Shown here: positions 1-52,513 of the stretch, piece after piece
Layout of the letters: every line of letters begins with the position of its first letter
Numbering within the stretch: position 1 is the first letter of the stretch
DNA from: an uncultured Bacteroidia bacterium
GTDB taxonomy: Bacteria > Bacteroidota > Bacteroidia > Bacteroidales > F082
DNA: 52,513 bases
Direction: 5' to 3'
Assembly (NCBI GenBank): GCA_902774365.1
Contig: CACYHX010000014.1
Coordinates: 1 to 52,513, forward strand
Made by a program: the position numbers and the translations under genes
Notes under the pieces: model-generated
Seen by the model: only the letters and a program-made list of their open reading frames with translations
What the model was told of the DNA's origin: nothing
Database searches by the model: none

Positions 1-157
1 GACCGGCGACGGCACGAAGGGCCCCGGCGACAACACGCCCATGCTGCCCATCCACAACCAGAACGGCGAGCAGCCCGCTCCCCTCGGCAGCGGTATCGCC
101 CTGCTGACCGCCCTCGGTGCCGGCTATGTCGTGGCGAAGAAGCGTAAGGGAGAATGA
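1..157 (+). CDS. Small exported protein with PAPLGSG-type C-terminal anchor (3' fragment)
   Basis: The reading frame is open from the window edge (codons begin at base 2) to a TGA at 155-157, giving the last 51 residues of a protein. Seen directly: a polar Gly/Asp-rich stretch, a MLPIHNQNG segment, the motif PAPLGSGIA, a short hydrophobic helix rich in Leu, Ala and Gly, and a basic end KKRKGE. The same series of elements ends the 93-aa protein at 2634-2915, so the two are paralogues. The arrangement (short motif, one membrane helix, basic tail) is that of a C-terminal sorting or anchoring signal, but I know of no characterised pathway for it. The start and any signal peptide lie outside the window. 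Function unknown. Confidence 0.75.
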   Translation, partial: TGDGTKGPGDNTPMLPIHNQNGEQPAPLGSGIALLTALGAGYVVAKKRKGE

Positions 158-195
158 CCTAAAGTAAAGTTTTTCTTTTCACTTTTATTAGTGGA

Positions 196-229
196 GAGCC
201 GATGGCACTTGCCATCGGCTCTTTTTTTT
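196..229 (+). terminator. Intrinsic terminator
   Basis: An 11-bp perfect stem (GAGCCGATGGC at 196-206 and its complement at 211-221) closes an ACTT loop and is followed by eight T residues. It lies 38 bases after the stop of the small exported protein and ends its transcript. The T-run overlaps the -33 region of the next promoter. Confidence 0.9.
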
Positions 230-259
230 GCCCTAAGTCACGAAAAATATGTATCTTTG
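227..259 (+). promoter_or_regulatory. Bacteroidota-type promoter for the 366-aa T9SS cargo
   Basis: TATCTTTG at 252-259 matches the -7 consensus TAnnTTTG, and TTTG at 227-230 lies 21 bases upstream as the -33 element. Transcription would start about 20 bases before the ATG at 285. Confidence 0.65.
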
Positions 260-284
260 CAGAAAGAACCTAATGTATTCTACC

Positions 285-1385
285 ATGAAAAAACTACTCC
301 TCTCTCTCATCCTCTGCCTCTTGTCGGCCAGCACCTTCGCCGGCGATATCCTCATCGAAGGCTTCGAATACGGCAACCACGACCTCGAACAACCCGTTGG
401 CTGGCTCAGCGACAACGACGCCTGGCTCAGCGGATACCTCGAGAAAGACCACAACCGCCTCCCGCATTCGGGCAACTGGTACGCCTTCAGCAACGACGAC
501 GACGCGTGGATGTTCATGCCGCTCTTCTTCATCGGCGGTCTGCAATACCGCGTCAACTGCTGGGCCATCGCCGATGGCGACTGCCAGCTCGAAATATGGG
601 CCGGCACCTCCCCTGCCGCCGCCGATATGCACCTACTGCTGCTCAGCACCAGCGTTGGCAGCAACGGCTACCAAAAGCTCTCCAACTACGTTGAGACCAT
701 TCCCGTGAGCTACGAATACATCGGCATACGTGCCCTCACCAGCGGCAACGCCACCTGCCTCACCATCGACGACATCGAAGTCGACATGGTGGAACAATAC
801 CAATTTGAGGCCGAGCCTATCACGGGCGACTCGGCCATGTACCCTGGCACACAAGGCTCGTTCCGTTACCGTGTCCACAACATCGGCTTCGATGCCTTGG
901 ACATCTCCATGCACCCTTCCAACGAGTTCTTCACTGGCTTCACCTGCTCTGCCAACGGCACTACCAGCATGACCTTCCACGCCGAGCCTGACGAGGTGCT
1001 GGAGGTGACCATCACGGCTACGCTACGGCCTGAGATAGAGCCTGGCACCATCTGCTGGCTCGATGTCAACATGACCATCCCCTGCAACTGCAACACGGCC
1101 ATGGTGACGTTCTGGGTGACTCCCATGGAGCTGGAACAAACCACGGAAAACACCACGCCCGAAATCAACGTCTATCCCAATCCCACCGCCGACTACATCA
1201 CCATTGAGGCGGAGGATTTGATAGAGGTGGTGCTCTACGACACAAAAGGAAGAACCCTCGGCAGCATAGCCGCCAAGGGTTCCAAAGCTTATCTAAATCT
1301 CAGCAATTTAAATTCTGGCGTTTATCTCATCTCTGCCAAAACACGTTCCACTTCTTCTTTCGTGAAATCGATCTTGAAGATGTGA
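285..1385 (+). CDS. T9SS-exported adhesin-like protein (366 aa)
   Basis: Begins at the ATG at 285; an in-frame ATG upstream at 249 lies inside the promoter and is rejected. A signal peptide (about residues 1-19, MKKLLLSLILCLL then a small-residue cleavage region) is followed by a jelly-roll-like segment of about 150 residues. This starts ILIEGFE, has many aromatic/Asp positions and ends CLTIDDIEVD, the pattern of the cleaved-adhesin/choice-of-anchor domains of gingipain-type surface proteins. A beta-rich middle domain follows. The last 75 residues are a type A T9SS sorting domain: VYPNPTADYI, VVLYDTKGR, LNLSNLNSGVYLI and a basic end. The protein should cross the outer membrane by T9SS and be released or surface-bound. 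Its last 64 bases overlap the 3' end of the convergent cysteate synthase gene. Ligand unknown. Confidence 0.85.
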   Translation: MKKLLLSLILCLLSASTFAGDILIEGFEYGNHDLEQPVGWLSDNDAWLSGYLEKDHNRLPHSGNWYAFSNDDDAWMFMPLFFIGGLQYRVNCWAIADGDCQLEIWAGTSPAAADMHLLLLSTSVGSNGYQKLSNYVETIPVSYEYIGIRALTSGNATCLTIDDIEVDMVEQYQFEAEPITGDSAMYPGTQGSFRYRVHNIGFDALDISMHPSNEFFTGFTCSANGTTSMTFHAEPDEVLEVTITATLRPEIEPGTICWLDVNMTIPCNCNTAMVTFWVTPMELEQTTENTTPEINVYPNPTADYITIEAEDLIEVVLYDTKGRTLGSIAAKGSKAYLNLSNLNSGVYLISAKTRSTSSFVKSILKM

Positions 1386-2614
1386 TTCGGCCTCAGGTAG
1401 TGAAGCTCATGCTCTGACTGGAAGCGCTTTTCGCCGCCTCCCGTGATGTTGAGCATCACTACGTCGTCGGACTTTACCACACCTTTTTCCACAGCTTGCT
1501 GCAATGAGGCAGTGGCCACGGCTGCGGCATGATAGATGTCGATGCCCTCGGTCTCCTCAAACAAGGCCTTGGCGGCATTGGCTTCGGCATTGCTGACGGC
1601 GAGGATGTCGCCATCGGTGTCCTTCAGCGCATCGTAGAGTCCACCGGCGAGGCCATAGGGTGGCTTACGGTTGGAGAGCACGGGGGCACAGATCTCGGCA
1701 GCGTCCTTACGGGCTTGGTCGGCATCGTAGGGCAACATGGCACGCGAGTCGGCACGCCAGGCGTCGTACATCGGCACGAAAGGCTTGTTTTGCGACACCA
1801 TCAGGCGGGCTTTGTTCGTGCCAAAGCGACCGTCGCCGATGAAGCGCAGGTTGGCTTCCCAAGCGGCGATGGCACCCGTGCCACTACCCACGGCTTGGAA
1901 ATAGAAGTCAGGGGTGCGGCCGATGAAAGTCGTGGCCGACATCATCGTGGTGCTCATGCCGTCGCGACGGGCGATGTTTTTGGCACCGCCTTCAGCGAGG
2001 TAACCCTCCATAGTGCACACCACATTGGAGAGGTTGATGGCATCGAAGTAGTCGCTGCCATGCTCCGTGGTGATGAGTTTCACACAGGGGTTGAGGGGCT
2101 TGTCGAACCACAACGCGTTGATGTTGTCTTGCGACACACAGAGCAGCAGCTTGATGCCGTTGTCGGAGCACACCTTGGCAAAGGCGCGGGCCGTGTTGCC
2201 GGCAGAGGCCACCACCAGCACCTTGTCCTTCAGCTCGTCGCCCAAGCGGGCACAGACCGAATAGGCTTCCATCTCCTTGAAGGAGCAGGTGGTCATGCGG
2301 GCGTCGCGCTCGGGCCACCATCCGTTGAAGGTGATGTAGAGGTTGTGTAATCCCAAACGACGGGCCAGGCCTTCGCTCTTATAGGTAACGGGTTCCGAGG
2401 GGTTCTGCAGCATCTTCTTGATGGGCAGCCAGTCGGCATAGCGATACAAGCCCAAGTCGCGTCCTTCCTTCACGATGAGTTGTTTCTTCTCATACACGGG
2501 ACGCACCATGCTCGGCTTGTCGCACTGTTTGTCGTCGAGGGTCCAGCCTTCGTCGTCAAAAATGCGGCCCGTTGCAACGGTCTGCAACTGGTATTGGGTT
2601 GGAGTAAATGCCAT
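1322..2614 (-). CDS. Cysteate synthase (PLP-dependent, threonine synthase fold)
   Basis: 430 aa, starting at the ATG at 2614; the frame extends upstream to 2836 but that part overlaps the next gene and is not protein-like. Fold-type II PLP enzyme: TTCSFKEMEA supplies the probable Schiff-base lysine (K113), ASAGNT (about 136-141) binds the substrate carboxylate, and VGSGTGA binds the PLP phosphate. The overall sequence agrees with what I remember of the Bacteroidales family annotated as cysteate synthase, rather than with true threonine synthases, which have SFKDR. Family knowledge: these enzymes make L-cysteate from phosphoserine and sulfite; in Bacteroidota cysteate feeds sulfonolipid (capnine) synthesis. 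No acyltransferase or other sulfonolipid gene lies in the window. It is last in a minus-strand series behind the surface-protein genes, 19 bases after the 93-aa gene. Threonine synthase is the main alternative. Confidence 0.75.
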   Translation of the reverse strand: MAFTPTQYQLQTVATGRIFDDEGWTLDDKQCDKPSMVRPVYEKKQLIVKEGRDLGLYRYADWLPIKKMLQNPSEPVTYKSEGLARRLGLHNLYITFNGWWPERDARMTTCSFKEMEAYSVCARLGDELKDKVLVVASAGNTARAFAKVCSDNGIKLLLCVSQDNINALWFDKPLNPCVKLITTEHGSDYFDAINLSNVVCTMEGYLAEGGAKNIARRDGMSTTMMSATTFIGRTPDFYFQAVGSGTGAIAAWEANLRFIGDGRFGTNKARLMVSQNKPFVPMYDAWRADSRAMLPYDADQARKDAAEICAPVLSNRKPPYGLAGGLYDALKDTDGDILAVSNAEANAAKALFEETEGIDIYHAAAVATASLQQAVEKGVVKSDDVVMLNITGGGEKRFQSEHELHYLRPNHIFKIDFTKEEVERVLAEMR

Positions 2615-2633
2615 GGTTGGTAGCTTTAACCCA

Positions 2634-2915
2634 TTATTTCTCATTACGCTTCTTGGCCACAAGGTAAGCGGCGCCAAGGCCCATGAGGACGGCGATGCCG
2701 CTGCCCAGCGGGGCAGGATTGTTCTCTTCGGAGCCGTGAGGCGGCAGCATAGGCATAGCCACGTCTCCACTGCCTGTCTCTTTGGCGTTGAAGTAGATGT
2801 AGCCAGAGGATTGGCCGTACTTGGCGTTGTTGCCACGGTTAAACAAACCGCCGTCGGCGAAAGTGGTGAGACTGATTCCTAAAATGATAGCTGAGGTCAA
2901 AATAAGTTTTTTCAT
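2634..2915 (-). CDS. Small exported protein with PAPLGSG-type C-terminal anchor (93 aa)
   Basis: A cleavable signal peptide (MKKLILTSAIILGISL, cut after about residue 20) precedes a mature segment of only about 70 residues. The middle is Gly/Asn/Tyr-rich (SSGYIYFNAKETGSG), then MPMLPPHGSEEN, the motif NPAPLGSGIA, a helix of about 16 hydrophobic residues and the basic end KKRNEK. The tail matches the fragment at the left edge of the window almost position for position. The gene lies between a giant T9SS cargo gene (56 bases upstream) and cysteate synthase. I do not recognise a characterised family. The tail suggests membrane anchoring or processing by an unidentified sorting enzyme. Confidence 0.8.
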   Translation of the reverse strand: MKKLILTSAIILGISLTTFADGGLFNRGNNAKYGQSSGYIYFNAKETGSGDVAMPMLPPHGSEENNPAPLGSGIAVLMGLGAAYLVAKKRNEK

Positions 2916-2971
2916 TGTTGTATGGTTTTTATTGTTTTATATTCTGTTGATTGGTTGCTCTTTTGGTTGCG

Positions 2972-5900
2972 TCATCTGACGACTATCTTTTGTGATTTGA
3001 TTTCGTTTCCGTTGATCAAGCGCAGGACATATACGCCTTGGGCTTGGTTGATGTTGAGCTCGGCGCTGCCGTTGACGGTCTGGCTGCTAAGCACGCGGCC
3101 CATGAGGTCGACGACTTGCAGGGTGGCGTTGTCGTAATAGCCTGTCACCATCCAGACGCTGCCGTCGTAGTAAGCGAAGTTGTCGTTGCCCAAAGCACCG
3201 TTGGCTTCAAACAGCAGGCGGAAACGTGCGGCGTAGTCGTCTTTGGAGGCCTCGAAGGTATAGCTCGGGGTGGCCAGCAGGTCGACGTCGACGCCCGTCT
3301 TATTATCAATAAGGTGTAGGTAGTCCATCTCGGCGTTCTCGAGGTCAAACTCCAGCGTGAAGGTGCCGTTTTGGGCGGCCTGGAAGTTGATGGGCAGCTC
3401 GCCATGGCACTGGGTGGGCACCACGGCATATTTCTTGCCGCCTTGCGGGATGTAAAGCTGCGAGCCACCCTCGCCGAAGTCGAACTTACCCATCAGGGAG
3501 CCTTCGTTGAAGCGCACGCGGGCCACGTCAACGACCTCATCGTCGTCGCCACTTAGCTTAATGTTGACATACTCTGACTGTGCGACGTTTTGTCCACGGT
3601 TAGAATTCACGAACCAGTACTTATAACCCGCTGAAGGAGCTTGCACGAACACGCCTTCCATGGGATAGACGGGGTTGGTGATGGAAGTGGCAATCAGCTT
3701 CGAGAACTTCTTGCCGTTCTCGGAGACGTCTTTCAGGTAGTAATAGTCGGTGATGGCCGTGCTTTCGCCTTGTCCGGGGTCGATGTTGAGATAGCCACTG
3801 GTCATGTATGGGTTGCCGATGATGTTCCATCCACTCAGAGGCCTATTGGCCACATAAGCCAAATCATCATGAGACACCGAGGCTGTCAGACTACCCGTGA
3901 AGACGATGGTGGTGTTGGCTTTGTTGGCATACAACAGGCCGCCTTGATTGGCACAGACAATGTTATTGTCTTCGTCCTCCACGTTACGCCATTCCATCGT
4001 TTGCGACTGGTCGAAGGCATAAAGGTCGTAATCGCCTACCATCAAGCCTACCGGCGCATGCTCATGGTCAATAGATATGCTACCCACCGGCGACGACAGC
4101 AGGTGCCATCCTGTGCGGACAGTGTCGTAGACATAGCCTTCAATGTCTTTCTTCACCGTGGCTTTGATGCCATCATTGCCGTAGGTCACCTTGAAGTTGG
4201 CGCCGTCTTCGATGATGAAGTTGGCAGCCGTGCTATTGGTCATGTTGTTATTGTTCATATCCAGATAGTAACCGCTGGGGATGATGGAAGGACCGGTGAG
4301 AGTGATGTTGCCCGATGCCGTCTCGTTCCAGAAGACGCGGGTGTAACGCGGAGCGTTGTTGTTGATCACGGCCTGCTTTCTGAAGATTGCCAGACGCGGA
4401 TGGCTGTTCTGGTTGTTCATGTTGCTAGTCGTATAGCTTCTCCAGTCTTGGTTGTTATACACCACCAGATATCTACCGTTGCAATTCATGTTGAACTGCT
4501 CGTTCACGTTCAGGTCTTCGGTAATGGTCCACGACGTGTTGCTGCTGGTGTGGCCTACGCGGACGCCCGTGCTGCTGTTACCGATGATGTAAAGGTGGTT
4601 GGTGTTATTCGCCGTAGAGGTGATCTGCATATCGGATGCCGTACCCGTGAAGTTCCAAGTGAGTTCGCTGAAGTCGTTACCCACAAGCTCGTTGTTGTTG
4701 TTGATGCTGATGCCTAGACTGGTCATACTGTAGGCGGTAGGCGAATTGGACGAGGCGGCGTTCTTGATAGCGTATTTATCGCTGCTCTCAGCGAAGATGA
4801 TGTATTCGCCGTCGACGAACTCATCGACGCTGTTCACTTTTCTATAGACGAAGTCGCTACCTTTGGCATACACGGCATAAAGGGTATCGCTTTCCGTTAT
4901 CGTGTACGGCAAGGTGATGGTCTGGGTGCTGTTTTCCGACAGTGACCAGCCAGCAAAGCCGAAGTCGCCGAAACAGGTGACGCCAGGTGTCTGCGTGGCA
5001 TCCAAATTACCGGTCACCAGCACATTGTTGCTCGGGTCGATGACACCGTTGATGCTGAACTTCACGGTGAAGACGTTGCTCGGCAGCTGATAGTATGAGG
5101 AGTCAGGATTGGAATTAGCGTAAAAATCGCGGGTACCGTAGGCTCTCAGCTTGGTTTGGTTCTCCGACAGGTTGACATAAGTCCAAGTGGTGACGGTCTG
5201 ATAAGCACCGCCATTGAGGCTATAATGTGCTTCCGTGTTAGTGGCGGGGATGATTTGCACTGTAGTGGCGCTTGAGGGGGCTTGAGACGAGCCACGAGGA
5301 GTGATGCTGGGGGATCCAGCCTTTACCGTAGTGCTGATGTCGGTCAAAGCAATCGGGTCGATCTGGTAGTTGGTGACGCCACTGGAATAATAGCCGTTCA
5401 CCAAGCCTTTCACCGTGAAGGGGTCGTTGGCATTGGGAGCAGTCTTGGTGGCATAACCCGTCTGGAAGCGGTCGTGGAAAGCCAAACTGACATTGGTGCC
5501 CGTCAGCGCCCAGTTAGAGATGTTCACATTGTTCAGCTGCACATAGCGCGAGTCGTAGGTGGCGGGAGCGGCAAGGATCTCGTCAACTGTAGCGACGACC
5601 GTGGTGGTGAGATGCATGTCTGTGGTGGTCACGGCATCCACAAACTGGAAGTTCTGGAGCTCGATGATGTCGTGGTAATCGGTATAGGTGCCCTGCAGGT
5701 AACCCGCAGTGAACTTACAAGGTGTCTGGAAAACAGGGGCGCCTGAGCCATAGACGAGGAGTCCTGCGACGGCATCCTGCAGATAGAGGTAGTTGCCCGA
5801 CTGGGCGATGACTTCCACGTTGGCCAGGTTGATGCAGGCCGAGTTTTGGCTGTTGTCGGCAACGAAGGCGGCCTTACTTTCGTGTAGGGTCTGGGCTGCC

Positions 5901-7450
5901 GACGAAAGTACCGTAGCTTCAATGTTCAAGGTGTTATTGGCAGTTCCCGAGGTGGCCTTGACCTGTGTATCAAAGGCGCCTTCCGTGGTAGGCGTATAGG
6001 TCCAGGTGACCACCGTGGGGGCGGCGCCTGCGGCAATCGTCGTCACCGTCGTGCCGTTGACGCTAAAGGTACCGATGCCAGCGGTGGGGTAAGTCTCCAA
6101 GGTGATGTTGCTCGTCAAGTTGGCTTGGCTCACAGTGAAGTTGACGTTCAGCGGGCTGTTGACCACCACATTGCCCAAGTTGACAGAGATGGGCTCGATG
6201 CGAACGGTGGGCACCGTGACATCAAGGGTCTCCCAGATAATCCTGATTTCGGTCAAGTAGATGGTTCCAGAACTGGAACGGAGGCCGATATAAGGATAGG
6301 TGGCATTCAAAGCGGAGATGTCGACTTCGGTGCTGGTGCCCTTCACGATGGAGTCAAGTAAAGTGCCATAGTGGGTGGGGTCGTATAAGTCTGACGTTCC
6401 CGAATAAGGCGTGTCTTTGCCGAACACATAGAGCATGCTCCCGTTGCTGGTGTTGCCGTTCCATGTCACCTTGACCTTCTTGGCTTTCAGGTTATGGGTG
6501 AAGGTGGTGACGATGCCCGAATAGGCGCTGGCGCCCGAGATGCTGGAGTTCATCTGGATACTGTTAGCTGATTTCAACGACTTGCCCTGATACGTGATAC
6601 GGGGATTCTGGCTGTTGGGCAGGTTGAGGGTCCAAGCGTTATAACCCGTGGTGTCGCCGATAGCGTCATTCACGTTGGTGGGAGTAAGCACGTCAACGAA
6701 AAGGTCAGGCGAGGTGGTCCACTGGGCGTACAAAGAGAGTTCATTTACTAGACTAAAGGTCGTGCCAGGTGTGTATGGGGTGCCTGTGCCGTCGGCAGCG
6801 GTGTTCCACGAGTCGAAGACATACTCATCGTAGTCGAAGGGGTTTTGCAACACCGTCATCGTGCTGTTATAGACACCGGTTTCGACGATGGAGTCGCCCA
6901 CGCCGCCATTGGGGTAGTACACAACATGATAGACCGTATTGTCGGGCGTTGAATAGGTCACATCTATCTTGATGACAACCCTTTGACCACTATTGCCCAT
7001 GGTAAGGAGCAGGTCACTCTTCAAGGCGCCCTCCCAACAGGTCACCACGGTATCATTACTGGAAGCTGGGACGGGGTCAACCCAATTGGTACCGGACGGG
7101 ATCGGCGGATTAATAAACTGGCAATAGGTTTTGCCTCCGTTCTTCTTGCACGTAAGCTCTACCTTCGAGATGGAAGCTCCATTCAACGGGGAGATGGTAA
7201 CCGTGTTTTTGGCATACAGCCTGACGTCGTTGTTGTAGTAAGCAGGTGCGTTTCCCCCAAGGCCTTTGGCGAACTGACAACTCACATAGTTGCCAATAGT
7301 GATTGGGGTTGTTACTGTGGTGCCATTAACATAGTGAAGGTCTGCGGCTACCCAAGTAGCGGTCAGGTCCTGGCCTTGCCCCATCAATTGGAGCGCTGAG
7401 CATTGCATCATGAATGCAATGAAACTCAATAGTAAAAATTTCTTTTTCAT
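2972..7450 (-). CDS. Giant multidomain T9SS cargo protein (1492 aa)
   Basis: Start taken at the ATG at 7450, which gives a normal signal peptide (MKKKFLLLSFIAFMM, about 27 residues); ATGs at 7474 and 7513 are possible. Modules in order: an N-terminal beta domain; an InlB B-repeat-like unit (about 175-245, YYPNGGVGDS to LYAQW); a Ser/Asn-rich beta domain; an Ig-like segment; an OB-like domain (about 520-710) resembling domains that pair NYLYLQD with VQLNNV; a chitobiase-C-like unit; a second InlB-like unit ending LYAVYAKG; a domain with EYIIFAES; and a C-terminal block (about 1035-1492) ending in a T9SS type A sorting domain (LQVVDLMGRVLSS, GVYVLRLINGN, KIVVR). No catalytic motif was seen, so it is probably an adhesin or S-layer-like surface protein. 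Its C-terminal block resembles that of its upstream neighbour, indicating duplication. Confidence 0.85.
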   Translation of the reverse strand: MKKKFLLLSFIAFMMQCSALQLMGQGQDLTATWVAADLHYVNGTTVTTPITIGNYVSCQFAKGLGGNAPAYYNNDVRLYAKNTVTISPLNGASISKVELTCKKNGGKTYCQFINPPIPSGTNWVDPVPASSNDTVVTCWEGALKSDLLLTMGNSGQRVVIKIDVTYSTPDNTVYHVVYYPNGGVGDSIVETGVYNSTMTVLQNPFDYDEYVFDSWNTAADGTGTPYTPGTTFSLVNELSLYAQWTTSPDLFVDVLTPTNVNDAIGDTTGYNAWTLNLPNSQNPRITYQGKSLKSANSIQMNSSISGASAYSGIVTTFTHNLKAKKVKVTWNGNTSNGSMLYVFGKDTPYSGTSDLYDPTHYGTLLDSIVKGTSTEVDISALNATYPYIGLRSSSGTIYLTEIRIIWETLDVTVPTVRIEPISVNLGNVVVNSPLNVNFTVSQANLTSNITLETYPTAGIGTFSVNGTTVTTIAAGAAPTVVTWTYTPTTEGAFDTQVKATSGTANNTLNIEATVLSSAAQTLHESKAAFVADNSQNSACINLANVEVIAQSGNYLYLQDAVAGLLVYGSGAPVFQTPCKFTAGYLQGTYTDYHDIIELQNFQFVDAVTTTDMHLTTTVVATVDEILAAPATYDSRYVQLNNVNISNWALTGTNVSLAFHDRFQTGYATKTAPNANDPFTVKGLVNGYYSSGVTNYQIDPIALTDISTTVKAGSPSITPRGSSQAPSSATTVQIIPATNTEAHYSLNGGAYQTVTTWTYVNLSENQTKLRAYGTRDFYANSNPDSSYYQLPSNVFTVKFSINGVIDPSNNVLVTGNLDATQTPGVTCFGDFGFAGWSLSENSTQTITLPYTITESDTLYAVYAKGSDFVYRKVNSVDEFVDGEYIIFAESSDKYAIKNAASSNSPTAYSMTSLGISINNNNELVGNDFSELTWNFTGTASDMQITSTANNTNHLYIIGNSSTGVRVGHTSSNTSWTITEDLNVNEQFNMNCNGRYLVVYNNQDWRSYTTSNMNNQNSHPRLAIFRKQAVINNNAPRYTRVFWNETASGNITLTGPSIIPSGYYLDMNNNNMTNSTAANFIIEDGANFKVTYGNDGIKATVKKDIEGYVYDTVRTGWHLLSSPVGSISIDHEHAPVGLMVGDYDLYAFDQSQTMEWRNVEDEDNNIVCANQGGLLYANKANTTIVFTGSLTASVSHDDLAYVANRPLSGWNIIGNPYMTSGYLNIDPGQGESTAITDYYYLKDVSENGKKFSKLIATSITNPVYPMEGVFVQAPSAGYKYWFVNSNRGQNVAQSEYVNIKLSGDDDEVVDVARVRFNEGSLMGKFDFGEGGSQLYIPQGGKKYAVVPTQCHGELPINFQAAQNGTFTLEFDLENAEMDYLHLIDNKTGVDVDLLATPSYTFEASKDDYAARFRLLFEANGALGNDNFAYYDGSVWMVTGYYDNATLQVVDLMGRVLSSQTVNGSAELNINQAQGVYVLRLINGNEIKSQKIVVR

Positions 7451-7523
7451 ACTTTTTTTGTTGATACTTTTCATAAAATTTGGTTGGTTAAGCTTTTGGA
7501 GTTTGTTTAGCATATATTAGGTT

Positions 7524-10500
7524 TTATTGGATAACAATCTTCTGCACTTTGACGTCGCTGCCGTTGATGAGGCGGAGCAGGTAAACGCCTGCAGCCCTGT
7601 CGATGCTGACTTCGGCGTTGCCATTGATATTTTGGCTGCTGAGCACGCGGCCCATCACGTCGATGACTTGCAGTGTGGCATCGGCTTCGCTGCTCACCAC
7701 CCACTGGCTGCCATTATAATAAGCAAAGGTGTCATCGGTTGTCGAAGCCCCGCAAGCGAACACCAGTGTAAAGCGGCATTCATAGTCGGCGGTGCTGGCC
7801 TCGAAGGTATAGCTCGGTGTTTGCAGCAGGTCTACATCGGCGCCCGTCTTATGGTCGATGAGGTGGAGGTAGTTCATCACCACTTCCTCAGTTGCCACGC
7901 TGAAGGTATAGCTGCCGTTTGTGGCGGCGCGGAAGCTGACGGGCAACTCACCCTCGGCCTCGGCGTTGACGATGGCGTAGTCGGTGCCACCTTGTGCCAC
8001 ATAGAGTTGCGAGAGGTCGGGGTTAAGCACCAACTTACGCAGCATGGCACCCTCACCGAAGCGCACTATGGCGTTGTCGGTATCGACACGGTCGTCCTTC
8101 GAGTTGCGGTTGCGGCTCACCCTCATGCTGAGCAGGTTCCTGCCGTCTGTAGTCGAGGTAGTGGGTGCCTTGGTGAAGCTCACCGGCTCCGTGCCGTCGG
8201 CACACACAAACACGCCTTCCATCGGGGCGATGGCGACGCTTTGGTCCGTGGCCACGGTAGCCAAAGCTGCACCGCCTTCAGCCAGCCTATAGAACGGTTT
8301 GCCGATGGTGACGTTGCAAGGATACGGGTTGCCGATAAGGTTAAAACCGGCGAAAGGTTTGCCGCTGTCCTCAGTGATGGTCACGTTGTTGGCGGTGGCT
8401 GCCATGGTGCCGCCCATGTTGATGAAGCCGCCGTAGTCGTTGGCGTAGAGGTAGCCTTGGCCGGCAGCCAAGTTGAAGTTATCCACTTTATAGTTCTGCC
8501 ATTCCTCGCCTTGGGCCGATTGGTCGAAGGCATAGAGGTCGAAGTTGGCGCTCGTCATGCCTGCGGTAGCAGGATTGAGGTTGTTGACGGGTGAGGCGAT
8601 GAGGTAGTAATTATCCTTGCCCTGTTGCTGCTGGTACGGCGTGATGGACTTTCTGACGGTAGCATTAACATTGCTGCTCGTCACCAATTGGCCGCCTTCG
8701 TCGACAAGCAGTCGGTCGGCACCCACATTGTTGGTGATGGTCGTCACCTCCAGCACCGAGCCGTTCGGAATGATGGACGGGCCTTCGATGGTGACGCTGT
8801 TGGCTGTTTCGTTCATGAAGATGCGGGTGTAGAGGTTGCTCACGCTACCCACATATCTATACAGTTGGATGCCTTGACCATAGGTAGAGGTCTTGTAATA
8901 GCGGAATCTTCTTTGGTCACTATTGGTGTTGAATCTCAAATATGGGCCGCCAGAGCCAACAATGTTGACCTCGTCATTATCCACATCATAGGTAATGTAA
9001 TTCACGAAGGCTTCTTCTTCATCCTCATTCAAACCATTTGAATTGGCAGTCTTACCGATATAAATACCGCTGGCGCTCTGGATGGAATAACCACCTTCAA
9101 AAGCAGCGATGGTGAATTCTGACTCGGTGAGGGTCTCGGTAGCAGAGATAATGTCATTGGAAATCGTCACTGAAACGATGTTGAACGCATCATCCAAGGG
9201 ATCCAAACCGCCATCAAAGGCCGAGGTGCCGTCCTCATACACAATCAGATATCTGCCGCTCCAATCCGGCAGCTCTCTGGTCACCTTGGCATAGTGCTTG
9301 TCGGCTTCGGTGTCCGTCACCTGTTGGTTATACACGGCATAGAAGGTCTCGTCATGCATCATGGTGTAGTTAGTTCCCGCACGGAGCAAATCCGTGACAT
9401 TGTCGGCATCGATGGTCCAACCGCGGAAGGTGAAGGTCTGGTCGTTGAAGGCGATGTCGGGGCATGTAGGCATCAGGACAGCATCGCCCACGGTAACAAA
9501 CTGCTGGTCGCTCATCTGTCCGTTGGTGGAGAACGCGTACGTACACGGCGTGTCGACGCCGACCAAAGTGGCCGTGACGGTCACGTCGGAGGCGGGCATG
9601 CTGAAGTGGTTGTTATCAACAGGCACGAGGTTGTTTGAATCGTCGGTCACCACCCATTCAACGAAGTAATAAGCCGAATGATCATAGGTGAGGTTCAAAA
9701 TGACGTTGGTACCTTCGACGGCAATCATAGGCACATTGGTAGTAATGGTGCCTATCTCCTCTCCACCATTTGTGGGATTATTGATCACGATGTCGTAGTT
9801 GACAATGGGCTTTTTGAGGATAATGTTGCCCACGCCCACGTTGCCCTTGTTCTTAGTCACATAGATCCACCTGATGTATCTGGTGTTGGGGGACAAGTTG
9901 TCGATGGTATCCGTCTGCACACTTTCGGACAACCCTGAATACGTTACCACGTCGCTATAGGTGATGCCGTTGGTGGATTCTTGCAGCTTGAAAGTACCAC
10001 CTATCATGCCAGGGTAGTTGCCGTTGCCGAAGCCCCTGATGTCGTATTTAAGGACACCAGGCGCCTCGTTGATTTTCAGCACGAGCATCGACATCTGATC
10101 GGCACTGGCATTGGCGAATTTTATTCGGGCAGTATTAGGATTATTGTTAATAACTGCAGCATACGAGCCCAAATTCTCACCTGTCAGGCCAGGGGTGTTG
10201 TCAATATCATCGTAACCACCGTTGAAATAGAAGTCGAGCGTCGCGAAATCAATCTGGTATTCGTTTTGCGTGATGGAGATGATGTTGGACACGATGTCAT
10301 TGGATTCGCTGTCCTGACTCGACACCTTCAGATAGGCTGTACGAGGCGCGTTGCCTTCATTGGCATTGATGATGTACTCCAAATCCCATTCGTTGGCTTG
10401 GCTGGGCGTCACCGTCAGCCAGTCGTAGGTGGCCGAAGCGCCGTCAGCGTCGCAGAACTGCACCGTCGGGTTACAGGTAGTGACCTGGATGTCGGAGCTA

Positions 10501-13500
10501 TAAATGACGTCGATGAGGCCCGAGGTCGCGTTGCAGCTGAAGTCAAAATGGTCTGGAGTGATTCTGATGGATGTGGGGCGGTACCAATTCTCGATGTAGT
10601 TCTTCGGCTTGAACTCCTTAGTACCTCTAAAAACGGTCAAGTCGCCGAACACGGTCACCTGGTCGCCTTCCAAAAGTTGGTCAAGCGAGGTGAAATCGGC
10701 ACGAGAGATATATTTGCCACGATACACCTGCAACTCGTTGTTGGTTTGGCCGTAGTCGGAGATGAAATAGGTGGCGTTGTGGTATCGTGTAAGTTCGATT
10801 TGGGTGATTTGCGAGACCACGCCCTGCACATAAGCGCCCTTGATGTCGCTGTTTAGGTCCAAGGCGGCGAGTGCCTGCGACACGGTGTAAGGATTACCCT
10901 CCCAACCTGGAGATTGGGGGTCGACGACGGTATATGTGGCTTCGGTGACGCCGCTCCACTTGTTCAAATCCGGGATAAAAGCGGCAGCTTTGATGGTGGT
11001 GGTTTGCGCCACATTAAGATATGCGTCCCCCGCGTCTTCAAAAGCAGTGCCATTCGTCCTGGGGTCGCTTCCGTCGGTAGTGTAATAGATTTCGGCATCC
11101 CATTCGTTGAGCGACTCAGTGAAAAGGGACACATATCGGGGAGTCGTGACGCAAGAGACTGGGTTGAAGGTCACAGGATACACAGCACGGTTGAGAGAAA
11201 CGATGTAGTTGCCTGCGGCGAGTTCAGAGCCGTTATGATAGGTGTCCAGTCGGCCTTTAATCACCACCACGTCGCCTAATTGCAGTTGGTCTTCCGAAAG
11301 GAAATCATCGCCGTGGAGGTAAAAGCCACGGTACGACATAACCGTATCGGCACTGTTGGGGTCATAGACACCGTTATCAGTGATGACATACCTGGCGTTA
11401 TGGTACTGGAGCACTTCAATTTCGTAGATCTTGCTGACGATACCCGTCACATACACTTCACCGGAACTCGGCGTGTTTTGGATGGCCTGGGCCACGGTGT
11501 AGGGGTTGTCGGCGCCGCCGGGCAGGACGGGATTGGCTTCTTGGTCCACGGTAACGGTGACGGTAGCCAGCGTGTTGCCGTTGCTCATGTAGTTCAGCGT
11601 GATGTTGCCCGAGCGTGCCACATCATTGTTGGGGGCTACTTGGAAGTTCACCGTGTTGCCCGAGACGGTGGCGGTGATCCAGTTGCTCGAAGTGACCGTT
11701 ACGGCGGCTCCGCTCACAGGGTTGGTGATGGTGTAGTCGAAGGAATCGTTGCCGCCGGTGTACGGGAACGAGAACGAGGACTCGTCAAGGGTGATGGACG
11801 ACACGATGGTATAGGTGGCCGTGGCCACTTCGCTGTTGATCATGTCCGTCTTAACTGCCATGGCCATGATGGTAGTCGTTTCGGAAACGGCGATGGCCGA
11901 ACCATAAACGCTGCTGCTTGTGGTGGGCGTGCTGCCATCGGTGGTGTAATAAATGGTGGCGCCTGTTGTACCGCAGCTGATAGTCACGTTTTGGGCTTGG
12001 GTATATTCGCCTGCCGCCGGGCTAAAGGTGGGTGTAGCCACCTGTTCCCTGCAATCTGGCGAGGTGGCGTAGGTGGTGGTTGAGGAACCAGAAACAACCG
12101 TTATTGACTTATATTTTGTCGTCTCAGAATAGGAGCAGCTTGCGCTACCATCATTGTTGCTTGTAAAAGTTGTGGATGGATTTGACGTAACAGATGCTAT
12201 CGGGCCAATGGAAGAAGTAATCGTCACGCTGCCTCCGTTATACATACGCCAAGTCTGGTCGGAGGTATAGTATTTGGCATTATTACCCCCACCACTTGCC
12301 GTGATGGTAACGGGGCTAATTGTTACAGGTGAATACGCCACCCCGTTTTCCCATTCGTTAGCCGAAGCGATATCTCCAAAAACAAACTCCGTGGTTTGTT
12401 GTCCACCCTCGACATGCGTATACACTGCATACAGTGTGGTGCTGCTTGTGAGGGTATAGCTGCCCGAATACAGGGTGGGAGCGGTTGTCGTTTCGTTGAC
12501 ATTTGAAGCCGCCCAGCCGGCAAAGGTCCACCCCATGGCTGCACATTCTGCCGAAGGCGTAGCGGAAGGCAGGGTGATGTTGTCTCCCGAAATGCCCGAC
12601 ATCGTCGAAGTATTACAAGTGCCGTTGCCGGCTTCGAGGGTGATGGAGCAGGGGATGCTGATGGTATAGGTCGCCGAAGCCACGGCGCTGTTTGCCATAT
12701 CTGTTTTAACTGCCATGGCCTTAATAGTAGTCGTTTCGGAAACGGAAATGGGCGATGATTCATAAACACTGCTGCTCGTAGTAGGCTCATTTCCATTAGT
12801 AGTATAATAGATGGTAGCGCCGGATGTGGCACAGCTGATGCTCACGTTTTGAGCGCTCGTGTAGGTGCCTGCCGCAGGGCTGAAGGTCGGGGTGACCACT
12901 TGCTCCATGCAGTTGGGCGAGGTGGCGTAATGACAGATTTCCGAGCCAGAAGTAACTGTTATTGACTTGAAGGATGTGTTAGAAGAGGCTGTATATGAAG
13001 CTGTTCCATTAGAAACCGTAAATGTCCTTTGGGGATCTGATGTAACAGATACCACATCACTACTAGAAGAAGTAACCGTTACTTTACCAGAAGAGCTAGA
13101 ATAAAATCTCCAAGTATCATCACTGGAATAATACTTTCCATCATTAGCGCCACCCGATGCTGTGAGTGTTATTCCATCCTTGGAAATATATCTATACTGC
13201 GTTCCATTTGACCAACTGTTTTCATATGCTATTTCTGCGATATCAAACTCAGTTATCTGTTGGTCGCCGTCTTTATAAACCGCATACAAAGTAACATTGT
13301 CCGAAATAGTATAACTGCTCATATACATGGTGGGAGCGTTTGTCGTTTCACTGACATCTGACTCCGCCCAGCCCGCAAAGGTCCACCCCATGGCAGCGCA
13401 TTCAGTTGAAGGGGTTGCTGTGGGCAGGGTGATAGTCGTCCCAGAGGTTTGGATCACTGAAGAGGTGCCACAAGTGCCGTTACCCGGATTGAAGGTGACG

Positions 13501-14012
13501 GTGTAAGGTATTGAAGAGTCGTAATTGACAGTGATGGATTTAACCCAAAGATACTTTGAACCTATTAATTCCAGATAGGTAATTCCTGACGTGATATTAA
13601 AAGTATAATCTGCAAAACTATTAGTCACAGTTTGAGTGGCTGAGCCATTCACTTTAAGTGTTGAAGCAGTACCTGAATTATACCTTTTCGCATTAACAAC
13701 AATTGAAGTAGGAGTTACTTGTCCTGATGACGACAAGTTCATTTTGATGGTTCCTGAAGCACTACTTGTGCCCAATTTAATACCATTGCTTGTTGCCCCA
13801 TAAACTTTTGTTGCAACAGCAACATTCCCGGACAAATATGATGCTCCTTCACTAACGATAGAACTACAAGATGTACTTGTAGTAATGTTTGTTGATTCAC
13901 TATTTGTACCATTGAAAGTAATGGTGTAAGAATCAGCCAATAGTTGGAAGGGCATCATCATGCAAACCATCAGCGCAAAGGCTGCCATCAAAAAGGTAAA
14001 GTTTCTTTTCAT
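7524..14012 (-). CDS. Giant multidomain T9SS cargo protein (2162 aa)
   Basis: ATG at 14012 with a signal peptide (MKRNFTFLMAAFALMVC, cut near residue 27). After an N-terminal beta domain come two copies of a 285-residue unit (about 168-452 and 453-737). Each holds an InlB B-repeat-like segment (CAAMGWTFAGWA, LYAVY), a TASGG domain and a chitobiase C-terminal-type domain (TPTFSPAAG, ATIYYTT). Then: a BACON-like domain (ITLDESSFSF, SNWITATV); two OB-like domains, each beginning NPYTV (about 832 and 1037), separated by another chitobiase-C-type unit; further beta domains; and a C-terminal block from about 1728 shared with the next gene, ending in a T9SS sorting domain (LQVIDVMGRVLSS, GVYLLRLINGS). 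No enzyme signature. Probably a surface adhesin that binds glycans or host or particle surfaces. It leads the minus-strand series that continues through the 1492-aa protein. Confidence 0.85.
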   Translation of the reverse strand: MKRNFTFLMAAFALMVCMMMPFQLLADSYTITFNGTNSESTNITTSTSCSSIVSEGASYLSGNVAVATKVYGATSNGIKLGTSSASGTIKMNLSSSGQVTPTSIVVNAKRYNSGTASTLKVNGSATQTVTNSFADYTFNITSGITYLELIGSKYLWVKSITVNYDSSIPYTVTFNPGNGTCGTSSVIQTSGTTITLPTATPSTECAAMGWTFAGWAESDVSETTNAPTMYMSSYTISDNVTLYAVYKDGDQQITEFDIAEIAYENSWSNGTQYRYISKDGITLTASGGANDGKYYSSDDTWRFYSSSSGKVTVTSSSSDVVSVTSDPQRTFTVSNGTASYTASSNTSFKSITVTSGSEICHYATSPNCMEQVVTPTFSPAAGTYTSAQNVSISCATSGATIYYTTNGNEPTTSSSVYESSPISVSETTTIKAMAVKTDMANSAVASATYTISIPCSITLEAGNGTCNTSTMSGISGDNITLPSATPSAECAAMGWTFAGWAASNVNETTTAPTLYSGSYTLTSSTTLYAVYTHVEGGQQTTEFVFGDIASANEWENGVAYSPVTISPVTITASGGGNNAKYYTSDQTWRMYNGGSVTITSSIGPIASVTSNPSTTFTSNNDGSASCSYSETTKYKSITVVSGSSTTTYATSPDCREQVATPTFSPAAGEYTQAQNVTISCGTTGATIYYTTDGSTPTTSSSVYGSAIAVSETTTIMAMAVKTDMINSEVATATYTIVSSITLDESSFSFPYTGGNDSFDYTITNPVSGAAVTVTSSNWITATVSGNTVNFQVAPNNDVARSGNITLNYMSNGNTLATVTVTVDQEANPVLPGGADNPYTVAQAIQNTPSSGEVYVTGIVSKIYEIEVLQYHNARYVITDNGVYDPNSADTVMSYRGFYLHGDDFLSEDQLQLGDVVVIKGRLDTYHNGSELAAGNYIVSLNRAVYPVTFNPVSCVTTPRYVSLFTESLNEWDAEIYYTTDGSDPRTNGTAFEDAGDAYLNVAQTTTIKAAAFIPDLNKWSGVTEATYTVVDPQSPGWEGNPYTVSQALAALDLNSDIKGAYVQGVVSQITQIELTRYHNATYFISDYGQTNNELQVYRGKYISRADFTSLDQLLEGDQVTVFGDLTVFRGTKEFKPKNYIENWYRPTSIRITPDHFDFSCNATSGLIDVIYSSDIQVTTCNPTVQFCDADGASATYDWLTVTPSQANEWDLEYIINANEGNAPRTAYLKVSSQDSESNDIVSNIISITQNEYQIDFATLDFYFNGGYDDIDNTPGLTGENLGSYAAVINNNPNTARIKFANASADQMSMLVLKINEAPGVLKYDIRGFGNGNYPGMIGGTFKLQESTNGITYSDVVTYSGLSESVQTDTIDNLSPNTRYIRWIYVTKNKGNVGVGNIILKKPIVNYDIVINNPTNGGEEIGTITTNVPMIAVEGTNVILNLTYDHSAYYFVEWVVTDDSNNLVPVDNNHFSMPASDVTVTATLVGVDTPCTYAFSTNGQMSDQQFVTVGDAVLMPTCPDIAFNDQTFTFRGWTIDADNVTDLLRAGTNYTMMHDETFYAVYNQQVTDTEADKHYAKVTRELPDWSGRYLIVYEDGTSAFDGGLDPLDDAFNIVSVTISNDIISATETLTESEFTIAAFEGGYSIQSASGIYIGKTANSNGLNEDEEEAFVNYITYDVDNDEVNIVGSGGPYLRFNTNSDQRRFRYYKTSTYGQGIQLYRYVGSVSNLYTRIFMNETANSVTIEGPSIIPNGSVLEVTTITNNVGADRLLVDEGGQLVTSSNVNATVRKSITPYQQQQGKDNYYLIASPVNNLNPATAGMTSANFDLYAFDQSAQGEEWQNYKVDNFNLAAGQGYLYANDYGGFINMGGTMAATANNVTITEDSGKPFAGFNLIGNPYPCNVTIGKPFYRLAEGGAALATVATDQSVAIAPMEGVFVCADGTEPVSFTKAPTTSTTDGRNLLSMRVSRNRNSKDDRVDTDNAIVRFGEGAMLRKLVLNPDLSQLYVAQGGTDYAIVNAEAEGELPVSFRAATNGSYTFSVATEEVVMNYLHLIDHKTGADVDLLQTPSYTFEASTADYECRFTLVFACGASTTDDTFAYYNGSQWVVSSEADATLQVIDVMGRVLSSQNINGNAEVSIDRAAGVYLLRLINGSDVKVQKIVIQ
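11806..13515 (-). repeat. 855-bp in-frame tandem duplication inside the 2162-aa gene
   Basis: Two adjacent units of 855 bp (285 codons) encode the InlB-like/TASGG/chitobiase-C-like module. The spacing is 855 at both ends: CAAGTGCCGT starts at 12616 and 13471, and CCATGGCC ends at 11865 and 12720. The boundaries are approximate. The two copies have diverged and contain small indels that cancel out in length. Confidence 0.8.
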
Positions 14013-14066
14013 CAATATTATCCTTTTTTATTTTATTTATTAATAATGCTCACGAGATAAATTCCG

Positions 14067-14074
14067 CAAAAATA
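14067..14074 (-). promoter_or_regulatory. -7 box of promoter for the giant surface-protein series
   Basis: On the minus strand this reads TATTTTTG, matching TAnnTTTG, 55 bases before the ATG at 14012. No -33 element at the ideal spacing is evident. The surrounding 14013-14183 is AT-rich and otherwise holds only a 12-bp palindrome at 14149-14160. Confidence 0.5.
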
Positions 14075-14183
14075 CGGCTTTTATTGATACAAAAAGCGAA
14101 AAAAGTAAATTAATGGAATAATTAGTTTTTAGCGGAAAAAACCAAGGCTTAGCATGCTAAAAAGAGGATTGAATCATCCGATT

Positions 14184-14666
14184 TCAGGCCTTCATTTCGG
14201 CGTAATCAGGAAGATGATCGAGGGGCTGCAGGCCTTGTTCGCCAGCCTTAAAGCAATGGAGGACGGTGCCGTTGGTGAGGAGAAGATACTTGGGGCTCGC
14301 GGCCATAGATGCACTCGCCCCCTGGGCTCGGCATGACATGGCCGAATAATAACGCAGCGCCTGGTCGAGCACGATAGGGGTCAACTCCACCGTGGGAGCC
14401 TTGCACTCCACCACCATCAGCGGGGCGCCGTCAGGGCCGAAGACGACGGCATCGGCACGTTTGTCCAAGCCGTTCACCTTCAGCGAATACTCCACCGCCA
14501 CGAGTCCCGCCGGCACCTGCAGATGCTCCACCAGCAGATACAGCATCTTCTGGCGCACCTCCTCCTCGGGAGTGAGGGTGACCCAACGGCGGCGCAGGGG
14601 ATCGAAGACGAGAGTCCTCCCCTCGCGTTGCTCGGACTTGAACCATTGATGCTGTGTGTCGGCCAT
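14184..14666 (-). CDS. Stand-alone type I restriction R-subunit N-terminal nuclease domain (HSDR_N_2-like), 160 aa
   Basis: Resembles the short Bacteroidota proteins of about 145-150 aa consisting only of the HsdR N-terminal domain. FDPLRRRWVTLTPEEEVRQ opens the domain. The PD-(D/E)xK core is visible as RADAVVF (D72) and VVECKAP (E87, K89), followed by LDQALRY, and YLLLTNG continues the last strand. These stand-alone domains are common and of unknown role; no HsdM or HsdS is nearby. Odd feature: residues 108-122 (from YYSAMSC to SMAAS) are an insertion relative to the family. Their DNA is one copy of the hairpin element described at 14300-14344, kept in frame. The insert lies on the loop between the helix ending LDQALRY and the strand YLLLTNG, where it may be tolerated. 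ATG at 14666, divergent from the lipoprotein gene at 14715. Confidence 0.75.
   Translation of the reverse strand: MADTQHQWFKSEQREGRTLVFDPLRRRWVTLTPEEEVRQKMLYLLVEHLQVPAGLVAVEYSLKVNGLDKRADAVVFGPDGAPLMVVECKAPTVELTPIVLDQALRYYSAMSCRAQGASASMAASPKYLLLTNGTVLHCFKAGEQGLQPLDHLPDYAEMKA
14300..14344 (-). repeat. Hairpin element, copy A (inserted in frame in a gene)
   Basis: 45 nt (15 codons). Read on the minus strand: outer arm CGGC, then CAT, GTC, ATGC, CGA, GCCC, a 3-base loop AGG, GGGC, GAGT, GCAT, CT, ATG and arm GCCG. CAT/ATG, ATGC/GCAT and GCCC/GGGC pair; GTC, CGA, GAGT and CT are the unpaired internal-loop motifs shared with the copies at 19407-19457, 19493-19545 and 49068-49179. The middle pair of the ATNC stem is G:C here but A:T or T:A in other copies. 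Excision of the 45 nt would restore an uninterrupted frame (RYYSSPKYLLL). Confidence 0.8.
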
Positions 14667-14686
14667 GGGTTTTTATTTTGTGGCTG

Positions 14687-14710
14687 CAAAGATAAAAAAT
14701 CCTACCTTTG
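14687..14710. promoter_or_regulatory. Divergent promoters between the HsdR-N-like and lipoprotein genes
   Basis: Two -7 boxes lie in the 48-bp gap. Minus strand: TATCTTTG at 14694-14687, serving the nuclease-domain gene. Plus strand: TACCTTTG at 14703-14710, only 4 bases before the ATG at 14715, so that leader would be very short. A TTTG at 14677-14680 is 22 bases from the plus box. The two polymerases would compete for overlapping sites. Confidence 0.55.
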
Positions 14711-14714
14711 CAGC

Positions 14715-15083
14715 ATGAAAAACCGTTATTTCCTCCTTTTGGCCCTCGCCGGCATGCTATCTGCCTGCCATCCGAAAGCCGACCCACTCATCGGCACCTG
14801 GACGGTGAGCAAGGTCAACGTGCAGTTCGACGAGCAACGCAGCACCCCCGAGCTGGTGAAGCAGGTGGGCGAGATGGAGAAACAAAACATCATCACCATC
14901 AGCAACGATTCCACGCTGACATTCAAAGGATTGGAAGAAGAATGGCAGGGGCGCATCAGCCTCCGCAGCGATGGCACGATACTCCACGAAGGGATTATTT
15001 TTGGCATCTGGAAAAACGGGGAGATCGTCACCAGCAATGGGTCACCACTGGGGGAAGTTGTCGTTACCTACAAACAGGAATGA
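14715..15083 (+). CDS. Small lipoprotein, lipocalin-like (122 aa)
   Basis: A lipoprotein signal peptide with lipobox LSAC (Cys near residue 17) is followed by a beta-rich domain opening DPLIGTWTVSKVNVQFDE. The LIGTWTVSK entry and alternating strands (ITISNDSTLTFKG, GRISLRSDGTIL) fit the small lipocalin-like lipoproteins of Bacteroidota, which sit in the outer membrane and whose ligands are unknown. Starts at the ATG at 14715; the longer frame back to 14523 runs through the divergent gene. After its stop come 134 bases of repeat before the GIY-YIG gene. Confidence 0.7.
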   Translation: MKNRYFLLLALAGMLSACHPKADPLIGTWTVSKVNVQFDEQRSTPELVKQVGEMEKQNIITISNDSTLTFKGLEEEWQGRISLRSDGTILHEGIIFGIWKNGEIVTSNGSPLGEVVVTYKQE

Positions 15084-15094
15084 ACCCTCGGGGA

Positions 15095-15164
15095 CCGCTT
15101 TGCGCGTCATTGACTCGCTTCGCATCGTCGAATCGGAGATTTGCGAGGAACGAAGCAATCCAGA
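15095..15164 (+). repeat. Left repeat of the GIY-YIG cassette
   Basis: Contains CCGCTTTGCGCGTCATTG at 15095-15112 and GCGAGGAACGAAGCAATC at 15143-15160, separated by about 30 unrelated bases. Together these parts are the inverted counterpart of the repeat downstream of the nuclease gene (15520-15558), which has the two parts fused. ATTGC and GCAAT can pair, giving the same general build (GTC, stem, GA..., GAA, stem, CT/CC) as the hairpin elements elsewhere in the window. Confidence 0.7.
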
Positions 15165-15217
15165 GTACCAACTTTCGAAAAAGATTATCACTTTGCGAAC
15201 GATAAATCCCGATTGTC

Positions 15218-15508
15218 ATGGAAAAAAAAGCCTATGTGTACATATTATTTAGCCAAAGAAACGGGACATTATATACTGGCGTGACCTCTTCCCTGAAGCG
15301 TCGTGTCTATGAGCATAAAACAAAACTTCATCCGACTAGTTTTACTGCCAAATATGGCGTTGACAAATTAGGATATTTCGAAGAGCACAATTCAATTAAA
15401 GAAGCAATAGAAAGAGAGAAGCAAATCAAAGCAGGTTCAAGAGCTTCAAAACTGGCATTGATTGAGAACACGAATCCGCGTTGGGAAGATTTGTTCTACT
15501 TGCTGTAG
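15218..15508 (+). CDS. Small GIY-YIG nuclease (96 aa)
   Basis: A single GIY-YIG domain fills the protein. YVYILFSQ gives the first motif (V7-Y8-I9) and GTLYTGVT the second (Y19-T20-G21). SLKRRVYEHK carries the conserved Arg/His, and AIEREKQIK the metal-binding Glu (E67). The C-terminus ends NPRWEDL, as in many members. Related proteins are structure-specific or DNA-nicking endonucleases; this short form is uncharacterised. The gene is visibly lower in GC than its neighbours and is bracketed by inverted repeats (15095-15164 and 15520-15558), which suggests a mobile cassette. It may be the enzyme that cuts these repeats, but this is inference. No promoter box of good match precedes it. Confidence 0.85.
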   Translation: MEKKAYVYILFSQRNGTLYTGVTSSLKRRVYEHKTKLHPTSFTAKYGVDKLGYFEEHNSIKEAIEREKQIKAGSRASKLALIENTNPRWEDLFYLL

Positions 15509-15519
15509 CTCTATCCCTA

Positions 15520-15558
15520 GATTGCTTCGTCGTTCCTCCTCGCAATGACGCGAAGCGG
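15520..15558 (-). repeat. Right repeat of the GIY-YIG cassette
   Basis: Read on the minus strand: CCGCTTCGCGTCATTGC, GAGGAGGAACGACGAA, then GCAATC. ATTGC and GCAAT form a stem. It is inverted relative to the left copy and lies 11 bases after the nuclease stop and 19 bases before the stop of the convergent DUF4837 gene. It may also end both transcripts, but there is no T-tract. Confidence 0.7.
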
Positions 15559-15577
15559 CAGCGATGACGGCAAACGA

Positions 15578-16579
15578 CTACTGCTCTACAAATTGGAGAC
15601 TATAAGCGATGGCCTCCAGCTGGAGCAGCATGTTGCGTTTCTTCTGGTTGGGCTCGTAGTAGTAGCCCTCCACGGTGACGAGGTTGCCCGTGCGCGGATC
15701 GGCGAAGGTGTACGACACGAAGGGACCTCCCATGAAGTCGTTCTCCACGCGCCACATGCCTCGCATCTCGACGGTGTAGCCAGCAGGATAGTCCTTCACC
15801 TGTTTCACCAGAGGCGGCACAAACTCGGTCTCGGTGGTCATATAGGAGCCTTCGAGCGGACCCGGGATGTATTGCTGCATCATCATGTCGCGCATGGCCA
15901 CGAGGCTTGGCGTGTTGAACTGGATGGTGTCTTTATAAGGCGTCTGATAGATGACGATGCAGGCGCTGGAGCGCTCCTGCTCCTTGCGAAGCCACATGAA
16001 ATCGGCCTCGTCCTTGGCGATGAAGAAGCCCTGCGGCACTACGAGGGTGAAGCCGAAGCGCTTGGCGATGGCGGCGGCGATGTCCTCATCCTTAGTAGGA
16101 CGAAACACATTCAATATGCGCTCACGTTCCACCTTGTCGAACCACTGTTGGTACACCTCTTTCTGCTGGTCGAACAGCTCGACCCATGAGGTGACATCGG
16201 GCGCGCTGATCTTGATGTAACGCTGCGGAGCGGCCCATTGGTCGGCAACAGTGGTGGCCACAGCCTTTTGAAGACTCGGCTTGATTTCCACTTCCAGGAT
16301 GTTCTTGTGCCGCATGAACAGGTCTGAGAAGTTCGCCACGTTGACATGAGCCAAGTCGTTGCGTGCCTCGGGCTGCGGCAGGCCATACTGGTAGTCGAGG
16401 AAGAAATGGCGGATCGTGTCGCCGATGCGACCCTTCCACTGGTCATCGTTTTGGGTGACGACGAGGATTTCCGACGTCCCACCCGTTGAGCGGTCTTTCC
16501 TGCCGGGGCGTTGCTCCTCGCATGAGGCCAGCACTACCGCCAGCAAGACTACGATTGTTGTTTTAATGAAGTTTTTCAT
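15578..16579 (-). CDS. DUF4837 family lipoprotein (333 aa)
   Basis: Lipoprotein signal with lipobox LASC (Cys at about 20), then a conserved two-lobe domain of about 300 residues. Segments such as TGGTSEILVV near the N-terminus, the WAAPQRYIKI region, FWKD-like helices and the C-terminal GMWRVENDFMGGPFVSY match the Bacteroidota-specific DUF4837 family. The biochemical role is unknown; it should be anchored in the inner leaflet of the outer membrane or the periplasmic face. It follows the lytic transglycosylase by 7 bases, so the two are co-transcribed and a role in envelope or peptidoglycan maintenance is plausible. Confidence 0.8.
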   Translation of the reverse strand: MKNFIKTTIVVLLAVVLASCEEQRPGRKDRSTGGTSEILVVTQNDDQWKGRIGDTIRHFFLDYQYGLPQPEARNDLAHVNVANFSDLFMRHKNILEVEIKPSLQKAVATTVADQWAAPQRYIKISAPDVTSWVELFDQQKEVYQQWFDKVERERILNVFRPTKDEDIAAAIAKRFGFTLVVPQGFFIAKDEADFMWLRKEQERSSACIVIYQTPYKDTIQFNTPSLVAMRDMMMQQYIPGPLEGSYMTTETEFVPPLVKQVKDYPAGYTVEMRGMWRVENDFMGGPFVSYTFADPRTGNLVTVEGYYYEPNQKKRNMLLQLEAIAYSLQFVEQ

Positions 16580-16586
16580 GATATTA

Positions 16587-18116
16587 TTATTTTTTGATTT
16601 TGAGTTTTTGCCCCACCTTTACGGTGTTGCTTTTCAGGTTGTTCCATTTCTTGAGGTCGTTGACGGTGCAGCCGTATTTCCTCGAAATCGAGCTGAGGGT
16701 CTCCCCTTTCTTCACCGTATGCGTCTTGACGGTTGGCGCAGCTTGTTTTCCGCCGCTGTTCGACTTGTTGGTGCTCTTACCCACCTGAGCCATGGGAGCG
16801 CCTGAGCGATATATCTTCAACTTCTGACCCACGTGGATGGTCTCGCGTTTCAGGCGATTCCAGTTTTTGATGTTCGACACCGTAACGTGGTATTTGCGGG
16901 CGATGCTGCCGAGGCTCTCGCCTTTTTTCACTGTATGGGTGATGCAGTCGCTCACCTGTTCCACCTTCTCTTCGATGACCTCGCGTGCCTTTTCGGCCCT
17001 ACTGGTGTAGGAATAGATGCTATCTTCGAGTTGCACGAAACGCAACGTGTATTTCATGGGCATACGCAACGCACAAGGGAATTCCTTCGAAGCGGGGACG
17101 ATGCGCTTGGTGTATTGCGGGTTGAAGAAGACGAGGTCTTGCATGGGCACGCCGATACATTCGTTGATTTGGTCGAAGCCCACGCGATTGTGCACCACCA
17201 CCGTGTCGGTGCCATGTAACAGCAGGCCCGGATTGGTGGGATAGATGTTATGCTCGGTGGCGTAGTTCATCAAGTAGGTGACGGCAATGAACGCCGGCAC
17301 ATAGCCTCGGGTCTCCTTGGGCAGATAAGGCCAGATGGCCCAGTAGTTCTTGACGCCGCCCGCACGGATGATGGCCTTGTTGACCGTGCCCGGGCCTGAG
17401 TTGTAGGCTGCCAACACGAGGAACCAGTCCTCATAGCGAGCATAGAGGCTCTGCAGGTATTGGCATGCCGCCACGGTCTCCTTCATGGGGTCGTAGCGCT
17501 CGTCGAGCAAGGTGGTGACACGCAAGCCATAGTCCTTGCCCGTACCCAACATAAACTGCCACAAGCCTTTGGCTCCCGCCTTCGAGCCTGCCGTCGGGTT
17601 GAGTGCCGACTCCACCATGGCGAGGTATTTCAACTCCAGTGGGAGGTTGTACTTGGCGAGGTATTCCTCGAACATGGGGAAATAGACGTATGAAAGGCCC
17701 AACATACGGCTCGACTGCTGACGGCGGCGGTTGGCATACAATTCGATGAACGACTTCACATGGGTGTTAAAAGTCAGCGGAATCGTCGTCTGCCGCGCCA
17801 AGGCCTCGATACGGTTTTGGTAGACAGTGTCGTGAAAAACAGGCACTTCATCCCTACCGTAGTCGTAGATGTTCATCACTGCCGTGTCGATGTCGAGATA
17901 CACATCCTTGAAATAGCTGATGTTGCTCACCAAGTCCAGCATTTCCATCACCGCCGATTCGTCGACGACGGCCTTTCCAGAATTCAAATCCCTGATTTCC
18001 TGCTCATTCAGTTCAACATCGAGGCTATCGGGGGCAGTCGAATAGGATCTATTGACTTGGGCAAAAGCCGTGGCGAAGGGGAAAAGCAATAAAAGGACAA
18101 GGTGAGTGTATTTCAT
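16587..18116 (-). CDS. mltD: Membrane-bound lytic transglycosylase, MltD-like, with two LysM domains (509 aa)
   Basis: Start at the ATG at 18116, giving a Sec signal (YTHLVLLLLFPFATAFA). A helical N-terminal part precedes the SLT domain: LAMVESALNP with catalytic Glu at residue 169, KGLWQFM, and AAYNSGPGTVNKAI. Two LysM repeats close the protein (about 393-436 and 464-509), each starting THTVKKGE and ending VGQKLKI. Cleaves peptidoglycan glycan strands to 1,6-anhydro-muropeptides; LysM binds the wall. A Ser/Asn/Gly-rich linker separates the LysM units. It forms an operon with the DUF4837 lipoprotein downstream. Its divergent neighbour is the AI-2E-family membrane protein. Confidence 0.9.
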   Translation of the reverse strand: MKYTHLVLLLLFPFATAFAQVNRSYSTAPDSLDVELNEQEIRDLNSGKAVVDESAVMEMLDLVSNISYFKDVYLDIDTAVMNIYDYGRDEVPVFHDTVYQNRIEALARQTTIPLTFNTHVKSFIELYANRRRQQSSRMLGLSYVYFPMFEEYLAKYNLPLELKYLAMVESALNPTAGSKAGAKGLWQFMLGTGKDYGLRVTTLLDERYDPMKETVAACQYLQSLYARYEDWFLVLAAYNSGPGTVNKAIIRAGGVKNYWAIWPYLPKETRGYVPAFIAVTYLMNYATEHNIYPTNPGLLLHGTDTVVVHNRVGFDQINECIGVPMQDLVFFNPQYTKRIVPASKEFPCALRMPMKYTLRFVQLEDSIYSYTSRAEKAREVIEEKVEQVSDCITHTVKKGESLGSIARKYHVTVSNIKNWNRLKRETIHVGQKLKIYRSGAPMAQVGKSTNKSNSGGKQAAPTVKTHTVKKGETLSSISRKYGCTVNDLKKWNNLKSNTVKVGQKLKIKK

Positions 18117-18167
18117 TGGATAAGCTGTTTTTGTGTGATTTGTTGAGACTTCTTTTAGAAGCGAACG

Positions 18168-18215
18168 CAAAATTAGGAAAAATCATATATGAAACGTGAA
18201 AAAAAACTATTTTTG
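18168..18215. promoter_or_regulatory. Divergent promoters for mltD and the AI-2E-family gene
   Basis: Minus strand: TAATTTTG at 18175-18168, 52 bases before the mltD ATG. Plus strand: TATTTTTG at 18208-18215, 26 bases before the ATG at 18242. Both fit TAnnTTTG; -33 elements are poor. Confidence 0.5.
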
Positions 18216-18241
18216 TGACGTCATAAAGAGGAAAACAATTT

Positions 18242-19399
18242 ATGGAAAACGAAAGGAACACCGAAAAACTAGCGGGATATGTCATCAAACTGGGTGGTTT
18301 GGCCATCATTTTGGCCTTATGCTTCTTGTTCAAAAATGTGTTGGTCTACATCATTACGGCCTTTGTAGTGTCGCTCATCGGACGACCTATCATGAAGTTA
18401 TTGAGAAAGATACGCATCAAGAAACACAGCCTCCCCGACTGGTTGTTGGCCGTGTTGACCATCGTGTTCATCCTCGCCTTCTTGACTTTGATTGTCACAC
18501 AGATGATACCTATAGTGTCGAGTATCATCAAAGACGCCTCATCCATCCAGGCCTCTTCTTATTTCGGCACGAACCCCATCGAAAAGTTGAACGCATGGCT
18601 CGTCGGGCTGTTTCCCAACCTGGGCCACGACTTCGACATCACGGCGGTGCTGCTTACCAACCTCAGGGATGTGGTTGACTTCAACAAGGTGAGCGGCATT
18701 GTCGGCTCGGTGGCTTCGATGGTCACCAGTGCCTTTGTGGCTTTGTTCTCCGTGGTGTTCATCTCGTTTTTCTTCCTCAAGGACGACACCCTGTTTGAGC
18801 GCATCATCTGCGCCCTTGTCCCCGACCGTCACGAGGCCGAAATGGGCAAGACGCTCAACGACATCAAGCAGTTGCTCTCGCGCTATTTTGCCGGTTTGGT
18901 CATTGAGATGCTGGGCGTGGCCGTGATCGACTTCCTCGGCCTGTGGCTCATCGCCCGTCTCGGCTTCAGCTATGCCATCGGCATTGCCTTTATCGCCGGT
19001 CTCCTCAACGTGATACCCTACGTCGGTCCACTCATCGGCGAGTTCATCGGCGTGGTGTTCGGCATCATCTTGAAACTCGGCACGGGTGCGGGCTTGGACG
19101 TCAACATCTGGATCTTCGCCCTCATCATCCTGGCCATCATGCTGACGGCGCAACTCATCGACAACTTCATCTACCAGCCCCTCATCTACTCGACGAGCAT
19201 CAAGGCACATCCTTTGGAGATTTTCATCGTGCTGCTTATGGCGGGCCATATCGGTGGTGCAGTGGGAATGTTAGTGGCCATCCCCGCCTACACGGTAGTA
19301 CGCGTCATCGCCATCCGCTTCTTCTACCGCTACAAAGCCATCCAGCGGCTGATACCCGATTTGAGCGAAGAGGATAAAATCATTGAAAATACCGATTGA
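18242..19399 (+). CDS. AI-2E family transporter (385 aa)
   Basis: Polytopic inner-membrane protein of PF01594 type. Two close N-terminal helices (GLAIILALCFLF, YIITAFVVSLIG) are followed by WLLAVLTIVFILAFL, a soluble insertion of about 90 residues, and a C-terminal bundle with FISFFFLKDD, GLLNVIPYVGPLIGE and QLIDNFIYQP, the family hallmarks. Members export small molecules (TqsA/AI-2 in E. coli) or act in Na+/H+ exchange; the substrate here cannot be inferred. The gene is monocistronic, and its stop is followed after 7 bases by a hairpin element that could also terminate transcription. Confidence 0.85.
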   Translation: MENERNTEKLAGYVIKLGGLAIILALCFLFKNVLVYIITAFVVSLIGRPIMKLLRKIRIKKHSLPDWLLAVLTIVFILAFLTLIVTQMIPIVSSIIKDASSIQASSYFGTNPIEKLNAWLVGLFPNLGHDFDITAVLLTNLRDVVDFNKVSGIVGSVASMVTSAFVALFSVVFISFFFLKDDTLFERIICALVPDRHEAEMGKTLNDIKQLLSRYFAGLVIEMLGVAVIDFLGLWLIARLGFSYAIGIAFIAGLLNVIPYVGPLIGEFIGVVFGIILKLGTGAGLDVNIWIFALIILAIMLTAQLIDNFIYQPLIYSTSIKAHPLEIFIVLLMAGHIGGAVGMLVAIPAYTVVRVIAIRFFYRYKAIQRLIPDLSEEDKIIENTD

Positions 19400-19406
19400 T
19401 GGATTA

Positions 19407-19457
19407 GCCTCCCATGTCATACCGACCGAGGAACGAGGGAGCGTATCTATGGGAGGC
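19407..19457 (+). repeat. Hairpin element, copy B1
   Basis: 51 nt. Arms GCCTCC/GGAGGC enclose CAT, GTC, ATAC, CGA, CC, a 9-base loop, GG, GAGC, GTAT, CT, ATG. CAT/ATG, ATAC/GTAT and CC/GG pair. Begins 7 bases after the AI-2E-family stop and is inverted relative to copy B2, 35 bases further on. Confidence 0.8.
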
Positions 19458-19492
19458 GGAACAAAACAGCAATAACTCTATCTTGTCGGCTT

Positions 19493-19545
19493 CAGTAAGC
19501 ATAGATACTCTCGCCCTTGTGGGGCTCGGTATGACATGCTTACTG
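19493..19545 (-). repeat. Hairpin element, copy B2
   Basis: 53 nt. Read on the minus strand: arms CAGTAAG/CTTACTG enclose CAT, GTC, ATAC, CGA, GCCC, loop CACAA, GGGC, GAGA, GTAT, CT, ATG. All stems pair perfectly. The arms have nothing in common with those of the other copies. Ends 22 bases from the acetyltransferase stop. Confidence 0.8.
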
Positions 19546-19567
19546 CAGCCTACCCTGAAGAAGAATG

Positions 19568-20062
19568 TTAAAGTCTTTTCTGGAACGCCATCCGCGCATT
19601 GCCATCCAGCAAATAAATGATACCGCAATACTGGTAACCGTGCCTTTCCAAGCCTTTCCGCATAATGATATTGGCCTCGTGCGTGTCGATGCGGATGTTC
19701 GAGACTTGGCTCTCGCAATAATTCAAAAGCGCATCCAAGATGCCATGCGAGCTGGGCGTGCTGGCGATACGATGGATGACGTGATAAGGCTCCTCATCGA
19801 GCCATTGGCCGTCGTAAATCTTGTTGTAAGTCACCTCGGGGCTAGGCAAAAGGGCGAATGTCCCCACTACCCTGCCCTGCTCATCAAGCATCACATGGCT
19901 GCCGCCTAACTCGATGTCTTTCTTGAACATATCGTCTCGCGGATAGCCGTCGGGCCACTGGAAGGTGTTGCCATAGCTGCGCATGATTTCGCGCGCTTGG
20001 TCGCGGAGATTAAGGATGACCGACAGGTCGGCCAAGGTGGATTTGCGGATGGTGTAGCTCAT
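19568..20062 (-). CDS. GNAT-family N-acetyltransferase (164 aa)
   Basis: GNAT fold: MSYTIRKSTLADLSVILNL is the beta1-alpha1 opening, GRVVGTFALLPSPE covers strands 3-4, and the second half has IRIDTHEANIIMRKGLERHGYQYCGII, the usual C-terminal motif in which a residue of the last helix contacts acetyl-CoA. The acetyl-CoA loop between (HRIASTPSSHGILDALL) is SSHGI rather than the canonical R/QxxGxG/A. The acceptor is unknown. The start codon overlaps the ybaK stop (ATGA), so the two genes are translationally coupled. Confidence 0.8.
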   Translation of the reverse strand: MSYTIRKSTLADLSVILNLRDQAREIMRSYGNTFQWPDGYPRDDMFKKDIELGGSHVMLDEQGRVVGTFALLPSPEVTYNKIYDGQWLDEEPYHVIHRIASTPSSHGILDALLNYCESQVSNIRIDTHEANIIMRKGLERHGYQYCGIIYLLDGNARMAFQKRL

Positions 20063-20562
20063 TTTTGACCGAGTTCAAAGATGGTCAAGTCGGCGATGGT
20101 CATATCCACCACCTGAATCAAGTCCTGAGGGTTGAGTTTGAACTGCAAGCCACGCACACCCGCACTGACGTAGATGTAATCAAACAATTCGCAGGTCTCG
20201 TGGATGAAGGTCGGGAATTGTTTCTTCATGCCCACGGGCGAGCATCCGCCACGGATGTAGCCCGTCAAGGGCAATAGCTCCTTCATCGGGATGAGGTCGC
20301 AGCTCTTGTTACCCGTGGCCTTGGCGGTCTTCTTCAGGTCGAGTTCGTCGTTGCCCGGGATGACGCAGACGAAATACCCTATCTTGTCGCCTTTCAGTAC
20401 CAAGGTCTTGAACACCTGGTCGATGTCCTCACCCAGCTGGTCAGCGATATGCTGCGCCCCGAGGTCGTTTTCATCCACCTCGTAGGGTATCAGCTCATAC
20501 GCAATCCCTTTTGAGTCAAGGATACGGCAGGCGTTGGTCTTGTTGATTTTCTCTTTGGGCAT
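20059..20562 (-). CDS. ybaK: Cys-tRNA(Pro)/aminoacyl-tRNA deacylase, YbaK/EbsC family (167 aa)
   Basis: Matches YbaK: KTNACRILDSKGIAYELIPYEV at the N-terminus, DQVFKTLVLKGDK, the lysine-rich LDLKKTAKATGNK and the signature GYIRGGCSPVGMKK. Hydrolyses Cys mischarged onto tRNA-Pro after ProRS errors. Normal length. Lies 2 bases after purL and overlaps the acetyltransferase by 4 bases, so it is in the purL operon. Confidence 0.9.
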   Translation of the reverse strand: MPKEKINKTNACRILDSKGIAYELIPYEVDENDLGAQHIADQLGEDIDQVFKTLVLKGDKIGYFVCVIPGNDELDLKKTAKATGNKSCDLIPMKELLPLTGYIRGGCSPVGMKKQFPTFIHETCELFDYIYVSAGVRGLQFKLNPQDLIQVVDMTIADLTIFELGQK

Positions 20563-20564
20563 GA

Positions 20565-23500
20565 TTACTTCCTATTCTCCTCCACCCACTTGCGGGCATT
20601 CACGAAAGCCTCCATCCATGGCGACACTTCGTCGTTCTGGCGGTCGTCGGGATAGTAGGCCCACTGCCAGGGCAGGAAGGCACGTTCAAGATGAGGCATC
20701 ATGGCGAGATGACGCCCGTCGTTGGAGCAGATGCCTGCCGTCGACCAGTCGCTGCCGTTGGGGTTGCCTGGGTATTCGTCTTGACCGTAGTTCATCACGA
20801 TCTTGTACTTGTCGCGGTAGAAGGGGAAGTAGAAACGACCCTCGCCGTGGGCAATCCACACGCCTAAGCGCCTGCCCGACAACGACTTGAGCATCACGCT
20901 CTCGTTTTGGGCAATCTCCACGTTGAGGAAGCCCGACTCGAACTTGTGCGAGTCGTTGTGCATCATCACAGGGTGCTCCTCGTGGTCGGGATAGAGCAGG
21001 CCGAGTTCCATCATCAGCTGGCAGCCGTTGCACACGCCGAGGCTCAAGGTGTCCTCGCGGGCATAGAAGTCGTCGAGGGCTTTCTTGGCCTTTTTGTTGT
21101 AGAGGAAGGCACCCGCCCAGCCCTTGGCAGAGCCGAGCACGTCAGAGTTGGAGAAGCCTCCCACGAAGGCAATCATATTGACGTCCTTGAGGTCTTCGCG
21201 GCCTGTGGCGAGGTCGGTCATGGTGACGTCCTTCACGTCGAAGCCTGCGAGATAAAGGGCGTAGGCCATCTCACGGTCGCATTGGCAGCCTTTTTCACGG
21301 ATGATGGCCGCATTGATGCCCGAAGGTTTGCGACGGCGCAAGTCGATGCCGAGGCTGGCCGCCGTACCCGTGAAGTTGCGGCCAAAGCTATAGTGCAGGT
21401 ACTGTTTCTTGTAGTTCATGAAACGCTCCATGGCCTTGCGCGGACCGCTCTGCTTGCGGTCGAGGAGGTACGACGACTTGAACCAGGTGTCGCGCAGCGC
21501 GTCGATGTCGAAGATATAGTTATGGTCGGCATGCAGGATATTGATTTGTCGCTTGGCTTGGGGCTTGCCAATCATCTTGAAGGTAATGCCCAGCTCGCGC
21601 AACATGCGGTTGGCGATGCCGTCGTTGGAGACTTGAATCACCACCGAGGGCTTCTCGCAGAACAGCACGGCCATCAGGTCCTCCTTGTCGAAGGCGCTCA
21701 GGTCGAGGTTCATGCCATAAGTCGTGTTGGCGAAGTTCATCTCCAACAGCGTGGTAATCAAGCCGCCCGCCGACACGTCGTGACCCGCCAGAACCAGGTT
21801 GTGCTCGATAAGATTCTGGATGGCGTTGAAGCACTTCTTGAAGTAGTTGACGCTCTTCACGTCGGGCACTTCCTGACCGATGGCGCCGATACTCTGTGCG
21901 AAGCTGCTGCCGCCAAGCTCGAAGCCGTCTTTCGAGAAGTCGATATAGAGAAGCTCCGTGTTTTCGTCCGTCTTCATCACGGGACGCACCACCTGACGGA
22001 TGTTCGACACCTCACCGGCAGCGGAGACGATGACCGTTCCAGGAGCGACGACCTTCTCGCCATCAGGGTATTTCTGCGTCATGGAGAGGCTGTCCTTGCC
22101 CGTCGGCACGTTGATGCCCAAGGCCACACAATAGTCGCTCAAGGCCTTCACGGCTTCGTAGAGTCGGGCGGTCTCGCCTTCCTGCTTGGCAGGCCACATC
22201 CAGTTGGCACTCAACGAGATGCCAGATAGGTTTTCTTCAATAGGTGCCCAAAGGATGTTCGTCAGCGCCTCAGATACCGAGAGGCGCGAAGCGGCAGCCG
22301 GGTTGATGAGTCCCGCAATTGGGGCGTGTCCCAAGGCCGTGGCGATGCCGCGTCTGCCGTTGTAGTCCAAGGCACTGATGCCGAGGTTACTCAGAGGCAG
22401 CTGTATCTCGCCCACGCACTGCTGTTGCGCCACACGACCTGTCACGGAGCGGTCCACCTTGTTGGTAAGCCAGTCCTTGCAGGCCACAGCTTCCATCTGC
22501 AGCACGTTGTTGAGGTATTTGTGTATGTCGCGCTTGGTATAGCTGATTTTCTTGAAATGATAGGGCTTGGTCTTATCTTGCAAAATCGTCTTGGGGGCGC
22601 TGCCGAAGAAGTCGGAGATGGCCAAGTCGATAGGGGCCTTGCCTTTCTTGCGGACGAAACGCAGGCGTTCGTCTCCCGTCACCTCGCCCACCTCGTAATA
22701 CGGTGCGCGCTCACGCTCGGCGGTCTCCTTGATGATATCTTTGTCTTTCTTGTTGACCAACAAGCCCATACGTTCCTGCGACTCGTTGCCGATGATTTCC
22801 TTGTCGGACAAGGTCGGGTCGCCGACGGGCAGGTTGTCGACATAGACCACGCCGCCTGCGTCTTCGATGAGTTCGGAGAGGCAGTTGAGGTGACCGCCTG
22901 CGCCGTGGTCGTGGATGCTGCGGATGGGGTTGTGGTCGCTCTCGGCCATGGCACGGATGACGTTGCTCACACGCTTCTGCATCTCGGGGTTGGCACGCTG
23001 CACGGCATTCAGCTCGATGGCATTGCTGTATTGGCCCGTGTCGACGCTCGACACGGCGCCACCACCCATGCCGATGCGGTAGTTGTCGCCGCCGAGGACG
23101 ATGATGACATCGCCTTCCTCGGGTTCCAACTTCTTGGCGTCCTTCACCTTGGCGAAGCCGATGCCGCCGGCCAGCATGATGACCTTGTCGTAGCCAAGGG
23201 TCTCTTTCTCGCTATGTTCAAAAGTCAGCAAGCTGCCGTTGATGAGCGGCTGGCCGAACTTGTTGCCGAAGTCGGAGGCGCCGTTGGAGGCCTTGATGAG
23301 GATCTCTTCAGGCGTCTGGTAGAGCCATTTGCGCGGCTCAATGTCCTTCTCCCAGTCGCGGCCTTGCTCCGTGCGTGGATAGGACGTCATGTAGACGGCC
23401 GTGCCTGCCAAGGGCAAGCTACCTTGACCACCCGCCAGACGGTCGCGGATCTCGCCGCCGCTACCCGTGGCTGCGCCGTTGAACGGTTCCACGGTGGTCG

Positions 23501-24254
23501 GGAAGTTGTGGGTCTCGGCTTTCAACGAAATCACCGTATCGATAGGCTTGATTTGGAAGGCCGAGGGCTTGTTGGGCTCGGCGGGGGCGAACTGCTCCAC
23601 CTTGGGACCGAGGATGAAGGCCACGTTGTCCTTGTAGGCCGACACAAGGCGGTTGGGGTTCATCTTTGAGGTCTTCTTGATGAGGGCAAACAGTGTGTTG
23701 GGCATCTGCTTGCCGTCGATGACGAAGGTGCCGTTGAAAATCTTGTGACGGCAGTGCTCCGAGTTGACTTGCGCAAAGCCATACACCTCGCTGTCAGTGA
23801 GTTTACGTCCAATCTTTGCGGATATGCCTTTCAGGTATTCCATCTCCTCTTCGCTGAGGGCCAATCCTTCTTGTTGGTTGTAAGCCTCGATGTCGTCGAT
23901 ATATTTCAACGGCTCAGGCTTGCGGTCGATGGCGAATACACTTTGGTCAAGGTCCTTATAGCGGTTTTGCAGCATCGGGTCGTAGGGCGCGTTTTTCGAC
24001 TCCACATGTTGGAACTCCTCGATGCGGACAATACCTTTGATGCCCATGTTTTGGGTAATCTCGACGGCGTTGGTGCTCCAAGGCGTAATCATCTCACGGC
24101 GCGGGCCTACGAAATAGCCCTTCACGGTGTCTTTTTCGATACGTTTGGCATTACCAAAAAGCCATGTGAGTTTGGAAATGGTTTCACTTGAAAGCTCGGA
24201 TTTGGAATCAACAGCGATAACCTTTTGATTATCAGATTGGAAAAAACATATCAT
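20565..24254 (-). CDS. purL: Phosphoribosylformylglycinamidine synthase, single-chain (1229 aa)
   Basis: Full-length large-type PurL. An N-terminal PurS-like part is followed by the linker with HCRHKIFNG and by two AIRS-type halves including KAETHNFPTTVEPFNGAATGSGG and IHDHGAGG. A C-terminal class I glutaminase (about residues 985-1229) has the nucleophile in LGVCNGCQLM and a later WIAHGEGRFY. Converts FGAR, glutamine and ATP to FGAM in de novo purine synthesis. First gene of the purL-ybaK-GNAT operon. Long open frames on the opposite strand are a codon-bias effect. Confidence 0.95.
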   Translation of the reverse strand: MICFFQSDNQKVIAVDSKSELSSETISKLTWLFGNAKRIEKDTVKGYFVGPRREMITPWSTNAVEITQNMGIKGIVRIEEFQHVESKNAPYDPMLQNRYKDLDQSVFAIDRKPEPLKYIDDIEAYNQQEGLALSEEEMEYLKGISAKIGRKLTDSEVYGFAQVNSEHCRHKIFNGTFVIDGKQMPNTLFALIKKTSKMNPNRLVSAYKDNVAFILGPKVEQFAPAEPNKPSAFQIKPIDTVISLKAETHNFPTTVEPFNGAATGSGGEIRDRLAGGQGSLPLAGTAVYMTSYPRTEQGRDWEKDIEPRKWLYQTPEEILIKASNGASDFGNKFGQPLINGSLLTFEHSEKETLGYDKVIMLAGGIGFAKVKDAKKLEPEEGDVIIVLGGDNYRIGMGGGAVSSVDTGQYSNAIELNAVQRANPEMQKRVSNVIRAMAESDHNPIRSIHDHGAGGHLNCLSELIEDAGGVVYVDNLPVGDPTLSDKEIIGNESQERMGLLVNKKDKDIIKETAERERAPYYEVGEVTGDERLRFVRKKGKAPIDLAISDFFGSAPKTILQDKTKPYHFKKISYTKRDIHKYLNNVLQMEAVACKDWLTNKVDRSVTGRVAQQQCVGEIQLPLSNLGISALDYNGRRGIATALGHAPIAGLINPAAASRLSVSEALTNILWAPIEENLSGISLSANWMWPAKQEGETARLYEAVKALSDYCVALGINVPTGKDSLSMTQKYPDGEKVVAPGTVIVSAAGEVSNIRQVVRPVMKTDENTELLYIDFSKDGFELGGSSFAQSIGAIGQEVPDVKSVNYFKKCFNAIQNLIEHNLVLAGHDVSAGGLITTLLEMNFANTTYGMNLDLSAFDKEDLMAVLFCEKPSVVIQVSNDGIANRMLRELGITFKMIGKPQAKRQINILHADHNYIFDIDALRDTWFKSSYLLDRKQSGPRKAMERFMNYKKQYLHYSFGRNFTGTAASLGIDLRRRKPSGINAAIIREKGCQCDREMAYALYLAGFDVKDVTMTDLATGREDLKDVNMIAFVGGFSNSDVLGSAKGWAGAFLYNKKAKKALDDFYAREDTLSLGVCNGCQLMMELGLLYPDHEEHPVMMHNDSHKFESGFLNVEIAQNESVMLKSLSGRRLGVWIAHGEGRFYFPFYRDKYKIVMNYGQDEYPGNPNGSDWSTAGICSNDGRHLAMMPHLERAFLPWQWAYYPDDRQNDEVSPWMEAFVNARKWVEENRK

Positions 24255-24286
24255 AAGCGCAAGGTTTTATGCATAGAACGATGCGA

Positions 24287-24294
24287 CAAAGGTA
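24287..24294 (-). promoter_or_regulatory. -7 box of the purL promoter
   Basis: Minus strand TACCTTTG (TAnnTTTG), 32 bases before the purL ATG, in the 92-bp gap after priA. No purine riboswitch-like fold was recognised in the short leader. Confidence 0.6.
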
Positions 24295-24346
24295 GGATTT
24301 TTTCACTACACTTTGTTTGTATTCCTTAAAAATAATTCGGCAATGC

Positions 24347-26839
24347 CTACATTGGGTCCACATCGATCTGCACCTGCACCGCCTTATAGTCGGAATTCTG
24401 TTGGAAAAGACGGATTTGCTGCGCTATCAGCTCCTTCACCTTTTGGGTGTTGTAGTCGCGCCTAAACTTCACCATCATTTGCTTGATATACAAATTCTTG
24501 ACCCTTGAAACCACAGGGTATTCGGGACCGAGCAAGTCCTGCTTGAAGATGGGACGGAGCATCATGGCCAGCTCTGATGCGGCGGGATTGAGCTTCTGGT
24601 AGTCCTGGTGCTTCAATCGGATGAGGATGAGACGATAGAACGGCGGGTAGCCAAACTGCCTCCGGATGACCATCTGCTTGTCGTAGAGGCCACAGAAGTC
24701 GTTGCGCAGCACGTCCTGAAGCACGGGATGTGCCGGCTCGTAGGTCTGGATGATGACCTTGCCTTGTTTGCCTTTGCGTCCTGCCCTTCCCGCCACCTGC
24801 GCCATCAGCTGGAAGCTACGTTCGTGAGCACGGAAGTCGGGGAACGAGAGCATGTTGTCCGCATTGAGGATGCCCACCACTTTCACCGAGTCAAAGTCCA
24901 GGCCCTTGGTGACCATCTGTGTGCCCACAAGGATGTTGGTCTCCTTGTCCTGAAAGCGTTCCAAGATGCTTTGGTAGTCGTTTTTCGAGCGGGTGGTGTC
25001 GAGGTCAAGACGAGCGACTTTGGCTTCGGGCATGACGAGGCTCAGGTCCTCTTCTATCTTCTCCGTGCCAAAGCCATGCATACGGATGTTGGGGCTATGA
25101 CAGACGGGGCACTCGCTCGGCACCGAGGCAGTATAGCCGCAATAATGGCAGCGCAACACGTTTTGGCTCTTATGGTAGATGAGGCTCACGTCACAGTTGA
25201 TGCACTGCGGCACATGGTGGCAGTCGTCGCACTCAATACGCAGCGAGAAGCCACGTCGGTTTTGGAACAGGATGGTTTGATTATGCTCCTCAAAAGTCTC
25301 TTTCATCGCATCGAGCAAGGTGCTGCCAAAGTCAGCCTTCATGGTCTTGCGGCGTCGCTCCACGCGCATGTCGCTAAGGATGATTTCGGGCATCTGCACA
25401 CCGCCGTAACGCTCTGTAATCTCCACCAAGTGGTATCGCCCGTTCAAGGCATTGTAATAGCTTTCGTAAGACGGTGTGGCTGAGCCTAATACGATGTTGG
25501 CTTTGTGCATGGCAGCCAACACGATGGCGGCGTCGCGGGCGTTGTAGCGCGGTGCGGGGTCCACCTGTTTGAAGCTGCTGTCGTGTTCCTCGTCGACGAT
25601 GATAAGGCCAATGTCGGAATAAGGCAGGAAGATGGCCGAGCGCGAGCCTATGATGATTTGTTGCTTCTGAGAGTGTGTCTGTTCAAAGTCGCGCACCTGA
25701 CTCCACACCTCTACCCTTTCGTTGTTGCCATAACGCGAATGGTACACGCCCAACCTATCACCAAAATACGCTTTCAAGCGATTGATAATCTGCGCAGTAA
25801 GTGCAATCTCAGGCAACAGATAAAGCACCTGCCTCCCTTGATCGATGGCTTCTTTGATGAGCTTGATATAGATTTCGGTTTTGCCGCTCGACGTCACGCC
25901 ATGAAGCAATACGGGCTTGTTCTCTGCAAAGCCGTTCTGGATGCCGTCAAAGGCCTTCTGTTGCGCCTCTGTGAGTTGGATAGTGTCCACGTCGGTTTGC
26001 ACCTTAAACTCCTTTAGGCGGCTCACCTTGCGCTCGTAGACCTCAAAAACGCCTTTCTCTGCCATGGTTTTCAGGATGGCCGAAGTGGCGTTGGCCTTCT
26101 CCAGCAAGGTCTTTGCCAACACCTCGCTGTCGCAGTCGCCGCCAAGGGTGATGAAAGCCAGCAACACCTCCAATTGCTTATAGGCGCGCTTGGTCAACTG
26201 GTCCATCAGCTCTTGAAGCTTCGTTTCGTCACGATACTCACCCGCGAGCCTTACAAAGCGCTCATATTTGGCCTTGTATTTCTCGTTAAGCTCTTCCTCC
26301 ATCACGAGGATGCCTTTCTCCATCATGCTGTGCACCAGCGGCATCACCTTTTTGAACCCGATGATCTTGCTCACCTCGCTGATGGTGATTTTCGGCTTGA
26401 TTTGCAGGGCTTCGACGATGAGGTATTCGAAGTCGTTCAAGGCCACGGAGTCGAGGACATAATCGGGCGAGAGGGCCACGGTGGTCTCGCTACTCAGCTT
26501 CAAGGCGGAGGGCAAGGCGGATTGCATCACTTCACCGAGATGACACATGTAGTAGGTCTTCACCCATTCCCAAAACTTCAGCTGCTTACCGTTCACAATC
26601 GGCTGTACATCGAGCAGACCCGTCAAATATTTCACTTCCACTGAAGGCACTTGCTCCGTCAGGCTCACGATGAGTCCCGACATGATTTTGGTCTTGCCGA
26701 ACTGCACCACCGCCCTCTGCCCCACGCGCACCTGGTCGTTCAAGTCGAATGGCACACGATAGGTGAAGGTGCCTGGCACGGGTATCGGAAGGAGAACCTC
26801 CGCGAACAAGGTAATTCTATCCGTCGAAGCCGAATCCAA
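24347..26839 (-). CDS. priA: Primosomal replication restart helicase PriA (830 aa)
   Basis: Opens with the 3'-DNA-binding domain (FAEVLLPIPVPGTFTYRVP). Helicase core: Walker A GVTSSGKT at 314-321, DEEH box in IIVDEEHDSSF, and GSATPS. The inserted zinc-binding strand has paired cysteines (CDDC, CINC, CHYC, CPVC), followed by VGTQMVTKGLDF and QVAGRAGR. Restarts stalled forks. No ATG exists upstream of the conserved N-terminus: the frame opens with TTG at 26839, and the next option is another TTG at 26809. Translation therefore probably begins at TTG, which may limit expression. 27 bases after the T9SS plug gene; probably co-transcribed with it. Confidence 0.92.
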   Translation of the reverse strand: MDSASTDRITLFAEVLLPIPVPGTFTYRVPFDLNDQVRVGQRAVVQFGKTKIMSGLIVSLTEQVPSVEVKYLTGLLDVQPIVNGKQLKFWEWVKTYYMCHLGEVMQSALPSALKLSSETTVALSPDYVLDSVALNDFEYLIVEALQIKPKITISEVSKIIGFKKVMPLVHSMMEKGILVMEEELNEKYKAKYERFVRLAGEYRDETKLQELMDQLTKRAYKQLEVLLAFITLGGDCDSEVLAKTLLEKANATSAILKTMAEKGVFEVYERKVSRLKEFKVQTDVDTIQLTEAQQKAFDGIQNGFAENKPVLLHGVTSSGKTEIYIKLIKEAIDQGRQVLYLLPEIALTAQIINRLKAYFGDRLGVYHSRYGNNERVEVWSQVRDFEQTHSQKQQIIIGSRSAIFLPYSDIGLIIVDEEHDSSFKQVDPAPRYNARDAAIVLAAMHKANIVLGSATPSYESYYNALNGRYHLVEITERYGGVQMPEIILSDMRVERRRKTMKADFGSTLLDAMKETFEEHNQTILFQNRRGFSLRIECDDCHHVPQCINCDVSLIYHKSQNVLRCHYCGYTASVPSECPVCHSPNIRMHGFGTEKIEEDLSLVMPEAKVARLDLDTTRSKNDYQSILERFQDKETNILVGTQMVTKGLDFDSVKVVGILNADNMLSFPDFRAHERSFQLMAQVAGRAGRKGKQGKVIIQTYEPAHPVLQDVLRNDFCGLYDKQMVIRRQFGYPPFYRLILIRLKHQDYQKLNPAASELAMMLRPIFKQDLLGPEYPVVSRVKNLYIKQMMVKFRRDYNTQKVKELIAQQIRLFQQNSDYKAVQVQIDVDPM

Positions 26840-26866
26840 TTTTAAATCTTGATTTTTAAATTTTTA

Positions 26867-28138
26867 TCAATGCGAGTTCACCGTGCAATAGCCTACCAGC
26901 TCATCATAGCCTTTGAGGGTGTTGTAGTAATAGAAATACAGCTTGTAGACATTGTTGGTCTCCCAATGGTTACCAGCGGTCAGGTCGGTCTTCACTTCAC
27001 CCGTGCTGCGGTCGATGGTGGCAAACATGAAGTTGTAATAGCCTTGCTTGAGCACCATCGAGCAGGTATAGCCATGCAGGCGATAGTCGTATTGCATCTT
27101 GTTGCTCTCGTTGAAGCACCAATCGTTGAGGGCGCCCATGATGTAGAGGTCTTCATGCGTCAGCGGAGCCTCGCTCTTATAGAAGAAGTTGACGCGGCAA
27201 TAGTCGGCCTCGGTGGCGTTGTCGAGGTCTTCATTTTCGACATAGATGTACTTCTCGCCGTGGATGTCCTCATAGGAGGCGTAAGCCTTCCTCGCCCGCG
27301 ATTCGCACGTCGAAATGTCGATTTCGAACGACTCATCGGTTTGGCGGATATGGGCCAGGTTTTCCGACTGGAAATAGAAGTTGCTCGTGTTGAAGCGTCG
27401 GTATTGGTTGGTGGCCTCAAACACCGTCTGCGGGTGATGTTCAAAAGAAATGTAATCGGGATAGACGTAAGTGGGTTGCAGGCCCTCGGCGGCATTGTCC
27501 CAACGTCCATTCTGACGGATCGTCAAATGGCTGAACTGCTGTGTATTGCCTGTCAAGTAATTGTTCATAGTAACCTTGACGTTGAGTTGCTGATGCGTAT
27601 TGGTGAGCGACAAATCGTCGGGATAGCGCGGCACGACGGCACCTACATGGGCTTTTTCGTTGAACACCATGAACCTCCGTGTGAAATAGAGGTCGTTCAT
27701 GTCGTCGCCAAAGACGATGAGGAGGTAGTTGCCCGAGAGGAGGGGCATCATGTCGGCTTTCGGGAACTTCAGCTGGTAGTTGACATAGGGTATCAAGGTG
27801 TTGCGCGAAAAGGCGTAGTCGTCAAGGCGGTCGGACTCAAAACCCGAGGCATATTGTATGCGTTGGATTTCGGTAGGCTGCCAGTCGTGGCTGCAATGGA
27901 TGAAGGTGTAGTTGAGTACCTCGCCCTCGCCGTCGATGATGTCGAACGACAGCGTAAGACGCTCCACCATGTCGTCGATTGGGATGATAGGGTCGCTCAG
28001 TTGGTCGCCATCGGCAAAAAGTTGCACGGTCTGCACTTCAGGCTTGTAGTTGAGGTTGCCGCAGGGCAGACCGAAGTCCTGGGCAAATAAGCCTGATGCA
28101 CAAACCACTAATAATATAAACAAGGTAACTTTTTTCAT
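26867..28138 (-). CDS. Type IX secretion system plug protein (DUF5103 family, 423 aa)
   Basis: Start at the ATG at 28138 gives the signal peptide KKVTLFILLVVCASGLFA. The mature protein has the two-part DUF5103 organisation. The N-terminal beta domain includes QLFADGDQLSDPII and YTFIHCSHDWQPTEI, the conserved SRNT..YVNYQLKFP region follows, and the C-terminal domain has HLTIRQNGRWDN and MGALNDWCFNESNKM. In Flavobacterium johnsoniae the homologous Plug protein closes the periplasmic side of the SprA translocon when PorV is absent. It is expected in the periplasm at the outer membrane. This is the only T9SS machinery-type gene here apart from the PorV-like barrel. Confidence 0.85.
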   Translation of the reverse strand: MKKVTLFILLVVCASGLFAQDFGLPCGNLNYKPEVQTVQLFADGDQLSDPIIPIDDMVERLTLSFDIIDGEGEVLNYTFIHCSHDWQPTEIQRIQYASGFESDRLDDYAFSRNTLIPYVNYQLKFPKADMMPLLSGNYLLIVFGDDMNDLYFTRRFMVFNEKAHVGAVVPRYPDDLSLTNTHQQLNVKVTMNNYLTGNTQQFSHLTIRQNGRWDNAAEGLQPTYVYPDYISFEHHPQTVFEATNQYRRFNTSNFYFQSENLAHIRQTDESFEIDISTCESRARKAYASYEDIHGEKYIYVENEDLDNATEADYCRVNFFYKSEAPLTHEDLYIMGALNDWCFNESNKMQYDYRLHGYTCSMVLKQGYYNFMFATIDRSTGEVKTDLTAGNHWETNNVYKLYFYYYNTLKGYDELVGYCTVNSH

Positions 28139-28155
28139 CGTATTGGTATTTGGTG

Positions 28156-28163
28156 CAAAGGTA
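28156..28163 (-). promoter_or_regulatory. -7 box of promoter for the plug-priA operon
   Basis: Minus strand TACCTTTG, 17 bases before the ATG at 28138. It is immediately downstream of the HIT-gene terminator, whose T-tract ends at 28166. Confidence 0.6.
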
Positions 28164-28165
28164 AT

Positions 28166-28199
28166 AAAAAAGTAGAGACGGTGCATGCATCGTCTCTAC
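28166..28199 (-). terminator. Intrinsic terminator after the greA-HIT operon
   Basis: GTAGAGACG (28172-28180) and CGTCTCTAC (28191-28199) form a 9-bp stem over a loop that itself contains the palindrome TGCATGCA. On the minus strand six T residues follow (28171-28166). GTAGAGACG...CGTCTCTAC hairpins recur in many genomes as dispersed palindromes, so this terminator may derive from a repeat. Confidence 0.8.
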
Positions 28200-28219
28200 A
28201 AAACCTATACCAAGAGGTA

Positions 28220-28612
28220 TTACAGATTCTCCACAATGCGTTTCTGCACCTCACGGAACTCCTCATCGCTCATGTGGACATGTTCTTTCTTGAAGTCCAT
28301 GTCGCCTTCCTGCGAGATGGGGATGAGGTGGATGTGGGCATGGGGTACTTCCAAGCCGATGACGGCCACGCCAATGCGTTTGCAGGGGACAGCCTTCTCG
28401 AGGGCCTTGGCCACTTTCTTGGCGAAGACCATCATGGCCCCGATTTCATCATCTTCGAGGTTGAAAATGTAGTCGTCTTCGCGTTTGGGGATCACCAGGG
28501 TGTGACCTACGGCCACGGGGTTGATGTCCATGAAAGCGAAGAAGCGTTCGTCCTCGGCAATCTTATAGCAAGGGATTTCCCTTTTCACGATTCTTGAAAA
28601 GATGGTAGCCAT
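28220..28612 (-). CDS. HIT-family nucleotide hydrolase (130 aa)
   Basis: Complete HIT domain: TIFSRIVKREIPCYKIAED at the start, DINPVAVGHTLVIPKRE, and the histidine triad HAHIHLIP (H91, H93, H95; H93 probable nucleophile). HinT-type purine nucleoside phosphoramidase or AMP-lysine hydrolase activity is expected. 12 bases after greA in the same operon, followed by the terminator at 28166-28199. Confidence 0.92.
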   Translation of the reverse strand: MATIFSRIVKREIPCYKIAEDERFFAFMDINPVAVGHTLVIPKREDDYIFNLEDDEIGAMMVFAKKVAKALEKAVPCKRIGVAVIGLEVPHAHIHLIPISQEGDMDFKKEHVHMSDEEFREVQKRIVENL

Positions 28613-28624
28613 AGCGATAAGTTT

Positions 28625-29098
28625 TTAACGTGAGATTTCCATGATTTCGAACTGCACCTTGCCAGCGGGCACCTGAATCTCGGCGATATCACCCACCTGT
28701 TTACCCAGCAGGCCTTGGCCGATGGGCGAGTTGATGGAGAGTTTGCCTTCCTTGAAGTTGGCTTCCTTCTCAGGCACGATGGCATAGGACATCATCATAC
28801 CCGACTTGATGTTCTTGATTTTCACGTTCGAGTAGAGCAGCACCTTTGAATTGTCCATCTTCGACTCGTCGAGGATGCGGGCATTGAAGATCAAGTCTTG
28901 CAATTCTGCGATCTTGGCTTCCAGCAGGCCTTGGGCTTCCTTGGCGGCGTCGTATTCGGCATTCTCTGAAAGGTCGCCTTTGTCGCGTGCCTCTTGGATG
29001 GCCAGCACGATACGCGGACGCTCGCGCAGGATCAGGTCGTCAAGCTCGTCTTTCAGTTTCTGTAACCCCTCTGGGGTAAAGTATTTAATCTCTGACAT
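28625..29098 (-). CDS. greA: Transcription elongation factor GreA (157 aa)
   Basis: ATG at 29098 (MSEIKYFTPEG); the longer frame up to 29131 is rejected because it runs into the leader hairpin. N-terminal coiled coil with the tip acidic pair in ARDKGDLSENAEYDAAKEAQ, and C-terminal FKBP-like domain with YSNVKIKNIKSG, SPIGQGLLGKQVGDI and VPAGKVQFEI. Binds the RNAP secondary channel and stimulates cleavage of backtracked RNA. First gene of the greA-HIT operon. Its leader holds a terminator-like hairpin (29130-29160). Confidence 0.95.
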   Translation of the reverse strand: MSEIKYFTPEGLQKLKDELDDLILRERPRIVLAIQEARDKGDLSENAEYDAAKEAQGLLEAKIAELQDLIFNARILDESKMDNSKVLLYSNVKIKNIKSGMMMSYAIVPEKEANFKEGKLSINSPIGQGLLGKQVGDIAEIQVPAGKVQFEIMEISR

Positions 29099-29129
29099 AG
29101 TTAGTACTTTTGATTTCAAAACAGGTTGC

Positions 29130-29160
29130 AAAAAAGAGACCCTTACCGAAATAAGGGTCT
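29130..29160 (-). terminator. Terminator hairpin ahead of greA (possible leader attenuator)
   Basis: Stem of AGACCCTTA (29137-29145) and TAAGGGTCT (29152-29160) with a 6-base loop; on the minus strand it is followed by six T residues (29135-29130). It lies 53 bases after the stop of the PorV-like gene and 32 bases before the greA ATG. It could simply end the surface operon, or act in the greA leader, because a -7 box at 29178-29185 lies upstream of it. Confidence 0.8.
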
Positions 29161-29177
29161 TCTTTTGTTTGCGACTG

Positions 29178-29185
29178 CAAAGATA
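29178..29185 (-). promoter_or_regulatory. Candidate -7 box for greA
   Basis: Minus strand TATCTTTG, 80 bases before the greA ATG and upstream of the hairpin at 29130-29160. No clear -33 element. If used, the transcript meets the terminator within about 40 nt. Confidence 0.45.
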
Positions 29186-29212
29186 CGAATTATTTCCGAA
29201 CTGGTAGCAGTT

Positions 29213-30313
29213 TTAGAAAATAAATCTTGCGCCCACGCTGTGCGTTCCGTTGAAGACGAAGGTGTCTCTGTAGGAATAATCGAAGGCGAGCTTCATGTTC
29301 TCGTTCTTCTTCGACAGCGGCACTTGCACCGAGACACCGGCGCTGAGGCCTCTGTTGATGTTCATGCAGTTGTCGTCATCAACGATACCTGATCTCCAAT
29401 AGTTCTTGGTCCAGATACCCTTTTCGTAGGTGTAGCCAGCGCGGATCATGAACCAGTCCTTCCAAGCATACTCCAGACCGAGTGTGAATTGGTCGTTGGT
29501 GAAGGAGTTGGAGGAGTAGTTACCGGCCAACGTGATTCTGTTCACATCAGCGAACAAGAAGTCGTAGGCGGCAGCGATGCTCAACTGGGTGGGCAATTCG
29601 AAGTCGTCGACACGTTGCACCATGGTGAACTGCTGCGAGCTGCCCTCGGTGAGGAAGGCTCTGAGGGCGAGACCGTCGCCCGAGAACTTCATGGTGGGTC
29701 CAATGTTCTTCAGCGTAACGCCAAAGTGAATGTTGTCATAAGGGCCAGTCACATACTGGATGGCAGCGTCGATGGCGACACCGACACCACTCATGTCCTT
29801 GATGGACTCGCTGATGATCTTCAAGTTGACGCCGCCGCTGATGCTGTTGGAGAACGACTTGGCAAAGCACAAGTTAATGTTCATCAGGTTAGGCTTAAAC
29901 GTACCGTCAGTACCTGGATCAGGGTGTTGCGTCGTGGTGATGTCGATCGAGCCGATGCTGAACGACATTAACGAGAGACCCAGCACGCTGGATTCACCCA
30001 CGCGGGCCAAGACACCAAACGAGGAGATTCTCGTGTCGTTGCCGATACCCTGCAACCATGTGGTATGGGTGAAGTTAACATCCAAGGTATGGCATGAGGT
30101 AATACCAGCGACATTGCCGAAGATGGCGTCCAAACCATGCACGCTCGACATACCGGCATTGCCCCAGCCCGAAGACGCGGCCCACGGGTTGATCAACAAC
30201 TCGGAAGCACCAGCCTGTCCTGAACGGTCTTTATTTCCTGCAAATGCTTGAGGAGCACTTAATCCCAAAAGGATTACGAAGCTCAAGGCAATATATCTAA
30301 ATGATTTCTTCAT
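29213..30313 (-). CDS. PorV/PorQ-family outer-membrane beta-barrel (366 aa)
   Basis: Signal peptide (RYIALSFVILLGLSAPQAFA) then the family opening: GASELLINPWAASSGWGNAGMSS and DAIFGNVAGIT, equivalent to the AG..L.I.P.AR..GMG.AG of PorV/PorQ proteins. Alternating strands continue to a C-terminal phenylalanine (VGARFIF), as expected for an outer-membrane barrel. PorV proteins carry T9SS cargo from the translocon to the sortase/attachment complex. It is the last gene of the operon behind a TonB-type receptor and a 1509-aa exported protein, so it may be dedicated to that cargo. It could be one of several PorV paralogues, not the general shuttle. Confidence 0.8.
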   Translation of the reverse strand: MKKSFRYIALSFVILLGLSAPQAFAGNKDRSGQAGASELLINPWAASSGWGNAGMSSVHGLDAIFGNVAGITSCHTLDVNFTHTTWLQGIGNDTRISSFGVLARVGESSVLGLSLMSFSIGSIDITTTQHPDPGTDGTFKPNLMNINLCFAKSFSNSISGGVNLKIISESIKDMSGVGVAIDAAIQYVTGPYDNIHFGVTLKNIGPTMKFSGDGLALRAFLTEGSSQQFTMVQRVDDFELPTQLSIAAAYDFLFADVNRITLAGNYSSNSFTNDQFTLGLEYAWKDWFMIRAGYTYEKGIWTKNYWRSGIVDDDNCMNINRGLSAGVSVQVPLSKKNENMKLAFDYSYRDTFVFNGTHSVGARFIF

Positions 30314-30349
30314 GATAATAAGTTATTTTCGGTTAGCAATTACATTGAA

Positions 30350-33300
30350 TTAGAATGTGTTCAGGTCAACCATACGCATGGCACCGAAGAACTTGATGAC
30401 TCTCTCGCCGCCGCTGGTCAGATCCTTGATGTGAATCAGGTAGAAGCCACTAGCAACAGGAGTGTTGGCGAAGTTCGTGAGGTCCCAATCGATGTTCGGG
30501 CTGTCGTTGTCCTTGCGGAACTGACGCACCTTAGTACCACTCAAGGTGTAGATGGAAACCACGCACTTAGTAGGCAGGTTACAAATCTTCACCCTGTTGG
30601 TGAGTGCATTGCCTTCGTAGGAGTCGTAAGCATAGTACGGGTTGGGCACCACGGTGATGAGGTTAAGGTCGCTTTCGGTCTTGGCTTCATCATTAGTGAC
30701 GGGATCCCAGCCTTCGATGGTGAACAAGTACTTCGGGTTCAGGTTGTTGATCATCAGATCCTCGTTGGAGGCCTGGAGGGCATAACCATAACCGGGAGCA
30801 TAAGGCTTGGCTACACGGATGCGGATGCGGCATTCATTGCCTTCAGGCAGCCATTCCGTGCCTTCGATGCCCATCGGCATGCCAATCCATTCCACCATCC
30901 TATAGAAGCTACGAAGCAACATCCTGGCCTGAGGTATACTCGACATGTTCTGTGCGAAATTCAACGTGTTGTAGAGCAAGCGACCACCATCGTAGCCGTA
31001 GTTCTTGACGTGCTTCCAAGGTGACGAACTTACCATCTGGATGGAGTCCATACGCCAGATGTAGACGAAATGCTTGCCGCCAAACACAGGCTCACTATTA
31101 GCGCCACGATAGATGGCTTCATCGTAAAGCTGCGAGGATTCACCATACAGCTGTTCAACGGTAGCCTGCTTCAACTTGGCGGGGTTGAAGATCATATCGC
31201 GGCCACCCATATCGCCGAGGTAGGAGTCTTCACCAAAGGCAATGTTCAGACGGGCACCCGTTTCAACGTCGATGGCGTAGCCCGGGAACCAACCCATGCC
31301 CATCGGAGCGATAAAGTTGGCGGCATCGGGATCGGTGCCGAGATATTCGTCACCAGTGGTGATGTCGTTGAATGGCTTGCCGGTACGCGGATCGAGATAA
31401 GGATTACCATCCTTGTCAACGGAGGCATGCCTACGCAAGAAGAAACGTTCGGCGCCACCCTCAGAGAGGCTCGCATCACCGCTCATTTCGATGACGGGGC
31501 AGCGGCTCCACTTCGATTTGTCGGCGGTAAACACGATGTCGACGCTAGCAGTTTTACAGAAGGCCTCTGGATACTTTGAAGCTTGCGACATAAGAGGAGC
31601 CGGGTCGTCGGCACCGTTCGCTCCAGCGTAGGAGCAAAGCAAAGCTGGAGCCCAAGTACGCATGGCGATCTTCTCAAAATTCTCATTCGGGTCCCAAGGC
31701 AAGGAGTGTCCTTGAGAATCAGACGAGCATTCCCAGTCGTTGTTAACCGAATTGTCGGCTGAGGCATAAGTACCGGAACGAATCCAGTTAAGGTAAGAGT
31801 CTGCAATATCGACATCACGAATACCATCCAACCAGACTTGGCTAGGATCGGTAAACTCAATGGATGACGTGATAACACCATTGTTGGGAGCGACCACATC
31901 TTCGGTATCATGCCAGTTGGCATCATACTGCGGACCTTCAGGAACGTGATTATCGTTATGGTCATAATACTGGCCAACCCAAATACGACCGATTTCGTAG
32001 GTCTGAGCAATGGTGATGGAGATACCACGGTCGATAAACATCTGTTCGTTCTGGTAAATGGTCGTTGTATCACTCTTAATAGTATCGGTAGGCTCATCGA
32101 GGTCATGTAAGTACCAATGGCTCACCATACGGGCGGCGGAGTCGCCTCTGATTTCAAGATTACCAGTGACACCAGCCGTGTACTTCTCAACCATTTCATC
32201 GAACCACAACTCATAGCGGTGTGATTTCACATTCAGCGGGTCAACAATCTTAACGTTGATCGGGCTAAAGCCAGGATTGTAGGTGGGATGGTAGGCAATC
32301 GGGTAGTCGGGGCTACCGAAGAGGTTGGTCTCCGAAGCTATCGGCTTGCTCAGGATTTCATTGACAGTCTCTTGCGAGAGTTCAAGTTCGTTACCACCGT
32401 TACCCACGCCAACCAGACGAGTCACAGCCGGGCTGTCGCCATAGACAGATCTCAGCACCGTGCCGTCGACGGTCTTATGCGGAACAGCGGAGTAGCATTG
32501 GATGTTCTTTCTGCCTTCGAGGTAGGGCTTCTTTTGGCCTTGGAGGCCAGCGATGTCCTCTTGGCTGTATGGCAGATAGTTATTATAGGAGTAAGCCACT
32601 GCCATAAAATAATAGGTCTGATGGTTCACCAGGTTCGGGTTGTCGCCCTTAGCAAACTTATCTTCAGTGATGACGAAGCTATGGGTGATACCGGCATCGC
32701 CGCCGTCGACCTTCAGCTTAGGCACATTGGCTTGCAGTGACTCATCGTATTCGTAGTTCATCAGGCGGGTCACGCCATTACGAACGTCGCATTGGAACAC
32801 CAGACGAGCCTTGTCGGTGTTGCTGAGTTCGTCGGCACCGACTTCGTCGTTGGCAAGCTGATACACCTTGTAGCCCTCAAAGCGATAGTATCTATCGTAG
32901 GGGTGCTCGATGTTATCGTGGCCATTGACGACGAGGATGGTGGTGTCGTGACCGTTGTCAAGCGTGCAATGGATAGTATCATAGGTGTCAATGCTCTCGA
33001 AGTAGGAACTCGGAATTTCGGGGTCGAGTTCATTGTAACCTTCCTTATAGTTATTGGAAATAGGAGTATTCGACAGATAGACGATGAGTTGTTGGTCAAG
33101 CTCGCGGATGGTCAGGTCAGGAGCGTTAGGACCGTCGATGACCTTAAAGCAGTTGTCGAACAAGGCTTGGCACTTGTCGTCGACCACGCGCAGCAGCTCG
33201 ACGGAAGCCCAGGCACCGCCTGAAGTGGCACGAGCCCACGGCACACCGAAGGTGATGTAGTTGACAGCACCGGGTTCCAAGGTGAAGGGACCAGCGGACT

Positions 33301-34879
33301 GCATGAAACGACGGTCGTTAGGAGCGTTTTGGCACTGCTCTTCCGACCAGTACTTACCGTCGGTGTTGTAGCCACCCGCAGGAGGCATACCGCCAGTACC
33401 CCAGTTCCACGGGTCGGAATCGCCTGGGAACATGAAATCACATTCGGGACCGACCACATCGCTGCCAGTGAAGGCATTGCCGCCGTAACGCATCTTGGAA
33501 CCGTTCTTCCAGATACCACGCAGGTAGTTGTAGTATTGAGGAGCCGTCTTCGGGTCACCATTGTAGTCGTCACTGTTGTTGTGATACACAAAGCGGCGCA
33601 TACCGAAACGTTCGTCGTCAACGATACCGTTGCCGAAGTTCACACCGTTGATGCTTTCGTCGACCATTTGTACAGAGTCGGTGGGCACCAAGATGGTGTC
33701 GTTTGTGGCGGGATCCACCACAGCATGGTATTCGGTGTACTTATACTTAGGATTGTCAATTCCATCGGGGTCCATGTAAGGGCCTTGGAAGAAGTCGATA
33801 CCAATCGCAGGAGGTTGGCTACCGTAGGCTTCGGGTTCACCGCTACCGTCGACGGCCTTACCGTTGTAACCGTAGCCGAGACCACGACCGACATCGCAAC
33901 CTACATAGTCGTCCCAGCCATAGCCGAGGTCAACGTCGGTCCAAGGTGAGAAGTAGGTACCAGTCAAGGTATAAGTGGAACGGTTGATGATTTCGTAGGA
34001 GTAGAAGGTCATGTTGTTGATTTCGTCGTTGGTGGCGAAAGCAAAAGCTTGGGCACGCACTTCGATACCGATAGCTTGACCGCCCGACTCAGTGTGGGAA
34101 GCACCTTTATCGTTGAAGATCCACCACAAGGTTTGGTCACCCTTCAGCACTTGGTCGGCAAGGATGGAGCCGTGCACCGTACCATTGACTTCTTCTTCCA
34201 TGGTCGGGATCTTTTTGTGGCAGAGTTCGTTATCCAAGTCGTAGTAGGGATAGTCGCCGTCTTCAGCATTATACTCACCGTCACCATTGACATCATAGAA
34301 AGGAGCCAGGTAATGAGAGATACCTTCAGGGTCATCGGTACCGGGATGGGCAGGCCAGTTTTGGATGATGGTCGGGATGTTGTCTTTCTTACCCTGGGCG
34401 AAGTCGTTGAGGAACTCGTCGACTTGAGCACGGGTAATCTTGAAGATCTTGTCCCATCTGGCGCAGGTGGCGTCGTCAATAGAGGCTCTGCCATCGACGG
34501 TCAGAGGACCGGTGTAGTAGTCGTTACCGACCTGACGGAAACGCAGGGCGGCGCATTTCAACTGGTCGTTGACGTCGACACCAGCGATCCACAGTGAACC
34601 GGCAAACAGGGAAGTAGCGGAACCACTGGCGGGGATGAAGTACTTGGAACCTGTACCAGCAGGAAGGTCCCACCACATATCACCACCAGAGTTGATACGT
34701 GTCCTAACATTGTTGATGTCCAACCATTCAAATGAAGACGATGGCGTACATCCGGCTGCGGTGACAGCACGCTCGCCTTTGCTGGCAGATTGCTCGTACT
34801 TGTACTTCTCAGCCTTTCCTGGAATCACAGCGCTTGTGATGAGCAGCGCCGTTAACAAAATTCGAAATATATTCTTCAT
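30350..34879 (-). CDS. Large exported protein, T9SS-type, of surface operon (1509 aa)
   Basis: Signal peptide (KNIFRILLTALLITSAVIPGKA) precedes a long protein with many aromatic/Asp motifs. Conserved-looking segments are SLFAGSLWIAGVD near the N-terminus, FYDVNGDGEYNAEDGDYP (a calcium-binding-like Asp loop), YSYEIINRSTYTLTGTYFSPWTDVDLGYGWDDY and a middle region with TYYFMAVAYSYNNY. The last 95 residues are a FlgD/T9SS-like beta-sandwich: LITVVPNPYYAYD, VSIYTLSGTKVRQF and VASGFYLIHIKD. Unlike standard sorting domains it continues 11 residues past the basic strand (RVIKFFG). I know this architecture only as a conserved Bacteroidota surface protein without assigned function. Flanked by a TonB-type receptor (37 bases upstream) and a PorV-like barrel (36 bases downstream). 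Confidence 0.75.
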   Translation of the reverse strand: MKNIFRILLTALLITSAVIPGKAEKYKYEQSASKGERAVTAAGCTPSSSFEWLDINNVRTRINSGGDMWWDLPAGTGSKYFIPASGSATSLFAGSLWIAGVDVNDQLKCAALRFRQVGNDYYTGPLTVDGRASIDDATCARWDKIFKITRAQVDEFLNDFAQGKKDNIPTIIQNWPAHPGTDDPEGISHYLAPFYDVNGDGEYNAEDGDYPYYDLDNELCHKKIPTMEEEVNGTVHGSILADQVLKGDQTLWWIFNDKGASHTESGGQAIGIEVRAQAFAFATNDEINNMTFYSYEIINRSTYTLTGTYFSPWTDVDLGYGWDDYVGCDVGRGLGYGYNGKAVDGSGEPEAYGSQPPAIGIDFFQGPYMDPDGIDNPKYKYTEYHAVVDPATNDTILVPTDSVQMVDESINGVNFGNGIVDDERFGMRRFVYHNNSDDYNGDPKTAPQYYNYLRGIWKNGSKMRYGGNAFTGSDVVGPECDFMFPGDSDPWNWGTGGMPPAGGYNTDGKYWSEEQCQNAPNDRRFMQSAGPFTLEPGAVNYITFGVPWARATSGGAWASVELLRVVDDKCQALFDNCFKVIDGPNAPDLTIRELDQQLIVYLSNTPISNNYKEGYNELDPEIPSSYFESIDTYDTIHCTLDNGHDTTILVVNGHDNIEHPYDRYYRFEGYKVYQLANDEVGADELSNTDKARLVFQCDVRNGVTRLMNYEYDESLQANVPKLKVDGGDAGITHSFVITEDKFAKGDNPNLVNHQTYYFMAVAYSYNNYLPYSQEDIAGLQGQKKPYLEGRKNIQCYSAVPHKTVDGTVLRSVYGDSPAVTRLVGVGNGGNELELSQETVNEILSKPIASETNLFGSPDYPIAYHPTYNPGFSPINVKIVDPLNVKSHRYELWFDEMVEKYTAGVTGNLEIRGDSAARMVSHWYLHDLDEPTDTIKSDTTTIYQNEQMFIDRGISITIAQTYEIGRIWVGQYYDHNDNHVPEGPQYDANWHDTEDVVAPNNGVITSSIEFTDPSQVWLDGIRDVDIADSYLNWIRSGTYASADNSVNNDWECSSDSQGHSLPWDPNENFEKIAMRTWAPALLCSYAGANGADDPAPLMSQASKYPEAFCKTASVDIVFTADKSKWSRCPVIEMSGDASLSEGGAERFFLRRHASVDKDGNPYLDPRTGKPFNDITTGDEYLGTDPDAANFIAPMGMGWFPGYAIDVETGARLNIAFGEDSYLGDMGGRDMIFNPAKLKQATVEQLYGESSQLYDEAIYRGANSEPVFGGKHFVYIWRMDSIQMVSSSPWKHVKNYGYDGGRLLYNTLNFAQNMSSIPQARMLLRSFYRMVEWIGMPMGIEGTEWLPEGNECRIRIRVAKPYAPGYGYALQASNEDLMINNLNPKYLFTIEGWDPVTNDEAKTESDLNLITVVPNPYYAYDSYEGNALTNRVKICNLPTKCVVSIYTLSGTKVRQFRKDNDSPNIDWDLTNFANTPVASGFYLIHIKDLTSGGERVIKFFGAMRMVDLNTF

Positions 34880-34916
34880 AATACTAGTAATTTATCGTTA
34901 TGAATTGTCTCGCATA

Positions 34917-37900
34917 TTAGAAATTGATACTCAAACCGAGTCTGATGTGACGAGGCATCGAATAGTGGTAGGGGGAGTTAACGTACAGTTCATACATTTG
35001 GATGTAGGACTGAGGATCAACTTGGCTGCTGATTTCACGCTGCCATTCAGGAGCTGTAAGATAACCATCGTCGTTGGCGTTACCCGTAGCGGCATACACA
35101 CCGACAATGTTCTTCGAGTTGAGCAGGTTCAGCACTTGGAGATAGACGTTCACGAAAGCTTCACGGCCCTTCGATTCACCTTCCTTGTTCTTGCCGAGGC
35201 TGAACTTGAAGTCCTTGTCGACACGGAGGTCGAAACGGAACGAAGCAGGGATACGTGAACCATTGTAGGTACCTTGAAGCAGGCTGTTACCACCGGAGAT
35301 GGGGGAGCTAACCGTACGTGAGGCAGTGAAAGGAGTACCGGAACCACCGTTGACCGACAAGTTGATACCCGTGTTGGAGAGCACCTGGATGTCAGGTTTG
35401 CCGTTCTTGCGATGGATCACAGGACCGTCGTAGTTCTTGCCGTCGGCAAAACGATAGTCGAATGACAGGTTGAAGCTGTGACGGCGGTCTTCGCTGGTCG
35501 GGAACACCGATCTCAGGTTAGGCACACCAGCAGCGATCAAGGCAGCAGCCGTGGTGGTCGAAGAACCGGTCATGTCGGCGAACTGCAGGGTGTAGCTGGC
35601 ACGGATACGGGCGTTCTTCGTACGACGCATATCGTAGCTGGCGGTCAAACCCTTGACAGTACCGAAGTCGAGGTTGCTGTATGAGTTGTAAGCCTTCGGG
35701 TAAGCACCGTTGAATCGGTACATCTGAATCTGGTTACGGATTTCACGATAGTAGGCCGTGATGGTAATCGACGAAGTGTTGGTCACCTTCTGTTGGAAAC
35801 CGAGTTCGTAGTCGATAGTCTGTTGCGGTCTCAGGTTGGGGTTAGCGATGGTTCCCGAAATGTCGTTGAAGTTGTAGTAGTACAGCGGGCTGCAGTAGAA
35901 AGCACTGGTAGGACGCTGCGTCAACACATCGTAGTGGGCGAAGAACAAGGCTTCGTCGGAAATCGGGAAGGAGAAGGAGATACGAGGCATGACGCTCCAA
36001 GCGGGCTTGTAGTCAACGAACGACTCCTTGTCAACTCTCTGCTGGGTAGGCTTCTTAACCCAAGGCGAAACACCAGTACCCATGTCGAGGACATCCGGGT
36101 TGCTGATTTCAGCACCAACGGAGTTGTACCAAGTGTTACCGTTACGGTAACCGATGATCTCGGTAATCTCAGCGAGCTTGTTCACATAGGGAACAAAGTT
36201 GTCGCCGATGTTATCCGGGATGTCAATATCATTCACATCACCAGCGAAATTGAAGCCAGTGCCTGCGATGGTGTTGTTGGCGATGGCGTTCTTGACATCA
36301 CCGACAGTATTGAAGTCATAAAGCACATACGGGTCTTTCAACACATCTTGGTTGGCGTCGAAGCGGTCGACACGAACACCGATGTTGAAGATCAGGTCTT
36401 TGAATGCGAACTTGTCTTGCAAATAACCAGCCATATAAATGGGTTGCTGGGCAGCAATCGGGCGGGTCTTGGTCTTGATGCCATCTACCTCTTCCTCATA
36501 TTCGAAGAATTGCTCAAGTGAGGGGCGCTCGGTGAAGCCATACTTGCGGTCGCCATCGTAGGTGTAACCATAGTAGTACACATAGAAGCTACCGTCTCTG
36601 GTAAGTTCGTCGGCACTAAACATGCTGAGGTCGAGGCCACCGTCAACTTTTCCGTCAGTGTGCAGCACGCCATTCTCATCATAATATGAAATGGAGTTGT
36701 CATCGAAATCATACGTGTCGATAAGGATGAATTCCTTGCCGTCGACGGGGAGGTGCATAGCCTTACGCAGGCGAGCATCGAAGACATATTGTGAAGTGGC
36801 GTCATACAATCTGTGGTATCTCACGGTATCGACGAAGCCATCGTAGCTGGTGGCATACGGATGGGCCATGTCAAGTTCTCTGATGTGGAAGTTGGTCAGG
36901 TCACGCATCAGTGTCCAATAGTTGGAGCTGTATGACATGGCTGAGTTGTTCTGCATCTCGAACTGGAAGCCCAACTTGATGTCGTGCGAGTTATCACCTC
37001 TACCCAAGGTCATTGAACCGTTGACGTTCACTGACACTTGGTCATCCTTTGAGAAGCCATAGCTGGTTTGGACGGTTCCGGGGACAGCATACATGCCATA
37101 AACACGGCCGGGCGAAACGCCGTTGATCAGACCTTGTCTGAAGATGATGCTGTTCATGTTGTCGTAGTTGCCTGAGGCTCCGAAGGGTTCGTACAGGGCA
37201 TAGAAGTTATCGACATATTGTGACAGCAAGGGGTTGAAGTCAGCCTTTTGTCTTTCGAAGCTGATGAGGGTATCGTAGTCCCAAGTATTCAAAGCCCAAA
37301 CGTTGGTGAGGTTTTGCAAGTTAGTGGTGTCGCCATCGACGGCCACGCCAGCAACATTGGCGAGTCCATAGGTCGGGGTCTTATAGGTGGTGAACTTACC
37401 CAAGTTGCCATAGGCAAAGATGTTGTTCCACAAGTTGGCATCGCCCGATTCGCTTTGGTAGCGCGAATAGTCGGCTTGGATGCTGTAGTACACATTGGAG
37501 ACCAACGAGGTGCTTTCGGGGTCGGAGGGGAAACGCTGAGTGAAGCGGATATAACCACGATAGGTGCCCGACTTGCCGAGATAGTTCTTGTCGGTATTGA
37601 AGTAATACTGACCGCGGTCGGCTGCATAGTGGCCTGACGACTGCACCAACGAACCACCGATGGTCAAGTTGGTGGTCGGGCCAGTACGGACGTCGATCTT
37701 ACCCGTCACGCTCAGGCTTTGGTTGGTGGTGTTGTTGAGGAAGCGGGTGTGGAACAGGTTGTCATCCTTACGGGTGAATGCTGCGGTTTGATAGGTGCCA
37801 CCGCCGGTGCCTGCGAGGGTCAGAGGAGTCGTAGAGATCTCATTCATCCAATCTTCATTGGCACGGTAGTAACCGACAGCTGAGGTGCTGCCATACTTGT

Positions 37901-38732
37901 TGCGGTTGTAGTCGAAGGCGAGGAAGAAGCCGAGGAGTGATTCCTTGTCGTTCTTCTTGCTCTTGATGAGCGGTCCTTGCAGGCTACCGCCCAAGCGGCC
38001 GTGGCCATAGCCATCCACCGAATACTCGGCTTCGAGGCCGCCACCCCAAGTACGGCTGGGGCCTTTGGTGGTCATGTTGATGATACCGCCCATGGCGTCA
38101 CCATACTGGGCGGGGGTACCACCCAAGATAACGTCGACCTGGTCGATAGCACCTTGAGGCACGCTGGAGCTACCAATGACTTTCACACCGTCGATGTAGT
38201 AGACGGCGCCTTCACGAGAACCACGGATGGAACCGACCTCACCGTCGCTGGAGAACACGCCACCGACGCTGGCGGCAACGCCTTCTGCCGAACGCACCGG
38301 CAACTTGGCGATTTCCTCGGAGGTGATGGAGGCACCCTGCGTTGTGTTATCCTTCGAAATCAAAGGGATTTCGTAGTCGACGACAGTGACTTCATTCAAG
38401 TTAATGGCGCCACTGACCATCTTGATGTTGTAGAAGGTGATCTTATTGGCAGGAATGACCAGTCCGCGCAACACGAACGGATTCAAGCCAATGCAGCTCG
38501 CCTTCAAGTCATACGTTCCCGGAGGGATCGGGTTGATGTCGTAGTTACCGTCAAAGTCAGAGGAGGCACCTCCCACCTGCGTTCCGCCTTTTTCAACAAT
38601 GACGTTCGCAAATGGTACAGGTTCACCACTGTCATCGGTAATCTTGCCTTTGAGTCTTCCTTGCGACTGAGCCATGGTCATCGTGAAGGTGGCCAAGACA
38701 ACAGCAAGGGTCATTAGTAAATTTTTAAACAT
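34917..38732 (-). CDS. TonB-dependent receptor-type outer-membrane protein with carboxypeptidase-regulatory domain (1271 aa)
   Basis: Signal peptide to about residue 21, then a CarboxypepD_reg-like domain (GRLKGKITDDSGEPVPFANV to about 110). A TonB-box-like EVTVVDYEIPLI follows, then a plug domain (ITSEEIAKLPVRSAEGVAA, GSIRGSREGAVYYIDGVKV, VDVILGGTPAQYGDAMGGIINM) and a long barrel ending RHIRLGLSINF with terminal Phe. No SusD partner follows; instead the operon continues with a giant exported protein and a PorV-like barrel. Such SusC-like proteins without SusD occur beside T9SS clusters. Substrate unknown; it might take up a ligand captured by the 1509-aa protein or help assemble it. Confidence 0.85.
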   Translation of the reverse strand: MFKNLLMTLAVVLATFTMTMAQSQGRLKGKITDDSGEPVPFANVIVEKGGTQVGGASSDFDGNYDINPIPPGTYDLKASCIGLNPFVLRGLVIPANKITFYNIKMVSGAINLNEVTVVDYEIPLISKDNTTQGASITSEEIAKLPVRSAEGVAASVGGVFSSDGEVGSIRGSREGAVYYIDGVKVIGSSSVPQGAIDQVDVILGGTPAQYGDAMGGIINMTTKGPSRTWGGGLEAEYSVDGYGHGRLGGSLQGPLIKSKKNDKESLLGFFLAFDYNRNKYGSTSAVGYYRANEDWMNEISTTPLTLAGTGGGTYQTAAFTRKDDNLFHTRFLNNTTNQSLSVTGKIDVRTGPTTNLTIGGSLVQSSGHYAADRGQYYFNTDKNYLGKSGTYRGYIRFTQRFPSDPESTSLVSNVYYSIQADYSRYQSESGDANLWNNIFAYGNLGKFTTYKTPTYGLANVAGVAVDGDTTNLQNLTNVWALNTWDYDTLISFERQKADFNPLLSQYVDNFYALYEPFGASGNYDNMNSIIFRQGLINGVSPGRVYGMYAVPGTVQTSYGFSKDDQVSVNVNGSMTLGRGDNSHDIKLGFQFEMQNNSAMSYSSNYWTLMRDLTNFHIRELDMAHPYATSYDGFVDTVRYHRLYDATSQYVFDARLRKAMHLPVDGKEFILIDTYDFDDNSISYYDENGVLHTDGKVDGGLDLSMFSADELTRDGSFYVYYYGYTYDGDRKYGFTERPSLEQFFEYEEEVDGIKTKTRPIAAQQPIYMAGYLQDKFAFKDLIFNIGVRVDRFDANQDVLKDPYVLYDFNTVGDVKNAIANNTIAGTGFNFAGDVNDIDIPDNIGDNFVPYVNKLAEITEIIGYRNGNTWYNSVGAEISNPDVLDMGTGVSPWVKKPTQQRVDKESFVDYKPAWSVMPRISFSFPISDEALFFAHYDVLTQRPTSAFYCSPLYYYNFNDISGTIANPNLRPQQTIDYELGFQQKVTNTSSITITAYYREIRNQIQMYRFNGAYPKAYNSYSNLDFGTVKGLTASYDMRRTKNARIRASYTLQFADMTGSSTTTAAALIAAGVPNLRSVFPTSEDRRHSFNLSFDYRFADGKNYDGPVIHRKNGKPDIQVLSNTGINLSVNGGSGTPFTASRTVSSPISGGNSLLQGTYNGSRIPASFRFDLRVDKDFKFSLGKNKEGESKGREAFVNVYLQVLNLLNSKNIVGVYAATGNANDDGYLTAPEWQREISSQVDPQSYIQMYELYVNSPYHYSMPRHIRLGLSINF

Positions 38733-38793
38733 ACCTTGTAATTTTATGTAATACTACTTTATTTAGTGCTTATAATAGGGCATTAAAAGTCGT

Positions 38794-38824
38794 CAAAAGT
38801 ACAACCTTATTTGAAAGTACGCAA
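38794..38824 (-). promoter_or_regulatory. Promoter of the TonB receptor-cargo-PorV operon
   Basis: Minus strand TACTTTTG at 38801-38794 (-7) with TTG at 38824-38822 (-33), separated by 20 bases. The leader is about 55-60 nt. Good fit to the Bacteroidota consensus. The rest of 38733-38977 is AT-rich with only a palindrome at its right end. Confidence 0.65.
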
Positions 38825-38941
38825 GAAAAAAGCGTTTTTTAAGTGATTTTTTTCTTCCCTAAAGTGGGAAAAATTGCCTATAATACTGAAATATAAAGAT
38901 TTATGAAAACGAGAAATTTTTGATATTTTTTTCGTCTTCAT

Positions 38942-38978
38942 GCCCAGCACACCTTATTAATATAATAGGTCGCTGGGC
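38942..38978. repeat. Palindrome at the end of the basic lipoprotein gene
   Basis: GCCCAGC (38942-38948) pairs with GCTGGGC (38972-38978), and inside it ACCTTATTA (950-958) largely pairs with TAATAGGT (963-970). It abuts the stop of the 86-aa gene on the minus strand. It may act as a transcript end although no T-tract follows. Confidence 0.6.
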
Positions 38979-39238
38979 TAGAAGTAGGGATTGGAACGTT
39001 GTCGGCGACGCAAGCGTTCGGCCCTTTGCTTGTCTTTTTTCATCATGCGTTTTGTCTTTTTGGCCTGCCGCTTATAGTGCGACGACTGGGCTTTGCTGTA
39101 CTGTTTTTTCGCTTGCTTCTCCTGCCTTTCCATGCGGCGCTCTGCTCTTCGCATAGCCACTTCCGCATTAGGAGCACATGAGCAAAATAATAACGCAACG
39201 ACAAGCAAACCGATAATGAAGTTGAACTTGTTTTTCAT
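38978..39238 (-). CDS. Small, very basic lipoprotein (86 aa)
   Basis: Lipoprotein signal (KNKFNFIIGLLVVALLFCSC; Cys at about 21) followed by about 65 residues of which nearly half are Lys or Arg. RRAERRMERQEKQAKKQ and KRQAKKTKRMMKKDKQ are probably helical. Ends RQRSNPYF. I recognise similar short basic lipoproteins in Bacteroidota but no assigned function; binding to lipopolysaccharide, peptidoglycan or nucleic acid is conceivable from charge alone. Monocistronic. Confidence 0.7.
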   Translation of the reverse strand: MKNKFNFIIGLLVVALLFCSCAPNAEVAMRRAERRMERQEKQAKKQYSKAQSSHYKRQAKKTKRMMKKDKQRAERLRRRQRSNPYF

Positions 39239-39262
39239 CGTTTCGAGTTAATGAATTTGTGG

Positions 39263-39270
39263 CAAATATA
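39263..39270 (-). promoter_or_regulatory. -7 box for the basic lipoprotein gene
   Basis: Minus strand TATATTTG (TAnnTTTG), 24 bases before the ATG at 39238. The divergent lipoprotein gene at 39326 has only imperfect matches (T-rich tracts at 39291-39320). Confidence 0.45.
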
Positions 39271-39325
39271 ATAATTTTCCTGGAAAAAGATACTTTTTTG
39301 CAAAAAAAATCGTTTTTTTGCCGTC

Positions 39326-39817
39326 ATGAAAACGAAAATCCTACACCTATTAATATTAATAACGCTTCTCCCCTTCCTGCACGGCTGCGAGAAGTATCCC
39401 GAAAACCCATACAGGCCGCTATTGCCATACCCCATCACGATCAACATCTATGACAACCAATACATTAATTTGAGACTCATCAGCGGCTGGGAATACCTCA
39501 CCCCTCCCCTGGAAAGCACCAGCCGCGGCATCCTCGTCTACCGTTATAGCGACAACGAGTTTTTCGCCTTCGACCGTATGCCCCCAAACGAGCCTAACGC
39601 CTGCACCGATAGCCAAGGCAACACCACACGCTTGGTGGTGGACTTCCCTTTCGTCGTCGACCAATGCAACAATGCGTACTATAACATACTGAACGGGCAA
39701 ATCCTCATCCGCGAACCCGACATGGTACCTGATTTCCCTACCGACGGCACCACGGTTTTCCCGCTCATCCAATACCACACCCAGTTTGACGGCAGCAAGC
39801 TGACCATCACCAACTAA
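39326..39817 (+). CDS. Lipoprotein with degenerate Rieske-like fold (163 aa)
   Basis: Lipobox LHGC (Cys at about 21). The mature part resembles the Bacteroidota lipoproteins with a Rieske-type beta fold: TSRGILVYRYSDNEFFAFDRMPPNEP corresponds to the strand pair before the first cluster motif, NAYYNILNGQI to the region of the second, and LIQYHTQFDGSKLTIT is the typical closing strand. The Cys-x-His pairs that bind the 2Fe-2S cluster are absent: PPNEP and CNNAYYNI stand where CPH-like motifs would be. A redox role is therefore unlikely. Its stop codon overlaps that of the convergent DAHP synthase gene. Confidence 0.6.
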   Translation: MKTKILHLLILITLLPFLHGCEKYPENPYRPLLPYPITINIYDNQYINLRLISGWEYLTPPLESTSRGILVYRYSDNEFFAFDRMPPNEPNACTDSQGNTTRLVVDFPFVVDQCNNAYYNILNGQILIREPDMVPDFPTDGTTVFPLIQYHTQFDGSKLTITN

Positions 39818-40881
39818 TGGGTGTCACCATCCGTCTCCATGATACGGCTCTGCCGCTCGATGGATTCCTGGTGGATGGCCTCGAAAATCTCGGTTATCAT
39901 CTCTTCCGACAAACCCAAATCGGCGCCCGTGGCCACATGGTCGGCGAGGATTTTCTTCCAGCGGTCCATCTGCACCACGGTGACGTTGTTCTGCTTCTTG
40001 TATTCGCCAATCTGCGCGCTGACTTCCATGCGGCGTGCCAGCAGCTGCAGCAACTCGGCGTCGATGTCGTCGATCTCGCTGCGGAGGCCGGCGAGGTCGC
40101 GCTCCACGATGCCCGACTGCTTGGAGCGGAAGGTCAAGTTGGACAGCATGGTCTTCAGTTCCTCGGGCGTGATTTGCTGCTTGGCATCGGTCAGCGCCTC
40201 GGCAGGATTAATGTGGCATTCTATCATCAAGCCGTCGGTAGCCAAGTCGAGGGCCTTCTGCGCGGTGGCTTGCAGCAGTTCGCGGTTGCCGCAGATGTGG
40301 CTGATGTCCGTGATGATGGGGACATTCAAACGCTGCGTCAGCTCGATGGGGATCTCCCACATGGGCGCGTTGCGGTAGGGCGACTCCTTATAATACGAGA
40401 AGCCGCGATGGATGGCGGCCAACTTCGTCACGCCCACCTTCTGGAAACGCTCGAAGGCACCTATCCACAGCTGCAGGTCGGGTGCAACGGGGTTTTTGAT
40501 GAACACCGGGACGTCGGTGCCGCGCAAGGCGTCGGCCAGCTGCTGCACCGAGAAGGGATTGACGACCGTGCGGGCGCCGATCCACAAGGCATCCACTTCA
40601 TATTTCAAGGCCAGCTCCACATGCTCGGGTGTGGCCACCTCGGTGATGGTAGGCAGACCCGTGGCCTGCTTCGCCTCGCGGAGCCAGACGAGTCCTTGCT
40701 CTCCCCTGCCCTCGAAGGCGTCGGGGCGGGTACGGGGCTTCCAGATGCCGCCACGCAGCATCTTCACCTGCGGGATTTGTGCCAAGGCTTGTGCCGTGGC
40801 GAGGATTTGCGCTTCGCTTTCCACGCTGCATGGGCCAACGATAATGAAAGGTGTGGACAACTGGGTATAAGTATTAGCCAT
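39814..40881 (-). CDS. Bifunctional DAHP synthase / chorismate mutase (355 aa)
   Basis: N-terminal 3-deoxy-7-phosphoheptulonate synthase of the AroF I-beta type (IVGPCSVESEAQI, RGGIWKPRTRPDAFEG, IGARTVVNPF, FIKNPV, TDISHICGNRE). The C-terminal AroQ-type chorismate mutase helix bundle (about 260-345) has LRSEIDDIDAELLQLLARRMEVSAQIGEYK. Catalyses the first step of the shikimate pathway and the chorismate-to-prephenate branch; the mutase domain is usually also the feedback sensor. The fusion order DAHPS-CM is common in Bacteroidota. Start ATG at 40881; a -7 box lies just upstream at 40890-40897. No other aromatic genes adjoin. Confidence 0.92.
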   Translation of the reverse strand: MANTYTQLSTPFIIVGPCSVESEAQILATAQALAQIPQVKMLRGGIWKPRTRPDAFEGRGEQGLVWLREAKQATGLPTITEVATPEHVELALKYEVDALWIGARTVVNPFSVQQLADALRGTDVPVFIKNPVAPDLQLWIGAFERFQKVGVTKLAAIHRGFSYYKESPYRNAPMWEIPIELTQRLNVPIITDISHICGNRELLQATAQKALDLATDGLMIECHINPAEALTDAKQQITPEELKTMLSNLTFRSKQSGIVERDLAGLRSEIDDIDAELLQLLARRMEVSAQIGEYKKQNNVTVVQMDRWKKILADHVATGADLGLSEEMITEIFEAIHQESIERQSRIMETDGDTH

Positions 40882-40889
40882 ATTGTTTG

Positions 40890-40937
40890 CAAAAGTACAA
40901 CATTTTCAGACCTGCATTGCATTTTTTTGTAACTTTG
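40890..40937. promoter_or_regulatory. Divergent promoters for DAHP synthase/CM and asnS
   Basis: Minus strand TACTTTTG at 40897-40890, 8 bases before the ATG at 40881, implying a very short leader. Plus strand TAACTTTG at 40930-40937, 40 bases before the asnS ATG. No -33 element at ideal spacing on either strand. Confidence 0.5.
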
Positions 40938-40977
40938 CACTTTATTTATACGAAGCAACAAAGAATATCATCATACA

Positions 40978-42417
40978 ATGAAAAGAGTAGAAATCAAGCA
41001 AGCCTTGCAGATGCAAGCCTCTGACAATGAGATTACTGTAATGGGCTGGGTGCGCAACAAGCGCGGCAGCAAGAACGTGGCCTTCATCGCCCTCAACGAC
41101 GGCTCCACCATCAACAACCTGCAACTGGTCGTCGACCTAAACGTCATCCCCGAGGAAAAACTGGCACTCATGCACGCCGGCGCCTCGCTGTGGGCCAAGG
41201 GCGTCCTCGTCGCCTCGATGGGCAGCGGCCAAGCCGTGGAGCTCTCCGTGAAGGAAATCGGCCTGTTCGGCCCCGCCAACCCCGACGAATACCCGCTGCA
41301 ACCCAAGAAGCACTCGTTGGAGTTCCTGCGCGACATCGCCCACCTACGTTTCCGCACCAACACCTTCGGCGCCGTCATGCGTCTGCGCCACGCCATGGTG
41401 TTCGCCATCCACAAGTTCTTCACCGAGCGAGGCTTCTATAACATTCACACGCCGCTCATCACCGCCTCCGACGCCGAAGGCGCCGGCGAGATGTTCCAGG
41501 TAACCACCTTGGACTTGAACAACATCCCTCACGACGAGCAAGGCAACATCGACTACAAGCAGGACTTCTTCGGCAAGTCGACCAACCTCACCGTGTCGGG
41601 ACAGCTCGAAGGCGAACTGGCAGCCACGGCCTTGGGTAAGATTTACACCTTCGGCCCCACCTTCCGTGCCGAAAACTCCAACACTACGCGCCACCTGGCC
41701 GAGTTCTGGATGATCGAACCTGAGATGGCCTTCTACGATATCAACGACAACATGGACCTCGCCGAGGAGATGCTGAAATACTTGATCCAATACGCTTTGG
41801 ACAACAACATGGACGACCTCCAGTTCCTCAGCAAGCGCCTGCAAGACGAAGAGAAGGGCAAGAAAGAGGAAGACAAGTCGATGGAGCTCATCAGCAAGCT
41901 GCACTTTGTGCTCGAGCACGAGTTTGTGCGCCTGACCTACACCGAAGCTATCGATATCCTGCGTAACTCCAACTACAACAAGAAGGGCAAGTTCCAGTAT
42001 CCCGTCGATGGCTGGGGTGTCGACCTGCAGTCGGAGCACGAGCGTTACCTCGTCGAGAAACACTTCAAGAAGCCCGTCATCCTCACCGACTATCCCAAGG
42101 AGATCAAGGCCTTCTACATGAAGCAGAACGAAGACGGCAAGACCGTCCGCGCCATGGACGTGCTCTTCCCCGGCATCGGCGAGATCATCGGTGGCTCGGA
42201 GCGTGAGACCGACATCAACAAGATCCTGGACCGCATGCACGAAGTCGGTATCCCCGAGGAAAGCATGAACTGGTACCTCGACAGCCGACGCTTCGGCTCG
42301 GTGCCCCACTCGGGCTACGGCCTCGGCTTCGAGCGTCTGCTGCTCTTCATCACCGGCATGACCAACATCCGCGACGTCATCCCGTTCCCGCGTACACCTA
42401 AGAACTGCTTATATTAA
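40978..42417 (+). CDS. asnS: Asparaginyl-tRNA synthetase (479 aa)
   Basis: Class IIb synthetase. The OB-fold anticodon domain ([23 protein letters not shown]) is followed by the catalytic core with motif 2 ([27 protein letters not shown]) and motif 3 ([16 protein letters not shown]), ending [12 protein letters not shown]. The C-terminal PRTP and [11 protein letters not shown] identify AsnRS rather than AspRS. Contains the usual insertion with many charged residues ([15 protein letters not shown]). Its 3' end is followed by a large palindrome and then rpoN. Confidence 0.96.
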
Positions 42418-42418
42418 A

Positions 42419-42502
42419 CAGTTGTCAGTTGTTCAGTTATTCAGTTGTTCAGTTGATGAACGACGCTAACTGAACAACTGAACAACTCCAAACTGACAAT
42501 TG
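42419..42502. repeat. Large palindrome of CAGTTGTT-type units between asnS and rpoN
   Basis: Direct units resembling TCAGTTGT fill the left half and their complements the right half. CAGTTGTTCAGTT (42442-42454) pairs perfectly with 42468-42480, extended to about 20 bp with one mismatch, and CAGTTGTCAGTT at 42419-42430 pairs with 42491-42502 (11 of 12). It ends 2 bases before the rpoN ATG, so in RNA the fold would include the rpoN ribosome-binding region. No T-tract, so it is not a standard terminator. Confidence 0.8.
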
Positions 42503-42504
42503 AA

Positions 42505-44004
42505 ATGAACAACCAACGATTGACTCAAACCCAGCGGCAGGAGCTGAAGCTCTCTCCGCAGCAGATCCAGCTGATGAAGCTGTTGCAGCTGCCATTAATC
42601 GAACTCGAGCAGCGCATCAAGGAGGAGATGGAGATCAACCCCGCCTTGGAAGACTCACACGAGCATGACGACTACGAGGACAACGAGCCAACCGTTGACG
42701 AGACCGACAACGGCGAAAACGACGACTACAACGACAACGAGGTCAACTTCAACAAAGACGACGAGTTCGACATCAACGACTACCTGAACGAAGAAGACCT
42801 CGACGACTATTCCTATAAGCTGCAAGCCAACAACTACAGCAGCGACGATGACAGCTACGAGACTCCCATCGTCAACGAAGAGACCTTCCAAGACTATCTA
42901 AACCAACAGCTCTCCTACCGTAACCTCACCGAAAAACAACTCGAAATTGGGGAATACATCATCGGCAACCTCGACGACAACGGCTACCTCAGTCGCTCCA
43001 TCCCCAACATCGTCGACGACATGCTGTTCACGATGAACATTTCAACCACCGAGGAAGAAGTGGCGGAGGTGCTTGCCATCGTGCAACAGCTCGACCCACC
43101 CGGCATTGCAGCTCGCAACCTGCAAGAGTGCCTGCTCATCCAGTTGGAACGGCTTCAAGAAGAGAGCCCTTATGGCAACTTCGACCTTTCAATTACCATC
43201 ATCAAAAACTGTTTCGAGGAGTTCACCAAGAAACACTACGACAAGATCGCCAAGAAGCTGAACGTAAGCAACCGTGAGCTGAAACCCGCTTTGGATGCCA
43301 TCTTGAAACTCAACCCCAAGCCCGCCGACGCTTCAAGCACTGGCACCAAAAACATCCATTACATCACCCCCGACTTCTTCATCTTTGTCAGAGACGGCAA
43401 GGTGGAGCTGTCGCTGGATGGCCGCAACACGCCCGAGCTCCACGTCAGCAAAAGCTACCTCAAGATGCTGGAAGAGTTTTCGGGAAGCAAAGACAACCGC
43501 GGCAAGCAGGAGGCAGTGCAGTTTGTGAAGCAGAAAATCGATGCAGCCAAGTGGTTCATCGACGCCATCAACCAAAGGCAAAACACCTTGTATGTCACGA
43601 TGAAAGCCATCGTCGACATCCAAGAGGAGTATTTCCTTACAGGCGACGAAACCAAACTAAAGCCGATGATCCTCAAGGATGTCGCCGACAAGGTAGGCCT
43701 CGACATCTCCACCATCTCGCGCGTGGCTAACAGCAAGTACGTTCAGACGCCCTACGGCACCTTCCTGTTGAAGTTCTTCTTCAGCGAAGGCATCACCAAC
43801 GATGACGGCGAAGAGGTGTCGACCCGCGAAATCAAGAAAATCCTGAAGGATGCCGTGGAAAGCGAAGACAAAGCGAGCCCGATGACGGACGAGCAACTGA
43901 TGCTCGTGTTGAAAGAAAAAGGCTACCCCATCGCCCGTCGCACCGTGGCGAAGTACAGGGAACAGCTAGGCATCCCCGTGGGGAGAATGAGGAAAAAGAT
44001 CTGA
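42505..44004 (+). CDS. rpoN: RNA polymerase sigma-54 factor (499 aa)
   Basis: Region I activator-interaction segment (QELKLSPQQIQLMKLLQLPLIELEQRI), then a very acidic region II (about residues 50-110, long runs of Asp, Glu and Asn). Region III core-binding part has LDPPGIAARNLQECLLIQL, DISTISRVANSKYVQTPYGTFLLKFFFSEG is the helix-turn-helix region, and the RpoN box ARRTVAKYRE lies at about 477-486. Directs transcription from -24/-12 promoters and needs an enhancer-binding ATPase. No such activator lies in the window. The start ATG at 42505 directly follows the palindrome. Confidence 0.95.
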   Translation: MNNQRLTQTQRQELKLSPQQIQLMKLLQLPLIELEQRIKEEMEINPALEDSHEHDDYEDNEPTVDETDNGENDDYNDNEVNFNKDDEFDINDYLNEEDLDDYSYKLQANNYSSDDDSYETPIVNEETFQDYLNQQLSYRNLTEKQLEIGEYIIGNLDDNGYLSRSIPNIVDDMLFTMNISTTEEEVAEVLAIVQQLDPPGIAARNLQECLLIQLERLQEESPYGNFDLSITIIKNCFEEFTKKHYDKIAKKLNVSNRELKPALDAILKLNPKPADASSTGTKNIHYITPDFFIFVRDGKVELSLDGRNTPELHVSKSYLKMLEEFSGSKDNRGKQEAVQFVKQKIDAAKWFIDAINQRQNTLYVTMKAIVDIQEEYFLTGDETKLKPMILKDVADKVGLDISTISRVANSKYVQTPYGTFLLKFFFSEGITNDDGEEVSTREIKKILKDAVESEDKASPMTDEQLMLVLKEKGYPIARRTVAKYREQLGIPVGRMRKKI

Positions 44005-44008
44005 CAAA

Positions 44009-44059
44009 GGGGATTGCGCCCCCAGTTCGGCACGGCCGGATGGCAAATCCGACCGAACT
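44009..44059. repeat. Compound inverted repeat between rpoN and the histidine kinase
   Basis: Outer stem AGTTCGG (44024-44030)/CCGAACT (44053-44059) encloses CGGAT (44037-44041)/ATCCG (44047-44051). A short GGGG...CCCC pairing precedes it. No T-tract follows. It could slow or end the rpoN transcript or be a dispersed palindrome. Confidence 0.55.
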
Positions 44060-44108
44060 TCTCACGACCGAGCTATAATAATTCAGTAACAACATCGTTT
44101 TTATCCTT

Positions 44109-45617
44109 GTGAAAACGAACCTCTATACTAACAAAAAACGCTGGAAATGGGCCTTGGCTGTCATCGCCATGCTCATCATCGGTGTGTCGTTGTGGTACAC
44201 CAACCACCTCGTAAAATCAATTGCCGAGCAGGAAGTCAAGCAAGTGAAGATGTGGGCTGCCGCCATGGAACAACATGCCGTGATGATGAAGTCGACGGAA
44301 GAGTTCTTCAATAAGGTGAGCGAGCAAGAGCAACTACGCGTCGAACTGTTGGCCAACGCCTATCGCCGCATCATGGACATCTCATCCAACGAGAACACCG
44401 CCACCTATGTCGACATCATCCGCAACAACATCAGCATCCCACTGGTACTTACCGACGGAAAAGGCAACATCATCTCGTCGAACAACCTACCCCCCGACCA
44501 ACAAGGGAAAACGGTATTCGATGCCGAAATGAAACGCGCTTACTCAAAGTTCCCGCCCATCAAGATCAGCCCTGGCTATGGCATCGAGCAATACCTGTAT
44601 TACAACGAGTCACAAATCTACACCGACTTGAAGACCGTCCTGGAAGACATGACGGACCACTTCATGGAGGAAATCACGCTCAACTCCATGGGCGTACCCG
44701 TCATCGTCACCAACGAAGACCAAACGCAGATCCTCAGCTTCGGCAACCTCGACTCCCTCATGATGCGTGACACCAATTACGTCAAGCAACAGATTGCCAT
44801 CATGCGTGATGAGAACGACCCACTGCAAATCGAGTTCATGAACAAGGGAAAAGCCACCATCTTCTATCGCACCACCGACTTGGTACAACAGATGCGTTAC
44901 TACCCTGTCATCCAGTTCGTTGTGTTCGCCCTCTTCCTCTTGATTGCCTACCTGCTGTTCAGCTATGCCCGTCGTTCGGAGCAAAACCAGGTGTGGGCTG
45001 GCATGGCCAAGGAGACCGCACACCAACTAGGCACGCCGCTCTCCTCGCTGATGGGATGGATAGAGCTGTTGAAGATGCAAGAGGAGCCTTTCGTGGGCAC
45101 CCACGAGATGGAGAAAGACATCGAACGCCTGCAAATCGTCACCGACCGCTTCTCGAAGATCGGCTCTGTGCCCGTGCCCGAGCCTACCGACATCAACTAC
45201 CTCATCCGCGACACGATGGACTACCTGCAAAAACGGTTCTCCAAGAAGTTTGAGTATGAAATCAACCTGCCCGAGGGCGAGCTTGTCATGCCCTTGATAC
45301 CGTCGTTGTTCCGCTGGGTGCTCGAAAACCTGACCAAGAATGCCATTGATGCCATGGGCGACCACGGCAAAATCACCCTCGACCTCATCGACGACGGCGA
45401 CCACATCCACATCGACCTGAGCGACACGGGCAAGGGCATACCGAAATCGAAGATCAAGCAGGTCTTCAATCCTGGCTATACCAGCAAGAAACGCGGCTGG
45501 GGTCTCGGCCTGTCATTGGCCAAGCGTATCATCGAGGATTACCACAAGGGCAAGATTATCGTGAAATCTTCCGTGGTGGGTGAAGGCACGACGTTCAGGA
45601 TTACCTTAAAGAAGTAA
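44109..45617 (+). CDS. Membrane sensor histidine kinase (502 aa)
   Basis: Starts at GTG 44109; no nearby ATG fits the conserved N-terminus. TM1 (about 13-31) and TM2 (about 265-286) border an extracytoplasmic sensor of about 230 residues that includes a PAS/Cache-like VPVIVTNEDQTQILSFGNL segment. H-box MAKETAHQLGTPLSSLMGW with phospho-acceptor H305; N-box ENLTKNAIDAM (N411); G-boxes DTGKGIP (439-445) and GWGLGLSLA (463-471). No cognate response regulator adjoins, so it is an orphan in this window. Position after rpoN might mean it feeds a sigma-54 activator, but that is only inference from location. Confidence 0.9.
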   Translation: MKTNLYTNKKRWKWALAVIAMLIIGVSLWYTNHLVKSIAEQEVKQVKMWAAAMEQHAVMMKSTEEFFNKVSEQEQLRVELLANAYRRIMDISSNENTATYVDIIRNNISIPLVLTDGKGNIISSNNLPPDQQGKTVFDAEMKRAYSKFPPIKISPGYGIEQYLYYNESQIYTDLKTVLEDMTDHFMEEITLNSMGVPVIVTNEDQTQILSFGNLDSLMMRDTNYVKQQIAIMRDENDPLQIEFMNKGKATIFYRTTDLVQQMRYYPVIQFVVFALFLLIAYLLFSYARRSEQNQVWAGMAKETAHQLGTPLSSLMGWIELLKMQEEPFVGTHEMEKDIERLQIVTDRFSKIGSVPVPEPTDINYLIRDTMDYLQKRFSKKFEYEINLPEGELVMPLIPSLFRWVLENLTKNAIDAMGDHGKITLDLIDDGDHIHIDLSDTGKGIPKSKIKQVFNPGYTSKKRGWGLGLSLAKRIIEDYHKGKIIVKSSVVGEGTTFRITLKK

Positions 45618-46106
45618 TCAGTTTTTGATTACGTCGAAATAATAGTTGACATAATAGTGTTCGAGGGTCGCAATATGAACTTTCGATTCTCTTGCATAGC
45701 CATGCAGACGAATCTTCCCGGACTTGTTCGTATAAACGTAAGCCGTCACCTCTTCAGCATAGGGGCTTATCGACGCCTTAATATGAATGAGAAAATCATC
45801 GTCGCCAGCATTATGCTGTCCAGTATAAGACCGCGTGAAAGCAGCCTTAGGGCACCTGATGTTAAACTGCAAGCCATTTACACCAGAGGAAGAGATGTCG
45901 ATGATGGCATCATCACAAAGATGAAAATACTCGCTTTCCGTCAACCCCTCAAAGGCGTCAGACACACCGGAGTAAGTGAAATGCCCAATGACGTCTTGGG
46001 GCGTGAAGCCATATTTGTACTGCCATTCCTTGGTGCTGTCCTTCTCGCAGGAGAACAACACTACACCAAACAAAAGCACCAAAGGCAAAATCTTCATTCT
46101 TTTCAT
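45618..46106 (-). CDS. Lipoprotein of unknown function (162 aa)
   Basis: Lipobox LFSC (Cys near 20) after KRMKILPLVLLFGVVLF. The mature domain is beta-rich with many Tyr/His residues (HFTYSGVSDAFEGL, LQFNIRCPKAAF, HIATLEHYYVNYYFD). I do not recognise the family. It is the last gene of an operon with the M1 peptidase (12 bases upstream) and another lipoprotein. Its stop abuts the stop of the convergent histidine kinase with no spacer (45617/45618). An alternative ATG lies three codons in. Confidence 0.7.
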   Translation of the reverse strand: MKRMKILPLVLLFGVVLFSCEKDSTKEWQYKYGFTPQDVIGHFTYSGVSDAFEGLTESEYFHLCDDAIIDISSSGVNGLQFNIRCPKAAFTRSYTGQHNAGDDDFLIHIKASISPYAEEVTAYVYTNKSGKIRLHGYARESKVHIATLEHYYVNYYFDVIKN

Positions 46107-46118
46107 AGTGTTGGCTTG

Positions 46119-48422
46119 TTATTTTACGATTAGTTTTTCCGTCGATACCACCATGCCTTCCTTATCGAGGCACACCACCGTGTAGCAGCCTTGGGGCATG
46201 TCCGCCGTCGAAATATCGATGTGTCCGGCTTGGCTTACACTTATCCTTTTCAGTTCCTTGCCGTCGAGGCCAATGATGCGGACCTCGCCGTCAAAAACGC
46301 CTTCCCAACTCAGTCGCACTTGACCATCGGTAGGATTGGGATAGAGATGGATGTTCTTTTCGGGAGCGGCAAGTTCCTCCGTGCCGAGGGCTTCCTTGTC
46401 CCAAGCGGCGACGGCATAGTCACCCGGCTGGAAGTCTTCGAAGACGAGACGGCCGTTCCTCCATATGCTTCCTGGATACCAAGTATGCTCGATTTCATGC
46501 CATGCCTCAGACGCATTACGACGATACAGCACCGTGGCCGAGTCGTTCATCGTGTGGATGATGTCGTTATCCGAACTGCTGGTGAAGTCGATCATACCTG
46601 TCACCGTGGCCTCACCGAAATCATAGCGGTTCACAGTCCAGAAATGCTTGGACGACATCGTCAGATAGGGTATCAGAGGGTCGTCGTAAGGGCCAACCAG
46701 ATGGTTCTCGATGGCGACAAACACAGAGTCGGTAAGCGTCTCCGGCTGGACTCTGAATCTAGCAAAGTTACTCATCGTCGTCGACTTCAGCATGTAATTC
46801 TTTTGTGTCTTGCCATCAAGCCAGCCATTGGCGATGTCGCCGACCACACCTAGAGGTGAAAAGTCAAGGGTGACGGTAGTCTCGCTATGCAGACCGTTCC
46901 ACTCCACTCGCTCCGTAGCCATCTGGAAATCAGGGCCAATGAAAGTAATGTCATAGCCATTGCTTTGTCCGATATGCGTGTCGCCGATATGCTGGTAACG
47001 TAAGTCAAGCGTCACCTCATACTGGCTGCCAACCGGATTGACGGAGATGATGCTTGCATAAAGGTTCGGCATTCCTGAGCTATATACGAAGGTGTCGAAG
47101 AAGTCGTGCATGTCGATGCCGGAATACTGGGTCAAGGCCTCACAAAGCAGCTCAGAAGTGGCAGTTTGATAGGCATATTGCTGGAAATACTGGCGCATGG
47201 CAGCGAGGAAGTTCTCGCGTCCCATGTAGTTCATCATCGTGCTGACGATGACGGCGCCACGGTTGTAGATGACATCGCTATCGTAAGTCAAATCCAGAGG
47301 CATGTTGTTGATAGGCAACCAATGTAATTGGTTCGTTTGCCAATTATTCACCGCGTTGTTCACCATTGTCGACATGGTGTTTTGGTAATTCTTCTCGCCA
47401 TAGACACCTACTTCGTAGAAGGCGCCCCAGAACTGGGCGAAGCCCTCGTTGAGCCACATGTCGCCCGCTTCTTCACAGGTTACCAGATTGCCCGACCACA
47501 TGTGCGATAGCTCGTGGGCCACATATTCTTCGCCGCCCGTGTTGCCGTTGATGATACTCGAAGCGAAAGCGATGTTGTCGGTGTGTTCCATACAACCTTT
47601 CTTGGTGCTCACATAACCGATACGGTTGAAAGGATATGGCCCAAGTATTTGTTCAAAATAACCAATAATTTCCTTGATATGGACAAACGTGCCAGGCACG
47701 CTGTTCATCTGGTTCGGCTTGGCATACACCTCGATGGGGATATCACGTTCAACGCCTTGGTAAGTGTCTTCCCAAAGCTCATATTGGCCCACGGCAAACG
47801 AGATATGGTAAGTGGCAATCTCCTGGGGCGTCTCCCAATGCCAGCTGGAGGTGCCATCGCCATTGTCGACAGTCTCAACGAAAAGGCCGCCGCAGATGGC
47901 TTTCTTGTCGTTGGTCGTGGTGACAAACACGTCGTAGGTGGCTTTGTCGGTGAAGTTGTCGACACAAGGAAACCAGGTCTTGCCGAGGTTGTGCGGCTGA
48001 CTATCGAAGCCTACGCCAAGGTTATAGACGTAGTTGGGATCATCCCATTCCACGCCGCCCCAAGTCTCGCTGAAAGTGTTGCCGCCATAGACGATGTCCA
48101 AGGTGGCTGAGCTTCCACTCGCCAAAGGAGAGGCCAGGTTAATGGTCAGGAAGTCGCCGGATTGCGAGAAATCGGCAACCGTGGCGCCTGTGGCCGTCAC
48201 GGAAGTGGCGACCAAGGATTTCAGTTCGAGTACGATTTGCTGCACCTCGGCCGTAGCCGTGAAGGTGACAAAGGTCTCGCCTGCCAGCGTGCGGTTGGCA
48301 TAGTCGAAGTCGCCAATGTGGATTTCATAATGGGTCGCGTCGATGTTCTCGCCTGGCGTTTGCGCTTTCGCGACAAAGGCCAGGGGCAGCAACAGGGACA
48401 GCAATAAGAAAAGTCGTTTCAT
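46119..48422 (-). CDS. T9SS-exported M1-family zinc metallopeptidase (767 aa)
   Basis: Start at the ATG at 48422 (signal KRLFLLLSLLLPLAFVAKA). N-terminal saddle-like beta domain, then the M1 catalytic domain: exopeptidase motif GCMEH at about 276-280, zinc site HELSH (H303, E304, H307) and third ligand E326 in WLNEGFAQFW. A C-terminal beta part leads into a T9SS type A sorting domain (IHLYPNPTDGQVRLSW, VRIIGLDGKEL, MPQGCYTVVCLD, KLIVK). It should be a surface or secreted aminopeptidase releasing amino acids from external peptides. The motif reads G-x-M-E-H as in several bacterial M1 subfamilies, rather than GAMEN. In an operon between two lipoproteins. Confidence 0.92.
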   Translation of the reverse strand: MKRLFLLLSLLLPLAFVAKAQTPGENIDATHYEIHIGDFDYANRTLAGETFVTFTATAEVQQIVLELKSLVATSVTATGATVADFSQSGDFLTINLASPLASGSSATLDIVYGGNTFSETWGGVEWDDPNYVYNLGVGFDSQPHNLGKTWFPCVDNFTDKATYDVFVTTTNDKKAICGGLFVETVDNGDGTSSWHWETPQEIATYHISFAVGQYELWEDTYQGVERDIPIEVYAKPNQMNSVPGTFVHIKEIIGYFEQILGPYPFNRIGYVSTKKGCMEHTDNIAFASSIINGNTGGEEYVAHELSHMWSGNLVTCEEAGDMWLNEGFAQFWGAFYEVGVYGEKNYQNTMSTMVNNAVNNWQTNQLHWLPINNMPLDLTYDSDVIYNRGAVIVSTMMNYMGRENFLAAMRQYFQQYAYQTATSELLCEALTQYSGIDMHDFFDTFVYSSGMPNLYASIISVNPVGSQYEVTLDLRYQHIGDTHIGQSNGYDITFIGPDFQMATERVEWNGLHSETTVTLDFSPLGVVGDIANGWLDGKTQKNYMLKSTTMSNFARFRVQPETLTDSVFVAIENHLVGPYDDPLIPYLTMSSKHFWTVNRYDFGEATVTGMIDFTSSSDNDIIHTMNDSATVLYRRNASEAWHEIEHTWYPGSIWRNGRLVFEDFQPGDYAVAAWDKEALGTEELAAPEKNIHLYPNPTDGQVRLSWEGVFDGEVRIIGLDGKELKRISVSQAGHIDISTADMPQGCYTVVCLDKEGMVVSTEKLIVK

Positions 48423-48436
48423 ATCGTTAGTGTTTA

Positions 48437-48997
48437 TTATTGCCAAGTGGGGTTAGTGATGATAGCATCGGTCTGTATCGTATTGCTTACGTGCAAGGCG
48501 CGATCAAGGATGCGGATTTCGAACTTAATGGTGTCGTTGGGCGAGAAAGGATTCTTCACCATGAGCCTGTAATCCATCATGCCGCTGATGGCCTTAGGGT
48601 CGTCATTGTCGCGCAGGCGATGGAAGCGGGCGTTGAAAGTAATCGTGTCCCAAAGCACCGTATCGGTCGGAGACGTCGGCACATGGGGGCTCAACAGCGG
48701 AGTCACCACAAACTCACCGTTGACGCATTTCAGGTAGTCGACCTCCACATTATAATAATGGGCATCGCGGAAGCCGAAGGGCGACAGGGTATCGCTGTCG
48801 TCGAGACCCAGGTCGCCGTCGCCGTCGGTATATGAGAACGAGACGATGCCCTCTCCGCTGAAGGTGCTGTCGGCATTGAACAGGTAAGTGAAGCCCTCGT
48901 AAGCAATATGAGGTTCGATGGGATACTCAACGGGCTTTTGGCAGGAAAAGGCCGCCAAAGCCAGAAAAAGCAGTCCTATGAGATTGCGGTTTTTCAT
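48437..48997 (-). CDS. Lipoprotein of unknown function (186 aa)
   Basis: Start at the ATG at 48997; the frame further upstream is AT-rich leader. Lipobox AFSC (Cys near 19), then a beta-sandwich-like domain with FSYTDGDGDLGLDDSDT, an Asp-rich loop that could bind calcium, and LMVKNPFSPNDTIKFEIRILDRALHVSN. Similar GDGDLG-containing lipoproteins occur widely in Bacteroidota without assigned role. First gene of the operon with the M1 peptidase, 14 bases ahead of it. Confidence 0.7.
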   Translation of the reverse strand: MKNRNLIGLLFLALAAFSCQKPVEYPIEPHIAYEGFTYLFNADSTFSGEGIVSFSYTDGDGDLGLDDSDTLSPFGFRDAHYYNVEVDYLKCVNGEFVVTPLLSPHVPTSPTDTVLWDTITFNARFHRLRDNDDPKAISGMMDYRLMVKNPFSPNDTIKFEIRILDRALHVSNTIQTDAIITNPTWQ

Positions 48998-49067
48998 TGT
49001 TATCGGTTGAGGCGGTAAAAATACAACTTTTTGGGGAATTAAAGACGTTTTCCTTTTTGTTTTTCCA

Positions 49068-49179
49068 AGTGCTGACGTGCATGTCATTCCGAGACCTTTA
49101 TCGGCATAGATACACTCACCTTTTAGGTTCGGTATGACATGCCGATAAAGGTCGAAGCGAATCTATGCGCGTCAGCACT
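49068..49179 (+). repeat. Hairpin element, copy C-outer (interrupted by copy C-inner)
   Basis: Arms AGTGCTGACGTGCAT (49068-49082) and its complement at 49165-49179 (one mismatch in 15) enclose GTC, ATTC, CGA, GACC, then copy C-inner, then GGTC, GAAGC, GAAT, CT. ATTC/GAAT and GACC/GGTC pair. The inner copy occupies the apical loop. These elements and one promoter are all that the gene-free stretch 48998-49323 (326 bases) holds. Confidence 0.8.
49093..49153 (-). repeat. Hairpin element, copy C-inner
   Basis: Perfect 15-bp terminal complement (GACCTTTATCGGCAT, 49093-49107, with 49139-49153). Read on the minus strand the core is CAT, GTC, ATAC, CGA, ACCT, loop AAA, AGGT, GAGT, GTAT, CT, ATG. The outermost four bases (GACC/GGTC) may belong to the third stem of the outer copy. 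The apical stem is ACCT/AGGT where copies A and B2 have GCCC/GGGC. Confidence 0.85.
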
Positions 49180-49240
49180 GATTTTCAGCCTATTACCAAA
49201 AAACTCCACAAAAAATATCGTGGAAAAGTGTGGAAAAGTG

Positions 49241-49269
49241 TTGACATATTCACATTTTTTGTATTTTTG
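49241..49269 (+). promoter_or_regulatory. Promoter of the zeta-kinase operon
   Basis: TTG at 49241-49243 and TATTTTTG at 49262-49269 are 18 bases apart, a good match to the Bacteroidota consensus. The leader to the ATG at 49324 is about 50 nt. Confidence 0.65.
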
Positions 49270-49323
49270 CCCCGTGTTTGGCATGAAATATGCCATAATC
49301 ACACGAGCAGAAACTTTTATTTG

Positions 49324-49917
49324 ATGCCGAGTTTATATATCATATCAGGTTGTAATGGGGCGGGCAAGACCACCGCTTCCTTGACTGTGTTGCCCGAGAC
49401 GCTGCAGTGCAAGGAGTTCGTCAACTGTGACGAAATCGCCAAGGGTCTGTCGCCGCTCAACCCCGACGGTGCCAAGGTCGCCGCTGGTCGCCTGATGTTG
49501 TCGCGCATCAAGAAACTCATCGCTGACAAAGAAGACTTTGCCATCGAGACCACCTTGGCCGCCAAATCCTACCATTCCCTTATCATCAAAGCACGCGAGC
49601 AAGGCTACAAGGCCAGCCTGATTTATTTCTGGCTGCAGAGCCCCGACTTGGCCATCAAGCGCGTGGCGGAACGTGTTGCACACGGCGGTCATCATGTGGA
49701 CGACAGTATCATCCGCAGGCGTTATCGTGCGGGCATCAAGAACCTGTTTCATCTCTACTGCCCCGTCGTCGACTATTTCCTGTTCATCGACAACAGCGTC
49801 ATGCCCTCCGAGATCATCGCCGAAGGAAACATCAAATCCATCAAGTTTTACAACGAAGAAAAATTTAAAAAGATCAGACAATATGACAACAGTAACAGTG
49901 AATGCCAAGAAGAATGA
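49324..49917 (+). CDS. Zeta-toxin/AAA-type P-loop kinase (197 aa)
   Basis: ATG at 49324 (MPSLYIISG); the frame extends back to 49165 but passes through the promoter and into the hairpin repeat, so that part is rejected. Walker A GCNGAGKTT at 9-17, FVNCDEIAKGLSP supplying the catalytic Asp, FAIETTLAAKSY, then YFWLQSPDLAIKRVAERVAHGGHHVDDSIIRRRY, the arginine-rich region of the zeta/AAA_33 kinases. Zeta toxins phosphorylate UDP-GlcNAc; this short chromosomal form may instead be a house-keeping small-molecule kinase. No epsilon antitoxin precedes it; a 66-aa gene overlaps its end by 35 bases. Confidence 0.8.
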   Translation: MPSLYIISGCNGAGKTTASLTVLPETLQCKEFVNCDEIAKGLSPLNPDGAKVAAGRLMLSRIKKLIADKEDFAIETTLAAKSYHSLIIKAREQGYKASLIYFWLQSPDLAIKRVAERVAHGGHHVDDSIIRRRYRAGIKNLFHLYCPVVDYFLFIDNSVMPSEIIAEGNIKSIKFYNEEKFKKIRQYDNSNSECQEE

Positions 49918-50083
49918 AGTTTCGTCCTTCACCAAGAAATTGATGAGCGGCCTCGACCTCTCAATGCAAAGGCTTATTGCCATGCGTTGCCGCCACAACG
50001 GTTCCTTCTACCTTTGCGATGCCGATGGTAACATCTACACCGTCAAAGCCAAGGAAGTCAAAGCCATGATGGAACAGGAATAA
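49883..50083 (+). CDS. Small protein overlapping the zeta-kinase gene (66 aa)
   Basis: ATG at 49883 lies inside the kinase gene in another frame, overlapping it by 35 bases, so translation is probably coupled. The protein is compact and charged: TTVTVNAKKNEVSSFTKKL, then LDLSMQRLIAMRCRHNG, and a beta hairpin SFYLCDADGNIYTVKAKEV. No family recognised. Being tied to a zeta-type kinase it is a candidate antitoxin or regulatory subunit, though the order is the reverse of epsilon-zeta. A strong terminator follows. Confidence 0.65.
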   Translation: MTTVTVNAKKNEVSSFTKKLMSGLDLSMQRLIAMRCRHNGSFYLCDADGNIYTVKAKEVKAMMEQE

Positions 50084-50106
50084 ATTCCGACAGACACATA
50101 AAACCA

Positions 50107-50140
50107 AGCCACGCTTTGCAGTGCAAAGCGTGGCTTTTTT
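50107..50140 (+). terminator. Intrinsic terminator of the zeta-kinase operon
   Basis: Perfect 13-bp stem (AGCCACGCTTTGC, 50107-50119, with 50123-50135), 3-base loop AGT, and a run of six T ending at 50140. Confidence 0.92.
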
Positions 50141-50161
50141 GTATCATCTTCCCAGAAGCAA

Positions 50162-51508
50162 TTACTTCCCAAAGCCACCCAAAGCGGTGTAAAGGTTGAT
50201 GAGGGCCTGCACCATCTCGTAGCGGTTATCTACCTGTGCAAGCTGGGCCGAAAGCAACGACTCCTGCGCAGTGAGGACCTCCAAATAGGTGGTCGAGCCG
50301 TGGTTCATCAACTCGGTAGTGGCCGAGAAAGCCTCTTGCAGGGCATTGACGCGGATGTCGATGTGGCTGGTCTTTTCCTCTGCCGTCTCAATGGCTTTCT
50401 TGTATTGATACACCTCACTACCCGCATTGTAAAGGGTCTGGACGAACTCCAAGCGGGCCTTCTCTTGTTCGGCTTTGGCATTACGGAGCTGCGCCGTGAG
50501 CTGTCCGCCTTGCAAGATGGGCTGCGTCAACGAGCCTACAGCCTGACCGATGAGGTCAAGCGCGCTGAAAGTGCCGGCTAAGCCAAACAGCCCATCGAGG
50601 CTGAGCGAAGGATAGAAGGACTGACGCGCCTGCTGGGTGGTGTAATAAGCAATTTCCATGTTGCGCTCGGCCATACGGACGTCGGGACGGGCAGCGAGCA
50701 AACGGACGGGCAAACCAACGTGGATCTGCTCAGGCATCTCAAATTGCTCAAAAGAGGAACGGTCGATGTGATGCGGCGTCTCGGCGAGCAACACGCAGAG
50801 CGAAGCCTCAGTGGCGGCGATACTGTAGCGCAAATCTACAATATCGGCACGCAAAGCCTCCAACGAAGCCTGCATCTCATACACGGCAGGGCTATTGTAG
50901 GTACCCGCTTGGAACAAGGCCTGTGTGGTGTTGTACGACTCCTGATACAGTATTTCGGTCGCCTCGGAAATCGCCAACTGACGGTCAAGCATCACCAAAC
51001 TGTAATACAGGTTGGCGACGTTGGCAGCCAAGTCGACTTGCACTGCTTGACGATAGTCTTCATCGTAGGCGAGTTTTGCTTTGGCCGAACGGACCTTGCT
51101 CCGGTTCTGACCGAAGATACCCAACTGCCAGCTGGCCCTTACGGGAATCTGGACGTTGTAACCACCTGCTCTACCTTGATAATTATAGGCGGCACTGGGC
51201 GAGAACGACAAAGTGGGCGCATAACCCCATTTGGCCGACCTCACCTCGTTTTGCGCCTGCTCGATGGTGAGTTGGGCGGTGCGCATATCGGTGTTGTTGA
51301 CCAATGCCGTTTCGATGAGGCTCTGGAGTTTGGGGTCTTTAAAAACATCACGCCAACCAAGGTCGCCAATCGACAAGGTGTCTTGCGAATCGGCCACATT
51401 GCCCATGACGTTTTCCGGAACGCTAACATTCGACTCGTATTTCTTATAGAGGTTGCAGCCCGAAAGCATCAGCAACCCAGCCAATACTAATAAGATATGT
51501 TTCTTCAT
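50162..51508 (-). CDS. RND efflux outer-membrane factor, NodT/OprM type lipoprotein (448 aa)
   Basis: ATG at 51508 with a lipoprotein signal (KKHILLVLAGLLMLSGC; Cys near 18). Two-fold repeated TolC architecture: LGWRDVFKDPKLQSLIETAL opens the first half, ARPDVRMAERNMEIA the second (the highly conserved RPDV..AE motif). Long coiled-coil helices and strands follow, with PILQGGQLTAQLRNAKAEQEKA and the closing NLYTALGGFGK. A trimeric outer-membrane exit duct acylated at the N-terminus. It follows the RND pump gene on the minus strand (137-base gap with a hairpin); the periplasmic adaptor should lie upstream, outside the window. Confidence 0.93.
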   Translation of the reverse strand: MKKHILLVLAGLLMLSGCNLYKKYESNVSVPENVMGNVADSQDTLSIGDLGWRDVFKDPKLQSLIETALVNNTDMRTAQLTIEQAQNEVRSAKWGYAPTLSFSPSAAYNYQGRAGGYNVQIPVRASWQLGIFGQNRSKVRSAKAKLAYDEDYRQAVQVDLAANVANLYYSLVMLDRQLAISEATEILYQESYNTTQALFQAGTYNSPAVYEMQASLEALRADIVDLRYSIAATEASLCVLLAETPHHIDRSSFEQFEMPEQIHVGLPVRLLAARPDVRMAERNMEIAYYTTQQARQSFYPSLSLDGLFGLAGTFSALDLIGQAVGSLTQPILQGGQLTAQLRNAKAEQEKARLEFVQTLYNAGSEVYQYKKAIETAEEKTSHIDIRVNALQEAFSATTELMNHGSTTYLEVLTAQESLLSAQLAQVDNRYEMVQALINLYTALGGFGK

Positions 51509-51569
51509 TTTATTTCTGTTTTTAATTGCAATAGGTTTTGAGATTGTTAAAGCCATAAGCTGTCAGCCG

Positions 51570-51614
51570 TCAGCTATCAGCTTGGTTACACTGAAGCTGA
51601 AGGCTGATAGCTGA
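51570..51614. repeat. Hairpin of TCAGCTATC-type units between pump and outer-membrane factor
   Basis: TCAGCTATCAGC (51570-51581) pairs perfectly with 51603-51614. Related units (GTCAGCCG, AAGCTGAAGG) lie on both sides, making a compound fold from about 51558 to 51620. No T-tract, so partial attenuation or RNA processing between the two efflux genes is possible but unproven. Confidence 0.7.
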
Positions 51615-51645
51615 AAGCCAAACACTTCCTATGCCTAATCTATAC

Positions 51646-52513
51646 TTACTCATTCACTATTAACTCTTCTTCATCTTTATCAGGCGTCAAACGCTCGTGA
51701 AGCTTCTGGAACACGATATACAAGGCCGGCGTGACGAACAGGATGGCGATGATAGCCACCGTCATACCGCCCACCACAGCGATGGACAGCGACTTGTTGC
51801 CCACGGCACCAGCGCCCGTTCCCACAATCAAAGGAATCATACCGATAATCATGGTCAAAACGGTCATCAGGATAGGACGCAGACGGTCTTGGCAGGCGCC
51901 AATGGCTGCATCGTAAATCGACATGCCCTCTTTGCGTTTCTGCACGGCGAACTCAGTGATAAGAATAGCCGTCTTGGCCGCCAAACCCATCAACATGATG
52001 ACACCCACCTGCACATATACGTTGACACCCACACCCATCAGCGTCTCCAAGGGGCGTACCGCCAAGTAAGCGCCGAAGATACCAAACGGGATGGACAGCA
52101 GCACCGCGAAGGGGATAAACACCGAGTTATACAACACGGCAAGGATAAGGTAGACCAACAATACGGCGATGGCATAGATGATGGCGGTGGTGTTGGAACC
52201 GGCATTGGCAGCCTCCTCACGCGCCATACCGCCAAACTCGTAGCTGTAGCCTTCGGGGAACACCTCTTTCATCACCTCATCGACGGCGGTACGCACATGC
52301 GACGAGGTATAGCCCGGGCTAGCAATCATGTTAATGTTGTAGCAGGTAAACAGGTTGAAACGGCGCTCCTGCGAGGTGCCCATGATCGGGGTCATGGTGA
52401 CCAGCCCCGACACAGGAGTCATTTCTTCGCCTGCCTGAACGTAAATGTTGTTGAGCGTGCTCGGCTCCATGCGATACTCATTGCCCGCCTCCACAATCAC
52501 ATAGTACACCTTG
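51646..52513 (-). CDS. RND efflux pump permease, AcrB/HAE1 type (C-terminal part)
   Basis: The frame is open from the right window edge to a stop at 51646, giving 289 residues. This is the last third of an AcrB-type transporter: the porter segment with SGLVTMTPIMGTSQERRFN, the second-half TM bundle (LILAVLYNSVFIPFAVLLSIPFG, VGVIMLMGLAAKTAILITEFA), the cytoplasmic loop AAIGACQDRLRPILMTVLTMIIGMIPL and GGMTVAIIAILFVTPALYI. Proton-driven export of drugs or other amphiphiles. The full protein should be over 1000 aa. Internal GTG/ATG codons near the edge are not starts. Confidence 0.93.
   Translation of the reverse strand, partial: KVYYVIVEAGNEYRMEPSTLNNIYVQAGEEMTPVSGLVTMTPIMGTSQERRFNLFTCYNINMIASPGYTSSHVRTAVDEVMKEVFPEGYSYEFGGMAREEAANAGSNTTAIIYAIAVLLVYLILAVLYNSVFIPFAVLLSIPFGIFGAYLAVRPLETLMGVGVNVYVQVGVIMLMGLAAKTAILITEFAVQKRKEGMSIYDAAIGACQDRLRPILMTVLTMIIGMIPLIVGTGAGAVGNKSLSIAVVGGMTVAIIAILFVTPALYIVFQKLHERLTPDKDEEELIVNE

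What the first reader, a model, noticed from the sequence alone, without database searches (positions are those of the whole stretch)
14300..49179. Family of hairpin elements with fixed internal loops and covarying stems
Five copies (14300-14344, 19407-19457, 19493-19545, 49068-49179, 49093-49153) share CAT-GTC-ATNC-CGA on one side and GAG/GAA-GNAT-CT-ATG on the other. The unpaired parts GTC, CGA and CT are constant. The pairing parts change together: the ATNC/GNAT stem has N = G (pairs C), A (pairs T) or T (pairs A), and the apical stem is GCCC/GGGC, ACCT/AGGT, GACC/GGTC or CC/GG. Each copy also has its own outer arms of 4-15 bp, perfectly or almost perfectly self-complementary but unrelated between copies. 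Compensatory change with fixed loops indicates selection on a folded structure, in DNA or RNA. Dispersed GTC-stem-CGA palindromes are, as far as I recall, frequent in Bacteroidota, but I know of no named mechanism. How the variable arms arise is unexplained: target-templated inverted duplication is one idea.
Basis: seen in the sequence. Interest (0 to 1): 0.87.

Follow-up and report, generated by a model that had tools for sequence, protein, structure and literature searches.

The report
Nested hairpin repeats in Bacteroidales
A small mobile DNA hairpin, of a known kind called REP, sits in dozens of places in this bacterium, also inside working genes, usually between two mirror-image arms peculiar to the site and often stacked inside another copy, perhaps because DNA copying folds back on itself.

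Summary
The core is a TGTC-tagged REP of the CGTC/TGTC kind, present in many phyla, usually without arms. Model R1, which includes arms, hits 38 of 99 genus genomes and only this one of 149 drawn at order level. Arms are usually acquired at the new site: left-flank identity ends within 3 nt in 129 of 135 near-identical pairs (55 pairs with similar flanks set aside). Relatives show empty sites; in 18 of 26 alleles at 11 gene sites one arm is native and the other novel (random arms 34%). Elements flip between their arms at 3 of 30 sites, and different cores occupy one codon. Best reading: REP insertion plus snap-back, template-switching synthesis that writes a flank again as its mirror image, corrects arms and makes hairpin tips favoured targets. 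Copy-to-copy covariation is then no proof of selection. As enzyme only Y1 transposases were sought; neither has the element beside it.

The parts
14297..14347 (-). Copy 1: single element inserted in frame in an HSDR_N_2 gene (ORF 14184-14666, -); core 14305-14339, arms CGGCC/GGCCG
   Evidence: of 18 genus relatives aligned, 17 lack it and G071 has it
19406..19458 (+). Copy 2: single element, core 19414-19450, arms AGCCTCCC/GGGAGGCG; first half of an inverted pair downstream of an AI-2E_transport gene
19493..19545 (-). Copy 3: single element, core 19501-19537, arms CAGTAAGC/GCTTACTG and longer with mismatches; second half of the inverted pair
49068..49179 (+). Copy 4: outer element (GTCATTCC type) 49081-49166 with its outermost arms (GTGCTGACGTGC/GCGCGTCAGCAC, one mismatch)
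49093..49153 (-). Copy 5: inner element (GTCATACC type), core 49106-49140, in opposite orientation in the loop of copy 4; its arms (TTTATCGGC/GCCGATAAA) extend the apical stem of copy 4

Best explanation
These are TGTC-tagged REP hairpins that, in one Bacteroidales genus, spread as a short core (ends close to AT-GTC...TCT-AT), sometimes as a whole nest, and acquire mirror-image arms at the new site. Proposed mechanism: a growing DNA end at the target is joined to, or switches onto, a copy of the REP core. The core folds back, its 3' end primes copying of the strand already made, and so the flank next to the element is written again in inverted form on its other side. Synthesis then returns to the original template. 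If the target is already a palindrome, the copied arm matches the second arm exactly and return is easy, so hairpin tips are favoured landing sites and elements nest. The same template switching later perfects the arms and flips the spacer. Shown: spread, arms that mostly differ between near-identical copies, mostly no pre-existing palindrome at gene sites, an old/new asymmetry of arms, nesting, flips, different cores at one codon, no arms in a sister REP family. Inferred: fold-back priming, the order of steps, whether arms arise at or after insertion, and the enzyme, which is unknown.
For: Core usually copied without arms: of 190 near-identical pairs among 242 distinct elements, 55 with flank identity above 0.6 were set aside; in the other 135, left-flank identity ends within 3 nt in 129 and right-flank identity in 115. 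Empty sites. Old/new asymmetry: 18 of 26 alleles one-sided, 5 neither, 3 both; random arms 34.4, 62.1 and 3.6%; first allele per site 10 of 11 one-sided; native arm of 6 nt or more in 13 of 26 against 19% (fairer null). Readable by eye: radical-SAM gene, AAAGCCT in empty L217, mirror AGGCTTT new in L048; FAD-oxidase gene, TCAGTTT in 1 of 5 empties (L232), mirror AAACTGA new; PMT_2 gene, AAGCTGGTCTT (at most one change) right of the element in 5 filled alleles, mirror AAGACCAGCTT on the left only in G000 and G080. Flips at 3 of 30 sites. Nesting in 22 of 40, 19 with the inner copy reversed. Sister family GTCATTGCGA..CAAT in the fetched genus loci: arms of 6 bp or more in 0 of 17; here 61 of 90, and 27 of 40 in the 57-bp type. 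A core-less perfect palindrome in L379 and L380 where L373 has a short imperfect one.
Against: 5 of 26 alleles show neither arm native, and L121, L125 and L150 (G071) have arms of 4-11 nt in neither flank of the empty site; L125 carries 7-8 nt of the arms of near-identical L008. Of the 55 pairs set aside, 20 have flank identity 0.62-0.78 and several are inner copies of nests that share the outer layer, so some arms do travel. The PolA insertion replaced about 12 bp of left flank. The null is high and alleles at one site are not independent; the L049 allele changed class between with flank length. In the PMT_2 gene the 11-nt flank is not in the empty allele L393, so it may itself be young. No consistent polarity was found. 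If template switching were general, sister REPs should have arms; but 2 of 5 CCTC/CGTC REPs, both at the HemW-like site, do have long arms, so arms are not strictly limited to this family either.
Confidence: 0.46

Rival explanations
1. Structural selection: the hairpin (DNA or RNA) has a function for the host, and arms drift together by selected compensatory point mutations.
For: Inner stem ATNC/GNAT pairs in 40 of 40 copies, partly set by the search pattern. Orthologous arms change on both sides and stay largely paired: HemW-like gene (five relatives carrying an ATTGCGGGC-type REP, some arms with a mismatch), FAD-oxidase, GH77 and rhamnosidase genes.
Against: Elements flip in place and sit in both orientations, 16 and 24. 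The same codon carries different cores or none in relatives. No Rfam match at gathering score in the window. Template switching can give the same pattern (PMC8794818 and PMC8604942, abstracts).
Confidence: 0.15
2. Mobile unit with its own arms: an unknown transposase moves arm-core-arm, or whole nests, with boundaries that vary inside the arms.
For: Arm types recur (GAAGGC, GCAGCCC, AGCCTCCC, CCGTGC). L125 carries 7-8 nt of the arms of L008. 20 of 55 set-aside pairs share arms or an outer layer at flank identity 0.62-0.78. Empty sites L121/L179 and L150/L169 hold neither arm.
Against: 129 of 135 kept near-identical pairs share at most 3 nt of left flank. One arm is native in 18 of 26 gene-site alleles.
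Confidence: 0.2
3. Insertion into palindromes that were already there (terminators or other repeats), as IS elements do into REPs.
For: Nested copies lie in loops of other copies. At L003 the relative keeps a hairpin TTTTTTGCC-GTT-GGCAAAAAA. Di Nocera 2013 notes some REP families within palindromes.
Against: Both arms are native in only 3 of 26 gene-site alleles; several empty sites read by eye have no palindrome.
Confidence: 0.07
4. Ordinary quasipalindrome correction only: a plain REP inserts without arms, and over time general template-switch mutation builds arms around any hairpin.
For: Core-less palindrome at one gene site in L379 and L380. Arm homogenisation and spacer inversion are published outcomes of template switching (PMC8604942, abstract).
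Against: In the fetched genus loci 0 of 17 sister GTCATTGCGA REPs have arms of 6 bp or more. Copies in G071 with an empty partner here already have arms.
Confidence: 0.12

Closest known systems
CGTC/TGTC-tagged REP superfamily (Di Nocera et al. 2013, PMC3733652)
   Same: Unpaired TGTC tag at the 5' foot, stem beginning AT/AT, short 3' tail, inverted pairs, intragenic copies, Bacteroidetes among hosts, no dedicated transposase known
   Different: There stems are 8-9 bp with loops of 4-5; here a 4-bp stem, internal loop CGA/GAGN and a separate apical stem, plus site-specific arms and nesting. In the parts I read, REPs inside larger palindromes are mentioned for three species (section 7), each with a consensus palindrome
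REPINs with RAYT / TnpA_REP (HUH Y1) transposases (Quentin et al. 2018, PMC6006769, passages read; Bertels, PMC3116915, search listing only)
   Same: Dispersed short hairpins and inverted pairs; the genome has a Y1 gene with the YIHQNP motif given for subclass 2.6 (assignment by motif only)
   Different: No GTAG tag, and neither Y1 gene is flanked by these elements
Rickettsia palindromic elements, RPE (review PMC10969869, passages read)
   Same: Palindromic elements inserted in frame in genes
   Different: About 150 bp, ten families; no nesting or site-specific arms in the passages I read
Quasipalindrome template-switch mutation (PMC8604942, PMC8794818, abstracts read)
   Same: Makes mirror-image arms, corrects stems, inverts spacers
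   Different: A mutational process without a mobile core; here tied mainly to one REP family and to hairpin-tip insertion
IS elements that target REPs (PMC1525189, title and start of abstract in listing)
   Same: A mobile element inserts in a REP
   Different: Full IS with transposase; here REP into REP, no protein encoded

Membership tests
CGTC/TGTC REP superfamily | unpaired CGTC (or TGTC/CCTC) at one foot | tested here: met
   GTC in 40 of 40, but fixed by the search pattern; the T before it is paired in the arms
CGTC/TGTC REP superfamily | stem of 8-9 bp starting with complementary AT, loop 4-5 | tested here: not met
   Starts with AT, but the stem is 4 bp plus internal loop plus apical stem
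CGTC/TGTC REP superfamily | 3-nt unpaired 3' tail, mostly CCA | tested here: inconclusive
   CT is unpaired, followed by AT that pairs; not CCA
CGTC/TGTC REP superfamily | not associated with a transposase gene | tested here: inconclusive
   Only Y1 genes were sought: model R1 finds 0 matches at E up to 10 in the 6,552 bases around both; other transposase families not searched
RAYT-mobilised REP/REPIN | 5' GTAG/GTRG tag | tested here: not met
RAYT-mobilised REP/REPIN | same REP flanks a Y1 transposase gene in the genome | tested here: not met
   by eye the two genes have other repeats beside them; the assembly is 82.6% complete, so a further gene may be missing
RAYT-mobilised REP/REPIN | mobilised by the HUH nuclease | not testable with these tools
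   needs biochemistry
MITE of a DDE transposon | fixed terminal inverted repeats plus direct target duplication | tested here: not met
   Arms mostly differ between near-identical copies and flanking copies are inverted; copy 1 is ambiguous because GGCC is its own complement
Structured RNA family in Rfam | match at gathering score | tested here: not met
   0 matches in the window
Quasipalindrome template-switch products | one arm old, other arm its new reverse complement | tested here: met
   18 of 26 alleles against 34% with random arms; not all
Quasipalindrome template-switch products | inversion of the spacer between arms | tested here: met
   3 of 30 sites aligned with G071, by eye

The most novel reading that the evidence does not exclude
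A mobile element whose insertion itself writes the inverted copy of the target beside it (hairpin-primed, self-templated integration) and which thereby makes each copy a new preferred target for the next, so that palindromes grow by nesting, without any transposase that fixes the ends. This would be a mode of mobility distinct from IS, MITE and RAYT-driven REP transposition.
Probability: 0.32. Interest if true: 0.83.

Novelty: new variant of a known kind. Interest (0 to 1): 0.65.

Why it matters
For REPs of the CGTC/TGTC kind no transposase is named (Di Nocera 2013). Here insertions, flips, nested copies and empty sites can be read side by side in dozens of loci of one genus, which makes the question of how they move testable. 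The case also warns that covarying stems between dispersed copies need not mean selection on structure: the arms may be made complementary by the copying process. The in-frame copies in biotin-ligase, HemW-like, PolA (G071), AroA, PrmC and Mur-ligase (G071) genes show such insertions surviving in housekeeping proteins, and some codons are hit repeatedly.

Tried and rejected
Pre-existing palindromes as the general target at gene sites: rejected. Arms carried by the element as a rule: not supported by the flank comparison, though some copies carry 7-8 nt and nests can be copied whole. A simple rule 'inner arms shared, outermost arms unique': 18 against 13 of 231 pairs with at least 7 of 8 identical arm bases, so not supported. 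A fixed polarity (GTC side old, CT side copied): suggested by copy 1, L041 and L048, contradicted by the rhamnosidase site and L394, and confounded by flips. Y1 protein as cognate enzyme: no element beside either gene. Literature by sequence letters (50 papers, 20 listed) gave papers on unrelated subjects; CGTC+REP+palindromic+Bacteroidales gave 0 papers; template-switch with REP terms gave no listed paper that joins the two (listings). That no paper describes this is limited to those searches of an open-licence library.

Failed or partial: one search had wrong coordinates and was not repeated. One search stopped with an error and was rerun as without the two AroA alleles and without L415 (arm boundary misplaced). 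In one search loci were capped at 30: L040, L046 and L047 had matches without a locus, L014 had none. In one search, 3 of 30 sites were not resolved (L001, L005, L026). In one search, 18 of 20 queries were located (not L157, L165). In one search, L132, L159, L166 and L168 could not be aligned across the site, and L143, L144, L145, L146, L160 and L163 differ too much locally to read; L162 has an element in both genomes.

Full report
What is there. The five copies are real and stand for a genome-wide family. The pattern ATGTCATNCCGA-N5-30-GNATCTAT occurs 40 times in the 2.82 Mb assembly (82.6% complete) and 0 times read backwards. A covariance model of these 40 (A1, R1) gives 87 matches at E up to 1 in this genome; this counts both layers of nests, includes a second type of about 57 bp (mostly GTCATTCC, longer apical part), and scored only 150 of 812 first-look candidates. 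On A1, 92.9% of 680 pair cells are standard pairs, 155 cells are changed on both sides (shuffled mean 53.3), and sliding the partners destroys the signal.

Anatomy. From outside in: arms, AT/AT, loop GTC/CT, stem ATNC/GNAT, loop CGA/GAGN, apical stem and loop. The AT/AT and most fixed bases are set by the search pattern. Contiguous arms beyond AT/AT reach 4 bp or more in 32 of 40 copies (left and right arms of different copies: mean 3.5, maximum 10), median 12 with mismatches allowed. By flank patterns 22 of 40 are enclosed by another element (19 with the inner one reversed, 3 same), 5 are half recognised and 13 are not. The window shows one nest (49068-49179), one inverted pair between 19406 and 19545, and one single copy in an HSDR_N_2 gene.

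Where it occurs. The same core is in many phyla (Treponema, Planctomycetes, Chloroflexi, Patescibacteria, Melainabacteria among the titles). Of 123 matches there, 84 have contiguous arms of 0 or 1, 10 of 2 or 3, and 29 of 4 or more; those of 6 or more whose titles were shown are Bacteroidales, Bacteroidia, 'bacterium F082' or 'bacterium P3' records, some from the same genomes. I did not establish the genus of each. Armed elements (R1, E up to 1e-5, strict filters that lose weak matches) are in 1 of 149 genomes drawn at order level, this one, and in 38 of 99 genomes of the genus, up to 55 per genome. Equal contig lengths tie G071 to RUG14460, G004 to F082, G066 to RUG13196 and G028 to RGIG7101; NCBI names F082 Candidatus Alcium sp. 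F082, Bacteroidales.

Comparison with a sister species. For 34 sites I searched G071 with 140-bp flanks; 30 loci were returned, the cap. By eye on the alignments: 17 the same, 3 inverted between the arms (L042 inner core; L006 and L045 whole nests), 5 empty (L003, L009, L010, L028, L041), 2 with a different hairpin at the same place (L004, L044), 3 unresolved. Of 20 G071 sites without counterpart among the loci fetched, 18 were located in this genome; clean pairs with an empty partner are L150, L120, L125, L149, L121, L151 and L153. For L121, L125 and L150 neither arm is in the empty partner.

Gene sites. Many copies lie in open reading frames that run through them; Pfam gives families for 15 such reading frames from this genome or G071: HSDR_N_2, biotin ligase, Kdo transferase, HemN-type radical SAM, another radical SAM, oligopeptide ABC transporter, PolA, FAD oxidase, rhamnosidase, EPSP synthase, GH77, PrmC-type methyltransferase, PMT_2, a Mur ligase and an amidohydrolase. 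Relatives at such sites show three things. First, some or most are empty, depending on the site. Second, at several sites the same codon carries different elements in different species: 57-type single copies, nests or an unrelated REP. Third, orthologous arms differ between species yet stay largely complementary (HemW-like, FAD oxidase, GH77, rhamnosidase).

Origin of arms. Among 242 distinct elements there are 190 near-identical pairs. I set aside 55 with flank identity above 0.6: most are orthologues, but 20 lie at 0.62-0.78 and several of these are inner copies of nests that share the outer layer. In the other 135, left identity is at most 3 nt in 129 and right in 115; two of the rest are orthologues (L045/L093, L049/L416). 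So arms are usually acquired at the new place, though nests can be copied whole. In an automatic comparison of 26 alleles at 11 gene sites with their best empty relative, one arm is native and the other novel in 18, neither native in 5, both in 3; random arms treated the same way give 34, 62 and 4% (one search had a less fair null, 37%). Taking one allele per site, 10 of 11 are one-sided. The null is high, so I rest more on sites that can be read directly: radical SAM (AAAGCCT in empty L217, AGGCTTT new), FAD oxidase (TCAGTTT in 1 of 5 empties, AAACTGA new), PMT_2 (AAGCTGGTCTT, at most one change, right of the element in 5 filled alleles, mirror AAGACCAGCTT on the left only in G000 and G080; not in the empty allele L393).

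Control. In the genus loci fetched here the sister REP GTCATTGCGA..CAAT has arms of 6 bp or more in 0 of 17 copies, against 61 of 90 and 27 of 40 for the two armed types (cross-paired controls 0.5, 7.8 and 10.3%). These loci were fetched for the armed elements, and orthologous copies count more than once. An exception: 2 of 5 CCTC/CGTC copies with core ATTGCGGGC, both at the HemW-like site, have arms of 13 and 16. Arms are therefore tied mainly to this family and not to hairpins in general.

Mechanism. The data fit insertion of a REP core combined with fold-back (snap-back) template switching. That would account for site-specific mirror arms, arm correction, spacer flips, and hairpin tips as targets, since a copied arm re-anneals exactly to the second arm of an existing palindrome. 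Arm homogenisation and spacer inversion by template switching are published for yeast (PMC8604942, abstract), and creation of stems with compensatory change for RNA genes (PMC8794818, abstract). What it does not account for is listed under evidence against. As enzyme I sought only Y1 transposases: the two in this assembly have no such element beside them.

Verdict. A new variant of a known kind (TGTC-tagged REP) with an unusual, testable way of making and nesting palindromes.

Noticed in passing
L018 and L108 (between the ends of GTCATTCC-type elements); L095: A 24-bp sequence AAATGCTTTGCATTCGNCGNAGNC is present or absent between relatives, inserted inside elements; perhaps another tiny mobile hairpin
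   Followed up: partly
L038 (G000 C45:14507-14573): A different short repeat (TCCCCCTTTTAAGGGGG...GGGGGATTC) sits in the loop of a GTC element; C-rich hairpins also occupy the PMT_2 site in L392, L413, L417 and L396
   Followed up: no
L096, L226-L229 (HemW-like gene): Five relatives carry a REP with core ATTGCGGGC..CCCGCAAT, with long arms that differ between species, at the place where G000 has a GTC nest
   Followed up: partly
L205-L208 (ABC transporter gene): Relatives carry CCCTTCGACAGGCTCAGGG or a variant, another REP-like repeat, where G000 and G004 have the GTC nest
   Followed up: partly
L379 and L380: Core-less perfect palindrome CTCGTAAAACGG-TTCCA-CCGTTTTACGAG in a gene where L373 has only a short imperfect one
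   Followed up: partly
G071:C10:69506-69558 (L149): In-frame element just before the 3'-5' exonuclease domain of PolA; Di Nocera 2013 also lists REPs in DNA polymerase I genes
   Followed up: partly
L189:1423-1956 and L188:1489-1938: Two Y1 (HUH) genes with other repeats beside them, by eye (GAATTTGCAATTCG and CAGGGACTTACGTCGCCTGC types)
   Followed up: partly
window 49165-49917: ORF with a Zeta_toxin/AAA P-loop match whose listed start codon is the terminal ATG of the element
   Followed up: no
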